A stretch of DNA of 64,000 bases. It comes from Diplonema papillatum (lineage: Eukaryota; Euglenozoa; Diplonemea; Diplonemida; Diplonemidae). The position numbers and the translations under genes were made by a program. The stretch is from the NCBI GenBank assembly GCA_030068145.1, contig JAPJBO010000019.1, forward strand, positions 124,001-188,000, read 5' to 3'. Below the pieces are notes generated by a model that worked only from the letters and a program-made list of their open reading frames with translations, made no database searches and was not told the DNA's origin. Below are positions 1 to 64,000 of this stretch, in pieces; within the stretch, counting starts at the first letter, position 1; each line of letters starts with the position of its first letter.

Positions 1-73
1 GGGAACTCCTCTCGTGCTACCCCGTTATGCTGTCGGAATGCGCTGGCCCGATGGGCTCTCTCTACCTGATGGA

Positions 74-117
<44 letters not shown>

Positions 118-128
118 GTTAGTGCGCT
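1..128 (-). rRNA. Large-subunit (28S-type) rRNA fragment, truncated by the window edge
   Basis: Read on the minus strand, this stretch contains the highly conserved LSU rRNA segment AACGTGAGCTGGGTTTAGAC followed by CGTCGTGAGACAGGTT, and further on GTACGAGAGGA-like sequence (here GCACGAGAGGAG), which belong to the 3' part of 28S rRNA. The stretch between them differs from the usual sequence. The match ends near 128, where unrelated short hairpins begin. It is either the edge of a real LSU gene or, more likely given the changes and the isolated SSU piece at 26.5 kb, a dispersed rDNA fragment. Confidence 0.75.
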
Positions 129-666
129 GAGGGAGTCCACTCTCGCATTTATCTCATTTTCCTTGCATTCTGCCTAAGAAATGCGGGAGTGGGACTCCGC
201 AATGCGGGAGTGGTACTCCCGCACTTTTTCACTCCCGCATCCACTCCCTCAACCGGTGGGGGAGTGTACTATCCTCCCTCGGGACTACTGACAGGCTTTC
301 AAGGGGTCAACAGGTCCTCGCGCAGCGGCGTTCGCTGGCAATCCAAGAAGACTTCTACGAAGAATACGATACAAAAAGGAAGTGCGGTAGCAGCCGGAGG
401 TACCACCTGCTGTCCAGCACCTGCGGACCATACGCAGCCGGCCCTGTGGACTCGTGTCGTATCGGACCGATCAATGGAAATGCTTGCCGCCAGAACAAAC
501 CCGCCTTTCTTCGCCACTCTCGCACGCGTTGTTTCGAACTCCAGCTCCCAGCAGGCTTGGCCATCGCACGTGCTGACGTGCAATGCCTACTGGCAGTCTA
601 TATACTCTCTACTCGCTACTGTACGTACTCTCTCACTCGTTTACTAACTTTGGCGAGCCAAAAGCT
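129..666. other. Non-coding stretch with short palindromes
   Basis: No supportable gene. Between 183 and 275 the motif GCGGGAGT occurs repeatedly together with its complement ACTCCCGC, giving small hairpins, for example GCGGGAG and CTCCCGC around a TGGTA loop at 204-222. The remainder up to 666 shows nothing I can assign. Confidence 0.4.
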
Positions 667-850
667 CGTACGCGTGAGGGTTTGCAAGAACGAGCTTGGA
701 ATGGGTGTGTGCTGAACACCGCACGGGTCCCGTAGGCGCCGTGTCCGCGGGCCTTTAAGCCGCGGACACATAGGGTGGGTCATCCATCAGCGCGGGAACC
801 TGAGAGTCTGCAGACAGAACAGCTGCGTGAGTCTGGTTTGTCGGGCGGCT
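667..850 (-). repeat. Dispersed repeat family D, copy 1
   Basis: The reverse complement of this stretch matches 10420-10575 and, in part, 31897-32035. Shared landmarks in order are CAGACTCAC, CTGCAGACWCTCAGGTTC, CGCGCTGATG, a GTCCGYRGCTTAAAGG block and CATTCCAAGC. No coding potential is evident. It is a dispersed repeat of unknown class; I see no terminal repeats. Confidence 0.6.
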
Positions 851-1124
851 CTCACGCGTGCGAGGCAGTGTTCTGTCTAAACAATAGAGCAGCGGCTGCT
901 CGGCCAGTTCGAGCGGTTCAAGTTCGAGTACAAGGAGCTGCAGGACCGCGCCTTCGCCAAGCGCTGCGAGCTCTTCGACCAGGTGCACGACGCAGTGTGC
1001 TGCGAACAAAACCAACAAACACGCCTTTCCTCGCCCGCGTGTACCCACGTCAACGAATCGTCACCGTTTTCACGCACGCCGCGTACGCTCTAGCTCGGAG
1101 CATTCTTCTTCCTCTTCGTCTCCT

Positions 1125-1560
1125 TCTTTTTTTGTATAAGCACCTGCTTTGTAGGAAATGCTTGAGGAGACTGCCAGTTGCGATAGATCAAAGGAGGTAA
1201 ATGTGCTGTAGCCCACACGAAACACAGGTAAATCCGGGTTCTGTGGCGGGGCGTAAGCGTTCAACAAAAAGGACCCACTTTGTAGTTGTATTGTTTTCTC
1301 CTCCTCTAGCCTCCTTCGAAATGAGCACAAGGCAGTCCCTCGAGTATTTTTTACATAAGCGCCGGCTTGGAAGGAAATGCTTGACAAAGCTGCCATGCAA
1401 AAAAACCGAAGGCATCCCAAGTGCTGTAGCTACCGAACCACGTGTTGAACGGACGTGAGGTCATGCGGGTCTATCCCTTCACGACAAGACGCACAAACAC
1501 AACATGTCAAAAGTCCTGAGAAAACAACACACAGTGGTGTACGCGAAGAACAAACTTGCA
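1125..1560 (+). repeat. Dispersed repeat family B, copy 1 (most complete)
   Basis: Shares long segments with 7255-7490, 27965-28200 and 33270-33680, and in reverse with 24680-24890. Landmarks are TATAAGCACCTGCTTTGTAG, GATCAAAGGAGGTAAATGTG, GACCCACTTTGTAGTTGTAT, GCAGTCCCTCGAGTATTTT and, in the 3' half, AACCACGTGTTGAACGGACG and GTGGTGTACGCGAAGAACAA. One copy (7255) interrupts the endonuclease V intron just after the splice donor. No open frame is shared between copies, so it behaves as a non-autonomous interspersed repeat; its ends are not resolved. Confidence 0.65.
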
Positions 1561-1747
1561 CCGAGACCCCTCGGGTACCCAGTGCAAAAGGCAGTAAAGA
1601 CAGCACACTCCATCCACAAAGCAAATGAAGGTGGTATCGATATCGATCCCTGGCGCGTCAACCACTGCCCCCAACCACAGCCCTTTAGGTGCACTTTCAA
1701 CGAAAAATAAACCCACACGGGTTGGGGGGGGGGGGAGGGGTGGGCAA

Positions 1748-2653
1748 ATGGCGACCGTCGCTGTGCGGCTGAGCGACGAAGAGTTGACGAAAAGGAAAGC
1801 GGCGCTGATGCGGCGGCGGCTCGAGGCGCACGGGCGGTGGGTGAAGACGGCGAGGCCGGCCGAAAAGCCTGCCGCCGCCGTCTTGATGGAGGAGGAACCC
1901 GCCGACGAGCCCGAGCACACAACACTGCGGGTGAAAAATAGTAAAAGAGGACACAAAAGAGGACACAAAAGAGGACTCAAAAGAGGACACAAAAGAGGAC
2001 ACAAAAGAGGACACAAAAGAGGACTCAAAAGAGGACACAAAAGAGGACACAAAAGAGGACACAAAAGAGGACACAAAAGAGGACTCAAAAGAGGACACAA
2101 AAGAGGACACAAAAGAGGACTCAAAAGAGGACACAAAAGAGGACACAAAAGAGGACACAAAAGAGGACTCAAAAGAGGACACAAAAGAGGACACAAAAGA
2201 GGACACAAAAGAGGACTCAAAAGAGGACACAAAAGAGGACACAAAAGAGGACACAAAAGAGGACTCAAAAGAGGACACAAAAGAGGACACAAAAGAGGAC
2301 ACAAAAGAGGACACAAAAGAGGACTCAAAAGAGGACACAAAAGAGGACACAAAAGAGGACTCAAAAGAGGACTCAAAAGAGGACACAAAAGAGGACACAA
2401 AAGAGGACACAAAAGAGGACACAAAAGAGGACACAAAAGAGGACAAGTCCCTGCGACCCTTTACACTTCCCCGAAGAAGACTTGCTGCCAGCAGCAAGCA
2501 TGCATGCGAGGCAGTGTCCTGGCTAAACATTGCGCCAGCATAATAGTATCCCCCTTTAGCCTTAGAATTAGGTGCTCATTCAACAAAATAAAAAACACAC
2601 GGGTTGGGGGGAGGGGGGGGGGTAGGCAATGGCGACCGTCGCTGTGCGGCTGA
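1748..2653 (+). pseudogene. Truncated endonuclease V 5' copy 1, with the longest minisatellite
   Basis: Begins MATVAVRLSDEELTKRK like the complete gene and follows it for about 57 residues to DEPE, then switches to HTTLRVKNS and a run of 41 Lys-Arg-Gly-His/Leu units coded by the minisatellite, and reads on into the leader of the next copy. It lacks the whole nuclease domain. The leader differs slightly from the others (a GCACTTTCAACG variant). Whether it is expressed cannot be judged. Confidence 0.75.
1943..2446 (+). repeat. 12-bp minisatellite, 42 units
   Basis: Units are AAAAGAGGACAC (H type, codes KRGH) or AAAAGAGGACTC (L type, codes KRGL), ending in one AAAAGAGGACAA. The order by blocks is HHL, HHHL, HHHHL, HHL, HHHL, HHHL, HHHL, HHHHL, HHL, L, HHHHH. 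Being a multiple of three, it keeps the frame open. Confidence 0.95.
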
Positions 2654-3204
2654 GCGACGAAGAGTTGACGAAAAAAAGGAAAGCGGCGCTGATGCGGCGG
2701 CGGCTCGAGGCGCACGGGCGGTGGGTGAAGACGGCGAGACCGGCCGAAAAGCCTGCCGCCGCCGTCTTGTTGGAGGAGGAACCCGCCGACGAGCCCGAGC
2801 ACACAACACTGCGGGCGAAAAATAGTAAAAGAGGACTAGTCCCTGCGACCCTTTACACGAAGACTTGCTGCGAGCATCAAACATGCATGCGAGGCAGTGT
2901 CCTGGCTAAACATTGCGCCAGCATAATAGTATCCCCCTTTAGCATTAGGTGCTCATTCAACAAAATAAAAACACACGGGTTGGGGGGGGGGGTAGGCAAT
3001 GGCGACCGTCGCTGTGCGGCTGAGCGACGAAGAGTTGACGAAAAGGAAAGCTGCGCTGATGCGGCGGCGGCTCGAGGCGCACACGGGCACGACGGGGCGG
3101 TGGGTGAAGACGGCGAGGCCGGCCGAAAAGCCTGCCGCCGCCGTCTTGATGGAGGAGGAACCCGCCGACGAGCCCGAGCACACAACACTGCGGGTGAAAA
3201 ATAG
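2629..3204 (+). pseudogene. Truncated endonuclease V 5' copy 2, minisatellite lost
   Basis: Same 5' end as the complete gene through DEPE, with an extra Lys codon (TKKRK). After the HTTLRAKNS tail there is only one KRG unit and an ACTAGTCCCTGCG junction. The 3' tail is shortened (ACGAAGACTTGCTGCGAGC), a variant shared only with the copy at 5953. No nuclease domain. Confidence 0.7.
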
Positions 3205-3448
3205 TAAAAGAGGACACAAAAGAGGACTCAAAAGAGGACAAGTCCCTGCGACCCTTTACACTTCCCCGAAGAAGACTTGCTGCCAGCAGCAAGCATGCAT
3301 GCGAGGCAGTGTCCTGGCTAAACATTGCGCCAGCATAATAGTATCCCCCTTTAGCCTTAGAATTAGGTGCTCATTCAACAAAATAAAAAACACACGGGTT
3401 GGGGGGAGGGGGGGGGGTAGGCAATGGCGACCGTCGCTGTGCGGCTGA
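2999..3448 (+). pseudogene. Truncated endonuclease V 5' copy 3
   Basis: Carries the four-residue insertion TGTT after LEAH, which is otherwise present only in the copy at 5953 and in the complete gene at 6336, so it is among the copies closest to the parent. Two minisatellite units (H, L) precede the AAGTCCCTG tail. Confidence 0.7.
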
Positions 3449-4128
3449 GCGACGAAGAGTTGACGAAAAAAAGGAAAGCGGCGCTGATGCGGCGGCGGCT
3501 CGAGGCGCACGGGCGGTGGGTGAAGACGGCGAGGCCGGCCGAAAAGCCTGCCGCCGCCGTCTTGATGGAGGAGGAACCCGCCGACGAGCCCGAGCACACA
3601 ACACTGCGGGTGAAAAATAGTAAAAGAGGACACAAAAGAGGACACAAAAGAGGACTCAAAAGAGGACACAAAAGAGGACACAAAAGAGGACACAAAAGAG
3701 GACTCAAAAGAGGACACAAAAGAGGACACAAAAGAGGACACAAAAGAGGACACAAAAGAGGACACAAAAGAGGACACAAAAGAGGACACAAAAGAGGACA
3801 CAAAAGAGGACTCAAAAGAGGACACAAAAGAGGACACAAAAGAGGACTCAAAAGAGGACACAAAAGAGGACACAAAAGAGGACACAAAAGAGGACACAAA
3901 AGAGGACACAAAAGAGGACAAGTCCCTGCGACCCTTTACACTTCCCCGAAGAAGACTTGCTGCCAGCAGCAAGCATGCATGCGAGGCAGTGTCCTGGCTA
4001 AACATTGCGCCAGCATAATAGTATCCCCCTTTAGCCTTAGAATTAGGTGCTCATTCAACAAAATAAAAAACACACGGGTTGGGGGGAGGGGGGGGGGTAG
4101 GCAATGGCGACCGTCGCTGTGCGGCTGA
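3424..4128 (+). pseudogene. Truncated endonuclease V 5' copy 4
   Basis: TKKRK variant of the N-terminus, no TGTT insertion, followed by 24 KRGH/KRGL units and the standard tail. Its ATG lies inside the last codons of the frame of copy 3. Confidence 0.7.
3622..3921 (+). repeat. 12-bp minisatellite, 25 units
   Basis: Same H/L units as at 1943. The order is HHL, HHHL, eight H then L, HHL, HHHHH, plus the terminal AAAAGAGGACAA unit. Confidence 0.95.
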
Positions 4129-4529
4129 GCGACGAAGAGTTGACGAAAAAAAGGAAAGCGGCGCTGATGCGGCGGCGGCTCGAGGCGCACGGGCGGTGGG
4201 TGAAGACGGCGAGGCCGGCCGAAAAGCCTGCCGCCGCCGTCTTGATGGAGGAGGAACCCGCCGACGAGCCCGAGCACGCAACACTGCGGGTGAAAAATAG
4301 TAAAAGAGGACACAAAAGAGGACACAAAAGAGGACTCAAAAGAGGACAAGTCCCTGCGACCCTTTACACTTCCCCGAAGAAGACTTGCTGCCAGCAGCAA
4401 GCATGCATGCGAGGCAGTGTCCTGGCTAAACATTGCGCCAGCATAATAGTATCCCCCTTTAGCCTTAGAATTAGGTGCTCATTCAACAAAATAAAAAACA
4501 CACGGGTTGGGGGGAGGGGGGGGGGGTAG
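4104..4529 (+). pseudogene. Truncated endonuclease V 5' copy 5
   Basis: Near-identical to copy 4 in the coding part; the minisatellite is reduced to HHL plus the terminal unit (about 4300-4348). No nuclease domain. Confidence 0.7.
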
Positions 4530-4532
4530 GCA

Positions 4533-5321
4533 ATGGCGACCGTCGCTGTGCGGCTGAGCGACGAAGAGTTGACGAAAAAAAGGAAAGCGGCGCTGATGCG
4601 GCGGCGGCTCGAGGCGCACGGGCGGTGGGTGAAGACGGCGAGGCCGGCCGAAAAGCCTGCCGCCGCCGTCTTGATGGAGGAGGAACCCGCCGACGAGCCC
4701 GAGCACACAACACTGCGGGTGAAAAATAGTAAAAGAGGACACAAAAGAGGACACAAAAGAGGACTCAAAAGAGGACACAAAAGAGGACACAAAAGAGGAC
4801 ACAAAAGAGGACTCAAAAGAGGACACAAAAGAGGACACAAAAGAGGACACAAAAGAGGACACAAAAGAGGACACAAAAGAGGACACAAAAGAGGACACAA
4901 AAGAGGACACAAAAGAGGACACAAAAGAGGACTCAAAAGAGGACACAAAAGAGGACACAAAAGAGGACACAAAAGAGGACTCAAAAGAGGACACAAAAGA
5001 GGACACAAAAGAGGACACAAAAGAGGACACAAAAGAGGACACAAAAGAGGACACAAAAGAGGACACAAAAGAGGACACAAAAGAGGACACAAAAGAGGAC
5101 ACAAAAGAGGACAAGTCCCTGCGACCCTTTACACTTCCCCGAAGAAGACTTGCTGCCAGCAGCAAGCATGCATGCGAGGCAGTGTCCTGGCTAAACATTG
5201 CGCCAGCATAATAGTATCCCCCTTTAGCCTTAGAATTAGGTGCTCATTCAACAAAATAAAAAACACACGGGTTGGGGGGAGGGGGGGGGGTAGGCAATGG
5301 CGACCGTCGCTGTGCGGCTGA
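4533..5321 (+). pseudogene. Truncated endonuclease V 5' copy 6
   Basis: Same truncated N-terminus followed by 31 KRGH/KRGL units and the standard tail. No nuclease domain. Confidence 0.7.
4731..5114 (+). repeat. 12-bp minisatellite, 32 units
   Basis: Order: HHL, HHHL, nine H then L, HHHL, ten H, terminal unit. It shares its first seven units with the arrays at 1943, 3622 and 5495. Confidence 0.95.
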
Positions 5322-5977
5322 GCGACGAAGAGTTGACGAAAAAAAGGAAAGCGGCGCTGATGCGGCGGCGGCTCGAGGCGCACGGGCGGTGGGTGAAGAC
5401 GGCGAGGCCGGCCGAAAAGCCTGCCGCCGCCGTCTTGATGGAGGAGGAACCCGCCGACGAGCCCGAGCACACAACACTGCGGGTGAAAAATAGTAAAAGA
5501 GGACACAAAAGAGGACACAAAAGAGGACTCAAAAGAGGACACAAAAGAGGACACAAAAGAGGACACAAAAGAGGACTCAAAAGAGGACACAAAAGAGGAC
5601 ACAAAAGAGGACACAAAAGAGGACACAAAAGAGGACACAAAAGAGGACACAAAAGAGGACACAAAAGAGGACACAAAAGAGGACACAAAAGAGGACTCAA
5701 AAGAGGACACAAAAGAGGACACAAAAGAGGACACAAAAGAGGACACAAAAGAGGACACAAAAGAGGACAAGTCCCTGCGACCCTTTACACTTCCCCGAAG
5801 AAGACTTGCTGCCAGCAGCAAGCATGCATGCGAGGCAGTGTCCTGGCTAAACATTGCGCCAGCATAATAGTATCCCCCTTTAGCCTTAGAATTAGGTGCT
5901 CATTCAACAAAATAAAAAACACACGGGTTGGGGGGAGGGGGGGGGGTAGGCAATGGCGACCGTCGCTGTGCGGCTGA
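5297..5977 (+). pseudogene. Truncated endonuclease V 5' copy 7
   Basis: Same truncated N-terminus, 22 KRGH/KRGL units, standard tail. Confidence 0.7.
5495..5770 (+). repeat. 12-bp minisatellite, 23 units
   Basis: Order: HHL, HHHL, nine H then L, HHHHH, terminal unit. It looks like the 4731 array with an internal block removed. Confidence 0.95.
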
Positions 5978-6246
5978 GCAACAAAGAGTTGACGAAAAAA
6001 AGGAAAGCTGCGCTGATGCGGCGGCGGCTCGAGGCGCACACGGGCACGACGGGGCGGTGGGTGAAGACGGCGAGACCGGCCGAAAAGCCTGCCGCCGCCG
6101 TCTTGATGGAGGAGGAACCCGCCGACGAGCCCGAGCACACAACACTGCGGGCGAAAAATAGTAAAAAGAGGACTAGTCCCTGCGACCCTTTACACGAAGA
6201 CTTGCTGCGAGCATCAAACATGCATGCGAGGCAGTGTCCTGGCTAA
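5953..6246 (+). pseudogene. Truncated endonuclease V 5' copy 8
   Basis: Has the TGTT insertion and the shortened tail of copy 2; an extra A after AATAGTAAAA shifts the frame after KNSKKR. Codon changes in the start region (LSNKELTKK) suggest relaxed constraint. It sits directly upstream of the complete gene. Confidence 0.7.
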
Positions 6247-6335
6247 ACATTGCGCCAGCATAATAGTATCCCCCTTTAGCATTAGGTGCTCATTCAACAA
6301 AATAAAAACACACGGGTTGGGGGGGGGGGTAGGCA

Positions 6336-7238
6336 ATGGCGACCGTCGCTGTGCGGCTGAGCGACGAAGAGTTGACGAAAAGGAAAGCTGCGCTGATGCG
6401 GCGGCGGCTCGAGGCGCACACGGGCACGACGGGGCGGTGGGTGAAGACGGCGAGGCCGGCCGAAAAGCCTGCCGCCGCCGTCTTGATGGAGGAGGAACCC
6501 GCCGACGAGCCCGAGCAAGCCGCGCCGACCGCCGGCGCCGCGGAGGAGGCGGCGAGCGCGCTGGCGCCCCGGGAAGCGCATCCGGCTCGGGAGAAGCATT
6601 CCCGCAGGAAGCAGGCGGACGCGTTCAGCTACAGCCCGCCGTCCGGCGAGGGCGTGTCCAACGAGGAGCTGCAGGAGAAGTGGCTGAAAGACCAGCTCAA
6701 CCTCCGTGAGCAGCTCGTGCTCAAAGACGAGTTTGACTTCGCGTGGCCGGACTCCGAATCGAAGTCGAAAAAACCGCTGCAATGGCTCGCGGGGATCGAC
6801 CTTTCGTTCGTGAAGGGAACCGATCACGCGGTCTGTTCCCTCATCGTGTTCGAATACCCGTCTCTTCGGATCGAGTACGAAGGGTTTACACACTGCGTCG
6901 CGCGAAACCCGTACCTTTCCGGGTTCTTGGCGTACCGGGAGATCCCCGGCATGCTGCAGGCGTTCGTCGACTTCCGCAAGAAGCGGCCGGACCTCGCGGT
7001 GCAGCTGCTGATGGTCGACGGTAACGGGACGCTCCACCACCGCGGGTTCGGGCTGGCCTGCCACTTCGGCGTCGTCACGGGGATCCCTTGCATCGGCATC
7101 GGGAAGAGCCTGCTCGCCGTCGACGGAATGGACAGGGACCAGGTCCGCCGGCAGACCGAAGAAAAGTCCCTCGGCGACGTCGTCGACCTCTGGGGCAACT
7201 CAGGACGGGTGTGGGGTCACGCGCTGATGACGAAGCCG
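6336..7238 (+). CDS. Endonuclease V, main exon
   Basis: Endonuclease V cleaves DNA or RNA near deaminated adenine (inosine); eukaryotic members act mainly on inosine-containing RNA. Residues 1-145 are a charged, Ala/Glu/Arg-rich extension not found in bacterial forms. The nuclease domain starts near residue 149. Visible conserved positions are Asp155 in GIDLSF, the YLSGFLAYRE motif with Glu202, Asp228 in MVDGNG, His234/235 followed by RGFGLACH, and Lys257 in GIGKSLL. The frame runs on only to VCWPF after ALMTKP, but GT at 7239-7240 (GTATGC) is a good splice donor in phase 0, and the missing C-terminal motif is present in frame at 15507. The ATG at 6336 is chosen because it is the start shared by nine copies and lies just behind the conserved leader and poly-G run. 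Identification is firm; inclusion of the downstream exon is inference. Confidence 0.88.
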
Positions 7239-7254
7239 GTATGCTGGCCCTTTA
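7239..7254 (+). promoter_or_regulatory. Predicted 5' splice site of the endonuclease V intron
   Basis: GTATGC follows codon 301 (Pro) in phase 0. A family B repeat begins within 20 bases, so the intron start has been invaded by repeat DNA. Confidence 0.55.
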
Positions 7255-7490
7255 TTTCTTTTTTTTTTGTATAAGCACCTGCTTTGTAGGAAATAGATGC
7301 TTGAGGAGACTGCCAGTTGCGAAAGATCAAAGGAGGTAAATGTGCTGTAGCCCACACGAAACACAGGTGAATCTGGGTTTAGTGGCGGGCGTAAGCGTTC
7401 AACAAAAAAGACCCACTTTGTAGTTGTATTGTTTTCTCCCCCTCTAGCCTCCCTCAAAATAAGCACAAGGCAGTCCCTCGAGTATTTTGG
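7255..7490 (+). repeat. Dispersed repeat family B, copy 2
   Basis: Matches the 5' half of the copy at 1125, from TATAAGCACCTGC to CCCTCGAGTATTTT, with small indels. It lies inside the predicted endonuclease V intron. Confidence 0.7.
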
Positions 7491-8060
7491 TATTAACAAT
7501 CTTGCGGGTTGCCCTTCACTGTATTGCGCAAGCTGAAAAGACGTAGACCGCGTGTTTTGGTGGTTGATCAAAATTTTTACCAAACATGAAATGTTGGAGG
7601 AAATGAGAAGCTCGTCGCCGCAAACCGTGGCGTTTTCACTTGAACCACCTGAATCCAGCTTTACGTAAAAACGATCAGGCACTGCGTTCAACGAAAACAA
7701 CTCTCTCTTCCCGTCATCATCATCATCATTAGTTTTGTATCAGCCGCGGTTGTGCGAGTGACGAGCTCTTATTTCTTACCTGAAAATGACAGGATAAATA
7801 CAAGTGATCAACCGGCACACACAAACAAAACGAAGCGCCTGTCTTTTTTAGTAGTCGTAGCAGCAGTACGAACAATCTTGCGATTGTGAGTTGCCCACTG
7901 GTAAGTTGGTCAGAATTCCCAACCGTGGAAATCAACCGCGGTGAACGGTAGTTGTGTAGTACTATCACAACCTTGCGGGTCGCCCTACGATGTATTGTTG
8001 AAAAGGCGCAGTTACCGCGTGTTTTGCAGTGGTTGACCAAAGTTCCCAACCTTGGTAGAA
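7491..8060 (+). repeat. Dispersed repeat family C, two broken copies
   Basis: 7493-7600 and 7870-8050 both carry AACAATCTTGCGGGTTGCCC-like sequence and the block GCGTGTTTTGGTGGTTGATC; 7780-7850 carries the block TTACCTGAAW..GGTAAATACAAGTG and CACACAAACAAAACGAAGCG. The same order occurs at 17937-18100 and 19772-19930. The rest (7600-7780) holds a short (CAT)n run and no gene. Confidence 0.55.
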
Positions 8061-8154
8061 ATAAGTGAGAAACTGATGAACCGGCACGGCATCCCTGCGA
8101 CCAACATGGCGTCACCCCTCGCCTGCCTGCCCTCCCGTGCTTCGCAGCCGTATG

Positions 8155-8334
8155 TGAGCCGGTCCGTCCTTATCTCTTGAAACTGCGTCGAAGTGCCTGC
8201 CGCTGTTTATCACAGTGAATCACGGTCCACCACGGTCTATCAGGTCCATCCCTAGTCCCTAGAGCTGCATCGAATTGCCCGGTGTTGTATTATTCGGTCT
8301 ATCACGGTCTATCAAGAGGGGATGGACCGGCTCA
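8155..8334 (+). mobile_element. MITE-A copy 1 (180 bp) with 5-bp target duplication
   Basis: Begins TGAGCCGGTCC and ends GGACCGGCTCA, an 11-bp perfect terminal inverted repeat that continues imperfectly (ATCTCTTGA and TCAAGAGGGGAT). It is flanked on both sides by GTATG (8150-8154 and 8335-8339), a clean 5-bp target-site duplication. The interior holds repeated CACGGTCTATCA motifs and no coding capacity. The same element occurs at 15180 (reversed) and 20111. TG...CA ends with 5-bp duplication recall LTR or Ginger-type integration, but the long inverted repeats argue for a DNA-transposon MITE. Confidence 0.85.
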
Positions 8335-9402
8335 GTATGGCCTGACGACCTGTCACTGACCCGTTCTTTTCCGTCTGTCCTGTTGAATCCGGAATTTATT
8401 CCTTCCTGCTGAGCCTGCTGTACGAAACATTGCCGCCAGGGTTTCCCACGAGAACAACTCGGTTGCCACTGAAGATGGTCTTCTGATGAGTCTCAATGGC
8501 TCTTGATACCGAACAAGTTCGTACTTCCGTAAAAGAGCGTTGTCAGGTTCCACACGGTTTGTACGGACTCGTTGTCGTTGAGGAAAGTGACAAGTTCATT
8601 AGCAGTGCAGGACACCCCTCCCTTGTGTTGGCAAACACGGATGGTAGTTTGTCCTCAGTAGCTCATTCTCCCTCACCCACTGCAAACAACCGCTACTGCT
8701 GACATGCGTATCAGGAGATTGGCAGCATCAAGGCGATACCAAGCGTGGAGGAACGACAACTACTCGGTCTAAACCCTCGCTTGCTCACCAGCTCCTTTTA
8801 GACCTCATTTCCAGTTCAGTAACCGGCTCACCTTTCTGCGTTCGATTCTGCGGTTCACGAGAGCGAGCAAAACGAAGCATGTACATGAGCAAACATCCAA
8901 GCAAGTACCAAGCTGTCCACCTGTCCGACGTGCGCACAAACCTGGACAGCTCCTGCGGCTTCTCACAGCAAGAACGGACATGGATTCGGCCTTCCTCCTT
9001 CCGGTTGACAACGTGGCACCGTCCTTCGTGTTGACATCTTGAATTCGGCCTTCCTGTTCGCAACATGGATTTGATCTTCCTTGTTGACAGCGTGGCCTCG
9101 GCTTTCTGTTGAACGTGAAGTCGACCTTCCTTTGGAAAGCGGTGGCATTTTGTCCCGGAGGGGCCAGAAGCGAACGATCGCCAGAAAGGAGGGAAGGTGC
9201 TTGCACGGTCTAGCATCTTCCCCGCGATCGACCCGGAAACAGCCAAAACGGCCCGGAAAGTTCGCACCGCGAAAGCGAGCGTGAACAGAACCTGACTCGG
9301 AAATGACCAGTTTGACCTCATCCTCATCATCGTTGACTCTCCCGACGGACGACGGCATAAAGTAACACTAGCCCGTGAACAGTGCTCGCCTGTATTATCA
9401 TG
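8335..9402. other. Intronic or intergenic stretch, no gene recognised
   Basis: No coherent coding frame. Between about 8980 and 9130 degenerate units of roughly 35 bases repeat around the words TTCGGCCTTCCT and GTTGACA. The rest shows nothing I can assign. Confidence 0.4.
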
Positions 9403-10130
9403 CAGGGTCAAAACCTTGTGTCTTTTCAAAACGCTCCCGCAGGGCCGGTGGCCCCCAAAAAAATTTTTTGGAAAAAAAAAAGTTTGCTCAACTTCCTCAA
9501 AAATTACCGCAGAGTTTGTTCCAAAATTTTAAAATTCAAAAAAGGGACTTTTAAAGTTATCGACACAGCGCGCAGGCAATACAATGGAACGACCCGTACC
9601 AATGCGCAGCGTGCACGGGCGACGACCAATCTTGACAGTCTGGAAGGAGGCCGACCATTTGGACGAACGACACCAGCAGGACACAGCTCTGGACGGGCTA
9701 CGAGCAACCTGCGCACATGTAGAGTGACATGAGAGGGCAGCGACGAACGCGAATTTTAAAGGATATTTTTATTTCAGATAGTCAACCTCGGCAACTGGGC
9801 CAGGATGGCCGCCTCGCATCGACTACCTTAACAGGGTTGTATGGTTGGGTGAAGAACCTAGGCGGACGGCTCGGAGACCTCAAGGTCGGATGCGGGTTTA
9901 GCGTCGTGCGATAGCGCACGTGACACCGCGCTCGCAGGCCTGCGAGACTAGCGTCGCGAAACCGCTCCGATTCATCCCATCGCAGACTTGAGGATTTCCG
10001 TGAAGAATCGAAAGTTCAAGGAGAACGGACCGTTCTAATAGGTAGAGGTTGTCCCAGAAATAAAAACCCAATTTTTTTCCAGAATTTTTTTTTTTTTCCA
10101 TTTTCAAAAAGACACAAGGTTTTGACCCTG
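9403..10130. mobile_element. 728-bp inverted-repeat element, hAT-like ends
   Basis: The left end reads CAGGGTCAAAACCTTGTGTC followed by TTTT, and the right end is its exact reverse complement (AAAAAGACACAAGG then TTTTGACCCTG), giving at least 24 matched bases. Both ends are followed inward by A/T-rich tracts (AAAAAAATTTTTTGG on the left, a T15 run on the right). No transposase is encoded. CAGGG-starting termini are typical of hAT elements, which make 8-bp duplications. The flanks (TTATCATG and CATGTTAT) do not match perfectly, so the superfamily is uncertain. Confidence 0.75.
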
Positions 10131-10419
10131 CATGTTATGGCACTTGCACTTCACAGAGCTCAATGCTTGCACGGCCGAGTCATTGGGCGTCCCTCTTCCT
10201 TGCAATCGAATGCGCCAACCACGCCGTGTGCATTCGATTCGTTGGACCCCTCAAGAAGTAGTGCGCGTCTCGGGTAAGCAGGCAGCCGCCGATGCCAAAA
10301 GACACCCCCCTACAACGACACGCCCACCCATTTAAGGGTCGAGATCTCGTTCGTTAACGGAATCAACCTGACAAATCACTCCTCCAACCAGGAGCGGCCA
10401 CGCCCCTCCCCCAGGATCC
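10131..10419. other. Non-coding stretch between mobile element and repeat D
   Basis: Contains a small inverted duplication (CAATCGAATGCG at 10203 and GCATTCGATTCG at 10230) and no gene I can support. Confidence 0.3.
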
Positions 10420-10575
10420 GCAAACCAGACTCACCGCTGTCCTGTCTGCAGACACTCAGGTTCCGCGCTGATGATGGTCCGCCTTATGTGTCCGTAGCTT
10501 AAAGGACCGAAGCAGACTGGACCAGTGCGGTGTTGAGCACATACCCATTCCAAGCATGTTCTTGCAATCCCGATA
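10420..10575 (+). repeat. Dispersed repeat family D, copy 2
   Basis: Direct match to the reverse complement of 667-850, from CAGACTCACC to ATTCCAAGCATGTTC, and related to 31897-32035. Confidence 0.65.
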
Positions 10576-11486
10576 CGCCGTCTAGCCCTCGCTGTCTACA
10601 ACCAGGATCTATCCAACAGATGCTCCGCTGAGACCTCGAGCTCCCTCAACGACTTCAGGTCATCGCACTCTTGCGCACGCAAGCCGCTACCGCTTCGCGG
10701 CCGACTACTCCTACGACAGGTGAATCGCTTGGGCAACACCCAGGGCCTAGCGGGCACCTGCACGAAAAAGGCCAGCGCGCAGCCCGCCCCACGAAACACC
10801 CTACCAAACATCCTTGACGCCGCTGAACAAAAAACAACGGCGACCACCACCTTACCGAAACACGTTAGGTTGAGACACCCAACCCGCTTCAACTGCCGGG
10901 GTGCCTACCCACCCCGAATGAACCTAATGGGCAACCCGCGACGCAGTCAACGAGCAGCAGTGGAATTGGCAGCTAGCTTCTGGCCTCATCGCACTCGGTC
11001 TCGGCTTGGGTCATCAAGTTCATTCTTCATCGGAAAGGGAAGGAAGGAGAGAAGTCTGACAGAAGCCTGATAACTTGCTTACTAGCGAATGGGATAGCGT
11101 GTGCCTGTTGGCCGTGTCAATGGGCCAACCATATGCGGGTTTGCGGGTCTGGATATGCGGGTTTGCGGGTTCAGGTATGCGGGTTTGCAGGTTCGCGGGG
11201 TTTGCGGTTCGGGTACGCGGGGTTTGCGGCAGATTTACGTCCGCACCCGGGTCACTCAACAGCTCGCAACGGCCTTGCAGCATGCGCCCAGGCCTGGGTG
11301 GCGTTTCCCCCTTTTTGTGCTTCCGGCGATATGAACTGGCTCATGTGCCTGTTCACATGCTCCAAGGGGTGCACGAGCAGTTTACGCAGCGACGCCCCGG
11401 CGCTGCGCAAACCCGGATCCTGGATGATCTTGAGCAGTTAGCTGACTGCTCGTCGCGCACGACGTTCCTCGTGCCGTCCTGTACTC
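10576..11486. other. Non-coding stretch containing a GCGGGTTT minisatellite
   Basis: From 11130 to 11235 a unit of about 20 bases built on ATGCGGGTTTGCGGGTTC is repeated five times with drift. The rest has no convincing gene; frames here are open by GC content only. Confidence 0.45.
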
Positions 11487-11837
11487 ATGAACGAGTGGGT
11501 GCGCCTTTGGCCGTCCGTGCAAGAGTTCCGCGGCTACATGGACCCCATCTGGGGCGGGGAACGGGGCAAGTGGTACTACGGCAGCGGACCCCCAGGTTCA
11601 AGCCGTGCAAGCCCCGTGGAATGCTGGCACACGCATACCAAAAGCCGACTTGCCAGCTTCTACCAGCTGGGGTTCTGGACGCGTTGGTGCAACGAAGCAC
11701 CTGCCCGTCGTCAGCACCGGGTGCACGAGGTGCAACGACGGGAGGCACCCGTCAAACCTGTAGTCCCGCATGAGTGGCAGTACGAGGCCACAAATGCTTC
11801 AGGCACGGGGTCTGTTCACCGCGGAGGTGAACGTTGA
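11487..11837 (+). pseudogene. Possible decayed coding fragment, function unknown
   Basis: A 116-residue frame (MNEWVRLWPSVQEFRGYMD...) has an amino-acid mix that looks protein-like, with aromatic residues and little low complexity, and codon use similar to the nitrilase nearby. No domain is recognised, and the frame is lost after 11837, before a 38-bp tandem repeat. It could be chance in GC-rich DNA. Confidence 0.25.
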
Positions 11838-11879
11838 GGTGGACGGAACAGGTACGGATCCGCCAACCACGAAGAAGGA

Positions 11880-11993
11880 GTGGATGGGGGTACCGCAGTA
11901 AGCGATGCGGCTCGGGGTGGATGGGGGTACCGCATTAAGCGATGCGGCTCGGGGTGGATGGGGGTACCGCATTAAGCGATGCGGCTCGGGGCG
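11880..11993 (+). repeat. 38-bp tandem repeat, three units
   Basis: The unit runs GTGGATGGGGGTACCGCAT, TAAGCGATGCGGCTCGGG; the three copies differ by single bases. Each unit contains GGTACC and the near-palindrome CCGCATTAAGCGATGCGG. Confidence 0.9.
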
Positions 11994-12321
11994 GATGCCT
12001 GTTACAACGCAATCGGACGTTGAAAGGTACCACCTCCTCCTTCTGCGCAGTGACGAACAGTCCAGCTATCCTCAGCCGACGCGTACTTTCTGCTCCATAT
12101 GCGGGAGGTTACATCGGAATACTGCAGCTGCACACGGTTCAGTGAGCAACGCGTTTGCCCATGCTACATCGCGCTATGCAGAAAGCACGGTAAAACCTTC
12201 TCTGTAACACATGCGCGAGCACCCGCGCTGAGGTGCAGACCCCCCAAGTGGGAGACGCAATTGCCGCGTATGTAAGAAACATTGCGGCAATTCCCCCAAC
12301 CTGCAGTCACACCGAACCTCG

Positions 12322-12912
12322 ATTGGGCACCAACTCAAACGAGCTGGCCACGAAGCCGACGGCACGTTGCCGGGCGAACCGCTCTACGTGCGCTTCTCTT
12401 TGGAGCGCGACAACGCGAAGCGCGGTACCGTGGAAAAGGGGCTGTCCCCCATTACCCGGGCCGACCAGGGGTTCATGTGGCCCTACCTGCAGGTTTCGGG
12501 TGGCGGAATACGCGCACCTCGTAACACGGGCCCAAACCTGGGTCGATGGCGGGTCAGAACTGCCGCTGTTTGCATTAACCAGGACTTTGTCTGGGAGGCC
12601 AATGTTGGGCATAACCAGCACCACCTGCCGGACCACCTCGAGAAAAAGCTCCCAGGGGAGAAACACGAGTGGGACGAACACGGCCTTGGCAGCCGTTTTA
12701 TTTTTTGCGTCTACGAGGACCTGCTTGCGCAGGGGCCCGGGGCGCCCGATTACACGCACACCGCCAAAGTCATGCTGACAATGTGTGGAATTCTTCACGC
12801 CCACCACTTCAGCGAATGGACCTTTCTTCGGAGGGGCTCACGCACTCAAAGATCGCCTTATACGCACATCTTTCGCAGGAGGCGGGCTGACAGCACACAA
12901 CGAGCACACTAA
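12322..12912 (+). pseudogene. Possible decayed gene fragment upstream of nitrilase, function unknown
   Basis: One frame reads IGHQLKRAGHEADGTLPGEP, LYVRFSLERDNAKRGTVEKG and LSPITRADQGFMWPYLQV, then less plausible sequence, then AVCINQDFVWEANVGHNQHH, LPDHLEKKLPGEKHEW and DEHGLGSRFIFCVYEDLL. Between the halves (about 12500-12565) a neighbouring frame (VAEYAHLVTRAQTWVDGG) looks better, which suggests two compensating indels. No ATG start and no recognised family. It ends just before the nitrilase ATG. Coding origin is an inference from composition only. Confidence 0.3.
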
Positions 12913-12917
12913 AAACC

Positions 12918-13911
12918 ATGGCCCCCACCCCCCGCGGCAGCGCGGCGGTAAGCGACTCGCTCAAGGTCGGCATTGCCCAAATCTCTCCGGTTTGGCTCGA
13001 CCGAGAGGCGACCCTCGACAAGGTCGTGCACCGCATCGAAGACGCGGGCCGCCAGAACTGCGACCTCGTCGCCTTCGGAGAAGCCCTGGTGCCCGGGTAC
13101 CCGTTCTGGATCCGCGGCCACCGACGGGGCTCGGTGGGACGCGAAGGACCAGAAGGAGCTGCATTCCCTGTACATGCAGCAGGCCGTCTGCATCGAGCGA
13201 GGCGACTTGGCCCGCGTCGAAACCGCCGCAAAAACCGCGCGCGTCGCAGTGTACCTGGGCACGATCGAGCGTGCCCAAAATAGAGGTGGACACAGTTTGT
13301 ACTGCAGCCTTGTGTACATCAACAAAGCCGGTGAGATCCAGTCAGTTCACCGGAAGCTGATGCCGACATACGACGAGCGGCTCACGTGGGCGCCTGGCGA
13401 CGGACACGGTCTGCGGACGCACAGTCTCGGCGCCTTCACTGTAGGTGGGCTGAATTGCTGGGAGAACTGGATGCCGCTGCCTAGGGCCAGCTTGTCGGCG
13501 CAAGGCGAAGACTTCCTCGCCGTGTGGCCAGGCTCCCGGCGCAACACCGAGGACATCACGAGGTACATGGCTAAAGAGGGCCGGAGCGACGTCCTGTCCG
13601 TCAGCGGACTGATGCGGCCTTGCGATTTCCCGGAGACCACACCGCACCGCCAAGCCATCATCGACGGGCTCAAGGGCAGCCCATATCTCGCCCCAGGAGG
13701 TTCATGCCTCGCTGACCCCACAGGAGCTTGGGTGATCCCGCCGCAAGACTTCGAGGAAGGACTGTACACCGCTACCATTTCTCACTCGAAGGTGAGAGAA
13801 GAACGGCAGAACTTTGACCCCGTCGGCCATTACTCAAGGCCAGATGTTAAGAAGCTGGTCGTGAACCGCACGCGGCAAAGTGTGCTCGAAATAGTGGAAG
13901 CGAAGCTTTGA
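12918..13911 (+). CDS. Nitrilase (carbon-nitrogen hydrolase), interrupted by one extra base
   Basis: Nitrilases hydrolyse organic nitriles to carboxylic acid and ammonia with a Glu-Lys-Cys triad. All three are visible: Glu55 in VAFGEALVPGYPFW, the Lys codon at 13354 in HRKLMPTYDERLTW, and the Cys codon at 13456 in GGLNCWENWMPL. The ATG at 12918 has an A-rich context (AAAAACCATGG). The first 67 codons are in one frame and the rest in the next. The switch falls exactly at 13119, where one extra C in CGCGGCCACCGAC separates PFWIRG from TDGARWDAKD. Without it the protein would be about 330 residues, normal for the family, and intact to the stop. This may be a sequencing or assembly error or a very young pseudogene. 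The gene lies on the same strand inside the predicted endonuclease V intron and is followed by two decayed copies of its own 3' part. Confidence 0.85.
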
Positions 13912-13959
13912 GGCTTCTTGGGTCTTTCTCCTGGAAAGTATGACTCCTGCAGAAGCGAC

Positions 13960-14190
13960 GCAAGCGCAGAGGACACAGCAAATACATACTGCGCGCGCAG
14001 TCTCGGCGCCTTGGCGGCTGCGTCGTGCCAAGCGGTCGTTACAAAGGCCAGCTTGTTGGCAACGGGCGAAGACTTCCACATTGCTGTGTGTGTGCGTGTG
14101 TCCAAGAACCGAGGACACCACAAGGTTCATCGCGACGCCCTTTCTGTCAGCGGGGGACCTGATTTCTCGGAGGCCACACTGTAAACCGCA
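13960..14190 (+). pseudogene. Decayed copy of the middle of the nitrilase gene
   Basis: Segments such as CAGTCTCGGCGCCTT, GCCAGCTTGTTGGC, GCGAAGACTTCC, ACCGAGGACA and TCTCGGAGRCCACAC follow the same order as in the nitrilase between 13420 and 13650, separated by indels and a GTGTGTGTGCGTGTGT stretch. No open frame remains and the catalytic Cys segment is deleted. Confidence 0.75.
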
Positions 14191-14194
14191 CAAA

Positions 14195-14640
14195 CACGTA
14201 CCGCAAGCGTCTGTAAGGCTATTGGTCTCTCCCCTGGAAAGTATGATTCCTCTGCGGAAGCGCGACGCAAGCGCAGAGGACATGGCAACTGCATACTGTG
14301 CGCACGCAGTCTCGCAAGCAGCCATTGCAAAAGGCTAGCTAGTCAGCAACGTGCGTCCAGGAAATCCCAATGCTCATCGCCGTCTGCCAGCTGCGGGGCT
14401 CGCGATCTCTCGGAGACCGCACCGCATACCGTATACACTACCGATCAATGACAGCGCCTTGTCTTGCTCCACAACCCCGCCGCAGTCCTTTGAGAAAGGA
14501 CTGCCCTGAGTTACTGTTCTCACTCAACAAAGAGAAAGGAGCGGAACTTTGGACCCTGTCGGTCGGCTGGCCATTGCCCTGGCCAGATGATACGAAGCTA
14601 AGTCGTGAATCGCACTCTGGAAGGCGCGCTCTAATCGAAT
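14195..14640 (+). pseudogene. Second decayed nitrilase copy, extends to the gene's 3' end
   Basis: Starts with the same leader as the preceding copy (CTCCCCTGGAAAGTATGA and GCGACGCAAGCGCAGAGGAC), then matches the nitrilase 3' half: CTCTCGGAGACCGCACCGCA, CCGCCGCARTCCTTTGAGRA, ACTTTGGACCCTGTCGGTC, GGCCAGATGATACGAAGCT and GTCGTGAATCGCAC. Many indels; not translatable. Confidence 0.75.
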
Positions 14641-15179
14641 GATGGCAAAGGTTGTCAAAAGTTGTAGCCACATGTTGGCACGGGAAAGTATGCAGTGGTC
14701 GTTGGCTGAGATTTTTGCGGTTGCGCCGTTGACGAAAACGTGGAATGTGTCCACAACCGTTTGCACCCCAGTGACCACAGCACCACCACACCACATCATA
14801 CGAGCATCGGCGGGAGGGGATTCTCGGGCGAGATTTTGACAGTTTCGTGCCCTGACGGAGGTCTGCGCAACCACTCAGACTTTTTCCCAGCTTTGCCACC
14901 CCATTCCAAGCCTCTACAGCGAGGGGATTTCACGGGATTTCGAATGTTTTCCCGGCCCCGTCTTGGACCAGTTCGTAATAATCAGGTTTCTGCGCATGAT
15001 TCGCCCCTGACCTCTCCACCCCCTACCCCAAGCCTCTACGGCCAACTGTACACTCGACATTGCGGCTTCTTGAAACACGAAACAGTCTAGAAAATGGTCT
15101 CAGCGGGCTGTCGAGTTGCACACCGTACCGTACGCATCCTAGGCGCAGGACAAAACCAGGGCTCAGATCGCGGACATGT
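14641..15179. other. Intronic or intergenic stretch, nothing recognised
   Basis: No gene, tandem repeat or element end that I can support. Confidence 0.3.
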
Positions 15180-15359
15180 TGAGCCGGTCCATCCCCTCTT
15201 GATAGACCGTGATAGACCGAAGAATACAGCACCGGGCAATTCGATGCAGCTCTAGGGACTAGAGACGGACCTGATAGACCGTGGTGGACCGTGATTCACT
15301 GTGATAAACAGCGGCAAGCACTTCGATGCAGTTTCAAGAGATAGGGACGGACCGGCTCA
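15180..15359 (-). mobile_element. MITE-A copy 2, inverted orientation
   Basis: Reverse complement of the 180-bp element at 8155, with the same TGAGCCGGTCC and GGACCGGCTCA ends. Flanks: CGGACA occurs directly after the right end and three bases before the left end (CGGACA, TGT, element), consistent with an independent insertion with a slightly imperfect boundary. Confidence 0.85.
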
Positions 15360-15506
15360 CGGACACGAAGGCCACTGCGGCCCTCGACTCCTATCGGCGA
15401 AGAGCCTGGCTCGATGCGAGACAGCCCCACCCTCTCTCCACCCCCCCGAAAACGCGTTTTCTGGGCAAAACCTGCCAAGCCTTTAAACAAGCTGTCACAC
15501 CCACAG

Positions 15507-15668
15507 CACGACCCTATTTATGTGTCCACAGGGCACAAGGTGTCTCCGACCACAGCAGTGAACATTGTTCGCACCGTTTGGGAAGCAGAAGAGTACCCGA
15601 ATCGGTATGCCTACTCATCTGTTTCGACCCTATTGAAGTTCCATCACTGTACTGAGTCGCCCGAGTAG
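15507..15668 (+). CDS. Endonuclease V, C-terminal exon
   Basis: Reads HDPIYVSTGHKVSPTTAVNI, VRTVWEAEEYPNRYA and a short tail to a stop at 15666. The YVSTGHK segment is the C-terminal endonuclease V motif with its active-site His, and the following helix and YPNRYA fit the family's R-x-P-E-P-x-R-x-A-like ending. It is preceded by CACCCACAG (AG at 15505-15506), a good 3' splice site, and joins in phase 0 to codon 301 at 7238, giving a complete protein of about 354 residues with no missing motif. No start codon is available for a separate gene. Alternatively it is a stranded fragment of a second broken copy, but exact phase and motif continuity favour one gene. Confidence 0.7.
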   Translation, partial: HDPIYVSTGHKVSPTTAVNIVRTVWEAEEYPNRYAYSSVSTLLKFHHCTESPE

Positions 15669-17500
15669 GACCCGATCAGTTGCCACCTATAGCCACGTCT
15701 AGGATTTGAGTTCACAAGGTAGTGCAGTCAACGAAACGCTCTTGCGTTGCCTTCTTCCTTTCTCGTGCTCTCTACTCTCGCGGTTTGCGGGTTCTATCTG
15801 TTTTGGCAAAAGCTGTGACTCAACTAATCCTACTCACAGGCTCCCGATACCTACGCGACTTGCCGACAGGCTATCAAGAACGTACATTAAACAAGCCGAA
15901 AGCCAGCGTGTGCGTCGGAGACGGTGAGAGAGGCGTTCACCCCGTTTCGTCTTGCTCGCAAACATGCGCGACGGGAACGCACCGAGCGTGAAGATGCTGT
16001 TTTCGCGTCGTGGCGCAGTCAGTTTCCACCGGTCCCGGAATCCCAAGAAGCACCCTGAATTCCGTGCAGAAGGGTGCAAGTCAAGTGCAGAAGGGTAGAG
16101 ACCTTGCTTCGAGTGAGGCGTTTTCCCTTTCCGGCGACCGTTCCCCCTGAACTTGACCGATCCCCCTGAACACCCCCGCCCGTTAACAACTGCCCGGTCC
16201 TTATTTCGACGGAGGCTGGAGGGGGGAGAAACAATAAAAACTACACAAACGGGGGTGTCTCTGTGCACGAAACCCAGCGGCGTTTTCGTGTGGGCTACTG
16301 GCAGTTTACCCAGCCGCGTTGCGTATTCAAAAAATAACCTGGTCTTTTGTGGGGCAAGCACCACGCGCTTTTGACGAGAAACAAACATTATCCTTCCCCC
16401 CCTCTAACTAATGAGTCGGTACGTCAATATGGTGCGCACGCATGTGCGTTCAAGTGTGTCTTCCCGGGTACAATATATGCGGTCGGCCGCTGCACTGCTT
16501 GTCTTCGTTCCATTACAAACACCCGAACCTTTTTTTTTTTTGGCAACTCCTCCCTCTCTATCCAATCTTCCAATAGCTCCGTCGCGGTAAGTAGCTGCGC
16601 CGGTTCACGATTAAATGAACGCCACTTGCCATCTTCTCCTTTCTATTTGTCCAGCGCGCGGGCTTGGGGGTATCGTAGCCACACGTGCAGGCTGCAAAGT
16701 ATGCAAGGCGTGATTCCCCGCAGACACCTAGTCTCGTGAGGTTCACACTTAAAAGGCATGGACTGATTTTTGAAAAAAAACAGGTCGTTCGAATGAAACT
16801 CTCACTGACTTCAGCAGTTGAAGATCCACGCGCTAAACTTAAGCATATCACTCTGCGCACTAAAGAAAGCAACAGCGATGCTCTTGGTAACGGTGAGTGA
16901 ACAGGAGAGCCCATGCTGAACCGGTATTCCATGGATATCCGGAATGTGATGCAAGCTGCTTGGGGACACAACTGGCGTCGAGACAAGGAAACGACAACGA
17001 ACCCCAGCAGATGACAGAAATAGGGAACGGCCCAGTGTACAACTTTCGACCGGAAAGTTAGTTCTCGGACGCCGATCCACATTTTTAAAGGACTCCGACC
17101 CCTGCTTCACGTGCGAGCCGGATACTTCAAACCTTCGATTCCCCATGAAATGCTCATGCACGGAAAACGCCAAGAAAACACCTCATGCAATTCTGCGACA
17201 AGGTGCGTAGGGACCCGTGCGAAGTTGAAGAAGGAGTCCAAAGGCGAAGCAACACCAACGCGGCAACGCAACCCGAAGGCAGTCGAGCAGACCTCCCAGG
17301 GCAGGGGGGGAACCTGCGGCGCTGAAGTAACGAAGCTCATCCGAGTGTTCGATGGAACCCCTTGTCAATACCCCCCAACGACTGCGACACGCGTGCAAAA
17401 TGTCGGACGCTAGCGTATGCGTGACTCAGCCGCGTTTTAAAGGTGAGATGAGAGGCATCGGCTCACTCTGTCAAAGGACCATGCACCTCATGCAATTCTC
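15669..17500. other. Intergenic stretch, no gene recognised
   Basis: Nearly 1.9 kb without a coding frame or family I can recognise on either strand. There is a T14-type homopolymer near 16532. Confidence 0.4.
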
Positions 17501-17504
17501 ATGA

Positions 17505-17652
17505 AAAATGCTAGAAACCCACCAATCTGTTACGCGCCGTACGGGATCCGTCGGAAACACAAAAACCACGCCAGGACTTCTTCTCCTCTCCCACCGGTAT
17601 CGCACACACGTACACACGCCCACACACACACCCCCTACCTTCTCGAGTTAAA
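17505..17652 (+). promoter_or_regulatory. Shared upstream block of the small membrane protein family, copy 1
   Basis: The block with landmarks GAAAAATGCTA, GGGATCCGTCGGAAACAC, CACGCCAGGACTTCTTCTCC and a CACACRYACMCAC stretch precedes each of the four family members (also 18610-18814, 19285-19488, 25195-25381). Its conservation with the coding part marks the duplication unit and probably includes the promoter. Confidence 0.5.
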
Positions 17653-17843
17653 ATGAACTTCAACTTCCTCGACGACCTTGTCTGGTACACTACGCAGCGG
17701 CCGGGGCGTTGGTGTTGCTGCTCGTCCTGATCGTCGTGGTGCTGGTGAAGAGAAGGCGCAACACCGAAGGCGAGATTACCTGGGACGACATCGCCGCCCT
17801 CGACCGTGCGGAGAACGCGCACCTCGCCGCTCTGAATGGTTAA
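17653..17843 (+). pseudogene. Small single-pass membrane protein, frameshifted copy
   Basis: Starts MNFNFLDDLVW like its three relatives, but one C is missing in the codons for YHY (GGTACACTACG instead of GGTACCACTACG), throwing the membrane segment out of frame. The downstream DNA still matches the 19489 copy through to AALNG and its stop, so this is a recent pseudogene or a sequencing slip. Confidence 0.75.
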
Positions 17844-17936
17844 TTTAATAGGAGCGTCCACACCGACCGTGACTGCCAAATCCAGCAAAACCGCCAGATT
17901 CCTGGCACGGCGGCCGTTTGTGCACTCTTTGTAGTA

Positions 17937-18100
17937 CTAACAATCTTGCGGGTTGCCCTTCAATGTATTGTGCAGGCTAAAAAGACGTAGACAGCGTGTT
18001 TTGGTGGTTGATCAGAATTCCTTACCTGAATATACACAGGGTAAATACAAGTGGGAAAACGATCACCCGGCACGCACAAACGAAACAAAGCGCCTGTCTT
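17937..18100 (+). repeat. Dispersed repeat family C, most complete copy
   Basis: Runs from TACTAACAATCTTGCGGGTT through TGTATTGTGCAGGCTAAAAA, GCGTGTTTTGGTGGTTGATC and TTACCTGAATATACACAGGG to CACGCACAAACGAAACAAAG. Other copies are at 19772 and 23345, with pieces at 7493 and 7870. Confidence 0.7.
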
Positions 18101-18124
18101 TTTTGCGCTCGATTCCCAAATACC

Positions 18125-18330
18125 GCATCATCACGCACACACACACTACAGTGCGACTTGGGAGGAGGCAGCAGAGTGGAAGGGAAGGGAGCAGGAGAAG
18201 GGCACAAGCAGTCAGCGATCCCGACCAGCGGCGAGGCGAGCCGTGAATGCGACAGCGAGATGTGCAAAGCATGATGCGCCTCGGTGCAGCGCAGGCGACG
18301 GCTACCCCCGGCGACATGCTACGCCATGCA
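18125..18330 (+). repeat. Repeat family E, copy 1
   Basis: Near-identical to 24905-25110 (from CACACTACAGTGCGACTTGG through GCGATCCCGACCAGCGGCG to GCGACGGCTACCCCCGGCG). It travels with the small membrane protein gene, so both belong to one larger duplicated segment. Confidence 0.75.
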
Positions 18331-18547
18331 GCACATGGGCCACGAAGCAGGAAGCCTAGATTAAACAAAGCTGCAGTTCCGAACACCACCGCGAGCAGTC
18401 GGCAGGAACCTCAGCCGTGTGACGTGATGCTAAAAGCCTGGGCTATATTCCGCATCAGGGGTTACCCATAATTGAGTTCCGCACGCACACACACAAATGT
18501 TCCAACCGCCACTGCACTGAGCGGAGGGGGATTGTCATGAAATTCTC

Positions 18548-18593
18548 AGAGTGGCCCAGTTTGCTGGGCATCAGCGTAGTGCTGGTATTCACC
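18548..18593 (+). repeat. Short fragment shared with the SSU rRNA piece
   Basis: GTGGCCCAGTTTGCTGGGC and CATCAGCGTAGTGCTGGTAT also occur at 19218-19260 and, on the minus strand, inside the degenerate SSU rRNA segment at 26640-26690. It appears to be an SSU variable-region scrap carried into the upstream region of the small membrane protein genes. Confidence 0.55.
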
Positions 18594-18814
18594 CTCTGGA
18601 AAAACGCCAATAAAACACCCCATTAAAGTCTCATGAAAAATGCGCAGACTCTGAAAAATGCTAATAAACCACCCGATCTGTGTTGCGCCCCATATGGGAT
18701 CCGTCGGAAACACTAAACCACGCCAGGACTTCTTCTCCTCCTCCCACCTATATCGCGCCACACGCTCGCACACACGTACCTACGCCCCCACCTTCTCGGC
18801 CCGCTTAGTCAAAA

Positions 18815-19066
18815 ATGAACTTCAACTTCCTCGACGACCTTGTCTGGTACCACTACGCAGCGGCCGGGGCGTTGGTGTTGCTGCTCGTCCTGATCGTCGG
18901 GTTCCTGGTGAAGAGGAGGCGCAACACCGAAGGCGAGATCACCTGGGACGACATCGCCGCCCTCGACCGTGCGGAGAACGCGCACCAGCCCGCCCCGCAC
19001 CCGGCCAACCTGAGGGACGGCCAATGCATGCAGCCGCCGCTACCCATCCTGGAGCACACCATTTGA
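18815..19066 (+). CDS. Small single-pass membrane protein, 83 aa
   Basis: The product has a short N-terminus (MNFNFLDDLVWYHYAA), one hydrophobic segment at about residues 17-32 (AGALVLLLVLIVGFLV), a basic stop-transfer cluster KRRRN, and an acidic then Pro-rich tail (EITWDDIAALDRAEN). By the positive-inside rule the C-terminus would be cytosolic. There is no signal peptide cleavage site. I do not recognise the family. The 25382 copy is nearly identical (one Ala/Val change in the tail), and the 19489 copy has a shorter tail, so the coding region is conserved while flanks drift. The ATG follows an A-run (CAAAAATG) as in the other genes here. Confidence 0.7.
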   Translation: MNFNFLDDLVWYHYAAAGALVLLLVLIVGFLVKRRRNTEGEITWDDIAALDRAENAHQPAPHPANLRDGQCMQPPLPILEHTI

Positions 19067-19488
19067 GCCACCGCAGGCAGGGGCCCACCGCAAAGCAAAC
19101 GACAACGAACCCCAGCAGCTGCCAGCACAACTCGACCGGAATGTATAGTTCTCCATATTTCTAAAGGCCTCACGTGCGAACCGGAGATTTGAAACCACCG
19201 ATTTATCATGAAATTCTCAGAGTGGCCCAGTTTGCTGGGCAGCGTAGTGCTGGTATTCAATAAACCCCCTGAAAAAACGCCAAGAAAACACCCCATTACA
19301 GTCTCATGAAAAATGTGCACACTCTGAAAAATGCTAATAACCCACCCGATCTGTGTTGCGCCCCATACAGGATCCGTCGGAAACACAAAACCACGCCAGG
19401 ACTTCTTCTCCTCCTCCCACCTGTATCACGCCACACGCTCGCACACAAGTACCCACACCCCCACCTTCTCGGCCCGCTTAGTCAAAAA

Positions 19489-19683
19489 ATGAACTTCAAC
19501 TTCCTCGACGACCTTGTCTGGTACTACTACGTAGCGGCCGGGGCGTTGGTGTTGCTGCTCGTCCTGATCGTCGTGTTGCTGGTGAAGAGGAGGCGCAACA
19601 CCGAAGGCAAGATCACCTGGGGCGACATCGCCGCCCTCGACCGTGCGGAGAACGCGCACCTCGCCGCCCTGAATGGTTATTAA
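19489..19683 (+). CDS. Small single-pass membrane protein, 64-aa form
   Basis: Starts MNFNFLDDLVWYYYVAAGAL, then LVLLLVLIVVLLV-type membrane segment, KRRRN, and ends ALNGY shortly after the DRAEN motif instead of the 20-residue Pro-rich tail of the 18815 and 25382 forms. It shares this ending with the broken 17653 copy. Same upstream block as the other copies. Confidence 0.7.
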   Translation: MNFNFLDDLVWYYYVAAGALVLLLVLIVVLLVKRRRNTEGKITWGDIAALDRAENAHLAALNGY

Positions 19684-19771
19684 TAGGAGCGTCCAAACCG
19701 ACCGTGACCGCCAAATCAAGCAAAAACGCCAGATTCCTGGCACGGCGGCCGTTTGTGCACTCTTTTTAGTA

Positions 19772-20110
19772 CTAACAATCTTGCGGGTTGCCCTTCAATG
19801 TGTTGTGCAGGCTAAAAAGACGTCGGCAGCGTGTTTTGGTTGATCAGAATTCCTTACCTGAATATACTCAGGGTAAATACAAGAGGGAAACCGATCACCC
19901 GGCACGCACAAACAAAACGAAGCGCCCGATTCCCAAGTTCCGCTGATGACATGTTAGACCAATTCGTTGCAGAGAGCCCCGAATCGCACGCCAGTCTGCA
20001 GATAACTCTCCTGCTGGCGCCTTAATACAGAAAGAAACAGAAGCAAGCTGCACCCAGCAGCTTAGCGTCCTTATTTTGGCTGCTTTATGCCCTCATTTTG
20101 GTTGCTAGAA
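19772..20110 (+). repeat. Dispersed repeat family C copy and adjoining non-coding DNA
   Basis: 19772-19930 matches 17937-18100 closely, including TACTAACAATC and ACCTGAATATACTCAGGG. From 19930 to the MITE at 20111 I see nothing further. Confidence 0.65.
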
Positions 20111-20369
20111 TGAGCCGGTCCGTCCCTATCTCTTGAAACTGCATCGAAGTGCCTGCCGCTGTTTATCACCGTGAATCACGGTCCACCACGGTCTGTCAGG
20201 TCCATCCCTTGTCCCTAGAGCTGCATCGAATTGCCCGGTGCTGTATTCTTCGGTCCATCACGGTCTATCAAGAGGGATAACAGCGCCGTCGACAATGCAG
20301 ATTGTCGCCACAGATTCTTTGCATTCTAACCCAAACTCACGGTCTATCAAGAGGGGATGGACCGGCTCA
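20111..20369 (+). mobile_element. MITE-A copy 3 (259 bp) with internal expansion
   Basis: Same ends as the 8155 element, flanked by TAGAA on both sides (20106-20110 and 20370-20374), a second clean 5-bp target duplication. About 80 extra bases sit before the right terminal repeat and the CGGTCTATCAAGAGGG end segment is present twice, so the extra DNA may have come from slippage or repair. Confidence 0.85.
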
Positions 20370-20896
20370 TAGAAGAATGCCCGAGAGGCTTGACTTTACT
20401 CAACACGCGTTTGTCTTTTGCAGAAGGCATATTAATACGCGTCGAACGCCCTTCCCGGAGTCAGTTCTGGCTTCCACCGCTTCTTTTGCCGTATCCGGTG
20501 ATTTTACTTGTGACCTGTCATCCTCTTCAACGAAGTGATCGGGTCATTGCACCTGTTGCAGTTTTCTCCGCCAAACTCTGTAAGTTTCCCGGAGACACAA
20601 AAAACTGAAGAAAGCGCGGAAGAAGAGTACGCAAGCAAGTCGCCAGACACCAGAACGACGTAAATTGTTGTCCGCACAATCGCAAACCCTAGCTAGTAGT
20701 AGAGAAACCCGCCTTCGGGTACTCTGTCAAAAAGTCTTTCGGTTCTTCGCTGACGCCCGCCACTGGACCCAGTTACCTGAGCACAACTGGCGGCCTTCTC
20801 GAGTACCCTCAGACCACTTACAAAGAAAACTGACGTGTGTGTGTTGTAGACCTGTTTTCGCGTGGTGCCTCCCTGTGCGAGAGGCGTCCACGACAC

Positions 20897-20900
<4 letters not shown>
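20370..20900. other. Intergenic stretch, no gene recognised
   Basis: No supportable gene. The words ACGTGTGTGTGTTGTAG and CGCGTGGTGCCTCCCTGTGC with GCGAGAGTGCGTCC after the TG tract suggest a partial duplication around the microsatellite. Confidence 0.3.

Positions 20901-20968
<68 letters not shown>
20901..20968 (+). repeat. (GT)n microsatellite, 34 units
   Basis: Uninterrupted GT tract immediately downstream of the 3' end of the minus-strand RNase H gene. Confidence 0.98.
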
Positions 20969-20970
<2 letters not shown>

Positions 20971-21028
20971 AGAACCTATTTTAACGTGGCCCCCCTCTTA
21001 GCGAGAGTGCGTCCACGCGCGGTTTCTT

Positions 21029-22264
21029 CTAGGTTACTGCTGATGCTCCCCCGGGCTGCTGATGGGGGCCTGGAGTTTCGTGCGGGCCGGAGTGGTGCTT
21101 GAGGCAGCATGGTCTTTCTTCCTCCGTCTCTCTGCACCGCTCTAGTCCATGAGGTCGGCAGTGTTCGGCTTCTGGACGTGGGCACTGTCGGCTGCGTCGC
21201 GCGCACACAAGTTCCTTGACTTCTCGTCCGCCCGGGCCCTTCTTCTCCTGGGGTCTAACCGGGCTCCGTGGGGCTTCCCTTCGAGTTCCTTCCCTGCGGT
21301 ATTCGTCGACGTTTTTCGGCCTCGCCCGTCTGGCTCCGGGTTGCGACCATCCTTCGGGGTATGTTTCCTCCGGCTGAAAAGTAGCGGCCCATGCCAGGTG
21401 CTGCGGGAACAGCGGTGTCTCCTCTGCAGAAAAGTGATCGCTTTGTACATGCTCCCTGACACCCAGGATAACGTTCTCGGCCGCTCTCGTGATCTGCGCT
21501 CTGCACGATACTCCCCGCACAATGGTCCCTCCAAGCGACGTGAGTATGGTCGTCGGCGTGTCGAACCCGAAGTGCCATGGCCGTTTCGTCACCTTCGTGT
21601 ATGAGCTTCCCAGCTCAATCAGGCTCAGTGCCTTCCCAAGGAGTGACTTCTGCAACTGTCGCAGCAGCAGCATCTGCTCCTGTCGGGGTGGCCGGCTCCG
21701 CTGCACTACGTCCATCGCCGCGTTGCTGAGCGCGTCCGCATCGCGGTTGCGCTCCCGCCGAACGTGTTCGACTGCCACTTGTAACCGCTGCTGGATGGCG
21801 CTTAAGCGGGTACTTGCGCGGGTGAGCATCGGCCTTAGCTGCTCAGAGCAACTTGTTCGTCGTGTCACTTGGCCCACTGCGAGGGCGGAGTCGCCGCGGA
21901 CCACGCAGCGCACTTCCCGCTCGACTCTTACTTGCTGAAGGAGCTCTAAGCTAGCCAGGAGTCCTTCATACTCCGCGACGTTGTTCGTGCGCACGTTTGG
22001 CAGGGGCAGTACAATCTCCGCTTCTTTCTTGCCGTTCCGGTACAATACAGCCCCTGCTCCCGCTACTGCAAAAGCGGTGCCGTTTCCACGCGCACCTCCG
22101 TCGAAGTACACTGCGATTCCGTCTTCGGCTTCTTCGTCCGGCAGCGTGTCCCGTGCTGTTGTCGGCTTGTTCCTGGGGACTTCGGGTGGCGGGGCGTAGA
22201 ACCGATTCTTTACCGGGGGCAGCTTGCATCCCGTTTCCAACTCAAAGGCTACCGCTAGCTCCAT
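21029..22264 (-). CDS. RNase H-fold protein (RVT_3 type)
   Basis: Residues 50-185 form a ribonuclease H domain, which cuts the RNA strand of RNA:DNA hybrids. The acidic residues are in place: Asp55 in VYFDGGARGNG, Glu98 in TNNVAEYEGL, Asp125 in VRGDSALAVG, and Asp177 in ERNRDADALSNAAM. The pattern is that of the bacterial/plant RNase HI-like RVT_3 group. No reverse transcriptase or integrase is adjacent, so it need not come from a retroelement. The first 48 residues and the C-terminal 220 (Arg/Pro/Glu-rich, low complexity) are not recognised, and the tail may be non-coding read-through. The start at 22264 is the first ATG and abuts a (TG)n tract upstream; a second (GT)n tract lies beyond the 3' end. 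A decayed relative lies at 23965. Confidence 0.8.
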   Translation of the reverse strand: MELAVAFELETGCKLPPVKNRFYAPPPEVPRNKPTTARDTLPDEEAEDGIAVYFDGGARGNGTAFAVAGAGAVLYRNGKKEAEIVLPLPNVRTNNVAEYEGLLASLELLQQVRVEREVRCVVRGDSALAVGQVTRRTSCSEQLRPMLTRASTRLSAIQQRLQVAVEHVRRERNRDADALSNAAMDVVQRSRPPRQEQMLLLRQLQKSLLGKALSLIELGSSYTKVTKRPWHFGFDTPTTILTSLGGTIVRGVSCRAQITRAAENVILGVREHVQSDHFSAEETPLFPQHLAWAATFQPEETYPEGWSQPGARRARPKNVDEYRREGTRREAPRSPVRPQEKKGPGGREVKELVCARRSRQCPRPEAEHCRPHGLERCRETEEERPCCLKHHSGPHETPGPHQQPGGASAVT

Positions 22265-22272
22265 GTAGCTGA

Positions 22273-22273
<1 letters not shown>

Positions 22274-22340
<67 letters not shown>
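22274..22340 (+). repeat. (TG)n microsatellite
   Basis: About 33 TG units, ten bases upstream of the RNase H start codon (on the other strand it reads CA). Same strand orientation as the 20901 tract. Confidence 0.98.
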
Positions 22341-22343
<3 letters not shown>

Positions 22344-22348
22344 GTTGT

Positions 22349-22535
22349 AACGTATCCAACTTACTCTCTTCGTGTTTCTAACGAAGACGCAATTGACATC
22401 GTGCGCCAAATCTACCAGCTGTCTCCATGTCCTGCTTTCCGACAACGTAACCAACTTAGTCTCTTCGTGTTTTCAACGAAGACACAATTGACATCGTGCG
22501 CCAAACCTACCAGCTATCTCCATGTCCTGCTTTCC
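22349..22535 (+). repeat. Tandem duplication, about 94 bp twice
   Basis: Both halves run from CAACTTASTCTCTTCGTGTT through ATTGACATCGTGCGCCAAA to CTCCATGTCCTGCTTTCC with few differences. Non-coding as far as I can see. Confidence 0.85.
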
Positions 22536-23344
22536 AGGATAGCTCCCAAATACCTTTTTCGCCTCTCACATCAGGCCTCATTCATCCAACTCTGAAGCTT
22601 AATATCCCCCTCTGCGGCTGCTTATCCCACTGTGTGGGAGGACCTGGCGGCTGCAGACCGGTCCATAATTAGATTCAGGCAGGAGAAAGCACCATCATTT
22701 TTCCTTTTAGGGTATGCCCGTTTCACCAAGATGATCCTCCCACAAGCCTCCTACGATCACAACTCGTAGCGGCCGTTACCCACCCAGCAACTGGCTTCTT
22801 CTTACCGGAAACTCCCCGGAGAGATGGTCCCTGCACTCTAACTCGTCTCTCTCTCTCTCTCTCTCTTCTTTTTGAAGAAAGCACCGGTTGCACCACCATA
22901 CGGGAAGACCGCCAACCAACACCCCCATTCCGTTTTTAAAGACGCATGTGCCGTTCGTGCCACGGTGCCAAGCCCACCCGTCGTTCCGCAAACTGCCCTT
23001 TTGCGTTTTCCGTATTGTATTCTCACCGGCTTGTCGTTTGCAAGGAAAGGAGCGTGTGCGGTAGATACACTGCAGCAATTTTCTCGTCGTTTGCAAGGAG
23101 AGCAGCGTGTGCGTTAGATACACTGCAGCAACTTTTCTCGAACGACGCCAAAACCCGTGTAGCTGAAGCTTCCCATCAAGTTGGCCGCCGCCGTAGGCCG
23201 CGCAGTCGTGAGAAAGAAGAGGGCCCGCAGCGTTCCATGGCGGCGATCCCCCGCGAGACGAGCGCGCCCGCTGCAGGGCCACCTTCGGCGCCGCCACTCA
23301 CTGTAGCAGGGGGAAATGAGAGCCCCGTCACCGCAAACCGTGGC
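22536..23344. other. Non-coding stretch with CT microsatellite and a 54-bp duplication
   Basis: (CT)n at 22849-22867, preceded by GGTCCCTGCACTCTAAC, a word that recurs at 63920 and, varied, at 26893. At 23034-23143 a unit of about 54 bases (TCGTTTGCAAGGARAGSAGC, then GTGTGCGKTAGATACACTGC) occurs twice in tandem. No gene. Confidence 0.6.
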
Positions 23345-23964
23345 TTTTTAGTACCCACAATCTTGTGGGTTGCCCTTCAATGTATTGTGCAGGCTAAATC
23401 GACGTAGGCAGCGTGTTTTGGTGGTTGATCAGAATTCCTTACCTGAATCGATAAAGTTCGGGGTAGCCGAACAGTAGCAGGATCAAATAGTGGTAGTGTT
23501 TTTAGACAACCAGACGTGTGTCAAATAACTGTTATTATTCGACCCCCCCCTTTAGCTTGCGAACGCGGAAAAGAAGAAAGCCGACGCAACGGGCGGGATG
23601 CAGACCGGGGGATCGTAAACCAACCGCTCGGCAGCGGCTGCGGTGGCAGCAACAACGGCAGCGACATCGACAGCGGCGACGTCGCGAGAACGCACCGAAG
23701 CACCCCACATACAACAATCCATTCCCCGCGCGGGGGAGGATGGCCGTGGAACCCTCCCCCGGGACGACGAAGGCCGGGGAGAGCCGGGGACAGTGAAGGA
23801 ACGAAGCCCGCGAACGGCGGGTGGTGACCCCTCCGAACAGCCTCCCTGGCCCTGGCCCACGCCTGATGCCGCAACCCCTTAACCCGGGCGGCGGTGCTTG
23901 GCATGAGCCAGGAACCTCAAGAGGGGAGCAGCGCGAGAGGCATCATCCACGCTTCAAAGGCCCA
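23345..23964. other. Family C repeat fragment and GC-rich non-coding DNA
   Basis: 23348-23450 matches family C from ACAATCTTGTGGGTTGCCC to TTACCTGAAT. 23540-23900 is GC-rich with open frames in several phases and no recognisable product. Confidence 0.45.
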
Positions 23965-24395
23965 CACACACTGTGGCTGAGTTCACTGGATTGATTGCAG
24001 GGCTGCACCTGCTCACGGGACGACCAAAGCACAGCGGAGGACTGGTGGCGGCCGAGGTGCGAGGTGATTCCAATGTGGTCATAGCGGCCTTGAACGGAAC
24101 GACCGGTCGAACCTGCGCCCATACTACTTGTGTGCAGGCGAAGGCGAGTATGGCCGAATTGGCACCGCGGTAGAGGTTTAACCTGGAGCACGTCGCCCGC
24201 GACAAGAACGTCGACGCTGACGCCCCTCAGCAACTTGGCGATGAACGAGGTGCAGGTATGGCCGAATTGGCACCGCGGTACAGGTTTACCTGGAGCACGT
24301 CGCCCGCGACAAGAACGTTGACGCTGACGCCCTCAGCAACGCGGCGATGAACGAGGTGCAGGCGCAGGTGGTCGGGCAAAATACAACTGTACTGA
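23965..24395 (+). pseudogene. Decayed RNase H-fold gene with a duplicated 3' part
   Basis: The first stretch reads AEFTGLIAGLHLLTG and VRGDSNVVIAALNGT, equivalent to the second and third acidic motifs of RNase H. The last motif occurs twice: at 24182 (LEHVARDKNVDADA, then frameshifted by an extra C) and at 24290 (LEHVARDKNVDADALSNAAM), each preceded by the repeated ATGGCCGAATTGGCACCGCG. The first motif (DGG) is missing. It is therefore a broken copy, on the opposite strand to the intact gene. Confidence 0.75.
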
Positions 24396-24679
24396 GCCAA
24401 TATGAACAGTACAAAGGAACTGCCCTGGCGACAGGGCGACCCTACGGTCGCTGACGAACACAATGACGAGGCTAAGTGGCGTTAAATGAAAACCATGCGG
24501 CAAAACGCCCGTGCCAGACAAAGCTCCGCACAATGAGCAATCATCACGAGCGGGCGGCAGGAGCCTCGGCAGTAACCTAGAAAGGGCGGAAATACTCGAC
24601 GTTGCTGCTTCGACTCCGAATGGAAGGGAGGAAACATAGAGGTAAGGGGCAAATACAATACAAACACAATCTGATTTGT

Positions 24680-24890
24680 TCTTCGCTTACACCACCGTGT
24701 GTTGCTTTCACTCAGGACTTTGACCTGTTGTGTTTGTGTGATTTGTCGTGTCGGGGTAGACCCGCATAACCTCACATCCGTTCAACACGTGCTTCGGTAG
24801 TTACAGCACTTCGGATCCCCTCTGTTCTTTGTCGGGCAGCACCGTCGAGCATTTCCTTTCAAGCTGGCGCTTATGTAAAAAAAAAATGGG
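24680..24890 (-). repeat. Dispersed repeat family B, reversed copy
   Basis: Reverse complement carries GTGGTGTAAGCGAAGAACAA and ACGTGTTGAACGGATGTGAG, as in the 3' half of the copy at 1125. 24396-24680 before it shows nothing assignable. Confidence 0.6.
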
Positions 24891-24904
24891 CTGTATTCCG
24901 CGCA

Positions 24905-25110
24905 GGGCTCTAACACACACACACTACAGTGCGACTTGGGAGGAGGCAGCAGAGTGGAAGGGAAGGGAACAGGAGAAGGGCACAAGCAGTCAGCGATCCC
25001 GACCAGCGGCGAGGCGAGCCGTGAATGCGACAGCGAGATGTGCAAGCATGATGCGCCTCGGTGCAGCGCATGCAAAAGGCGACGGCTACCCCCGGCGACA
25101 TGCTGCAACG
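24905..25110 (+). repeat. Repeat family E, copy 2
   Basis: Second copy of the 18125-18330 block, with a small insertion (GCATGCAAAAGGCGACGG). It again precedes a small membrane protein gene. Confidence 0.75.
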
Positions 25111-25381
25111 AAGCAGGAAGCCTAGTTCAAACAAGGCTGCAGTTCCGAACACCGGCGCGGACACCGCGAGCAGTCCGCAGGAACCTCTATTAATGTCTCA
25201 TGAAAAATGTGCACACTCTGAAAAATGCTAATAAACCACCCGATCTGTGTTGCGTCCCATACAGGATCCGTCGGAAACACTAAACCACGCCAGGACTTCT
25301 TCTCCTCCTCCCACCTATATCGCGCCACACGCTCGCACACACGTACCCACACCCCCACCTTCTCGGCCCGCTTAGTTTAAA

Positions 25382-25633
25382 ATGAACTTCAACTTCCTCG
25401 ACGACCTTGTCTGGTACCACTACGCAGCGGCCGGGGCGTTGGTGTTGCTGCTCGTCCTGATCGTCGGGTTCCTGGTGAAGAGGAGGCGCAACACCGAAGG
25501 CGAGATCACCTGGGACGACATCGCCGCCCTCGACCGTGCGGAGAACGCGCACCAGCCCGCCCCGCACCCGGTCAACCTGAGGGACGGACAGTGCATGCAG
25601 CCGCCGCTACCCATCCTGGAGCACACCATTTGA
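25382..25633 (+). CDS. Small single-pass membrane protein, 83 aa, fourth copy
   Basis: Same protein as at 18815 apart from a Val for Ala in the tail (PHPVNLRDGQ). The upstream block, coding region and about 30 bases beyond the stop match; sequence then diverges at GCAAGGCAAACGAC. Intact reading frame, A-rich start context (TTTAAAATG). Confidence 0.7.
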   Translation: MNFNFLDDLVWYHYAAAGALVLLLVLIVGFLVKRRRNTEGEITWDDIAALDRAENAHQPAPHPVNLRDGQCMQPPLPILEHTI

Positions 25634-26529
25634 GCCACCGCAGGCAGGGGCCCACCGCAAGGCAAACGACCTCTCACCCCTCGCGTGCACGTGCCGACGA
25701 ACGAGGAAGCGTTATTAGCCTTTTAAACCCCTCTCCCTCTCTCCCCCCGTGGAGCCAGGGCATTCGAACTGCTTCGCCTTGGAACAAGCGCTCTTTTTTA
25801 TTCGGTGAGCGAATCTAGGCACACCATTAGAAGACCCCTTTGTCGCGAACTTTGCCGGGGACAGTGTCCCCACGCGTTTTCGTGGACAAAACCGGGGAGC
25901 AAGCAAGGGAAACCGTGCCTAAAACGGAATCAGCCAAGGTCCTTCTCCAGGTGGATTCGTGTGGCATGGCTTGCTGTTCGAATTTGGGGCCCGTTCTCTT
26001 TTTCTTTCTCACTGTGACTCTCTTGCAGGTGAGAGAGCATGAGAGAAGGCTGGCGCTGGTCTTGCTTCGTATTGCGTGACTCGCCGTTCCGTGTCTCTTG
26101 CACCGGCGCGAGATCGCAGCGCAAGGCAAAATCTCTGCACTGCGACGACAACAGGAAGAAAGCCCCCACCCTTGGGCGCGCCTGCAACATAGCCTAGTAG
26201 ACGGAAGGTTCCGCAGACCAGAGTTGCAGCCTGATACGTCCAACGAGTACCTTACCGCCTTGCCCTGCAACGCGGCAAAGTGGTCAGGCCTTTGTTCGCG
26301 GCACGTCTACTAGATATTGCCGGCTCCCACCGACCCGCCACCTTCCCTCTCACCCTCCCCTGTAGTCACACCGTTAGAATACTTCGTCCAGGGTGCCTCC
26401 TAACCCAGTTGTTTTTAATCCAAAACGAAGCGAAAAAAAAAAAGGCCGCTCTCACCTGCGTCTTGAGAAAAAAATTGCTCGCAACCTCTCTGTGGTCCGG
26501 GGTCTCGCCGCCTTCAGGAGTACTTCACG
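25634..26529. other. Intergenic stretch, no gene recognised
   Basis: Nearly 0.9 kb with no assignable feature; A-run at 26433-26443. Confidence 0.35.
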
Positions 26530-26830
26530 ACTGTAACTGTTCTCAGGTCCCAATATTCGTTCCAACGGGCAGCATCCTTCGATGCTGCGTACATGGCCCC
26601 GCTTAAAACATTAAACTGAGACCCCAGAGTTGATCCCAGCCTTCTGAATACCAGCAGTACGCTGATGCCCGGCAAACTGGGCCACCTTGCAACCTGAGCT
26701 CTGGATCCAACTACGAGCTGTTTAAACAGCAGCAGCATTAATATACGCTATTGGTGCTGGAATTACCAGCGGGTGCTGGCACCAGACTTGTCCACCAATT
26801 GTGGGTTCCCTGGAGTGTGCACCTGCATGG
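26530..26830 (-). rRNA. Degenerate small-subunit (18S) rRNA fragment
   Basis: On the minus strand the order of SSU rRNA landmarks is preserved: CAATTGGTGGACAAGTCTGG, TGCCAGCAcccGCtGGTAAT, TCCAGCACCAATAGCGTATA, TTAATGCTGC, AACAGCTCGTAGTTGGATC, a variable V4-like stretch, then AATGTTTTAAGCGGGGCC. Several universally conserved bases are changed (the 530-loop region reads CAGCACCCGCTGGTAA instead of CAGCAGCCGCGGTAA), so this is a pseudogene fragment of about 300 bases, not a working gene. Confidence 0.8.
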
Positions 26831-27964
26831 TGGACTCCAGCCTCAGAAGCCGGGGAGTAGTGGCCATCCGAGGATTCCCCCCAGGGATTCCTCTGCACTC
26901 TAGGTTGTCTCTTTCTCTCTCAAGCACTGCATGAGCCGCGCGCTTTTGCTTCGTTTCCCCGCCTTTGTTTTTTTTGCCCCCTGCCCTACCCATCTTTCTG
27001 AGAAGATTTCGGAGTTCACGCCGCATGCTCATGCCACAAGCAAAACCCAGACGAAGCTCGTTACTCACATGCTGTCGGACTGGCCCTGTACAGGGGACCA
27101 GGGCTACTTGAGTGTGTACGTAGACGCAATGTCCACCAAGCAGCCTACCAGCTCACTTGCGCACCCGTAAGTCTGGCGAGTGCCGGCGGGAATCCTTTTT
27201 CCTCAGTCTTTTTTTTTTTTTTTGCTTTTCCGCTTTTTGTCGCTGCTGTAGAACTTCAGTTTTTTCTTGTTTTTTTTACTTTCTCGAAAGTACGCAAACA
27301 CAACTGCAGGGAATAGTTGACGCGACCTCTTGAGTTCGGAGTTGGAAACCCCCTAAAGCAGCACCGACTTTTTCCCTTCGCGACAAAAAGCGAAGGATCA
27401 CAGGCACCCACTCTTTTTATGGTAATAAGCTTGCTTGTCTATATCCAAAATTGTCGAATGGCAGCGTGCTGTGCTCAATCGCTTAAAACCAGGGTTTACC
27501 CACGTACGCACACACAAATGCTCTGTCAAAAGTCCCGGAGTCTCAAGCGAACTTTAACTCTAAAAAAAGAGGCTGCGGCTCAACTATTGTTCCTTGTGAA
27601 GAAACGCTTCGCACTCGTGCTTTACATGCTCGCCCCCCCCCTGTGAACACGGGTTTCCTGTGTGTGTCCTTCGATTTATTCGAGAAATTCGAGCCTGCCG
27701 ACGAGGATCCACCCGGACTCAGAAAGCTGTCTTGGGTTACCAGCCTCAGGCCACTCGTAGAACGCTTCCACGCATGAGCAGGTGAACACGCCGGTGCAAC
27801 AGGCCTTCGTCTCCTTCTTTCCCCAGGCATCTGCGTTTGCCTCCATTTTTTCTCCCGTCCACCAGGCACCCTCCCCTCACACCCCCACCGTTGTCTGCCC
27901 TCTCCTCGTTACACCGGACCCGCAAGACCGCGAAAATTAGCCGGCGGAAAATAGCGCTGTTTTC
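26831..27964. other. Intergenic stretch with homopolymer tracts
   Basis: No gene recognised. T-runs near 27209-27222, and a promoter-like motif TCAAGCGAACTTTAACTCTA at 27541 that resembles the block upstream of the radial spoke gene. Confidence 0.4.
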
Positions 27965-28200
27965 TACTTTTTTTTTTTGTATATAAGCACCTGCTTTGTA
28001 GGAAATACCTGAGGAGGCTGCCAGCTGCAAAAGATCAAAGGTGGTAAATGTGCTGTAGCCCATTCGAAACACAGGTGAATCTGGGTTTAGTGGCGGGCGT
28101 AAGCGTTCAACATAAAAGACCCACTTTGTAGTTGTATTGTCTTCTCCCCCTCTAGCCTCCTTCGAACTGAGCACAAGGCAGTCCCTCGAGTATTTTTTGC
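27965..28200 (+). repeat. Dispersed repeat family B, copy 3
   Basis: Runs from TATAAGCACCTGCTTTGTAG to CCCTCGAGTATTTTTTGCA with the same internal order as the copy at 7255. An A23-type run follows at 28304. Confidence 0.7.
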
Positions 28201-28869
28201 AATTCCCAGTTACTACCCCCCCCCTCAGAGAGAGCAGCTACTTGTTGCAGCTGAACAGGGAACGCTGGGCCCTGAACGCGTACAGGGTCAAATATCGCAC
28301 AAACCAAAAAAAAAAAAAAAAAAAAAACCCTTGCCGTAATTTATTCCCGTGAAGAAAAAGCGCTGTTTCCACATTTCTTTTTCTGTTTGACCGCAAACAT
28401 TTGCAGTCGAGCTACGCCGCCATCGGGTGGGGGGTTGCACACCCGTGGTTAGTCCACGGTGTAACGGCTTTCTTAACTCCAGTTTTTTAACCACTTCTTT
28501 GTCAGTACCCCCGCCCCCCAGATCCCCATCTTGTGTCCACCTTCGTTCTTCTCCTCTTAGATTGCAAACAGTTCCATACAGAGTCTTTGCCTTTTCTTGA
28601 GTATGGTTGGTCGCATCGGGTTGCTCTACCCGAGGCTCCGCGCGTCGTGTAGCACAGCGCACGGAAGGGCAATAGAATATGATGCTCCTAAATTCACTAG
28701 GGCCGCACGCGCACTACACTGCCACGTCGAACGAGTTTTGAGAGCCTTCGGGCTTACCTATCTTGAGAGGATGGCGAGCCGCAGTTCTGTGACGGACGGA
28801 TTGCCATGGGAGAGGAGGAGGAATAGTGGTTGCCTTAGGACACCTGCGTTAATGTGTAACAGATGTGCC
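28201..28869. other. Intergenic stretch, no gene recognised
   Basis: Contains the long A tract at 28304-28326; otherwise nothing assignable. Confidence 0.35.
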
Positions 28870-29110
28870 GCCCCAGCCAAACTCCCCGAAAGCCGCAGAA
28901 GAAGGCGCCGAAGGACAGCACCAGAAGCGGAGGAGGAAGAGCCCGAGAACAAAAGGGTAGTAAAAAGTGTTCCGGGGGTTCGTGGATTCCAATACCTATG
29001 CAGAAACTCTTCGGTATCGAGTCGCAGAAAGACACACCCACAAGCACACGTACTGCCACTATCGCAGATACGATACGCACACTAGTATACGATACCTCAA
29101 AGAACCTTTA
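28870..29110 (+). pseudogene. Radial spoke gene fragment A (internal piece plus tail)
   Basis: CCGAAAGCCGCAGAAGAAGG and CGCCGAAGGACA match codons for PKPQKKAPKD of the gene at 29779; then GAGGAGGAAGAGCCCGAG and a non-coding tail (AGTAAAAAGTGTTC and AATACCTATGCAGAAACTCT) that is repeated after fragment B. No start codon. Confidence 0.7.
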
Positions 29111-29120
29111 CGACAATGGT

Positions 29121-29227
29121 CACCCGGAGACTTCAGAACGTCGGATCTCCAAGAGAACTTACACTCTAAAATCACATTCAACTCAACCAACAGGATGGTG
29201 TGGTAGAGACAAAAAAACGAAGCGAAA
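29121..29227 (+). promoter_or_regulatory. Promoter-like block upstream of the truncated radial spoke copy
   Basis: GGTCACCCGGAGACTT, CCAAGAGAACTTACACTCTA and CACATTCAACTCAACC precede the ATG in the same order as at 29668-29778. The first two motifs recur at 33905-34180 and, varied, at 27541 and 32260. The block is probably part of a transcription start region. Confidence 0.4.
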
Positions 29228-29600
29228 ATGGCCGACGAAAAGTTCCTGACGTCCGAGCTTGCGATACAGCTCAGCGACATCCTCGCCACGGTCATCACGG
29301 AGAAGCCGAATGACGCGCTGGGCCTCTTCGAGTCGCTCGCGGTCTTCAGCCGCACGGGGAAGATGGTCCCCGACGACGACCCGACCGTCTTCCTAGGCGA
29401 AGAGTCCGTTTCGAAGGCGGCCATCACCCCGGAGCAGATGCGGTAGAAGGAGAGCCAGAACCGGAGGAGGAAGACCCCGAGGACAAAAAGGGGAGTAAAA
29501 AGTGTTCAATTCAGTCGGGGGGTTCCAATACCCACGCAGAAACTCTCCGGCACCGAGTCACTAGAAGGCAACAAAGACCACACCCACAAGCACACGTACT
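29228..29600 (+). pseudogene. Truncated 5' copy of the radial spoke head gene
   Basis: The first 72 codons are identical to the gene at 29779 (MADEKFLTSELAIQLSDILA to PEQMR), then a stop follows directly because an internal deletion joins ATGCGG to AAGGAGAGCCAGAACCGGAG (codons for the acidic EPEPEEE region). The AGTAAAAAGTGTTC tail follows. No spoke-head domain remains. Confidence 0.8.
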
Positions 29601-29667
29601 GCCACTACCGCAGGTACGATACGCACACTAGTATACGATACCTCAAAGGAACCTTTACGACAATAAA

Positions 29668-29778
29668 TGGTCACCCGGAGACTTGAGAACGCCGGATCTC
29701 CAAGAGAACTTACACTCTAAAGTCACATTCAACTCAACCAACAGGATGGTGTGGTAGAGACAAAAAAACGAAGCGAAA
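29668..29778 (+). promoter_or_regulatory. Probable promoter and leader of the radial spoke head gene
   Basis: Duplicate of 29121-29227, ending AAAAAAACGAAGCGAAAATGG. CACATTCAACTC lies 50 bases before the ATG; a similar CTCATTCAA word lies at that distance before the endonuclease V and 35982 starts. Confidence 0.4.
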
Positions 29779-31443
29779 ATGGCCGACGAAAAGTTCCTGA
29801 CGTCCGAGCTTGCGATACAGCTCAGCGACATCCTCGCCACGGTCATCACGGAGAAGCCGAATGACGCGCTGGGCCTCTTCGAGTCGCTCGCGGTCTTCAG
29901 CCGCACGGGGAAGATGGTCCCCGACGACGACCCGACCGTCTTCCTAGGCGAAGAGTCCGTTTCGAAGGCGGCCATCACCCCGGAGCAGATGCGGTCGCTC
30001 GCGTGGGCGAAGCAGTACTCGCATTTGGTCGTCCCGCCGAAGCCGCAGAAGAAGGCGCCGAAGGACGACGACGAAGAAGCAGAGCCGGAACCGGAGGAGG
30101 AAGAGCCCGAGGACAAAGGGGAGCTCGCCGACGTGACGCGGGAGCAGGAGGTGTTCAACTCCGTCGGCATGGGGCTGCCGGCCGCGGAGGCCTACCGGCT
30201 GATGGTTTCCTTGAAGCGGCTGCTCGACCGGGAACCGCTCAAATCCGTACGGTTTTTCGGCAAAATATTCGGGATCCGAGGAGACTACCACGTAGCGGAA
30301 GCGGAGGTAGACCCCGAGCGTGAAGCAGAGCCCGCTGAAGAAGCGGGCGACGAAGAAGCCGACGACGGTGGGAAGGGCCCGGAAACCATCCTAGAAGTCC
30401 TCAATAACGCGAGCAAGGGCAAGCAGCCACCGCTTCCCACCGAGCCGAAGAACAACCCCGGCGCCAACAAGTACCAGTACTACGTGACGACCGACCTCGT
30501 GCAGTGGACCAAGCTTCCGGACGTCACGCCGCAGCACATCCAAGCCGCTCGGCTGATCAAAAAACTGTTCACCGGCGACCTGTTTGCCCCGGTGACGGGG
30601 CACCCCCCGTTCCCAGGCGTCGAGCAGCACTACCTCCGGGCGCAAATCGCGCGGATCAACCACGCGTGCCGGCTCGCACCGAGAGGGGTGTACGAAGACC
30701 TTCCCGAGGAGGAGGAGGAAGACGACGAGGAGGCCGCGAAGAAGGACACCTCGAAGCGTGCGCCCTACGAGACTCTCCCGGAGCTTGCTCCGGCGGCGAC
30801 CGAGGACCTGCCGGAGGCCGACGACGAGCAGTGGCAGAAGGAGGCGTTCGCCGTCTTCGGGAAGGGCTACGAAAACGAGGCTCTCCTCGACGGCAAGAAC
30901 TGGGTGCACGTCGAACCCTCGCTGCTGCAGACCCAGGGTCGGACGACTGAACACAAGTTCGAGAAGGAAGACGGCGAAGACGAAGGCGAAGAAGACGCGG
31001 GCCCCCAGCCGCCGCTGGAGCTCGTCTCCCCGTTGCTCTCGCAGGTGTGCAAGGACGCCACCCTCGCCTTCGAAGCGCACCGAACCCGCGAGAACGCAAG
31101 CTGGATCTTCCGGAAGGCGTTCGCCCAGACGTCGTCGGCCGCGAAGCAAACGTACCTCGTCAAGTCCCTGCGGTGGCCCGGCGCCTGCTGCTTCGCCCAG
31201 GTGCAGGCCGGCACGCCGGGGGCCTCGTACTGCAACGCGTACTTCGGCAACGGGCTGAAGGCGCCCGCCACGTTCGCGTTCTCGCCGCCGATGCCCGAAG
31301 CTCGGCCGGACGTGCCGTTCAAAACACCCCTCCTCCAAACGGACTACACCCCCGACGACGAGCTTGAGTTCGTGCCGCCGCCGCCCGCCCCGCAGGTAGT
31401 GGGGCAGGACGAGGAGGAGGAAGACAACGAGGAAGACCAGTAA
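29779..31443 (+). CDS. Radial spoke head protein 4/6 (RSPH4A/RSPH6A type)
   Basis: RSP4/6 proteins form the head of the radial spoke in motile 9+2 cilia and transmit signals from the central pair to the dynein arms. The 554-residue product has the family's order of motifs: an N-terminal helical region with LGLFESLAVFSR (residues 31-43), acidic linker (95-113), VFNSVGMGLPAAEAYRLMVS (125-144), VRFFGKIFGIRGDYHVAEAE (157-176), NKYQYYVTTDLVQWTKLPDV (230-249), TPQHIQAARLIKKLFTGDL, HPPFPGVEQHYLRAQIARI (275-293), and a C-terminal region with WVHVEPSLLQ and a Pro then Glu/Asp-rich end. Length agrees with algal and animal members. It is a single exon with strong G/C third positions. The gene is flanked on both sides by truncated copies of itself. 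Identification is secure; RSP4 versus RSP6 cannot be separated by eye. Confidence 0.95.
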   Translation: MADEKFLTSELAIQLSDILATVITEKPNDALGLFESLAVFSRTGKMVPDDDPTVFLGEESVSKAAITPEQMRSLAWAKQYSHLVVPPKPQKKAPKDDDEEAEPEPEEEEPEDKGELADVTREQEVFNSVGMGLPAAEAYRLMVSLKRLLDREPLKSVRFFGKIFGIRGDYHVAEAEVDPEREAEPAEEAGDEEADDGGKGPETILEVLNNASKGKQPPLPTEPKNNPGANKYQYYVTTDLVQWTKLPDVTPQHIQAARLIKKLFTGDLFAPVTGHPPFPGVEQHYLRAQIARINHACRLAPRGVYEDLPEEEEEDDEEAAKKDTSKRAPYETLPELAPAATEDLPEADDEQWQKEAFAVFGKGYENEALLDGKNWVHVEPSLLQTQGRTTEHKFEKEDGEDEGEEDAGPQPPLELVSPLLSQVCKDATLAFEAHRTRENASWIFRKAFAQTSSAAKQTYLVKSLRWPGACCFAQVQAGTPGASYCNAYFGNGLKAPATFAFSPPMPEARPDVPFKTPLLQTDYTPDDELEFVPPPPAPQVVGQDEEEEDNEEDQ

Positions 31444-31510
31444 AAGCGTAGGGCCTTCCCGCCTCCCCCCAACCCCCAAACATGCATGAGAGGCAGACAG
31501 TACTGACTAC

Positions 31511-31675
31511 ACAGCGAGGTCCAGCCTCAGACGCTGGAGTTAAAAAAAGGTGTGCCCGAGTCACGCCCGAAAGGCGGGTCGCGCTACAACCAAAACGCGT
31601 GTAGATCCACACCCGAAAAGCGGGTGTGACACCCGCTTTCTTAACTCCAGCTTCTGAGCGCTCGACTCCACCGTG
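31511..31675 (+). mobile_element. MITE-C copy 1
   Basis: Left end GAGGTCCAGCCTCAGACGC and TGGAGTT, right end AACTCCAGCTTCTGAGCGCT and a CCACCGTG tip: imperfect terminal inverted repeats of about 30 bases. The interior carries CCCGAAAGGCGGGT-type palindromes shared with the copies at 32651, 53661 and 59087. Inserted just after the radial spoke gene. No coding capacity. Confidence 0.75.
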
Positions 31676-31848
31676 TAAACACCAGGAGGAAGAGGACAAC
31701 GAGACCAGTAGGGCCTTCCGGAAGGCGTTCGCCCAGACGTCGTCGTCGGCCGCGAAGCAAACGTACCTCGTAGTTCGTGCCGCTGCCGCCCGCCCCGCAG
31801 GTAGTGGGGCAGGACGAGGAGGAGGAAGACAACGAGGAAGACCAGTAG
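31676..31848 (+). pseudogene. 3' fragments of the radial spoke head gene
   Basis: Codons for FRKAFAQTSSAAKQTYLV (here with an extra TCG) are joined directly to those for the Pro-rich end and EEEEDNEEDQ with a stop, so about 180 bases between them have been deleted. An additional GAGGAAGAGGACAACGAGAC scrap precedes it. Confidence 0.75.
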
Positions 31849-31896
31849 TCGTGTAGGGCCCCACCGCAGGTATGTATGAGCAACGAACAGCTGCCT

Positions 31897-32035
31897 GACA
31901 AACCAGACTCACACCGTTGTCGTGTCCGCAGACACTCAGGTTCCGCGCTGATGGTCCCGCGCTGATGGTCCGCCGCAATGTCTCCGTGGCTTAAAGGACC
32001 GAAACACGGCGCAGACGGGACCAGCCGAATTACGA
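31897..32035 (+). repeat. Dispersed repeat family D, copy 3
   Basis: CAGACTCACACCG, CGCAGACACTCAGGTTCCGC, GCTGATGGTC (twice) and CCGTGGCTTAAAGGACCGAA match the copies at 667 and 10420. Confidence 0.6.
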
Positions 32036-32650
32036 TGCGTGTGGGGTGGCGCAACATGGTCCCAAGCCCAGAGAAACGGTTGGTGCTCAGCAGAAGGCTT
32101 CCTGGATAGCTTGGGCCTCAGAAAAAGCGGTTCTGGAGAGTTAGCGATACGCCAGATAGCCCACGTGCACATCATCGCATTTCGAAAGAATCCTTCTGCC
32201 TGACGCTACCAGTGCACGAAACCATGGAGGAACCCTTTTGACGATGGCCGCCCGGAGGCTCCAAAACCATGGATCCTCAAGCGAGCGTCCACTCTAAATA
32301 AACCGAAGCGTCTCTCATTTTTCGGTACGTCAAGTCCTGGCACTTGAGGCTGGCATTCACCGCGTGTGCATCTCTGATTAGTCAGAATTTCGTCGGTCCG
32401 GGCTGGTTTTAAGTGGAACGAGAAACCTGGGCATGTGCTCGTTTCAAGGGTTAAGCCAAGCAAGTCTCAGCGTAAATGGATGTCGACAGTGGGTCCGGAG
32501 ACGGCTCGTTCAATCGGTGGCAACCTACGAGGGGAAGGTGCCTTTTGGGCCGGCTGGTGAACAACGGTACCTCCACTGCCTCCTCCAGCGACCGCGCTGC
32601 GACCGATGGGGCGGCAGCGCGTGTGAACCAACTTCCCGAGTGGCTCTCTT
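32036..32650. other. Intergenic stretch, nothing recognised
   Basis: A diverged promoter-like motif (CTCAAGCGAGCGTCCACTCTA) lies at 32279; no gene. Confidence 0.3.
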
Positions 32651-32951
32651 CACGGTGAGGTCCAGCCTCAGAATTTGGAGTTAAAGAGGGTGTGCCCGAG
32701 TCACACCCGAAAAGCGGGCGTGCTCCAATCAAAACGTGTGTAAATCCGCACCCGAAAAGCGGGTGTGAACACCCGCTTTTCTTGTGTTAACAATGCATTG
32801 TTGGTACTAAAAATTAGTAGTTGGCAGCGTACTACATGAAACTTACCAAAGCAGGTGAGTTCCGCTAGTGCGCACAAACAAAAGAAAGCGCCATACTATT
32901 TTTTTTCAACTCCAGCTTTCACTCCAGCTTCTGAGGCTGGACGTCACCGTG
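32651..32951 (+). mobile_element. MITE-C copy 2, longest
   Basis: Left tip CACGGTGAGGTCCAGCCTCA, right tip TGAGGCTGGACGTCACCGTG: a nearly perfect 20-bp terminal inverted repeat. Inside are CACACCCGAAAAGCGGGCGT and GCACCCGAAAAGCGGGTGTG hairpins and a segment related to family C. No target duplication is obvious. Confidence 0.8.
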
Positions 32952-33904
32952 TTCTTTGTTTAGTCCAAAAATCTTACCCTCCCCGCTCCCCCCCGTAATG
33001 TAAATTGCGCCCGCCCCGGACAGGGGGGGCGGCTGGATAGGCGTTTCTGTGTTTTCTTCTTCTTTTTTGTTGCCTTCTGTTTTTTCTTCTTCTTCTTCTC
33101 CATTCTCCCTATATACGCCCTCGTGTTCTCGGCGTACGTGCCTCTCGCCTTACCTTTTGATCTTCTTGTTGAACTTGCATCTGCTTCGCGGATAGTTGCA
33201 ACAATAGGAGTTTGCGTTCGGGCGGCACGCTGCCCCACGATATTCGTGTCGGTGAACGGGACCCACCTGACGCCAGCTTGGAAGGAAATGCTCGACAAAA
33301 GCTGCCAGTGACAAAGAACCAGAGGGATCCCAAGTGCTGTAACTACCGAACCACGTGTTGAACGGACGTGAGGTCGTGCTGGTGTACTCCTACACGACGA
33401 GTGAGAACCAACACACGGTGGTGTAAGCGAAGAACAAAAAAGGCACAAAGTCACTCTCATCCCGCGTACGCTCTCCGCAAGACCGAAGACGCAGCATTGT
33501 GTGCACCTCATGGTCCCCAAAAAGAGGGGGCTTCTGACCCCCTCCCTTTGAGATCTTGCAGCCAACTTGAGCATTTCGTGCAAAGCAGGTGCTCATACAA
33601 AATACTCGAGGGGCTGCCTTGTGCTTATTTCGAAGGAGGCTATAGGGTGTGGCACAATACAACCACGAAGTGGGTTAAGTGTGTAATGATGCCACAACGT
33701 CCCTCACCATTGAAGCTGGTAGCCTTAAACCTCTAAACCACATTAAACGCTAAAATACTGAGGGGGCCTACCGTAAGTAAGGTATGTGGACAATGGCCGA
33801 AACCACCAATGGCCAACAACCAAGGTACCCACCGATCCTCTTACCTCGTGTAACCACCACTATTACGACACTCAGAGCACAAATTATATCTTCCCTTAAC
33901 GACG
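32952..33904. other. Intergenic stretch with family B fragments
   Basis: 33270-33440 matches the 3' half of family B (GGAAATGCTYGACAAAR, ACCACGTGTTGAACGGACGT, GTGGTGTAAGCGAAGAACAA). 33585-33680 is a reversed 5' piece (AGCAGGTGCTCATACAAAAT, ACTCGAGGGGCTGCCTTGTG). A pyrimidine-rich TTCTTCTTCTT tract lies near 33060-33100. No gene. Confidence 0.5.
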
Positions 33905-34182
33905 AAGGTCACCCGGAGACTTTAAAACCCCGGAGTTTCAAGCAAACTTTCACTCTTAAAAAAAGAAGCCGAAGGGTAGACGCATAAAAAAAGAAAGCTT
34001 CCCGCAAGTGCAACAATCGGCTATAGTTGGCTGCAGGTTCCCCGGAGTTTCAAGCAAACTTTCACTCTAAAAAAAGAAGCCGAAGGGTAGACGCATAAAA
34101 AAAGAAAGCTTCCCGCCAATGCAACAATCGGCTATAGTTGGCTGCAGGTTCCCCGGAGTTTCAAGCGAGCCTCGACTCTGAA
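33905..34182 (+). repeat. Tandem copies of a promoter-like block
   Basis: CCCCGGAGTTTCAAGC, AAACTTTCACTCTWAAAAAA and GAAGCCGAAGGGTAGACGCA occur at 33933, 34040 and (partly) 34152, a unit of about 111-116 bases. The first unit begins with GGTCACCCGGAGACTT as upstream of the radial spoke gene. No gene follows directly; a short dispersed segment does. Confidence 0.7.
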
Positions 34183-34204
34183 ACCCCTCCCCGGCAATCA
34201 TGTC

Positions 34205-34285
34205 GGCAGGGGGAGGAGGCGAGATTGAAAATTGCCCAGGGTGGGATTCGAACTCACCACCCATACATCCAAAAAATCCCAGCCA
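34205..34285 (-). other. tRNA-like 3' half (B-box), probably a tRNA-derived remnant
   Basis: The minus strand reads GGGTGGTGAGTTCGAATCCC followed by ACCCTGGGC: a T-arm with the TTCGAAT loop and a B-box GAGTTCGAATCC. The T-stem has one mismatch, and I cannot find a matching 5' acceptor half or anticodon arm, so it is not called a tRNA gene. Confidence 0.3.
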
Positions 34286-34629
34286 TTTTTGGGTTCGCCA
34301 TTTCCGATTCCGATTTCCGTCGGATCTGTTCCTCGAACAAGGTGCCAGCAGTGTGGTTGGCTGCTGCGTCCCGGCTCGGTATCCTGGTTGCGTACTGGGT
34401 CATTGACACCGCAGATTACGGGTAAACGGTTTTCTAAAGGCATTGTGCACACAGATTCGTGCATAATTCAGGTATGCGCGAGTGACCAGCCCGTTCTACT
34501 TGTAGCGCTTCCTAATTCTGTGCCGAAACCTCTTCAGAAGAGCCACTGTTTTACCACGAGTAGTAACCAGCGACGGGCGCTAGCCGACGTCGGAGTTCTG
34601 CGCCATTCCGTATTGGGTCAAGAAAACCG

Positions 34630-35015
34630 GCACGCCACTAGGCATGACCAGCTACAACGGCCGCACGGCTGTCGTCGCCCGGCTGCTGGCAGCCGGTGCT
34701 GACGTTGCCGCGAAGGACGGTCCCGGAAGCACCATGCTGGCGGGCTACAGGGGCCATGCATCTGTCACCACGCACCTCCTGAATGCCGGCGCCGGTGTGG
34801 ATGATGCGACCCGGTAGCAAGCGTACTGCTATCATGTGGGCGAGCAAGGCTGGCCACGCTGACGTCGTCGGGGTGCTCCCGGGGGCCGGCGCGCAACTGG
34901 AGGCGGTTGACAGTACTGGCCGGACCGCCCTGGTGTGGGCCAGAGGGTCCGGCTGCGAAGCCGTCGTCGAGCAGCTGCTGGCTGCGGGCGCCAGCGTCCA
35001 ACCTTGTCCGCCAGC
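34630..35015 (+). pseudogene. Ankyrin-repeat pseudogene fragment
   Basis: Four ankyrin-type repeats are readable: GRTAVVARLLAAGADVAAKD, STMLAGYRGHASVTTHLLNA GAGVD split over two stretches, RTAIMWASKAGHADVVGVLP and GRTALVWARGSGCEAVVEQL. A +1 frame change and a stop occur at about 34815 between the second and third repeats. It lacks a start and ends abruptly where duplicated DNA from the downstream gene begins. Ankyrin repeats mediate protein-protein contacts; the original gene cannot be named. Confidence 0.75.
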
Positions 35016-35194
35016 AACGGAGGCCACGGGTCTGTCGCCCCTTGTTCTCGTACCCTGCCGCTGGCCACCAGCGGTTCGGCCCCGAGGATCGCGCTTCGTA
35101 GGCTGATTGTATCGACTTGGCACTGTGTGCGAGAGACCCCGCTTTGCATCTTTACATGACCAGGTCTCGACGCTGCCAACTTCCTTTTTGGTAC

Positions 35195-35415
35195 TGCACG
35201 GCGGCGGCACCCCGCCGTTGAAGGCACGACCCCCGCCCGCATCCGGGCACCCGGCTTGACGCTGCGGCGGAAGGCGAAGGCGAGCAGAGCCGACGCACGG
35301 CAGCGGACGCTCGACAGCTCGTTGGCCGCTCGGTTCTCGGACGTGTTCTCCATCCTCAGCAGCGACTCGTCCGACGGCGCCGGAGTCGAGCACTTCGCTG
35401 TCGTTGGGGGGGGAA
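35195..35415 (+). pseudogene. 5' fragment of the disordered-protein gene, copy 1
   Basis: Matches the 35982 gene from codons for VEGTTPARIR to FSDVFSILSSDSS, then diverges into GTCGAGCACTTCGCTGT and a G8-A4 run. The start region is missing. Confidence 0.75.
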
Positions 35416-35509
35416 AAGGAAAGGAACCCATGTGGCCCATTGGTAGCACAACCTCGAGTATATTTACAACACGGCAGGTGCTCCTTCAAAAAGAGCAACA
35501 ACAAACAAC

Positions 35510-35835
35510 GATGAAAACAAAGCCGACCGCGAGTTGTTCATAGTCAACGAAGTGCGATCCTCGGAACCAGTACGCTACGTCGACGTGGCGGTCAGCGGCA
35601 GGGTACGAGAACGAGGACGGGCGGCGGCACCCCCGCCGTTGAAGGCACGACCCCCGCCCGCATCCGGGCAGTCGGCTTGACGCTGCGGCGGAAGGCGAAG
35701 GCGAGCAGAGCCGACGCACGGCAGCGGACGCCCGACAGCTCGTTGGCTGCTCGGTTCTCGGACGCGTTCGCTGTCCTCAGCAGCGACTGGTCCGAAGGCG
35801 CGGAAATCTAGCACTTCGCCGTTTGGGGGGGGAAA
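35510..35835 (+). pseudogene. 5' fragment of the disordered-protein gene, copy 2
   Basis: Includes leader, ATG and the first 100 codons, but AACAAAGCC in place of AACGAAGCC and an extra base put the frame out at once. It ends at the same divergence point as copy 1 (CTAGCACTTCGCCGTTTG and a G8-A12 run). The leader word ACCTCGAGTATATYYACRAC recurs before the intact gene. Confidence 0.75.
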
Positions 35836-35939
35836 AAAAAAAAAGGAAAACAGTGACGCCCAACAGGAATTACAGGACTACTGGGCGGTTCTGTTGCGGG
35901 TAGCTAATTTGTAGCACAACCTCGAGTATATCCTACGAC

Positions 35940-35981
35940 ACAGCAGGTGCTCATTCAAGAAAAAAAAACCAACACAAAAAG
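35940..35981 (+). promoter_or_regulatory. Leader of the disordered-protein gene
   Basis: GGTGCTCATTCAAGAAAAAA lies about 30 bases before the ATG; the same GGTGCTCATTCAA occurs 50-60 bases before every endonuclease V start. It may mark an initiator or the 5' end of the mRNA. Confidence 0.4.
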
Positions 35982-38900
35982 ATGAACGAAGCCGACCGTG
36001 CGTTGTTCATAGTCAACGAAGCGCGATCCTCGGAGCCAATACGCTACGTTGACGACCCGACTGCTTGGCGGCCGGCGGCAGGGTACGAGAACGAGGAAGG
36101 GCGGCGGCATCCCGCGGTTGAAGGCACGACCCCCGCCCGCATCCGGGAACCCGGCTTGACGCTGCGGCGGAAGGCGAAGCGGAGCAGAGCCGACGCACGG
36201 CAGCGGACGCCCGACAGCTCGTTGGCCGCTCGGTTCTCGGACGTGTTCTCCATCCTCAGCAGCGACTCGTCCGAAGGCACGGCAACCGGCGCGCCGTTCC
36301 CCATCTTCAACGACCCGCCCGCCGACGGCGGAGCAGCCACCCTCACCCCGAAGAGACAGAGGACCAGCACCATCCCACAGCCAAAGGCGTCCGCCTCTCC
36401 AGCGGCGGCGCGGCTTTGTTCGAAGTTGAAGCCGGCTTCCCGCGTGCGGGCCTGCCCGCCGCCGGCGAAGGTCGAGAAGAAGGTCCAAAACGCGCGCGCC
36501 GCAGGCGCCCGGCGGGGCGATTACACGGACATTTTCGCCATCCTCAGCGACTCCGACGAAGAGCGTCCGATGCGCATGGACCCGCAATCGACCCCCCGCG
36601 CACCTTCGCCGCCCTCGACTGCAGGAACGCAGTCGGCCCGCGCTGCATCTTCCGATGCTCCTGCGCCGAGAAGCCCGTTCGCAGACGGCCGGGATCCAGT
36701 TGTGGGAGAGCGGAAGGCAACGGCGGGTGGCGACGACGCTCAAAACAACCCAGTGACCAGCCCCGTGCCGCCTCGCCGACAACCTGCTTCTTCGGGAGTA
36801 TCCGGGGGCCCACGGTTCAACGCGCCACCGGTGCCGAAAAGCGCGTTGGCAGATGGCCAGTGTCCAGGTGCGGGAGAGCAAACCTCGAGTCGGGTTGGGG
36901 GCGCCGGGGACACCCCCGTAGGCAGCCTCATGCCGCCTCCTCCGCAACCAGCCTCTTCGGGAAAACCAGCCGCCGCGAAGCCGCAGCGGGCCGCGAGGAA
37001 GAAGCCGACCGCGCCCCCGAAGGCTGCCAACGACAACAACAGCAAAAACAAGAGCAGCAGCACCCAGAACGAGAACAACGGCAGCAACGGCAAGACCGAC
37101 ACTGCCGGCAACACCAACCAGAAGAAGAAGAACAGCAACAGCAACAACCAGAGCAACGGCGGCAACGGCGACAAGAAGAGGGCCCGGCCCGCCGCCGGCG
37201 CCGGGGCACCCAACGCGAAGCGGCAGAGGCCGGCGCTTCCCGCGGGTCCTTCCCAGCCAGAGCCGGCCGTCCTTCCGCCGGAAGGGGCGCCGCCTGCCTG
37301 CAAGACCGGCGGTGCACCCGTCGAGCCAGGCGGGGACAACCTTCTAACGGCCTCGCAAGGTCGAACAAAGCTCGCGGATTCCCCCGAGCCGGCCCCGTGC
37401 GGAGCACCCGCGGAGCCGAGCCAGAAGACGGTTGGGGATCCTCCAACGGGCGAATCGCAGGCAGCTTCTTCCCGAGCAAGCCGGGCCGACGCACCGGCCG
37501 CTGGAGCAAGCGAAACCCGGCCAGCACACCGCCCCCTCCGCAAGCCGCGCGGGAAAACGGGCAAAAACCGTTCGGCTGACGTGCGAGCGGGTTCTTCCGA
37601 GACCAAACCCGCAGTTTGCACCAGCAAAGACGGACTAGCCGACCCGCAGCAGGCAGCTTCCTCCCAAGCCAAACCTGCGAACAAGCTCGGTAAGCTGCTC
37701 AAAAGACCGCTCAAGAATGACGAAGAACCTTCAGCCGACGTGCAAGCGGGGTCTTCCGAGACCAAACCCGCAGTTTGCACCAACAAAGACGGACTACAAG
37801 ACGGACAAGAGGGTTCTTCCGAGGCCAAGCCCGCAGGCAGCAGCACGGATCAAGCGCTCGAAATGCCGGCCGACGACGACAAAGACTCTGCTGCAGACGC
37901 TCAGCCAACTTCGTCCCAGGTTAAACCTGCGAACAAGGTCGGTAAGGTGCTCAATAAACCGGTCAAAAAAGGCGCAAATTGTTCAGCTGCCGTGCGAGCG
38001 GCTTCTTCTGAGAGCGGACCCGCAGACTCCTCTGTTAAAACACTCGAAACGCCGGCTAACAACGAAGAAGACTCCGCAGCAGATCCGCAGGCAGCACCCT
38101 CCCAGCCCAAACTTGTGATGAAGGTTGGCAAGCCGCTCAAGAAAGTAGGAGGAAACCCTTCTGCCGACGTGCCGGCGGGTTCTTCTGAGACCAAACCAGC
38201 AGACTCCACCGACAGCACTAGCGGAGACCCACCAGCGAACCCGCAGGCAGCTTCCTCCCAGGCCAAACCTGCGACCAAGCTCGGTAAGCTGCTCAAGAAA
38301 CCGCTCAAGAAAGTAGGAGGAAACCCTTCTGCCGACGTGCCGACGGGTTCTTCTGAGACCAAACCAGCAGACTCCACCGGCAGCACTAACGAAGACCCAC
38401 CAGCGAACCCGCAGGCAGCTTCCTCCCAAGCCAAACCTGCGACCAACCTCGGTAAGCTGCTCAAGAAACCGCTCAAGAAAGTAGGAGGAACCCCTTCTGC
38501 CGACGAGTCGGCGGGTCCTTCTGAGACCAAACCAGCAGACTCCGCCGGGGGCACTATCGAAGACCCGCCAGCGAACCCGCAGGCAGCTGCCTCCCAAGCC
38601 AAACCTGCGACCAAGCTCGGTAAGCTGCTCAAGAAACCGCTCAAGAAAGTAGGAGGATCCCCTTCTGCCAACGTGCCAGCGGGTCCTTCTGTGACCAAGC
38701 CAGCAGACTCCGCCGGGGGCACTATCGAAGACCCGCCAGCGAACCCGCAGGCAGCTGCCTCCCAAGCCAAACCCGCGAACAAGCCCGGCAAACCGCAAGG
38801 GAAGCCGGCTGGGAAGAGGGCGCCGCCCGCGCGTCCCCCACGCAAGCCGCCGGGCAAAGGCCCGCCGCTGGCCGCGAAGCCGGCCGTCTCGCTGGCGCCG

Positions 38901-39218
38901 GTGCTGCTGCGGCCGGAGGGGCTGCGGCCGTTGCACAGGGAGTACGCGCGGGACATCGCGTCGTTTCCGTCGGACAAGAACGAGCTGTTCCTGCTGGACG
39001 CGGTTTCCCTGCGGGCCCTTGGCCGCGGCTCGGCGGCCTTGCTGCAGGATCTGCGGGCCTACGCCCGGCGGTGCTCGTACACGGAGATGCTGCACGCGTA
39101 CAACGAGACGAAGGACGTCGCCGAAGCGGTCATCGGCCGCATCGCAGAGCTCACCGAGACTTCGACGGGGCGCCTCCACGCCCAGTTCCTCAGGCAACAC
39201 CGCACGACGACCCAGTGA
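35982..39218 (+). CDS. Long disordered Ala/Pro/Lys-rich protein with SIM-like motifs, function unknown
   Basis: The 1078-residue product is not recognised. Residues 1-200 contain three stretches of aliphatic residues followed by Ser/Asp/Glu that resemble SUMO-interaction motifs: ALFIVNEARSSE (7-18), FSDVFSILSSDSSE (85-98) and YTDIFAILSDSDEE (181-194). There follow a Ser/Pro/Ala-rich region, an Asn/Ser/Lys/Gln-rich stretch (about 345-400), and degenerate to well-kept 56-residue repeats (coded by 168-bp units, 38140-38800) with the core KKPLKKVGGNPSADVPAGSS. The last 105 residues are different: a likely folded helical domain (VLLRPEGLRPLHREYARDIA to TGRLHAQFLRQH). Basic composition and SIM-like motifs suggest a nuclear, chromatin- or scaffold-type protein, but this is inference. 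Single exon, long intact frame, and flanking fragments that follow its coding sequence support a real gene. Confidence 0.8.
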   Translation: MNEADRALFIVNEARSSEPIRYVDDPTAWRPAAGYENEEGRRHPAVEGTTPARIREPGLTLRRKAKRSRADARQRTPDSSLAARFSDVFSILSSDSSEGTATGAPFPIFNDPPADGGAATLTPKRQRTSTIPQPKASASPAAARLCSKLKPASRVRACPPPAKVEKKVQNARAAGARRGDYTDIFAILSDSDEERPMRMDPQSTPRAPSPPSTAGTQSARAASSDAPAPRSPFADGRDPVVGERKATAGGDDAQNNPVTSPVPPRRQPASSGVSGGPRFNAPPVPKSALADGQCPGAGEQTSSRVGGAGDTPVGSLMPPPPQPASSGKPAAAKPQRAARKKPTAPPKAANDNNSKNKSSSTQNENNGSNGKTDTAGNTNQKKKNSNSNNQSNGGNGDKKRARPAAGAGAPNAKRQRPALPAGPSQPEPAVLPPEGAPPACKTGGAPVEPGGDNLLTASQGRTKLADSPEPAPCGAPAEPSQKTVGDPPTGESQAASSRASRADAPAAGASETRPAHRPLRKPRGKTGKNRSADVRAGSSETKPAVCTSKDGLADPQQAASSQAKPANKLGKLLKRPLKNDEEPSADVQAGSSETKPAVCTNKDGLQDGQEGSSEAKPAGSSTDQALEMPADDDKDSAADAQPTSSQVKPANKVGKVLNKPVKKGANCSAAVRAASSESGPADSSVKTLETPANNEEDSAADPQAAPSQPKLVMKVGKPLKKVGGNPSADVPAGSSETKPADSTDSTSGDPPANPQAASSQAKPATKLGKLLKKPLKKVGGNPSADVPTGSSETKPADSTGSTNEDPPANPQAASSQAKPATNLGKLLKKPLKKVGGTPSADESAGPSETKPADSAGGTIEDPPANPQAAASQAKPATKLGKLLKKPLKKVGGSPSANVPAGPSVTKPADSAGGTIEDPPANPQAAASQAKPANKPGKPQGKPAGKRAPPARPPRKPPGKGPPLAAKPAVSLAPVLLRPEGLRPLHREYARDIASFPSDKNELFLLDAVSLRALGRGSAALLQDLRAYARRCSYTEMLHAYNETKDVAEAVIGRIAELTETSTGRLHAQFLRQHRTTTQ

Positions 39219-39414
39219 CCCCGGGCTGCAGGGTTTTCACGTTCCCGAAGGACTCAAAAAACAGTCGGGCGAAAACCGCCCTTGCTAAGCAAACATAGGT
39301 CGCAAGACACCAAACTGATTGTCCCTCGCGATCGACGATAGCACACAAAAAAGCAAAAGTCCGGGTTCGTAGGAGTTGCGCCTCGACAGGATGGCTTGCT
39401 GAAGCGAGACCCGG
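39219..39414 (+). other. 3' flank of the disordered-protein gene, duplicated
   Basis: The flank from ACCCCGGGCTGCAGGG to CAAACATAGGTCGCAAGACA recurs at 39597-39700. It contains a GGGCG-AAAAC-CGCCC hairpin (39267-39281 and its copy). Confidence 0.6.
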
Positions 39415-39597
39415 TTGTCAGAAGATCTGCAGGCTTATTACACCCGGCGGTGGTCGTACACGGAGATGCTGCACGCGTACAACGAGACGAAGGACGTCGC
39501 CGAAGCGGTCATCGGCCGCATCGCAGAGCTCACCGAGACTTCGACGGGGCGCCTCCACGCCCAGTTCCTCAGGCAACACCGCACGACGACCCAGTGA
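39415..39597 (+). pseudogene. 3' fragment of the disordered-protein gene
   Basis: Codes for SEDLQAYYTRRWSYTEMLHA followed by the last 45 residues of the 35982 product and its stop, offset by 381 bases from the original. The first residues differ from the parent (QDLRAYARRCSYTEM). It has no start of its own. Confidence 0.75.
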
Positions 39598-39886
39598 CCC
39601 CGGGCTGCAGGGTTTTCACGTTCCCGAAGGACTCAAAAAACAGTCGGGCGAAAACCGCCCTTGCTAAGCAAACATAGGTCGCAAGACACCAAACTGATTG
39701 ATTGACGGTAGCACAAAAAAACGCAAAAAGTCCGGGGTTCGTAGGAGTTGCGCCTCAACAGGATGGCTTGCTGAAGCCAGACCCGGTTGCAGGGCAGTCT
39801 CGATAGCCTTGTCAGATTAAGTTTGACCAAAACCCGCGACTCCGCTCGTCTTCTATTTAGAGACACGCAGAATTAAAAAAAAAAAA

Positions 39887-39933
39887 AGCGAAGTTCCTTC
39901 TGTCACTTAGTGCGGCAGAAGGAACTTTTTCGC
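39887..39933. terminator. Strong A/T-flanked hairpin
   Basis: AGCGAAGTTCCTTCTG pairs with CAGAAGGAACTTTTTCGCT across a 12-base loop, preceded by an A13 run. It could be a transcript-end structure or a tiny inverted-repeat element remnant; its role is not known. Confidence 0.45.
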
Positions 39934-40984
39934 TGTTGCGACCGCGGCTTGCACTACTATCGTCGCGTCTGCCTGCCGCTTCTTGGGTGCTGCTCGAGGG
40001 AGCGCGCAAGCGAGGATTCTTGATTCCGATAAACTTGTCACGTTGCTCCTAGCGTGAGTCGTCGTAGACCACGGACAAGGATTGGCGCATCTCCGTTTTA
40101 GTGCGGCTTGCGGGTTTGAAACCCACACGTGTTCGGTGTCCGTTGCGTGCGAGGTACAGCATACTGTCCATTAACCTCGGATTATTGTGAACACAATACC
40201 GCCGCTTCTTGTCAATATTCGACTGTTCCAACGTCGCAACACCGAAAGCAAACAAGCGCCACCCTCTGCTGGGATTGTAGTCTCGGCGGCGCTCTCTCCT
40301 CTCCCCCCCATCTCTCATGCATCGTTGTATGCAAAGTGCCCTGAAACTTTCAACAAAGACCGTTTCTTCCGCGCACTTCTTGGTCTGTCTGGGTTCAAGC
40401 GAACAAAGTAGCTGACGTCGGGAGAATAGTTGGGGGAGCTGACGCAGCAGGTAAGCCGAGATCCCGTTGCGTGACCTGGCTTTGTGTCTCACGCGGAAAA
40501 CCCTGCTTGATAGAGCTACGTAGGTGGACGTGCCGCCAACCGGGCGGCTTATCCATTTGCAGGAGTAGTCAACGAACGGGCAAGCGGTGGTGAACCGTGG
40601 CTGGATAGGCGCCCTGCAAGAACTTCCCCGGACAACCTTCGGAACAAGAAAACGCCCATCAGTTCTTTCAGCCCAAGCAACTGCTCCACAGTAGAGACCT
40701 ACACGGCTGGCGCTGTCGTCGGGGAGAATAGTTGAGTCGCAGCTCTTGACAACGACAGATGGAAAAAAGAAGGTGGTTTTATTCTTCGCTGTTTCTCACG
40801 AACGGGGCGGTCGGTCCTGCTTCAGGCTATGTTAGGTTCTCCCGACTCCCCAAATCGTGGTAAGCACGAACTCAAGAGGTCTAGTATTATCATACTCTCA
40901 AAAGAAGAAAGTGAACCTTTCACAATCTACCGCATCAACAAACAGGTTGGGACAAGAAAACAAAGAAAAGGCATCGTCTTCCTG
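39934..40984. other. Intergenic stretch, no gene recognised
   Basis: About 1 kb with no frame or motif that I can assign. Upstream exons of the PIG-F gene could lie here but are not visible. Confidence 0.35.
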
Positions 40985-40985
40985 C

Positions 40986-41046
<61 letters not shown>
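40985..41046 (+). repeat. (TG)n microsatellite
   Basis: About 30 TG units, some 50 bases upstream of the PIG-F-like start codon. Confidence 0.97.
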
Positions 41047-41048
<2 letters not shown>

Positions 41049-41097
41049 GGCTCCGCGTGAGCACCTCGCACAGTCGGCGACGATTCACGCAGGCCTC

Positions 41098-41523
41098 ATG
41101 GCTGGGATCGCGGGTGCACTGCAGGCAGTCGGCGGCGGCACAGTGGCGTTTGCGGCGGCCTTCGTGCTGCTGGGAGCCCCGCTGATGGCGGACGTCCAGT
41201 GGACGGTCGGCATGGCGCTGTGGCTCGGCTGCCTGACGTGCCTGCCCGGGTTTTTAGTCGTCGGCTCGTGCCGCACGGACGACTGGCACCGGGTGCTCTT
41301 CCGGGCCGAGTGGCGCAGCAAGGCGGAGCGCGGGTTCGCGCTCTACGCGCGCGTGGTCCTGGCGGCGGCGTGGGCGTCGGCGGCACTCATCCCGCTGGAT
41401 TGGGACGTGTGGTACCAGCGGTGGCCGACGCCTTGCTTCTTCGGGTCTTTGTTTTCCCTGCCAGTTGCTGTTGCCGCCTGTCTCGTTTCATTCCGAGCCT
41501 CGCTTGTGGTCAAGCGAGCGTAG
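41098..41523 (+). CDS. PIG-F / GPI11-like GPI-anchor biosynthesis protein, C-terminal part
   Basis: PIG-F is a multi-pass ER membrane protein that stabilises PIG-O and PIG-G when ethanolamine phosphate is added to the GPI mannose core. The 141-residue frame carries the family's C-terminal half: FVLLGAPLMADVQWTVGMAL (22-41), a CLTCLPGFLVVG membrane segment, DDWHRVLFRAEW, and the diagnostic IPLDWDVWYQRWPTPCFFGS (98-117), followed by a last membrane helix and a basic end (SLVVKRA). Full-length members have about 220 residues and two more N-terminal membrane segments, which are absent here. They may be on an upstream exon: CGCACAG at 41067-41073 could be a 3' splice site giving an in-frame exon start. 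The ATG at 41098 is the first in frame after the TG tract. The gene is followed by three to four decayed copies of its own 3' end. Confidence 0.75.
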   Translation: MAGIAGALQAVGGGTVAFAAAFVLLGAPLMADVQWTVGMALWLGCLTCLPGFLVVGSCRTDDWHRVLFRAEWRSKAERGFALYARVVLAAAWASAALIPLDWDVWYQRWPTPCFFGSLFSLPVAVAACLVSFRASLVVKRA

Positions 41524-41639
41524 CCTTCCGCAGTCATCTTTTCCGCGTTGAAATGGGTGCCCAACCCGCTTTGGTTGAGTATACTTGCTGCTACTCTTCT
41601 TGTTGTGCCTACAGCAGCTGTTACCCGAGCTGAGCCGAC

Positions 41640-42430
41640 CTTATGTTCGTCTGCTCGTGTGCAGTCGCCGTTGCCGCCTGTCTCGTTTCATTCCGAGCTT
41701 CGCTTGTGGTCAAGCGAGCGTAGCCTTCGCAGTTGACTAAGATATCCCGTTCATCTTATCGGATTGGAGTGGGTGCCACCGACAGCTTGGGTTGAGTACT
41801 TACTGCTGCTCTTCTTGTTGGGTGGATGTGCCAGGCTGTCCGAGCCGTTCGTCTGCGCGTGTACGAGGACTGACACCGGGTGCTTTTCCAAGCCGAGTGG
41901 CGCAGCAAAGCGGAGCGAGGGTTTGCGCTGTGTGCGTCGGCTGGTGTTCTGGGCCCGCGGCGGTGTGGGCGTCAGCGCTCGTGGTACCAGCGGTGGCCGA
42001 CGCCTTGCTTCTTCGGGTCCCTCTTCGCCCTGCCAGTCGCTGCTGCCGCCTGTCTGTGTGTTATATTTCCGAGCTTCGCTTGTAGGACTGGCACCGGGTG
42101 CTCATCCGAGCCGAGCGGCGCAGCAAGGCGGAGCGAGGGTTTGCGCTTTATGCGTCGGCTGGTCCTGGCGGCGGTGAGGGTTGGCGGCACTCATCCCGCT
42201 GGATTGGGACGTGTGGTACCAGCAGTGACCTACGCTTCTTCGGGTCTGTCTTCGCCCTGCCAGTCGCTGTTGCCGCCTGTCTCGTTTCATTTCGAGTTTC
42301 GCTTGTGGTGAAGCGAACGCAGCCACCGAAGAGTGCAGTATAGCGGAGCGATGGTTTGCGCTTTATGCGCTGCCAGCACCCGACCGACGCTTTGTTTCTG
42401 TTGGGTCCCTGCTGCCGCGCATCATTCAAG
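41640..42430 (+). pseudogene. Three to four decayed 3' copies of the PIG-F-like gene
   Basis: 41660-41740 repeats the last 80 bases (GTTGCCGCCTGTCTCGTTTC to TCAAGCGAGCGTAGCC). 41860-42080 and 42085-42325 each match from GACTGGCACCGGGTGCT through GGCGGAGCGMGGGTTTGCGC and GGTACCAGCRGTG to the last helix, with frameshifts. 42340-42420 is a shorter scrap. None has a start or a usable frame. Confidence 0.8.
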
Positions 42431-43324
42431 CGAGTGTCAAGCCGGCGTTGGTTGCTGAGTCTGGTGCCAGACCCCGTACCTGTACAATACCACAACCCGA
42501 GTACTTTTGTCGTACCACGTACAAGCACATCAACCCGCCACACCGATTCCGGGTACAGTTTTTGCTGGAGCCTGTCAAGCGGCGAGCACTTTACTTGTTA
42601 AATGACAAGTACTTGTCGACAAGCACCTTGCCTGTCGTTGAGTGTACTCGTCTTTGTACTTGTCTTATTTCCCAAGTACAGTGATAAAACAATGCAAACG
42701 CCCTGGCAGACGAATCGTACTGGGCAGCGGCGTCTCAACCTATTCGGATCGTCTAGATACTTCGTTCTCTCGTAGCGTCACGATTCACAAGGTACCGAAT
42801 CTGCTCGAATGTCGTGCAGGCATTCTTGCTCTTTTCGCACGCGACGCTTTCGTTTTCTTGAAACATGCAATCTGCGGGACGAGACTTGTACTCGTTCCGC
42901 TGGCGGTATTGGTGTTGCACGCGAGGCTTGCGGAAAAACATTGACTTCCGGGCGTAGTCCTGTTGCGAGAATGATTTCCCAAGACAAGAGCGCCATCCTT
43001 ACAAACACTGCTCAAAGCGGGTCACTCTTGCTCGCGAGATTAGCTTGTTGCGAAATCGGCTTCCTGCCTGTGTGGCCTGGTTGCTGCAAGAGTAGGCCGC
43101 CGAAGTTAACTGCGAGCGTGCAGTGCAGAGTAGCTTGCTACAAGAATGGCTCTGTGGGTGTTGCAAGAGTGGCCATAAGAACCATGAGGGTAACTATGTG
43201 CTGCCAGCTCGCGCAAATGATGCGAACTTCAGTTTAGCGACTCTTGACATACGTATTAGCACACAGAGGGGCGGGCTACTCTTCAAGCCGCGCTTTCCAC
43301 CAGCGGCAGGAGAGAAATCAGAAA
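42431..43324. other. Upstream region of repeat-protein gene 1, nothing recognised
   Basis: Contains no assignable gene. The last bases, GAGAAATCAGAAAATGTTAC, parallel ACAGAAACAGCCGAAAATGT before genes 2 and 3, so only a short leader is conserved. Confidence 0.4.
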
Positions 43325-46300
43325 ATGTTACTTGCGTCCCAACGGTTTCCGGTCCTGAAGCTATGGTTGGCGCGAGGTAATGATGGCCGAACACGGGACG
43401 TACCCGGGTGCAGCTGGCCACCTGCGGGTGCCTTCTCCCGGTTGAATGCTCGCGAGAGACACGCCAGTTCACACGCGCCTCGCTGCAGGCCCTTTGCGAA
43501 AGTTTCCGTCTGCAAGCGAGAACGTGTGTTTGGTGACGAACTTGCTGGATCCGCAGTAACCGAAGCCTTCGCAATGTTGAGCACTCATTCGGAGCAGGCA
43601 AGCTCTCGACAGCAGCTCTTCTGCTGCGAAAGGGCGGGCGAACGATTCTTCGAGGTTCGAGACCGTGTTGACCTCTCTGCCGTGAAACCCTTCAAAGGCC
43701 CGATCACCGACGAATTAATTCGGATTCTGACCGACAGAAGCCGCACAGTTGCAGACGCCGTCGACGCATTGCGACGTTATGGAATTCAAGCCGGCCACTC
43801 GCGAGTGTCTCGACAAAGGCAACAAGTCAAGTTCTCTAACTGCAAGCCGTACGAAGGCCCGATCACTGACGCCCAACGTCAAATCATGGCTGACCGACGC
43901 TGCACGATAGCTGACACCTTCGCCAAGTTAAATGCTCGTGGAATGCAAGCAAGCTATGCACAACTTCTGACATATAGAGGACGAGCTCGTTTCGCCGACC
44001 GAAAACGGTTCTTAGGATCGATCGGAGACGAACAACGACAAATCATGGCTGATCGAAGCTGCACGGTAGCACAAACCTTCGCAAAGTTAGATGCTCGTGG
44101 AATGCAAGCCAGCCACACTCAAGTTCTGTCTTATAGAGGCCGTGGTCCTTTCGCCGACCGCAAGCCGTTCTTAGGGTCGATCACTGACGAACAGAGAGAG
44201 ATCATGGCTGACAGAAGTTGCACGATAGCTGAAACCTTCGCGAAGTTAGATGCTCGTGGAATGCAAGCCAGCTATTCGCAAGTTAGTTACCACAAAGCAC
44301 GGGCCTGTGCTGACCGTATGCCGTTCCAAGGCTGGATCACTGATGAGCAACGACAGATCATGGCTGACCGAAGCTGCACGATAGCTGAAACCTTTGCAAA
44401 GCTAGATACTCGAGGAATGCGAGCCAGCTTTGCACAAGTGAAGTACCATAGAGGACGAGCCTGTAGTAGCGACCGCAAGCCGTTCCACGGCCGGATCACA
44501 GACGAACAACAACACATCATGGCGAACAGAAGCTGCACAATAGCTGAAACCTTCGCAAAGTTAGACGCTTATGGAATGCAAGCCAGCTATTCACAAGTAA
44601 CTTCTTTTAGAGAACGTGCTCGTTTCGGCGACAGCAAGCCGTTCAAAGGCCGAATCACCGACGAACAACGACACATCATGGCTGACAGAAGCTGCACAAT
44701 AGCTGAAGCCTTTGCAAGGTTACATGCTCGTGGAATGCAAGCCAGCTATTCACAAGTTGTTTCCTCCAGGGGACGGGCCCGTTACGCCGACCGCAAGCCG
44801 TTCAAAGGCTCGATCACTGACAAACAGAGACAGATCATGGCCGAGAGAAACTGCACAATAGCTGAAACATTCGCAAAGTTAGATGCTCGTGGAATGCTAG
44901 CCAGCTTTGCACAAGTTAGTTGCTTTCGAAGGCGGGCCTGTGGTGGCGACCGCAAGCCGTTCCACGGCAGGATCAGTGACGAACAGAGACAGATCATGAT
45001 TGCCGGAAACTGCACAATAGCTGAAACATTCGCAAAGCTGGATGCTCGTGGAATGCAAGCCAGCTATTCGCAAGTTGCTCATTATAAGCGCTGGGGTCAT
45101 TTTGCCGATCGCAAGCCGTTCATAGGCTCGATCACTGACGAACAGAGACAGATCATGGCTGATAGAAGCTGCACAGTAGCTGAAACCTTTGCAAAGTTAG
45201 ATGCTCGTGGAATGCAAGCCAGCTATTCACAAGTTACTCAACATAGAAGCCGGGCTTGTTTCGCCGACCGCAAGCCGTTCAAAGGGTCAATCACTGACGA
45301 ACAGAGACAGATCATGGCTGACAGAAGCTGCTCAATGGCTGAAACATTCGCAAAGTTAGATGCTCGTGGAATGCAAGCCAGCTATTCACAAGTTACTCAA
45401 CATAGAAGCCGGGCTTGTTTCGCCGACCGCAAGCCGTTCAAAGGGTCAATCACTGACGAACAGAGACAGATCATGGCTGACAGAAGCTGCTCAATGGCTG
45501 AAACATTCGCAAAGCTAGATGCTTGTGGAATGCAAGCCAGCTTTGCACAAGTTAGGTGCTTTCGAAGGCGGACCTGTGTTGGCGACCGCAAGCCGTTCAA
45601 AGGGTCAATCACTGACGAACAGAGACAGATCATGGCTGACAGAAGCTGCTCAATGGCTGAAACATTCGCAAAGTTGGATGCTCGTGGAATGCAAGCCAGC
45701 TATTCGCAAGTTGCTCATTATAAGCGCTGGGATCATTTTGCCGATCGCAAGCCGTTCATAGGCTCGATCACTGACGAACAGAGACAGATCATGGCTGATA
45801 GAAGCTGCACAGTAGCTGAAACCTTCGCAAAGTTAGATGCTCGTGGAATGCAAGCCAGCTATTCACAAGTTACTCAACATAGAAGCCGGGCTTGTTTCGC
45901 CGACCGCAAGCCGTTCAAAGGGTCAATCACTGACGAACAGAGACAGATCATGGCTGACAGAAGCTGCTCAATGGCTGAAACATTCGCAAAGCTAGATGCT
46001 TGTGGAATGCAAGCCAGCTTTGCACAAGTTAGGTGCTTTCGAAGGCGGACCTGTGTTGGCGACCGCAAGCCGTTCAAAGGGTCAATCACTGACGAACAGA
46101 GACAGATCATGGCTGACAGAAGCTGCTCAATGGCTGAAACATTCGCAAAGTTAGATGCTCGTGGAATGCAAGCCAGCTATTCACAAGTTACTCAACATAG
46201 AAGCCGGGCTTGTTTCGCCGACCGCAAGCCGTTCAAAGGGTCAATCACTGACGAACAGAGACAGATCATGGCTGACAGAAGCTGCTCAATGGCTGAAACA

Positions 46301-49300
46301 TTCGCAAAGCTAGATGCTTGTGGAATGCAAGCCAGCTTTGCACAAGTTAGGTGCTTTCGAAGGCGGACCTGTGTTGGCGACCGCAAGCCGTTCAAAGGGT
46401 CAATCACTGACGAACAGAGACAGATCATGGCTGACAGAAGCTGCTCAATGGCTGAAACATTCGCAAAGTTAGATGCTCGTGGAATGCAAGCCAGCTATTC
46501 ACAAGTTACTCAACATAGAAGCCGGGCTTGTTTCGCCGACCGCAAGCCGTTCAAAGGGTCAATCACTGACGAACAGAGACAGATCATGGCTGACAGAAGC
46601 TGCTCAATGGCTGAAACATTCGCAAAGCTAGATGCTTGTGGAATGCAAGCCAGCTTTGCACAAGTTAGGTGCTTTCGAAGGCGGACCTGTGTTGGCGACC
46701 GCAAGCCGTTCAAAGGGTCAATCACTGACGAACAGAGACAGATCATGGCTGACAGAAGCTGCTCAATGGCTGAAACATTCGCAAAGTTAGATGCTCGTGG
46801 AATGCAAGCCAGCTATTCACAAGTTACTCAACATAGAAGCCGGGCTTGTTTCGCCGACCGCAAGCCGTTCAAAGGGTCAATCACTGACGAACAGAGACAG
46901 ATCATGGCTGACAGAAGCTGCTCAATGGCTGAAACATTCGCAAAGCTAGATGCTTGTGGAATGCAAGCCAGCTTTGCACAAGTTAGGTGCTTTCGAAGGC
47001 GGACCTGTGTTGGCGACCGCAAGCCGTTCAAAGGGTCAATCACTGACGAACAGAGACAGATCATGGCTGACAGAAGCTGCTCAATGGCTGAAACATTCGC
47101 AAAGTTAGATGCTCGTGGAATGCAAGCCAGCTATTCACAAGTTACTCAACATAGAAGCCGGGCTTGTTTCGCCGACCGCAAGCCGTTCAAAGGGTCAATC
47201 ACTGACGAACAGAGACAGATCATGGCTGACAGAAGCTGCTCAATGGCTGAAACATTCGCAAAGCTAGATGCTTGTGGAATGCAAGCCAGCTTTGCACAAG
47301 TTAGGTGCTTTCGAAGGCGGACCTGTGTTGGCGACCGCAAGCCGTTCAAAGGGTCAATCACTGACGAACAGAGACAGATCATGGCTGACAGAAGCTGCTC
47401 AATGGCTGAAACATTCGCAAAGTTAGATGCTCGTGGAATGCAAGCCAGCTATTCACAAGTTACTCAACATAGAAGCCGGGCTTGTTTCGCCGACCGCAAG
47501 CCGTTCAAAGGGTCAATCACTGACGAACAGAGACAGATCATGGCTGACAGAAGCTGCTCAATGGCTGAAACATTCGCAAAGCTAGATGCTTGTGGAATGC
47601 AAGCCAGCTTTGCACAAGTTAGGTGCTTTCGAAGGCGGACCTGTGTTGGCGACCGCAAGCCGTTCCACGGCAGCATCAGTGACGAACAACGGCAGATCAT
47701 GATTGCCGGAAGCTGCACAATAGCTGAAATATTCGCAAAGTTGGATGCTCGTGGAATGCAAGCCAGCTATTCACAAGTTGCTCATTATAAGCGCTGGGGT
47801 CATTTCGCCGACCGCAAGCCCTTCAAAGGCTCGATCACTGACGAAGAGAAACAGATCATGGCTGACAGAAGCAGCACAATAGTTGAAACCTTCGCAAGGT
47901 TAGATGCTCGTGGAATGCAAGCCAGCTATTCACAAGTTACTCGACGCAGAAGCCGGTCTTGTTTTACCGACCGGAAACCGTTTATAGGGTCAATCACTGA
48001 CGAACAGAGACAGATCATGGCTGACAGAAGCTGCTCAATGGCTGAAACCTTCGCCAAGTTAGATGCTGGTGCGATGCAGTTCAGCTATTCCCAAGCTACT
48101 TCCGATAGAGGATGGGCCCGTTTCGCCGACCGCAAGCCGTTCTTAGGGTCGATAACTGACGGGCAGAGACAGATCATGGCTGACAGAAGCTGCTCAGTTG
48201 CTGAAACATTCGCAAAGCTAGATGCTCGTGGAATGCAAGCCAGCTTTGCACAAGTCAGTAGCTTCCGCAAGCGGGCCTGTGATGACGACGGCAAGTCGTT
48301 TCGAGGCCGGGTCAGGAACGAACAACGACACATCATGGCCGACCGAAGCTGCGCAATAGCTGAAACATTCGTAAAGCCAGATGAAATACAAGCCAGCGAT
48401 TCACACGTTTCCAAGTATGCAAGCCGCCGTAATTTCGGTGGCCGCAAGCCGTTCAAAGGGTCGATTACTGACGAGCAGAAACAGATCATGGCTGACAAAA
48501 GCAGCACAGTAGCTGAAACCTTCGCAAAGCTAGATGCTCGTGGAATGCAAGCCAGCTATTCACAAGTAACTCGACGCAGAAGCCGGGTTTATTACGCCGA
48601 CCGGAAACCGATCAAAGGGTCGATCACTGACAAACAACGACAGATCATGGCTGACAGAAGTCGCACACTAGCTGAAACATTCGTAAAGCCAGATGAAATA
48701 CAAGCCAGCGATTCACATGTTTCCAAGAATGCAAGCCGCAGTCGTTTCACTGACCGCAAGCCAGGGTCGATCACTGACGAACAGAGACCGATCGTGACTG
48801 AAAGAAGCCGCACGATACCTCAAACCTTCGCAAAGCTAGATGCTCGTGGAGTGCAAGCCAGCTATTCACAAGTTACTCGACTCAGAAGCCGGGCTTGTTG
48901 CTCCGACCGGAAACCGTTCATAGGGTCGATCACTGACGAACAACGACAGATCTTGGCTGACAGAAGCTGCACGATAGCTGAACCTTCCGCAAAGCTAGAT
49001 GGTCGTGGAATGCAAGCCAGCCCTTCTCAAGTTACTCAACACAGAAACCGGGCTTGCTTCGCCAACCACAAACCGTTCAGCTGCACAATACCTGCTAGTT
49101 TCGCCAAGTTACATGCTGGCGGGATGCAAGCTAGCTATTCCCAAGCTACTTCCGATACAGGACAGGCCCGTTTCGCCGGCCGCAAGCCTGTCAGCGGGTC
49201 GATCACTGACGAGCAGAAACAGATCACGCCTTACAGAAGCTGCTCAATAGCTGAAACCCTGACGAAGTTAGATGCTGGTGGGATGCAAGCCAGCTATTCA

Positions 49301-51877
49301 CAAGTTGGTTCCTATAGGCGACGGGCCCGTTTCGCCGACCGCAAGCCGTTCATAGAGTTGATAACTGATGAGCAGAAACAGATCATGGCTGACAGAAGCT
49401 GCTCAATGGCTGAGACTTTCGCCAAGTTAGATGCTCGTGGAATGCAAGCCAGCTATTCACAAGTTAGTTCCCACCGAAAACGTCACAGTTTCGAGGACCG
49501 CAAGCCGTTCATAGGGTCGATCACTGACGAGCAGAGACAGATCATGGCTGACAGAAGCTGCTCAATAGCTGAAACCCTGACGAAGTTAGATGCTGGTGGG
49601 ATGAAAGCCAGCTATTCACAAGTTGCTTCCTATAGGCGACGGGCCCGTTTCGCCGACCGCAAGCCGTTCATAGAGTTGATAACTGATGAGCAGAAACAGA
49701 TCATGGCTGACAGAAGCTGCTCAATGGCTGAAACTTTCGCCAAGTTAGATGCTCGTGGAATGCAAGCCAGCTATTCACAAGTTAGTTCCCACCGAAAACG
49801 TCACAGTTTCGAGGACCTCAAGCCGTTCATAGGGTCGATCACTGACGAGCAGAGACAGATCATGGCTGACAGAAGCTGCTCAATAGCTGAAACCCTGACG
49901 AAGTTAGATGCTGGTGGGATGAAAGCCAGCTATTCACAAGTTGCTTCCTATAGGCGACGGGCCCGTTTCGCCGACCGCAAGCCGTTCATAGAGTTGATAA
50001 CTGATGAGCAGAAACAGATCATGGCTGACAGAAGCTGCTCAATGGCTGAAACATTCGCAAAGCTAGATGCTCGTGGAATGCAAGCCAGCTATTCACAAGT
50101 TACTCAACATAGAAGCCGGGCTTGTTTCGCCGACCGCAAGCCGTTCAAAGGGTCAATCACTAACGAACAGAGACAGATCATGGCTGACAGAAGCTGCTCA
50201 ATGGCTGAAACATTCGCAAAGTTGGATGCTCGTGGAATGCAAGCCAGCTATTCACAAGTTACTCAACATAGAAGCCGGGCTTGTTTCGCCGACCGCAAGC
50301 CGTTCAAAGGGTCAATCACTGACGAACAGAGACAGATCATGGCTGACAGAAGCTGCTCAATGGCTGAAACATTCGCAAAGCTAGATGCTTGTGGAATGCA
50401 AGCCAGCTTTGCACAAGTTAGGTGCTTTCGAAGGCGGACCTGTGTTGGCGACCGCAAGCCGTTCAAAGGGTCAATCACTGACGAACAGAGACAGATCATG
50501 GCTGACAGAAGCTGCTCAATGGCTGAAACATTCGCCAAGTTAGATGCTCGTGGAATGCAAGCCAGCTATTCACAAGTTAGTTCCCACCGAAAACGTCACA
50601 GTTTCGAGGACCGCAAGCCGTTCATAGGGTCGATCACTGACGAGCAGAGACAGATCATGGCTGACAGAAGCTGCTCAATAGCTGAAACCCTGACGAAGTT
50701 AGATGCTGGTGGGATGCAAGCCAGCTATTCACAAGTTGCTTCCTATAGGCGACGGGCCCGTTTCGCCAACCGCAAGCCGTTCACAGGGTTGATCACTGAC
50801 GAGCAGAAACAGATCATGGCTGACAGAAGCTGCTCAATAGGTGAAACTTTCGCCAAGTTAGATGCTGGTGGGATGCAGGCCAGCTACTACCAAGTTGCTT
50901 CCTACAGAGAACGGGCCCGTTTCGCCAACTGCAAACCGTTCAAAGGCTCGATCTCCGACGAACAACGTGAGGTGATGGGTGACCGAAGCTGCACAATAGC
51001 TGAAACCTTTGTGAAGTTGGCCGGTCGCGGGATGCAGGCCAGCCGTTCTCAATTGTACAAATGGAGGATGTACGGCAAGTATGCCGCTTGGCCGCCTTGT
51101 AGCAGCCCAATAACACAGGAGCAGGAGATGATAATGGCCGACCGTAGCTGCACCATTGCTGAAAGTTTCGCAAAGTTGGATGCTCGCGGGATGGTGGCCA
51201 GCTTGAGTCAATTGCGTAGATGGCGGAACCGAAGCACAGCGACAACTGAATCTTTGAGGGACTCACCAGAAGTAATGGAGCCACAGAACTCTGAGGGAAG
51301 CCAGAGTTGGCTTCACTCTGACGCTGCGGATGGCGTGTCAAGGTGTGCAAATTCAACGACCATCAGAGAGTGCAACCCTGCAAGTAAACCAGCCCGCAGA
51401 CAAAGAGCGCGCAATCAAACAAACGACGATAATTCTCGCGCCGGAGTAACGCCAATTTCGAAGCAGTCCGAGCAGTCTTTTAAGAAGGTGCTGCATTCGT
51501 ACACCGTCCCACTCGTTGGTACGAAGGGAACCCGGGACAGTGCGATTATTTCGGCAAGTCGTGCTCGCAGGTCGTGCAACCTGCGGCAGAGGGGCGAACC
51601 AGAGCAGATGAAAGACGCGTATGCTGATGCCGTCTACCGTATTAAGCTTCGGGGCAACGCTAAAGGCCAACCTTTTGTCACACGTGGCGGCTTTTGCCGT
51701 CGCTGTCGTGTTGTCAACGGGGTTGCTGTCAGTTGGGCAGATGTCTGTCTAAGGCACAAGCCAGCTTCAGAGTCAACTGCACGCAGAGTGAACAGACCCG
51801 ACCAACAGCGACTCAGCGAAGAAGGGTCAGAGGTCTTGCATCACCAAGCCATTGCCGACAACGTTGTACAGCTATGA
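43325..51877 (+). CDS. Tandem 53-residue helical-repeat protein 1 (48 repeats), unknown family
   Basis: About 2850 residues. The start MLLASQRFPVLKLWLARG is chosen because genes 2 and 3 begin MLLASRRSAVLKPWLARRG. After about 120 residues containing two very degenerate repeats (FSRLNARERHAS and EAFAMLSTHSEQ), 48 repeats run from 43682 to about 51247. Consensus core in order: RKPFKGSITDEQRQIMADRS, then C(T/S)(I/M)AETFAKLDARG, MQASYSQV, and a variable tail ending FAD. This fits three helices with a helix-turn-helix-like spacing, though the turn is longer than in classical HTH. Positions 44-46 vary (SRQ, LTY, LSY, SYH, KYH, TSF, VSS, SCF, AHY, TQH, RCF, SSH, ASY, YKW, RRW...), followed by (R/K)x(R/W). 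Repeats 30, 32, 33 and 35 carry small deletions, all in frame. The last two repeats match those of genes 2 and 3, but the conserved C-terminal module is lost: a 361-bp deletion at 51667 fuses the frame to what is downstream spacer in gene 2. Confidence 0.85.
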   Translation: MLLASQRFPVLKLWLARGNDGRTRDVPGCSWPPAGAFSRLNARERHASSHAPRCRPFAKVSVCKRERVFGDELAGSAVTEAFAMLSTHSEQASSRQQLFCCERAGERFFEVRDRVDLSAVKPFKGPITDELIRILTDRSRTVADAVDALRRYGIQAGHSRVSRQRQQVKFSNCKPYEGPITDAQRQIMADRRCTIADTFAKLNARGMQASYAQLLTYRGRARFADRKRFLGSIGDEQRQIMADRSCTVAQTFAKLDARGMQASHTQVLSYRGRGPFADRKPFLGSITDEQREIMADRSCTIAETFAKLDARGMQASYSQVSYHKARACADRMPFQGWITDEQRQIMADRSCTIAETFAKLDTRGMRASFAQVKYHRGRACSSDRKPFHGRITDEQQHIMANRSCTIAETFAKLDAYGMQASYSQVTSFRERARFGDSKPFKGRITDEQRHIMADRSCTIAEAFARLHARGMQASYSQVVSSRGRARYADRKPFKGSITDKQRQIMAERNCTIAETFAKLDARGMLASFAQVSCFRRRACGGDRKPFHGRISDEQRQIMIAGNCTIAETFAKLDARGMQASYSQVAHYKRWGHFADRKPFIGSITDEQRQIMADRSCTVAETFAKLDARGMQASYSQVTQHRSRACFADRKPFKGSITDEQRQIMADRSCSMAETFAKLDARGMQASYSQVTQHRSRACFADRKPFKGSITDEQRQIMADRSCSMAETFAKLDACGMQASFAQVRCFRRRTCVGDRKPFKGSITDEQRQIMADRSCSMAETFAKLDARGMQASYSQVAHYKRWDHFADRKPFIGSITDEQRQIMADRSCTVAETFAKLDARGMQASYSQVTQHRSRACFADRKPFKGSITDEQRQIMADRSCSMAETFAKLDACGMQASFAQVRCFRRRTCVGDRKPFKGSITDEQRQIMADRSCSMAETFAKLDARGMQASYSQVTQHRSRACFADRKPFKGSITDEQRQIMADRSCSMAETFAKLDACGMQASFAQVRCFRRRTCVGDRKPFKGSITDEQRQIMADRSCSMAETFAKLDARGMQASYSQVTQHRSRACFADRKPFKGSITDEQRQIMADRSCSMAETFAKLDACGMQASFAQVRCFRRRTCVGDRKPFKGSITDEQRQIMADRSCSMAETFAKLDARGMQASYSQVTQHRSRACFADRKPFKGSITDEQRQIMADRSCSMAETFAKLDACGMQASFAQVRCFRRRTCVGDRKPFKGSITDEQRQIMADRSCSMAETFAKLDARGMQASYSQVTQHRSRACFADRKPFKGSITDEQRQIMADRSCSMAETFAKLDACGMQASFAQVRCFRRRTCVGDRKPFKGSITDEQRQIMADRSCSMAETFAKLDARGMQASYSQVTQHRSRACFADRKPFKGSITDEQRQIMADRSCSMAETFAKLDACGMQASFAQVRCFRRRTCVGDRKPFHGSISDEQRQIMIAGSCTIAEIFAKLDARGMQASYSQVAHYKRWGHFADRKPFKGSITDEEKQIMADRSSTIVETFARLDARGMQASYSQVTRRRSRSCFTDRKPFIGSITDEQRQIMADRSCSMAETFAKLDAGAMQFSYSQATSDRGWARFADRKPFLGSITDGQRQIMADRSCSVAETFAKLDARGMQASFAQVSSFRKRACDDDGKSFRGRVRNEQRHIMADRSCAIAETFVKPDEIQASDSHVSKYASRRNFGGRKPFKGSITDEQKQIMADKSSTVAETFAKLDARGMQASYSQVTRRRSRVYYADRKPIKGSITDKQRQIMADRSRTLAETFVKPDEIQASDSHVSKNASRSRFTDRKPGSITDEQRPIVTERSRTIPQTFAKLDARGVQASYSQVTRLRSRACCSDRKPFIGSITDEQRQILADRSCTIAEPSAKLDGRGMQASPSQVTQHRNRACFANHKPFSCTIPASFAKLHAGGMQASYSQATSDTGQARFAGRKPVSGSITDEQKQITPYRSCSIAETLTKLDAGGMQASYSQVGSYRRRARFADRKPFIELITDEQKQIMADRSCSMAETFAKLDARGMQASYSQVSSHRKRHSFEDRKPFIGSITDEQRQIMADRSCSIAETLTKLDAGGMKASYSQVASYRRRARFADRKPFIELITDEQKQIMADRSCSMAETFAKLDARGMQASYSQVSSHRKRHSFEDLKPFIGSITDEQRQIMADRSCSIAETLTKLDAGGMKASYSQVASYRRRARFADRKPFIELITDEQKQIMADRSCSMAETFAKLDARGMQASYSQVTQHRSRACFADRKPFKGSITNEQRQIMADRSCSMAETFAKLDARGMQASYSQVTQHRSRACFADRKPFKGSITDEQRQIMADRSCSMAETFAKLDACGMQASFAQVRCFRRRTCVGDRKPFKGSITDEQRQIMADRSCSMAETFAKLDARGMQASYSQVSSHRKRHSFEDRKPFIGSITDEQRQIMADRSCSIAETLTKLDAGGMQASYSQVASYRRRARFANRKPFTGLITDEQKQIMADRSCSIGETFAKLDAGGMQASYYQVASYRERARFANCKPFKGSISDEQREVMGDRSCTIAETFVKLAGRGMQASRSQLYKWRMYGKYAAWPPCSSPITQEQEMIMADRSCTIAESFAKLDARGMVASLSQLRRWRNRSTATTESLRDSPEVMEPQNSEGSQSWLHSDAADGVSRCANSTTIRECNPASKPARRQRARNQTNDDNSRAGVTPISKQSEQSFKKVLHSYTVPLVGTKGTRDSAIISASRARRSCNLRQRGEPEQMKDAYADAVYRIKLRGNAKGQPFVTRGGFCRRCRVVNGVAVSWADVCLRHKPASESTARRVNRPDQQRLSEEGSEVLHHQAIADNVVQL
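43682..51247 (+). repeat. 159-bp coding tandem repeat array, 48 units
   Basis: Unit length is 159 bp except five units shortened by 3, 6, 6, 6 and 45 bp. Units at both ends (1-9, 47-48) are diverged while the centre is highly uniform, the pattern left by repeated unequal exchange. Confidence 0.95.
45746..47653 (+). repeat. 318-bp higher-order repeat, six dimers in gene 1
   Basis: Repeats 14-25 alternate strictly between the TQH type (ASYSQVTQHRSRACFAD) and the RCF type (ASFAQVRCFRRRTCVGD). The dimers are almost identical at the DNA level, so the amplified unit is two repeats, not one. A different dimer (SSH/ASY) is repeated at 49340-49975. Confidence 0.95.
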
Positions 51878-53660
51878 AGGGCTTCGAAATCCTTGCCGAG
51901 TCAGGTTTGCAGCTCTATCGCAAGTATGCGGTCGCTGGAGGTGGCCACACCGAAACTGCTGCAAAACCCGCCTCGGTATTGTCACTGATCAGCATGGTAT
52001 CATGAAGCGACTTCCGACTCGTCGCTGTCGTGTCGTCGTCTGGTTCGCAGCGCTATTCGGCGCAGACGTTCTGTTCGTGGGGGAAATCGCAGAAGGGGCC
52101 TCCTAGACTGCTATCACATGTGTTCGGCTACTGGAGGGTGGTCACAGCCAAGTGCCGCAACAAGAACAAGCGCCCCATTCTTGCGTGTTGTGCGGCTGTG
52201 TCGTGGCAGTGAGAACACTGCCCAGGCAACTAGCCAACATGGTATCACGGATAATTTCCTCCGTCGCTATCGTGTTACCTAGCTCCAACTCGGCACTGTC
52301 GGAGACCTGGTTATTCGATCCGATGTACTTTCGCCTACTCAGCTCACCTATACCCACCGTGGTTGCTGCCCTACGTGGCCTTGCGTAGAATACACAACAT
52401 GCATGTAAGCAACCCATCGCCCTGGTGTCCGGCCTAACCTGCTTCACGCACACAGACCCACTTCATACAGCGATCTTCCAGTGCAAAAGGCAGACAGCCA
52501 ACACACAGTCTTGTAGTGCAGTCATTCATCAGTCAGTTTGAAGGTGGTCGTAGCATTTGCCCTACGTGCCAATGCAGAGTCACCATCGCGTCAGCAACTT
52601 CGTACGACTTCGTCGCATTCGTAACACTGCCCACATCATCACTCGGGCGCTCTGTCCTTCCAGCTACAGGCAATGCCCACCGCAGTTGTAATGCTATGTG
52701 CATCAGCTCGTGCAATGTCATCGCACCGCCCTATGCTTCCCCACGTGCCCGGACAGCTTCATGATCAGCTCCTGCAGTGTCATAACACTGCCGGCTTAAT
52801 GCAGTGCCATGCATTCACATGAATCGCCCGCATGCTCGTGCCGCAGCATCATTGCTGTCAGTGCTTACCTGCTGCCCTGTCCACGCAGCCTCGTGCAGTT
52901 TTTTTGCCGCCCTCGTATGCCCATGGTATTTGGGGAGAAGAGCTTGCAAACGAACGAACGCACAACCAACAACAAACAACGCACAACCAACACGAGGCGT
53001 CGCCTTTTGCGCGCTGACGCCGAAATTTTGTTGTTGCGCCGGCGTCAAGGGGTTGGTCTTTGCCGACCGAACCCGCCTGAATCGTTTTTCATTACACTTT
53101 CTCAACAAGCACGATGCCTCTTGTCCTTTCACCCAAAGCCGCCCGTACTTCGGGCGCACCATCTCTCATGCTTATGCTAGTAGCCAGTTCGCCACGCGCG
53201 CAGTTTGCTTTCCCTTCATCTATTTTTATCAGGCGTGCGGATGCGTCAACGCAACAGTTTTTGAAAGGATATCGAAAGAGCGAAGGCATATTTTTCAAGC
53301 ACACTTCCAATGGCGCGGAAGGCGGACCAGGGCGCAATTGTAAAACGTAGTCAGTCCGGCGCCTGAACGACCACCAGGCAGGCGGGGCCGTTCTGTTGGG
53401 TTCCCTCCTCGGGTATCTGAGGTCGGCTGGCAGTACAAGGGTAGTGCTTGGCTCAGCTGTTGAAGTTTGCAGCACACGCGGCGATCCAGAAGCAAATCAC
53501 CCATCGATTCGTTTCTTGTCGAAGGCGGACGCCCAACAACTCGAAAGAAGGTGTTTGCAAGGGTAAGGCTCCTGGCTGCTCATGGCCGCCGTGCTGGCTC
53601 CGAGCGCAAAGCAGCTATTCGAGGGAACCAGGCTCTCCGAGCACATAGACAACTACTGGA
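51878..53660. other. Spacer between repeat genes 1 and 2, no gene supported
   Basis: The longest frame (52804-53343) is also open in the duplicate at 58230, but only because the copies are nearly identical; it has no family resemblance. The first part (51668-51990) corresponds to 3' flank in gene 2. Confidence 0.5.
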
Positions 53661-53820
53661 CACGACGAGGTCCAGCCTCAGAAGCTGGAGTTAAAGAGGG
53701 TGTGCCCGAGTCACACCTGAAAAGCGGGTGTGCTACAACCAAAACGAGTGCAAGTCCGCACCCGAAAAGCGGGTGTGCCATCCGTTTTTTTTTTAGTTCC
53801 AGCTTTATCTCCAGCTTGCA
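53661..53820 (+). mobile_element. MITE-C copy 3
   Basis: CACGACGAGGTCCAGCCTCA with GAAGCTGGAGTT on the left and AGTTCCAGC, CTCCAGCTTGCAGG on the right; the right terminal repeat is truncated. Contains two CCCGAAAAGCGGGT-type hairpins and a T9 run. Confidence 0.75.
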
Positions 53821-54063
53821 GGTAAGCGGTAACAACACAGAAACGTCTTACTTACAAGCCTCCTCTCCTCTTCCTTACACTTTGCTAAGCTACAGACCTT
53901 CCTACAGGGAAGGGGAGGTCAAGCAGTTTCAAGAGAGAGCCTCGCTGTCCTGGTTCTCATCGCCGGTGTGCACCCGCTCAGTGCAGACCCACACTGCGAC
54001 GAGCTACTTTGTGAGCACTTAGAATGTCACGCTTTGCATGGCAGGCAACAGAAACAGCCGAAA

Positions 54064-56892
54064 ATGTTACTTGCGTCACGACGCTCTGCTGTCCTGAAGC
54101 CGTGGTTGGCGCGACGAGGACATGACGACACGACGCGGGACGTGCCTGGACACAGCTGGCTACCTGCAGGTGTCTTCTCCCAGCTGAATGCTCGTGGGAG
54201 GCACGCCAGTACACATGCGCCCGGCTGCAGACCCTTTGCGAAACTTTCCGTCTGCAGGCGAGAAAGTGTGTTCAGCGACGAACCGGCTGCATACACAGTG
54301 GCAGGAGAGGCCTTCTCTAGGCTGAGCTCGCGGCAGCCGCCCTTCTTCACCCGCCCGAATGCGGGCGAACAATTCTTCGCTTCTCGAGGCCGTGTCGACC
54401 CGTCCTGCCTGAAACCGCTGAAAAGCTCGATCAATGACGAACAAAATCGGAGCATCACCGACAGAAGTCGCACTGTCCCAGAAGCCGCCGCCGGTTTGCC
54501 AACAAGTGGAAAACACGCCAGTTGCTCGCGAGTGCTTCAACACAGGCAACCAGCAAGGTTCTCTAGTTGCAAGCCGTTCGTAGGCCGGATCACTGATTCC
54601 CAACGACAGATCATGGCCGATCGAAGCTGCACGATAGCTGAAACCTTCGTAAAATTAGATGCGCGTGGAATGCAAGCCAGCTATTCCCAAGTTAGTCATT
54701 ATAGAGGGCGGGCTCGTTTCGCCGACCGCAAGCCGTTCAAAGGCTTGCTCACTGACGAACAGAGACAGATCATGGCTGACAGAAGCTGTACAATAGCTGA
54801 AACCTTCGCAAAGCTAGATGCTCGTGGAATGCAAGCCAGCTATTCACAAGTTACTCAACATAGAAGCCGGGCTTGTTTCGCCGACCGCAAGCCGTTCAAA
54901 GGGTCAATCACTGATGAACAGAGACAGATCATGGCTGACAGAAGCTGTACAATAGCTGAAACCTTCGCAAAGCTAGATGCTCGTGGAATGCAAGCCAGCT
55001 ATCCGCAAGTTCGTCATTATCGAAGCCGTGGCCTTTTCGCCGACCGCAAGCCGTTCAAAGGCTCGATCACTGATGAACAGAGACTGATCATGGCTGACGG
55101 AAGCTGCAGGATAGCTGAAACCTTCGCAAAGTTAGATGCTCGTGGAATGCAAGCCAGCTATCCGCAAGTTACTCATTATAGAAGCCGTGGCCTTTTCGCC
55201 GACCGCAAGCCGTTCAAAGGCTCGATCACTGATGAACAGAGACTGATCATGGCTGACGGAAGCTGCAGGATAGCTGAAACCTTCGCAAAGTTAGATGCTC
55301 GTGGAATGCAAGCCAGCTATTCCCAAGTTAGTTATTATAGAGGGCGGGCTCGTTTCGCCGACCGCAAGCCGTTCAAAGGCTTGCTCACTGACGAACAGAG
55401 ACTGATCATGGCTGACAGAAGCAGTACAATAGTTGAAACCTTCGCAAAGCTAGATGCTCGTGGAATGCAAGCCAGCTATTCACAAGTTACTCAACATAGA
55501 AGCCGGCCTTGTTTCGCCGACCGCAAGCCGTACAAAGGGTCAATCACTGACGAGCAGAGACAGATCATGGCTGACAGAAGCTGCTCAATGGCTGAGACTT
55601 TCGCAAAGTTAGATGCTCGTGGAATGCAAGCCAGCTATTCACAAGTTAGTTCCCACCGAAAACGTCACAGTTTCGAGGACCGCAAGCCGTTCATAGGGTC
55701 GATCACTGACGAGCAGAGACAGATCATGGCTGACAGAAGCTGCTCAATAGCTGAAACCCTGACGAAGTTAGATGCTGGTGGGATGCAAGCCAGCTATTCA
55801 CAAGTTGCTTCCTATAGGCGACGGGCCCGTTTCGCCAACCGCAAGCCGTTCACAGGGTTGATCACTGACGAGCAGAAACAGATCATGGCTGACAGAAGCT
55901 GCTCAATAGGTGAAACTTTCGCCAAGTTAGATGCTGGTGGGATGCAGGCCAGCTACTACCAAGTTGCTTCCTACAGAGAACGGGCCCGTTTCGCCAACTG
56001 CAAACCGTTCAAAGGCTCGATCTCCGACGAACAACGTGAGGTGATGGGTGACCGAAGCTGCACAATAGCTGAAACCTTTGTGAAGTTGGCCGGTCGCGGG
56101 ATGCAGGCCAGCCGTTCTCAATTGTACAAATGGAGGATGTACGGCAAGTATGCCGCTTGGCCGCCTTGTAGCAGCCCAATAACACAGGAGCAGGAGATGA
56201 TAATGGCCGACCGTAGCTGCACCATTGCTGAAAGTTTCGCAAAGTTGGATGCTCGCGGGATGGTGGCCAGCTTGAGTCAATTGCGTAGATGGCGGAACCG
56301 AAGCACAGCGACAACTGAATCTTTGAGGGACTCACCAGAAGTAATGGAGCCACAGAACTCTGAGGGAAGCCAGAGTTGGCTTCACTCTGACGCTGCGGAT
56401 GGCGTGTCAAGGTGTGCAAATTCAACGACCATCAGAGAGTGCAACCCTGCAAGTAAACCAGCCCGCAGACAAAGAGCGCGCAATCAAACAAACGACGATT
56501 ATTCTCGCGCCGGAGTAACGCCAATTTCGAAGCAGTCCGAGCAGTCTTTTAAGAAGGTGCTGCATTCGTACACCGTCCCACTCGTTGGTACGAAGGGAAC
56601 CCGGGACAGTGCGATTAATTCTTCAAGTCGTGCTCGCAGGTCGTGCAACCTGCGGCAGAGGGGCGAACCAGAGCAGACGAAAGACGCGTATGCTGATGCC
56701 GTCTACCGTATTAAGCTTCGGGGCAACGCTAAAGGCGCGCCGAATGAGCCACTACGGGCTGCAAGAATTGCGGCGGACGACGCCGATGGTTCTACAAAGC
56801 AAAAGGTGCCGACGCTGGCCGCTGGGATCACGTGGCAGCTTCGCCTGGAGGAGTCAGTCGCTCTCGCATTGTCAGCAGGGTCACAGCGCTAA
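54064..56892 (+). CDS. Tandem 53-residue helical-repeat protein 2 (12 repeats), unknown family
   Basis: 942 residues from MLLASRRSAVLKPWLARRG, conserved with gene 3. The N-terminal 115 residues hold two degenerate repeats (VFSQLNARGRHAS, AFSRLSSRQPP). Repeats start at 54409. Their 44-46 residues in order are LQH, SHY, TQH, RHY, THY, SYY, TQH, SSH, ASY, ASY, YKW, RRW. Position 20 also varies (R or G in MADRSC / MADGSC). The last two repeats use Leu-Tyr-Lys-Trp and Arg-Arg-Trp in place of the usual tail. The C-terminal 190 residues are basic and contain SYTVPLVGTKG, ARRSCNLRQRGEPEQ and a final LAAGITWQLRLEESVALALS, shared with gene 3, so this is probably the complete form. No signal peptide or membrane segment, so an intracellular, possibly nuclear, protein is likely. 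Third positions are far less G/C-biased than in the radial spoke or endonuclease genes. Confidence 0.85.
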   Translation: MLLASRRSAVLKPWLARRGHDDTTRDVPGHSWLPAGVFSQLNARGRHASTHAPGCRPFAKLSVCRRESVFSDEPAAYTVAGEAFSRLSSRQPPFFTRPNAGEQFFASRGRVDPSCLKPLKSSINDEQNRSITDRSRTVPEAAAGLPTSGKHASCSRVLQHRQPARFSSCKPFVGRITDSQRQIMADRSCTIAETFVKLDARGMQASYSQVSHYRGRARFADRKPFKGLLTDEQRQIMADRSCTIAETFAKLDARGMQASYSQVTQHRSRACFADRKPFKGSITDEQRQIMADRSCTIAETFAKLDARGMQASYPQVRHYRSRGLFADRKPFKGSITDEQRLIMADGSCRIAETFAKLDARGMQASYPQVTHYRSRGLFADRKPFKGSITDEQRLIMADGSCRIAETFAKLDARGMQASYSQVSYYRGRARFADRKPFKGLLTDEQRLIMADRSSTIVETFAKLDARGMQASYSQVTQHRSRPCFADRKPYKGSITDEQRQIMADRSCSMAETFAKLDARGMQASYSQVSSHRKRHSFEDRKPFIGSITDEQRQIMADRSCSIAETLTKLDAGGMQASYSQVASYRRRARFANRKPFTGLITDEQKQIMADRSCSIGETFAKLDAGGMQASYYQVASYRERARFANCKPFKGSISDEQREVMGDRSCTIAETFVKLAGRGMQASRSQLYKWRMYGKYAAWPPCSSPITQEQEMIMADRSCTIAESFAKLDARGMVASLSQLRRWRNRSTATTESLRDSPEVMEPQNSEGSQSWLHSDAADGVSRCANSTTIRECNPASKPARRQRARNQTNDDYSRAGVTPISKQSEQSFKKVLHSYTVPLVGTKGTRDSAINSSSRARRSCNLRQRGEPEQTKDAYADAVYRIKLRGNAKGAPNEPLRAARIAADDADGSTKQKVPTLAAGITWQLRLEESVALALSAGSQR

Positions 56893-59086
56893 TTGGCGCA
56901 GACGTCCAGTCCATGCGGAAGCCATCTTCAACATCAGCTGAGGCGGCCAGATCAAGTCGCGCCTCAACAGCGGGGATGAGTTGAAGGTCCCGTATCACAA
57001 GCTAAAGCCGACTTCATTCTCACACTCCGGAAGGCTTCGGAACCCATGCTGAGTCGAGCTACAGCTTCTAAAGTGCTGAACCTGGGGGAAGACTGGCCAA
57101 CCTTTTGTCACACGTGGCGGCTTTTGCCGTCGCTGTCGTGTTGTCAACGGGGTTGCTGTCAGTTGGGCAGATGTCTGTCTAAGGCACAAGCCAGCTTCAA
57201 AGTCAACTGCACGCAGAGTGAACAGACCCGACCAACAGCGACTCAGCGAAGAAGGGTCAGAGGTCTTGCATCACCAAGCCATTGCCGACAACGTTGTACA
57301 GCTATGAAGGGCTTCGAAATCCTTGCCGAGTCAGGTTTGCAGCTCTATCGCAAGTATGCGGTCGCTGGAGGTGGCCACACCGAAACTGCTGCAAAACCCG
57401 CCTCGGTATTGTCACTGATCAGCATGGTATCATGAAGCGACTTCCGACTCGTCGCTGTCGTGTCGTCGTCTGGTTCGCAGCGCTATTCGGCGCAGACGTT
57501 CTGTTCGTGGGGGAAATCGCAGAAGGGGCCTCCTAGACTGCTATCACATGTGTTCGGCTACTGGAGGGTGGTCACAGCCAAGTGCCGCAACAAGAACAAG
57601 CGCCCCATTCTTGCGTGTTGTGCGGCTGTGTCGTGGCAGTGAGAACACTGCCCAGGCAACTAGCCAACATGGTATCACGGATAATTTCCTCCGACGCTAT
57701 CGTGTTACCTAGCTCCAACTCGGCACTGTCGGAGACCTGGTTATTCGATCCGATGTACTTTCGCCTACTCAGCTCACCTATACCCACCGTGGTTGCTGCC
57801 CTACGTGGCCTTGCGTAGAATACACAACATGTAAGCAACCCATCGCCCTGGTGTCCGGCCTAACCTGCTTCACGCACACAGACCCACTTCATACAGCGAT
57901 CTTCCAGTGCAAAAGGCAGACAGCCAACACACAGTCTTGTAGTGCAGTCATTCATCAGTCAGTTTGAAGGTGGTCGTAGCATTTGCCCTACGTGCCAATG
58001 CAGAGTCACCATCGCGTCAGCAACTTCGTACGACTTCGTCGCATTCGTAACACTGCCCACATCATCACTCGGGCGCTCTGTCCTTCCAGCTACAGGCAAT
58101 GCCCACCGCAGTTGTAATGCTATGTGCATCAGCTCGTGCAATGTCATCGCACCGCCCTATGCTTCCCCACGTGCCCGGACAGCTTCATGATCAGCTCCTG
58201 CAGTGTCATAACACTGCCGGCTTAATGCAGTGCCATGCATTCACATGAATCGCCCGCATGCTCGTGCCGCAGCATCATTGCTGTCAGTGCTTACCTGCTG
58301 CCCTGTCCACGCAGCCTCGTGCAGTTTTTTTGCCGCCCTCGTATGCCCATGGTATTTGGGGAGAAGAGCTTGCAAACGAACGAACGCACAACCAACAACA
58401 AACAACGCACAACCAACACGAGGCGTCGCCTTTTGCGCGCTGACGCCGAAATTTTGTTGTTGCGCCGGCGTCAAGGGGTTGGTCTTTGCCGACCGAACCC
58501 GCCTGAATCGTTTTTCATTACACTTTCTCAACAAGCACGATGCCTCTTGTCCTTTCACCCAAAGCCGCCCGTACTTCGGGCGCACCATCTCTCATGCTTA
58601 TGCTAGTAGCCAGTTCGCCACGCGCGCAGTTTGCTTTCCCTTCATCTATTTTTATCAGGCGTGCGGATGCGTCAACGCAACAGTTTTTGAAAGGATATCG
58701 AAAGAGCGAAGGCATATTTTTCAAGCACACTTCCAATGGCGCGGAAGGCGGACCAGGGCGCAATTGTAAAACGTAGTCAGTCCGGCGCCTGAACGACCAC
58801 CAGGCAGGCGGGGCCGTTCTGTTGGGTTCCCTCCTGGGGTATCTGAGGTCGGCTGGCAGTACAAGGGTAGTGCTTGGCTCAGCTGTTGAAGTTTGCAGCA
58901 CACGCGGCGATCCAGAAGCAAATCACCCATCGATTCGTTTCTTGTCGAAGGCGGACGCCCAACAACTCGAAAGAAGGTGTTTGCAAGGGTAAGGCTCCTG
59001 GCTGCTAATGGCCGCCGTGCTGGCTCCGAGCGCAAAGCAGCTATTCGAGGGGACCAGGCTCTCCGAGCACATAGACAACTACTGGA
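56893..59086. other. Spacer between repeat genes 2 and 3, no gene supported
   Basis: From 57098 it duplicates the spacer after gene 1. 56893-57097 is the 205-base segment deleted there together with the C-terminal coding part. Confidence 0.5.
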
Positions 59087-59200
59087 CACGACGAGGTCCA
59101 GCCTCAGAAGCTGGAGTTAAAGAGGGTGTGCCCGAGTCACACCCGAAAAGCGGGTGTGCCATCCGTTTTTTTTTAGTTCCAGCTTTATCTCCAGCTTGCA
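59087..59200 (+). mobile_element. MITE-C copy 4, internally deleted
   Basis: Same insertion point as copy 3 in the duplicated spacer, with the second hairpin unit deleted. It retains the hairpin of stem CACACCCG, loop AAAAG and complement CGGGTGTG, followed by a T9 run. Confidence 0.75.
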
Positions 59201-59443
59201 GGTAAGCGGTAACAACACAGAAACGTCTTACTTACAAGCCTCCTCTCCTCTTCCTTACACTTTGCTAAGCTACAGACCTTCCTACAGGGAAGGGGAGGGC
59301 AAGCAGTTTTAAGAGAGAGCCTCGCTGTCCTGGTTCTCATCGCCGGTGTGCACCCGCTCAGTGCAGACCCACACTGCGACGAGCTACTTTGTGAGCACTT
59401 AGAATGTCACGCTTTGCATGGCAGGCAACAGAAACAGCCGAAA

Positions 59444-62400
59444 ATGTTACTTGCGTCACGACGCTCTGCTGTCCTGAAGCCGTGGTTGGCGCGACGAGGA
59501 CATGACGACACGACGCGGGACGTGCCTGGACACAGCTGGCTACCTGCAGGTGTCTTCTCCCAGCTGAATGCTCGTGGGAGGCACGCCAGTACACATGCGC
59601 CCGGCTGCAGACCCTTTGCGAAACTTTCCGTCTGCAGGCGAGAAAGTGTGTTCAGCGACGAACCGGCTGCATACACAGTGGCAGGAGAGGCCTTCTCTAG
59701 GCTGAGCTCGCGGCAGCCGCCCTTCTTCACCCGCCCGAATGCGGGCGAACAATTCTTCGCTTCTCGAGGCCGTGTCGACCCGTCCTGCCTGAAACCGCTG
59801 AAAAGCTCGATCAATGACGAACAAAATCGGAGCATCACCGACAGAAGTCGCACTGTCCCAGAAGCCGCCGCCGGTTTGCCAACAAGTGGAAAACACGCCA
59901 GTTGCTCGCGAGTGCTTCAACACAGGCAACCAGCAAGGTTCTCTAGTTGCAAGCCGTTCGTAGGCCGGATCACTGATTCCCAACGACAGATCATGGCCGA
60001 TCGAAGCTGCACGATAGCTGAAACCTTCGTAAAATTAGATGCGCGTGGAATGCAAGCCAGCTATTCCCAAGTTCGTCATTATAGAGGGCGGGCTCGTTTC
60101 GCCGACCGCAAGCCGTTCAAAGGCTTGCTCACTGACGAACAGAGACAGATCATGGCTGACCAAAGCTGCACGATAGCTGAAACCTTCGCAAAGTTAGATA
60201 CTCGTGGAATGCAAGCCAGCTATTCCCAAGTTAGTCGTCATAGAAGGTGGGCTCGTTTCGCCGACCGCACACCGTTCAAAGGCTCCTTCACTGACGACCA
60301 GAGGCAAATCATGGCTGACGCAAGCTGCACGATAGCTGAAACCTTCGCAAAGTTAGATGCTCGTGGAATGCAAGCCAGCTATTCCCAAGTTAGTAAGTAT
60401 AGAGGGCGGGCTCGTTTCGCCGACCGCAAGCCGTTCAAAGGCTTGCTCACTGACGAACAGAGACTGATCATGGCTGACCAAAGCTGCACGATAGCTGAAA
60501 CCTTCGCAAAGTTAGATACTCGTGGAATGCAAGCCAGCTTTTCCCAAGTTAGTCATCATAGAAGACGAGCTTGTTTCGCCGACCGCACACCGTTCAAAGG
60601 CTCCTTCACTGACGACCAGAGGCAAATCATGGCTGACGCAAGCTGCACGATAGCTGAAACCTTCGTAAAATTAGATGCGCGTGGAATGCAAGCCAGCTAT
60701 TCCCAAGTTAGTCATTATAGAGGGCGGGCTCGTTTCGCCGACCGCAAGCCGTTCAAAGGCTTGCTCACTGACGAACAGAGACAGATCATGGCTGACGGAA
60801 GCTGCACGATAGCTGAAACATTCGCACAGTTAGATGCTCGTGGAATGCAAGCCAGCTATTCACAAGTTACTCAACATAGAAGCCGGGCTTGTTTCGCCGA
60901 CCGCAAGCCGTTCAAAGGGTCAATCACTGACGAACAGAGACAGATCATGGCTGACAGAAGCTGCTCAATGGCTGAAACATTCGCAAAGTTAGATGCTCGT
61001 GGAATGCAAGCCAGCTATCCGCAAGTTACTCATTATAGAAGCCGAGGCCTTTTCGCCAACCGCAAGCCGTTCAAAGGCTCGATCACCGATGAACAGAGAC
61101 TGATCATGGCTGACGGAAGCTGCACAATAGCTGAAACCTTCGCAAAGTTAGATGCTCGTGGAATGCAAGCCAGCCATTCACAAGTTCGTCATTATCGAAG
61201 CCGTGGCCTTTTCGCCGACCGCAAGCCGTTCAAAGGCTCGATCACTGATGAACAGAGACTGATCATGGCTGACGGAAGCTGCACGATAGCTGAAACCTTC
61301 GCAAAGTTAGATGCTCGTGGAATGCAAGCCAGCTATCCGCAAGTTACTCATTATAGAAGCCGTGGCCGTTTCGCCAACCGCGAGCCGTTCAAAGGCTCGA
61401 TCACCGATGAACAGAGACTGATCATGGCTGACGGAAGCTGCACGATAGCCGAAACCTTCGCAAAGTTAGATGCGCGCGGAATGCGAGCCAGCTATCCACA
61501 AGTTCATAGTTATAGACGCTGGGGCCCCTTTGCCGACCGCAAGCCGTTCAAAGGATCGATCACTGACGAACAGAGACTGATCATGGCTGACGGAAGCTGC
61601 ACGATAGCTGAAACCTTCGCAAAGTTAGATGCTCGTGGAATGCAAGCCAGCTATTCACAAGTTACTCATTATAGAAGCCGTGGCCTTTTCGCCGACCGCA
61701 AGCCGTTCAAAGGCTCGATCACCGATGAACAGAGACTGATCATGGCTGACGCAAGCTGCACGATAGCTGAAACCTTCGCAAAGTTAGATGCTCGTGGAAT
61801 GCAAGCCAGCTATTCACAAGTTACTCATTATAGAAGCCGTGGCCTTTTCGCCAACCGCGAGCCGTTCAAAGGCTCGATCACCGATGAACAGAGACTGATC
61901 ATGGCTGACGGAAGCTGCACGATAGCCGAAACCTTCGCAAAGTTAGATGCGCGCGGAATGCGAGCCAGCTATCCACAAGTTCATCATTATAGACGCTGGG
62001 GCCCATTTGCCGACCGGAAGCCGTTCAAAGGATCGATCACTGACGAGCAGAGACTGATCATGGCTGACGGAAGCTGCACGATAGCTGAAACCTTCGCAAA
62101 GTTAGATGCTCGTGGAATGCAAGCCAGCTATTCACAAGTTACTCATTATAGAAGCCGTGGCCTTTTCGCCAACCGCGAGCCGTTCAAAGGCTCGATCACC
62201 GATGAACAGAGACTGATCATGGCTGACGGAAGCTGCACGATAGCCGAAACCTTCGCAAAGTTAGATGCGCGCGGAATGCGAGCCAGCTATCCACAAGTTC
62301 ATCATTATAGACGCTGGGGCCCATTTGCCGACCGGAAGCCGTTCAAAGGATCGATCACTGACGAGCAGAGACTGATCATGGCTGACGGAAGCTGCACGAT

Positions 62401-63829
62401 AGCTGAAACCTTCGCAAAGTTAGATGCTCGTGGAATGCAAGCCAGCTATTCACAAGTTACTCATTATAGAAGCCGTGGCCTTTTCGCCAACCGCGAGCCG
62501 TTCAAAGGCTCGATCACCGATGAACAGAGACTGATCATGGCTGACGGAAGCTGCACGATAGCCGAAACCTTCGCAAAGTTAGATGCGCGCGGAATGCGAG
62601 CCAGCTATCCACAAGTTCATCATTATAGACGCTGGGGCCCATTTGCCGACCGGAAGCCGTTCAAAGGATCGATCACTGACGAGCAGAGACTGATCATGGC
62701 TGACGGAAGCTGCACGATAGCTGAAACCTTCGCAAAGTTAGATGCTCGTGGAATGCAAGCCAGCTATTCACAAGTTACTCATTATAGAAGCCGTGGCCTT
62801 TTCGCCAACCGCGAGCCGTTCAAAGGCTCGATCACCGATGAACAGAGACTGATCATGGCTGACGGAAGCTGCACGATAGCCGAAACCTTCGCAAAGTTAG
62901 ATGCGCGCGGAATGCGAGCCAGCTATCCACAAGTTCATCATTATAGACGCTGGGGCCCATTTGCCGACCGGAAGCCGTTCAAAGGATCGATCACTGACGA
63001 GCAGAGACTGATCATGGCTGACGGAAGCTGCACGATAGCTGAAACCTTCGCAAAGTTAGATGCTCGTGGAATGCAAGCCAGCTTCTTCCAACTGTGCAGG
63101 TGGAGGCAGTACGGCAAGTATGCTGAGCGGGTGTCTTTCAGTGGCTCGATAGCCGACGAGCAGAAGATGATAATGGCCGACCGCAGCTGTACAATAGCGG
63201 AAACATTTATGAAGTTAGATGCTCGAGCGATGCACGCCTGCTTGAGCCAACTGCGCAGATGGCGGAATCGTAAAATAAGGAATCCTTTCAGCGACTTAAT
63301 AAACGCGACGGAACAAAACCGCTCGCATCGAAGCCGGAGGTGGCTTCAGCCCAACGCCGAAGCAGCCAGTACAAGTTGCGCAGAGTTGCCCACCATGAGA
63401 GTGTACAGCCCGGCTAATGGAGCGACCCACAAGGAATGCGCCGTAGAAACTATAAATCAATCCGCGCAGCCTCGTAGGAATAGGCTGCATTCGCGCAGCG
63501 TCCCACTCGTTGGGAAACCAGGAAGCCAGCACCGTGCGACCATGCCTGCAAAGCGTGCTCGGAAGTGGCAAAACCAGCGGCAGTGCACCGAACCAGATCA
63601 GCAGACGAGAGATGCCAAAGTGGATGCCGTCTTCCGTCACAAGTGTTGGGTAAACACTAAGAGCCCGCCCAGTGAGCTACGGGCCGCAAAGAGGGCAGCA
63701 GACGACGTCGACGGCTGTACAAAGCAACATGTGCCGAAGCTGGCCGCTGGGATCATGTGGCAACTTCGCCTTGAGGAGGCCGTCGCAGTCGCGTTATCGG
63801 CGCAGGTGCCCGCCCGATGCGAAAGCTAG
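59444..63829 (+). CDS. Tandem 53-residue helical-repeat protein 3 (22 repeats), unknown family
   Basis: 1461 residues; same start and N-terminal region as gene 2. The 22 repeats run from 59789 to about 63286, all exactly 53 residues. Their 44-46 residues in order are LQH, RHY, SRH, SKY, SHH, SHY, TQH, THY, RHY, THY, HSY, THY, THY, HHY, THY, HHY, THY, HHY, THY, HHY, CRW, RRW. Position 20 varies as well (R, Q, A, G). The C-terminal module is clearly related to gene 2 but diverged (SVPLVGKPGS, then RAAKRAADDVDGCTKQHVPK and LAAGIMWQLRLEEAVAVALS), with substitutions that keep the frame and the residue pattern, which argues that the protein is or was under selection. The gene is intact and ends 170 bases before the window edge. 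Confidence 0.87.
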   Translation: MLLASRRSAVLKPWLARRGHDDTTRDVPGHSWLPAGVFSQLNARGRHASTHAPGCRPFAKLSVCRRESVFSDEPAAYTVAGEAFSRLSSRQPPFFTRPNAGEQFFASRGRVDPSCLKPLKSSINDEQNRSITDRSRTVPEAAAGLPTSGKHASCSRVLQHRQPARFSSCKPFVGRITDSQRQIMADRSCTIAETFVKLDARGMQASYSQVRHYRGRARFADRKPFKGLLTDEQRQIMADQSCTIAETFAKLDTRGMQASYSQVSRHRRWARFADRTPFKGSFTDDQRQIMADASCTIAETFAKLDARGMQASYSQVSKYRGRARFADRKPFKGLLTDEQRLIMADQSCTIAETFAKLDTRGMQASFSQVSHHRRRACFADRTPFKGSFTDDQRQIMADASCTIAETFVKLDARGMQASYSQVSHYRGRARFADRKPFKGLLTDEQRQIMADGSCTIAETFAQLDARGMQASYSQVTQHRSRACFADRKPFKGSITDEQRQIMADRSCSMAETFAKLDARGMQASYPQVTHYRSRGLFANRKPFKGSITDEQRLIMADGSCTIAETFAKLDARGMQASHSQVRHYRSRGLFADRKPFKGSITDEQRLIMADGSCTIAETFAKLDARGMQASYPQVTHYRSRGRFANREPFKGSITDEQRLIMADGSCTIAETFAKLDARGMRASYPQVHSYRRWGPFADRKPFKGSITDEQRLIMADGSCTIAETFAKLDARGMQASYSQVTHYRSRGLFADRKPFKGSITDEQRLIMADASCTIAETFAKLDARGMQASYSQVTHYRSRGLFANREPFKGSITDEQRLIMADGSCTIAETFAKLDARGMRASYPQVHHYRRWGPFADRKPFKGSITDEQRLIMADGSCTIAETFAKLDARGMQASYSQVTHYRSRGLFANREPFKGSITDEQRLIMADGSCTIAETFAKLDARGMRASYPQVHHYRRWGPFADRKPFKGSITDEQRLIMADGSCTIAETFAKLDARGMQASYSQVTHYRSRGLFANREPFKGSITDEQRLIMADGSCTIAETFAKLDARGMRASYPQVHHYRRWGPFADRKPFKGSITDEQRLIMADGSCTIAETFAKLDARGMQASYSQVTHYRSRGLFANREPFKGSITDEQRLIMADGSCTIAETFAKLDARGMRASYPQVHHYRRWGPFADRKPFKGSITDEQRLIMADGSCTIAETFAKLDARGMQASFFQLCRWRQYGKYAERVSFSGSIADEQKMIMADRSCTIAETFMKLDARAMHACLSQLRRWRNRKIRNPFSDLINATEQNRSHRSRRWLQPNAEAASTSCAELPTMRVYSPANGATHKECAVETINQSAQPRRNRLHSRSVPLVGKPGSQHRATMPAKRARKWQNQRQCTEPDQQTRDAKVDAVFRHKCWVNTKSPPSELRAAKRAADDVDGCTKQHVPKLAAGIMWQLRLEEAVAVALSAQVPARCES
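61697..62968 (+). repeat. 318-bp higher-order repeat, four dimers in gene 3
   Basis: Repeats 13-20 alternate between THY (ASYSQVTHYRSRGLFAN) and HHY (ASYPQVHHYRRWGPFAD) types. As in gene 1, the amplified unit is a pair of repeats, but the pair is a different one. Confidence 0.95.
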
Positions 63830-64000
63830 CATCAACTGTACGCAGGGTAAAGAAGCCGTAGTAAGTTAGATAGCGATCTCGGTCGTAGTGAGGCGACCAG
63901 AACCATCCCGTTGGGTGAGATGGTCCCTGCACTCTAACACGCACCTCTTTCGCGATATAATGTCTTGTGGCAGTGCGCGGAAACACCTTCGTCACACACC
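63830..64000. other. 3' flank of repeat-protein gene 3
   Basis: Different from the flanks of genes 1 and 2, so the duplicated segment ends within gene 3. It contains GGTCCCTGCACTCTAAC, a word also found at 22823. Confidence 0.4.

Follow-up and report, generated by a model that had tools for sequence, protein, structure and literature searches.

A tandemly duplicated Diplonema papillatum gene family encodes long arrays of a 53-residue module with a predicted helix-turn-helix-like fold

Introduction

Several protein families are built from tandem modules. TALE proteins contain a 34-residue repeat in which residues 12–13 are variable, and PPR proteins a 35-residue, two-helix repeat. PRDM9 and the KRAB zinc-finger proteins are C2H2 arrays with a variable helix face, unequal exchange and clustered genes. 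Pipsqueak harbors tandem helix-turn-helix (HTH) motifs of ~50 residues, while Myb/SANT proteins show regularly spaced tryptophans and usually contain two or three repeats, far fewer than the arrays described here.

Diplonema papillatum is a marine single-celled flagellate of the diplonemids, an abundant marine group. Here we analyze a 64,000-nucleotide stretch (the window) of its contig JAPJBO010000019.1, for which an original prediction, made from the letters alone, had described three adjacent genes for an unrecognized helical-repeat family that might bind nucleic acid or peptide. A literature search found no earlier description of these array proteins.

Results

Three intact genes and a tandem duplication

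With an HMM trained on 51 seed copies and a repeat counted at ≥30 bits, three intact genes on the + strand, all with open frames, were found to contain 48, 12 and 22 copies of the 53-residue repeat, the predicted numbers. The original prediction was also correct that the three genes have a common start (ATG) and common last two repeats and that array length differs among the paralogues. The features are as follows, with array edges set by the HMM register.

43325..51877, + strand: gene 1, 2850 aa counted from the common ATG, 48 repeats, open throughout
43679..51244, + strand: gene 1 repeat array, from the first (diverged) to the last repeat
51245..51667, + strand: gene 1 C-terminal module, near-identical to gene 2 as far as the duplication breakpoint
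51668..51874, + strand: gene 1 tail past the breakpoint, unlike the C-termini of genes 2 and 3
51665..56272, + strand: duplication copy 1, gene 2 upstream DNA with the larger part of the gene, 93% identity with 57095-61652
54064..56892, + strand: gene 2, 942 aa, 12 repeats, open throughout
54406..56313, + strand: gene 2 repeat array
56314..56889, + strand: gene 2 C-terminal module, without Pfam match
57095..61652, + strand: duplication copy 2, gene 3 upstream DNA and 5' half of gene 3
59444..63829, + strand: gene 3, 1461 aa, 22 repeats, open throughout
59786..63283, + strand: gene 3 repeat array
63284..63826, + strand: gene 3 C-terminal module, kin to those of gene 2 and the second cluster, without Pfam match

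TRF detected a 159-bp period at 43842-49079, 49100-51006, 54569-56078 and 59949-63083. Three of the 48 HMM repeats of gene 1 have indels, and one aligns over the last 33 positions only. A 4.6-kb tandem duplication with 93% identity spans genes 2 and 3 with their upstream DNA, and the first 168 codons of gene 3 are identical in DNA to those of gene 2. The C-terminal module, which the original prediction had assigned to genes 2 and 3, is present in both but is not confined to them, as gene 1 has 147 codons in common with gene 2, with 5 nucleotide differences, up to a breakpoint near 51665-51667.

The family reaches beyond the window. A second cluster ~158 kb downstream holds at least seven related copies, one of which has a frame change within its array and two of which start inside a repeat, directly after a stop. 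Genome-wide, all 80 matches to a core motif lie on this one contig. The D. papillatum nr proteins DIPPA_18614, DIPPA_70220 and DIPPA_18647 are all annotated "hypothetical". Protein searches with gene 3 residues 1–500 and with single repeats, which covered proteins 0.55–1.75 times the query length, gave nothing useful.

A near-fixed scaffold with a variable, basic last segment

For comparison of the repeats we used 72 copies from the window genes (cluster 1; 52 distinct in DNA, 49 in protein), leaving out copies with indels or HMM scores <85, and 53 copies from the second cluster (cluster 2; 50 distinct in DNA, 49 in protein), leaving out those that scored <60, contained indels or stops or had a register extending beyond the start of the frame. 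The repeat backbone is nearly fixed, as had been claimed, except that in cluster 1 positions 6, 44, 45, 46, 48, 50 and 51 vary with an entropy >1.8 bits, the residues found there including C, L, P and Y besides R, K, Q, S, T and H. Positions 41, 44, 45, 48 and 51 show 74 distinct residue combinations among 125 repeats, compared to 8 at five positions picked as conserved. Within this region R47 is present in 48 of 52 (cluster 1) and 49 of 50 (cluster 2) distinct DNA copies; at position 46, cluster 1 has mainly Y/H, while 45 of 50 cluster 2 copies have W. Variation also occurs off this face, at position 6 in cluster 1, at 3, 15 and 53 in cluster 2 and at 25 and 53 in the DIPPA_18614/DIPPA_70220 pair. 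Segment 39-53 carries a net charge of +2.6 and +2.8 per repeat in the two clusters, compared to about -1 for segment 10-22.

The repeats turn over. When repeats were compared with the next but one, the DNA was identical in 9 of 34 cases for gene 1 and 5 of 18 for gene 3, against 0 of 8 for gene 2; the identity at this spacing in genes 1 and 3 points to recent exchange in units of two repeats.

Sequence signs of a three-helix module

Three S/T-x-x-E/Q boxes, at positions 10-13, 23-26 and 39-42, are conserved among 98 distinct repeats (permutation p=0.00018), which suggests three helices per repeat. Along segment 39-52, variation falls on one helix side, centered at 165 degrees by cluster 1 entropy (p=0.11), 172 degrees by cluster 2 entropy (p=0.002) and 171 degrees by the changes between DIPPA_18614 and DIPPA_70220 (p=0.01). 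Thus, the variable side is nearly the same in all three data sets. A previous version of this test, applied to 39-51, returned p=0.51 (cluster 1) and p=0.043 (cluster 2), and no periodicity was found for helices 1 and 2 in either cluster or for helix 3 in cluster 1 (p 0.51-0.99). The capping boxes and the one-sided helix-3 variation, sequence signs of the regular helical module of the original prediction, would fit a three-helix fold with helix 3 as putative recognition helix, but a Chou-Fasman average assigns helix to 10-19 and 24-38 and strand letters to 41-45.

Constraint on the scaffold and change on the helix-3 face

In minimum spanning trees built for each cluster, nonsynonymous changes of the scaffold occur at 0.22 and 0.33 times the pooled synonymous rate (p<1e-50), and the scaffold is under purifying selection (pN/pS 0.2-0.33). 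The dN/dS near 1 between paralogues, which the original prediction had named together with absent transcripts as refuting its reading, is not what the scaffold displays (0.20-0.36), but it may apply to the C-terminal module of genes 2 and 3; for this module constraint was not significant in two of three comparisons and the ratio between genes 2 and 3 is 0.81 (p=0.13).

The DIPPA_18614/DIPPA_70220 pair was compared with a degenerate mid-protein repeat and a weak N-terminal match excluded. Here the entropy-chosen sites (6, 44, 45, 46, 48, 50 and 51) outpace other sites (p=1.4e-7) and change at 2.0-fold the pooled synonymous rate (p=0.007), and random seven-position sets equal them in 0.2% of draws; a second set, {40,41,44,45,48,51}, was settled after the pair had been seen, and the entropy-chosen set, although fixed by the cluster 1 entropies, was also tested afterwards. 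On the spanning trees the helix-3 face is not faster than synonymous sites (0.72-1.22 over all edges), and in cluster 2 the entropy-chosen set is slower (0.72, p=0.0002). Because the spanning-tree rate does not exceed the synonymous one, most data fit relaxation of the face. Positive selection throughout the variable face was rejected, as the ratio is above 1 in one paralogue pair only and the trees give ~1 or less.

No tested family accounts for the repeat

A Pfam scan of 62 chosen single copies (one cut by a locus end) at E up to 1 matched six families, with no HTH, Myb, HTH_psq or PPR among them, and the best E was 0.059. PDB sequence searches yielded no family, the best profile match (E 1.3) being non-HTH. 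No Pfam or NCBIfam family fits, in agreement with the original prediction, which had recognized the repeat from no named family. Whole-protein Pfam/NCBIfam matches (LTXXQ, Cu2_monoox_C, Med15_fungi, End_tail_spike and others) were rejected because they were sums over copies or below cut-off; 17 of 21 rows had no stretch passing E 10 alone.

For HHalign we used 12 E. coli K-12 targets, six real HTH proteins or fragments and six non-HTH controls, the partial targets being the N-terminal 120 residues of InsI and the catalytic parts of InsF, InsD and InsK. Among these 12, the IS911 transposase HTH fragment was best by both methods and aligned colinearly over 5-46, a match that is not significant. 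Overall the HHalign match to HTH was weak (best probability 7.4%; P 0.005, uncorrected for 12 targets), with three of the six controls nearly as high and one of these, InsD, also beating all 25 column shuffles. In a comparison with profiles of unverified sequences a transposase-type HTH set scored best; we set this observation aside as evidence.

Discussion

We favor, at a probability of about one half, an HTH-like array family that binds nucleic acid sequence-specifically through basic helix-3 faces and is remodeled by unequal exchange. In this model the tandemly duplicated genes encode long arrays of one module, each comprising three putative helices, at about 10-20, 23-35 and 39-51, in the style of a homeodomain-like HTH. 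A near-fixed scaffold would carry helix 3, leaving its outward face (40, 41, 44, 45, 48 and 51) free to change, and unequal exchange would lengthen, shorten and reshuffle the arrays such that each gene acquires its own string of helix-3 faces. Successive basic helix-3 surfaces would then bind nucleic acid much as the modules of zinc-finger, TALE or PPR arrays do. Binding to nucleic acid is probable, to judge from residue composition and pattern. The arrays themselves, the constraint on their scaffold, the variable positions and the turnover of repeats are observed, and from these we infer fold, binding and code.

The same faces might instead form a variable surface for protein partners, without nucleic acid. 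A variable face on a fixed scaffold shows merely that some surface changes, and C, L, P and Y among the cluster 1 variable residues suit such a role. The strongly basic segment 39-53 of both clusters, with R47 in nearly every copy, and the resemblance, weak by HHalign, of the repeat pattern to DNA-binding HTH domains point the other way, and we consider a protein- or peptide-binding array unlikely, though deserving of some credit. Rather unlikely, too, is a coding minisatellite, that is, a structural or spacer unit, conserved and multiplied by unequal exchange, the helix-3 face of which is unconstrained and reads nothing. The roughly synonymous rate of the face on the spanning trees, the frequent identity of repeats two apart in genes 1 and 3 and the three irregular second-cluster copies would all be expected of it, but the scaffold is strongly constrained, the three frames in the window stay open over their full 942 to 2850 codons, and in the DIPPA_18614/DIPPA_70220 pair the face outpaces pooled synonymous sites.

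A mitochondrial role for the arrays is possible but weakly supported. A passage in PMC12699882 states that the trans-factors that choose editing and joining sites in diplonemid mitochondria are as yet unidentified, and the arrays could be protein factors guiding the fragmented, edited transcripts of this organelle. Consistent with this, the N-termini have six K/R in their first 40 residues, and the first acidic residue comes no earlier than position 20 in gene 1, 21 in genes 2 and 3 and 36 in three second-cluster genes. The amphipathic moment, however, is not higher than in shuffles in six of seven N-termini (p 0.19-0.68), and the seventh (p=0.01) was taken from a start that differs from the annotated one. 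A clear mitochondrial presequence was not upheld by this test, and we regard such specificity factors as very improbable.

Returning to the HTH-like array reading, its fullest version can be put forward tentatively, as less likely than not: the proteins would be undescribed diplonemid modular readers in which every 53 residues form an HTH-like module, with up to 48 modules per chain, a fixed scaffold and diversifying selection acting on the helix-3 face. Unequal exchange within a single chromosomal region would have generated them and, with them, a natural code like that of zinc fingers, TALE or PPR, and in the boldest form they would be the protein guides still missing for the assembly and editing of mitochondrial transcripts. 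If the arrays do read nucleic acid, nature has already separated scaffold from reading residues in the 125 compared repeats, which could help in deciphering a recognition code and in designing programmable binding proteins, and the arrays would be candidate fast-evolving targeting proteins of diplonemids, in the nucleus or mitochondrion.

By analogy, the family would work like known array readers, yet it belongs to no family tested. The IS3/IS911 OrfA-type homeodomain-like transposase HTH resembles the repeat in the three-helix pattern predicted for the latter and in its basic putative helix 3, InsE has a "SQL..WR" style helix 3 as in the second-cluster repeats, and the IS911 fragment gave the weak colinear match over 5-46; in contrast, there is no significant Pfam, NCBIfam or PDB match, and the Diplonema arrays run to 48 repeats. 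Myb/SANT domains are likewise tandem units of ~52-53 residues, and the hydrophobic or aromatic Diplonema positions 9, 28 and 46 are spaced by 19 and 18, but instead of Trp the repeat has I/V at position 9 and F at position 28, and Pfam Myb does not match. Pipsqueak, PPR and TALE, to which the original prediction compared the repeat, serve as analogies and not as families. Pipsqueak has tandem HTH motifs of comparable length, but no single Diplonema repeat matches it in Pfam. TALE and PPR arrays share the fixed backbone, in which few positions of each repeat vary, whereas the Diplonema period is 53 aa, the main variable sites (44-51) lie on the last predicted helix and Pfam matches are lacking. 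To the C2H2 zinc fingers of PRDM9 or the KRAB proteins the Diplonema module is unrelated, with no zinc-finger match or recognized effector domain, but the two kinds of array share tandem modules, a fixed scaffold, a variable helix face, unequal exchange and a gene cluster.

Tandem repeat genes and array turnover

The three repeat genes in the window share an MLLAS start that leads into an array of the 53-residue repeat, with a period of 159 bp at the DNA level. The arrays hold 48, 12 and 22 repeats, respectively (repeat HMM, ≥30 bits):

43325–51877, +, gene 1, MLLAS start and repeat array
54064–56892, +, gene 2, MLLAS start and repeat array
59444–63829, +, gene 3, MLLAS start and repeat array

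Genes 2 and 3 have a tandem duplication in common (51665–56272 versus 57095–61652, 93% identity) and carry the same DNA over codons 1–168. The C-terminal module of gene 1, the non-repeat end that follows the array, matches that of gene 2 over 147 codons, after which other sequence begins from the duplication breakpoint. Repeats at a spacing of two match exactly in DNA in some comparisons within gene 1 (9 of 34) and gene 3 (5 of 18) but in none within gene 2 (0 of 8), and adjacent repeats never do (0/37, 0/9 and 0/19 for genes 1 to 3). This pattern indicates recent exchange by two-repeat units in genes 1 and 3. The homology between genes 1 and 2 begins ~20 nt 5′ of the common ATG (window 43305–43325 and 54040–54064), and in both a GGCAG, possibly a splice-acceptor site, lies 16–24 nt upstream of the ATG.

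A family apparently confined to one contig

The window occupies positions 124001–188000 of contig JAPJBO010000019.1 (C19), and the genome assembly (271 Mb, 2910 contigs) was searched with the gene 3 protein. All 24 matches (31 of 33 candidates scored) were located on C19, in the window genes (cluster 1), a second cluster at ~346–374 kb (cluster 2) and one fragment at 250 kb. Four of the 24 contain in-frame stops, which their coordinates place at match edges, outside the long open frames. The degenerate pattern L-D-A-R-G-M-x-A had 80 genome matches, of which the window genes account for 46, the second cluster for 33 and the 250 kb site for 1; its backward control had 1. As all 80 fall on C19, the family appears confined to one ~207 kb stretch in this assembly. 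The second cluster contains at least seven copies, among them (C19 coordinates):

346160–347827, short gene with two repeats
350101–351692, short gene with two repeats, read in two overlapping frames
354–364 kb, three arrays
DIPPA_18614 and DIPPA_70220, database proteins

The second and third of these arrays start within a repeat, directly after a stop, and the third shows a frame change near 363.2 kb. The single second-cluster array used for comparison also has the C-terminal module, final conserved part included. Within the second cluster, C19:370791–371594 is a frame that contains a long aspartate run.

In a protein search (8000 candidates scored), the only matches at E ≤0.1 were DIPPA_70220, DIPPA_18614 and DIPPA_18647, D. 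papillatum proteins encoded on C19 and all labelled hypothetical. The start of DIPPA_18647 corresponds to the copy near 346 kb and its end to the copy near 351 kb, so two tandem copies appear to have been fused in this gene model.

Architecture of the repeat

Among 98 distinct repeats, Ser or Thr accounts for at least 80% of residues at columns 10, 23 and 39, each followed three residues on by a Glu/Gln column (13, 26 and 42), an arrangement reached in 0.018% of 100,000 random column orders. Ser/Thr followed by Glu/Gln three residues later has the look of the capping boxes found at helix starts, and the repeat helices thus most likely begin at 10, 23 and 39. The Chou-Fasman average fits the first two helices and not the third.

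Entropy in cluster 1 exceeds 1.8 bits at positions 6, 44, 45, 46, 48, 50 and 51 (the entropy-chosen set). Counted alone, cluster 2 is most variable at 41, 53, 51, 40, 44, 52, 15 and 45 and nearly fixed at 31, 36, 42 and 47. Over residues 39–52 the variation is one-sided on the predicted helix, and its direction hardly differs between three data sets, at 165 degrees (permutation p = 0.11), 172 degrees (p = 0.002) and 171 degrees (p = 0.01); an earlier periodicity test on 39–51 gave p = 0.51 for cluster 1 and 0.043 for cluster 2. The segment 39–53 carries a net charge of +2.6 and +2.8 in the two clusters.

Comparison with known families

When 62 repeats were scanned singly against Pfam, the best E was 0.059; whole-protein Pfam matches were rejected, as their scores add up over repeat copies. 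Four proteins matched no NCBIfam family at its cut-off, and the best E for the repeat profile among PDB sequences was 1.3. The repeat was also compared with a panel of 12 whole or partial E. coli K-12 proteins that included six HTH proteins, and the IS911 OrfA HTH fragment ranked top in both HHalign and hmmsearch. Its HHalign score of 18.0 (P 0.005) exceeded that of every column shuffle (25 of 25), and the alignment is colinear over 5–46. The other HTH proteins scored 10.0–16.2, and three of the six non-HTH controls reached 15.2–16.1, including InsD, which also beats 25 of 25 shuffles. The match is a lead towards a homeodomain-like fold of the repeat, not membership.

Selection on scaffold and predicted helix-3 face

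The distinct repeats of each cluster were joined in a minimum spanning tree, and rates along it are given relative to the pooled synonymous rate. These tests, like those on the protein pair below, assume independent sites and ignore gene conversion. The nonsynonymous rate of the scaffold, the conserved rest of the repeat, was 0.22 in cluster 1 (p = 2e-58) and 0.33 in cluster 2 (p = 9e-56). Three sets of helix-3 positions gave 1.08–1.22 and 0.72–1.14, respectively, with no significant excess over the synonymous rate on either tree; in cluster 2 the entropy-chosen set was slower than synonymous change (0.72, p = 0.0002).

DIPPA_18614 and DIPPA_70220 have six full repeats that can be matched one to one. 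Here, entropy-chosen sites change at 0.266, whereas pooled synonymous sites do so at 0.133 (p = 0.007) and the remaining nonsynonymous sites at 0.074 (p = 1.4e-7); the entropy-chosen set was fixed by cluster 1 entropy, yet this test was devised after the pair alignment had been inspected. A set chosen after seeing the pair (40, 41, 44, 45, 48 and 51) reached 0.426 (p = 2.6e-7 versus pooled synonymous) and changed at 2.05 times the rate of its own synonymous sites (p = 0.09). The plain reading is that the scaffold is kept, the face (the outward residues of the predicted helix 3) is free in both clusters, and it is driven in one pair. Ratios for the C-terminal module were 0.81 between genes 2 and 3 (p = 0.13), and 0.68 (p = 0.005) and 0.91 (p = 0.51) for genes 3 and 2, respectively, versus the second cluster.

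Other features of the window and genome

6336–7271, +, endonuclease V gene (PF04493, 4e-37)
12973–13911, +, carbon-nitrogen hydrolase (5e-20)
21029–22264, −, RNase H/reverse transcriptase-like frame (2e-11)
26751–26802, −, SSU rRNA fragment, 52 nt
29779–31443, +, radial spokehead-like protein (1e-102)
35982–39218, +, 1078-aa frame with a C-terminal Swi5 domain (2.6e-6)

Upstream of the endonuclease V gene (1943–6240) lie several partial copies of its 5′ coding end, interspersed with a 12-bp AAAAGAGGACAC satellite, and the locus resembles D. papillatum genes with repeated 5′ parts (PMC10161547). The Swi5 frame has a long low-complexity part before the domain, with a 168-bp repeat at 38133–38788. 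A short 18S stretch has 235 genome matches (≤1 mismatch); the first 100 are spread over many contigs, including 8 on contig C320 that form a 63-bp tandem array. Scattered 28S pieces have been described in this genome (PMC10161547). The rDNA unit measures 7628 bp, given as ~7.6 kbp in the same source. For a Diplonema spliced-leader stretch, 656 genome matches were counted at ≤2 mismatches, versus 0 for the control.

Discussion

The arrays may have a mitochondrial role, although the presequence evidence at their N-termini is weak; such a role, if true, would bear on how Diplonema mitochondrial editing and joining sites are picked. One study presumes that as-yet-unidentified proteins make that choice, and favours PPR and three other families (PMC12699882). 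Its proteome, as described there, left out repetitive-element models without transcription evidence, so the absence of the 53-residue repeat family from it says little. Among the titles and abstract openings listed by literature searches, none gave an account of the family, and the names DIPPA_18614, DIPPA_70220 and DIPPA_18647 are absent from 5.39 million papers, a collection outside subscription papers, preprints and supplements.

The arrays might bind protein rather than nucleic acid, or the helix-3 face might be an unconstrained surface; on the latter, the absence of significant excess on either tree stands beside the faster change in one pair. A chain of basic third helices in which the scaffold stays constant while the faces change would be the anatomy of a modular nucleic-acid reader. 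PRDM9-type zinc-finger arrays likewise combine a fixed scaffold with changing faces, and the Diplonema arrays would share with them both this anatomy and their mode of evolution.
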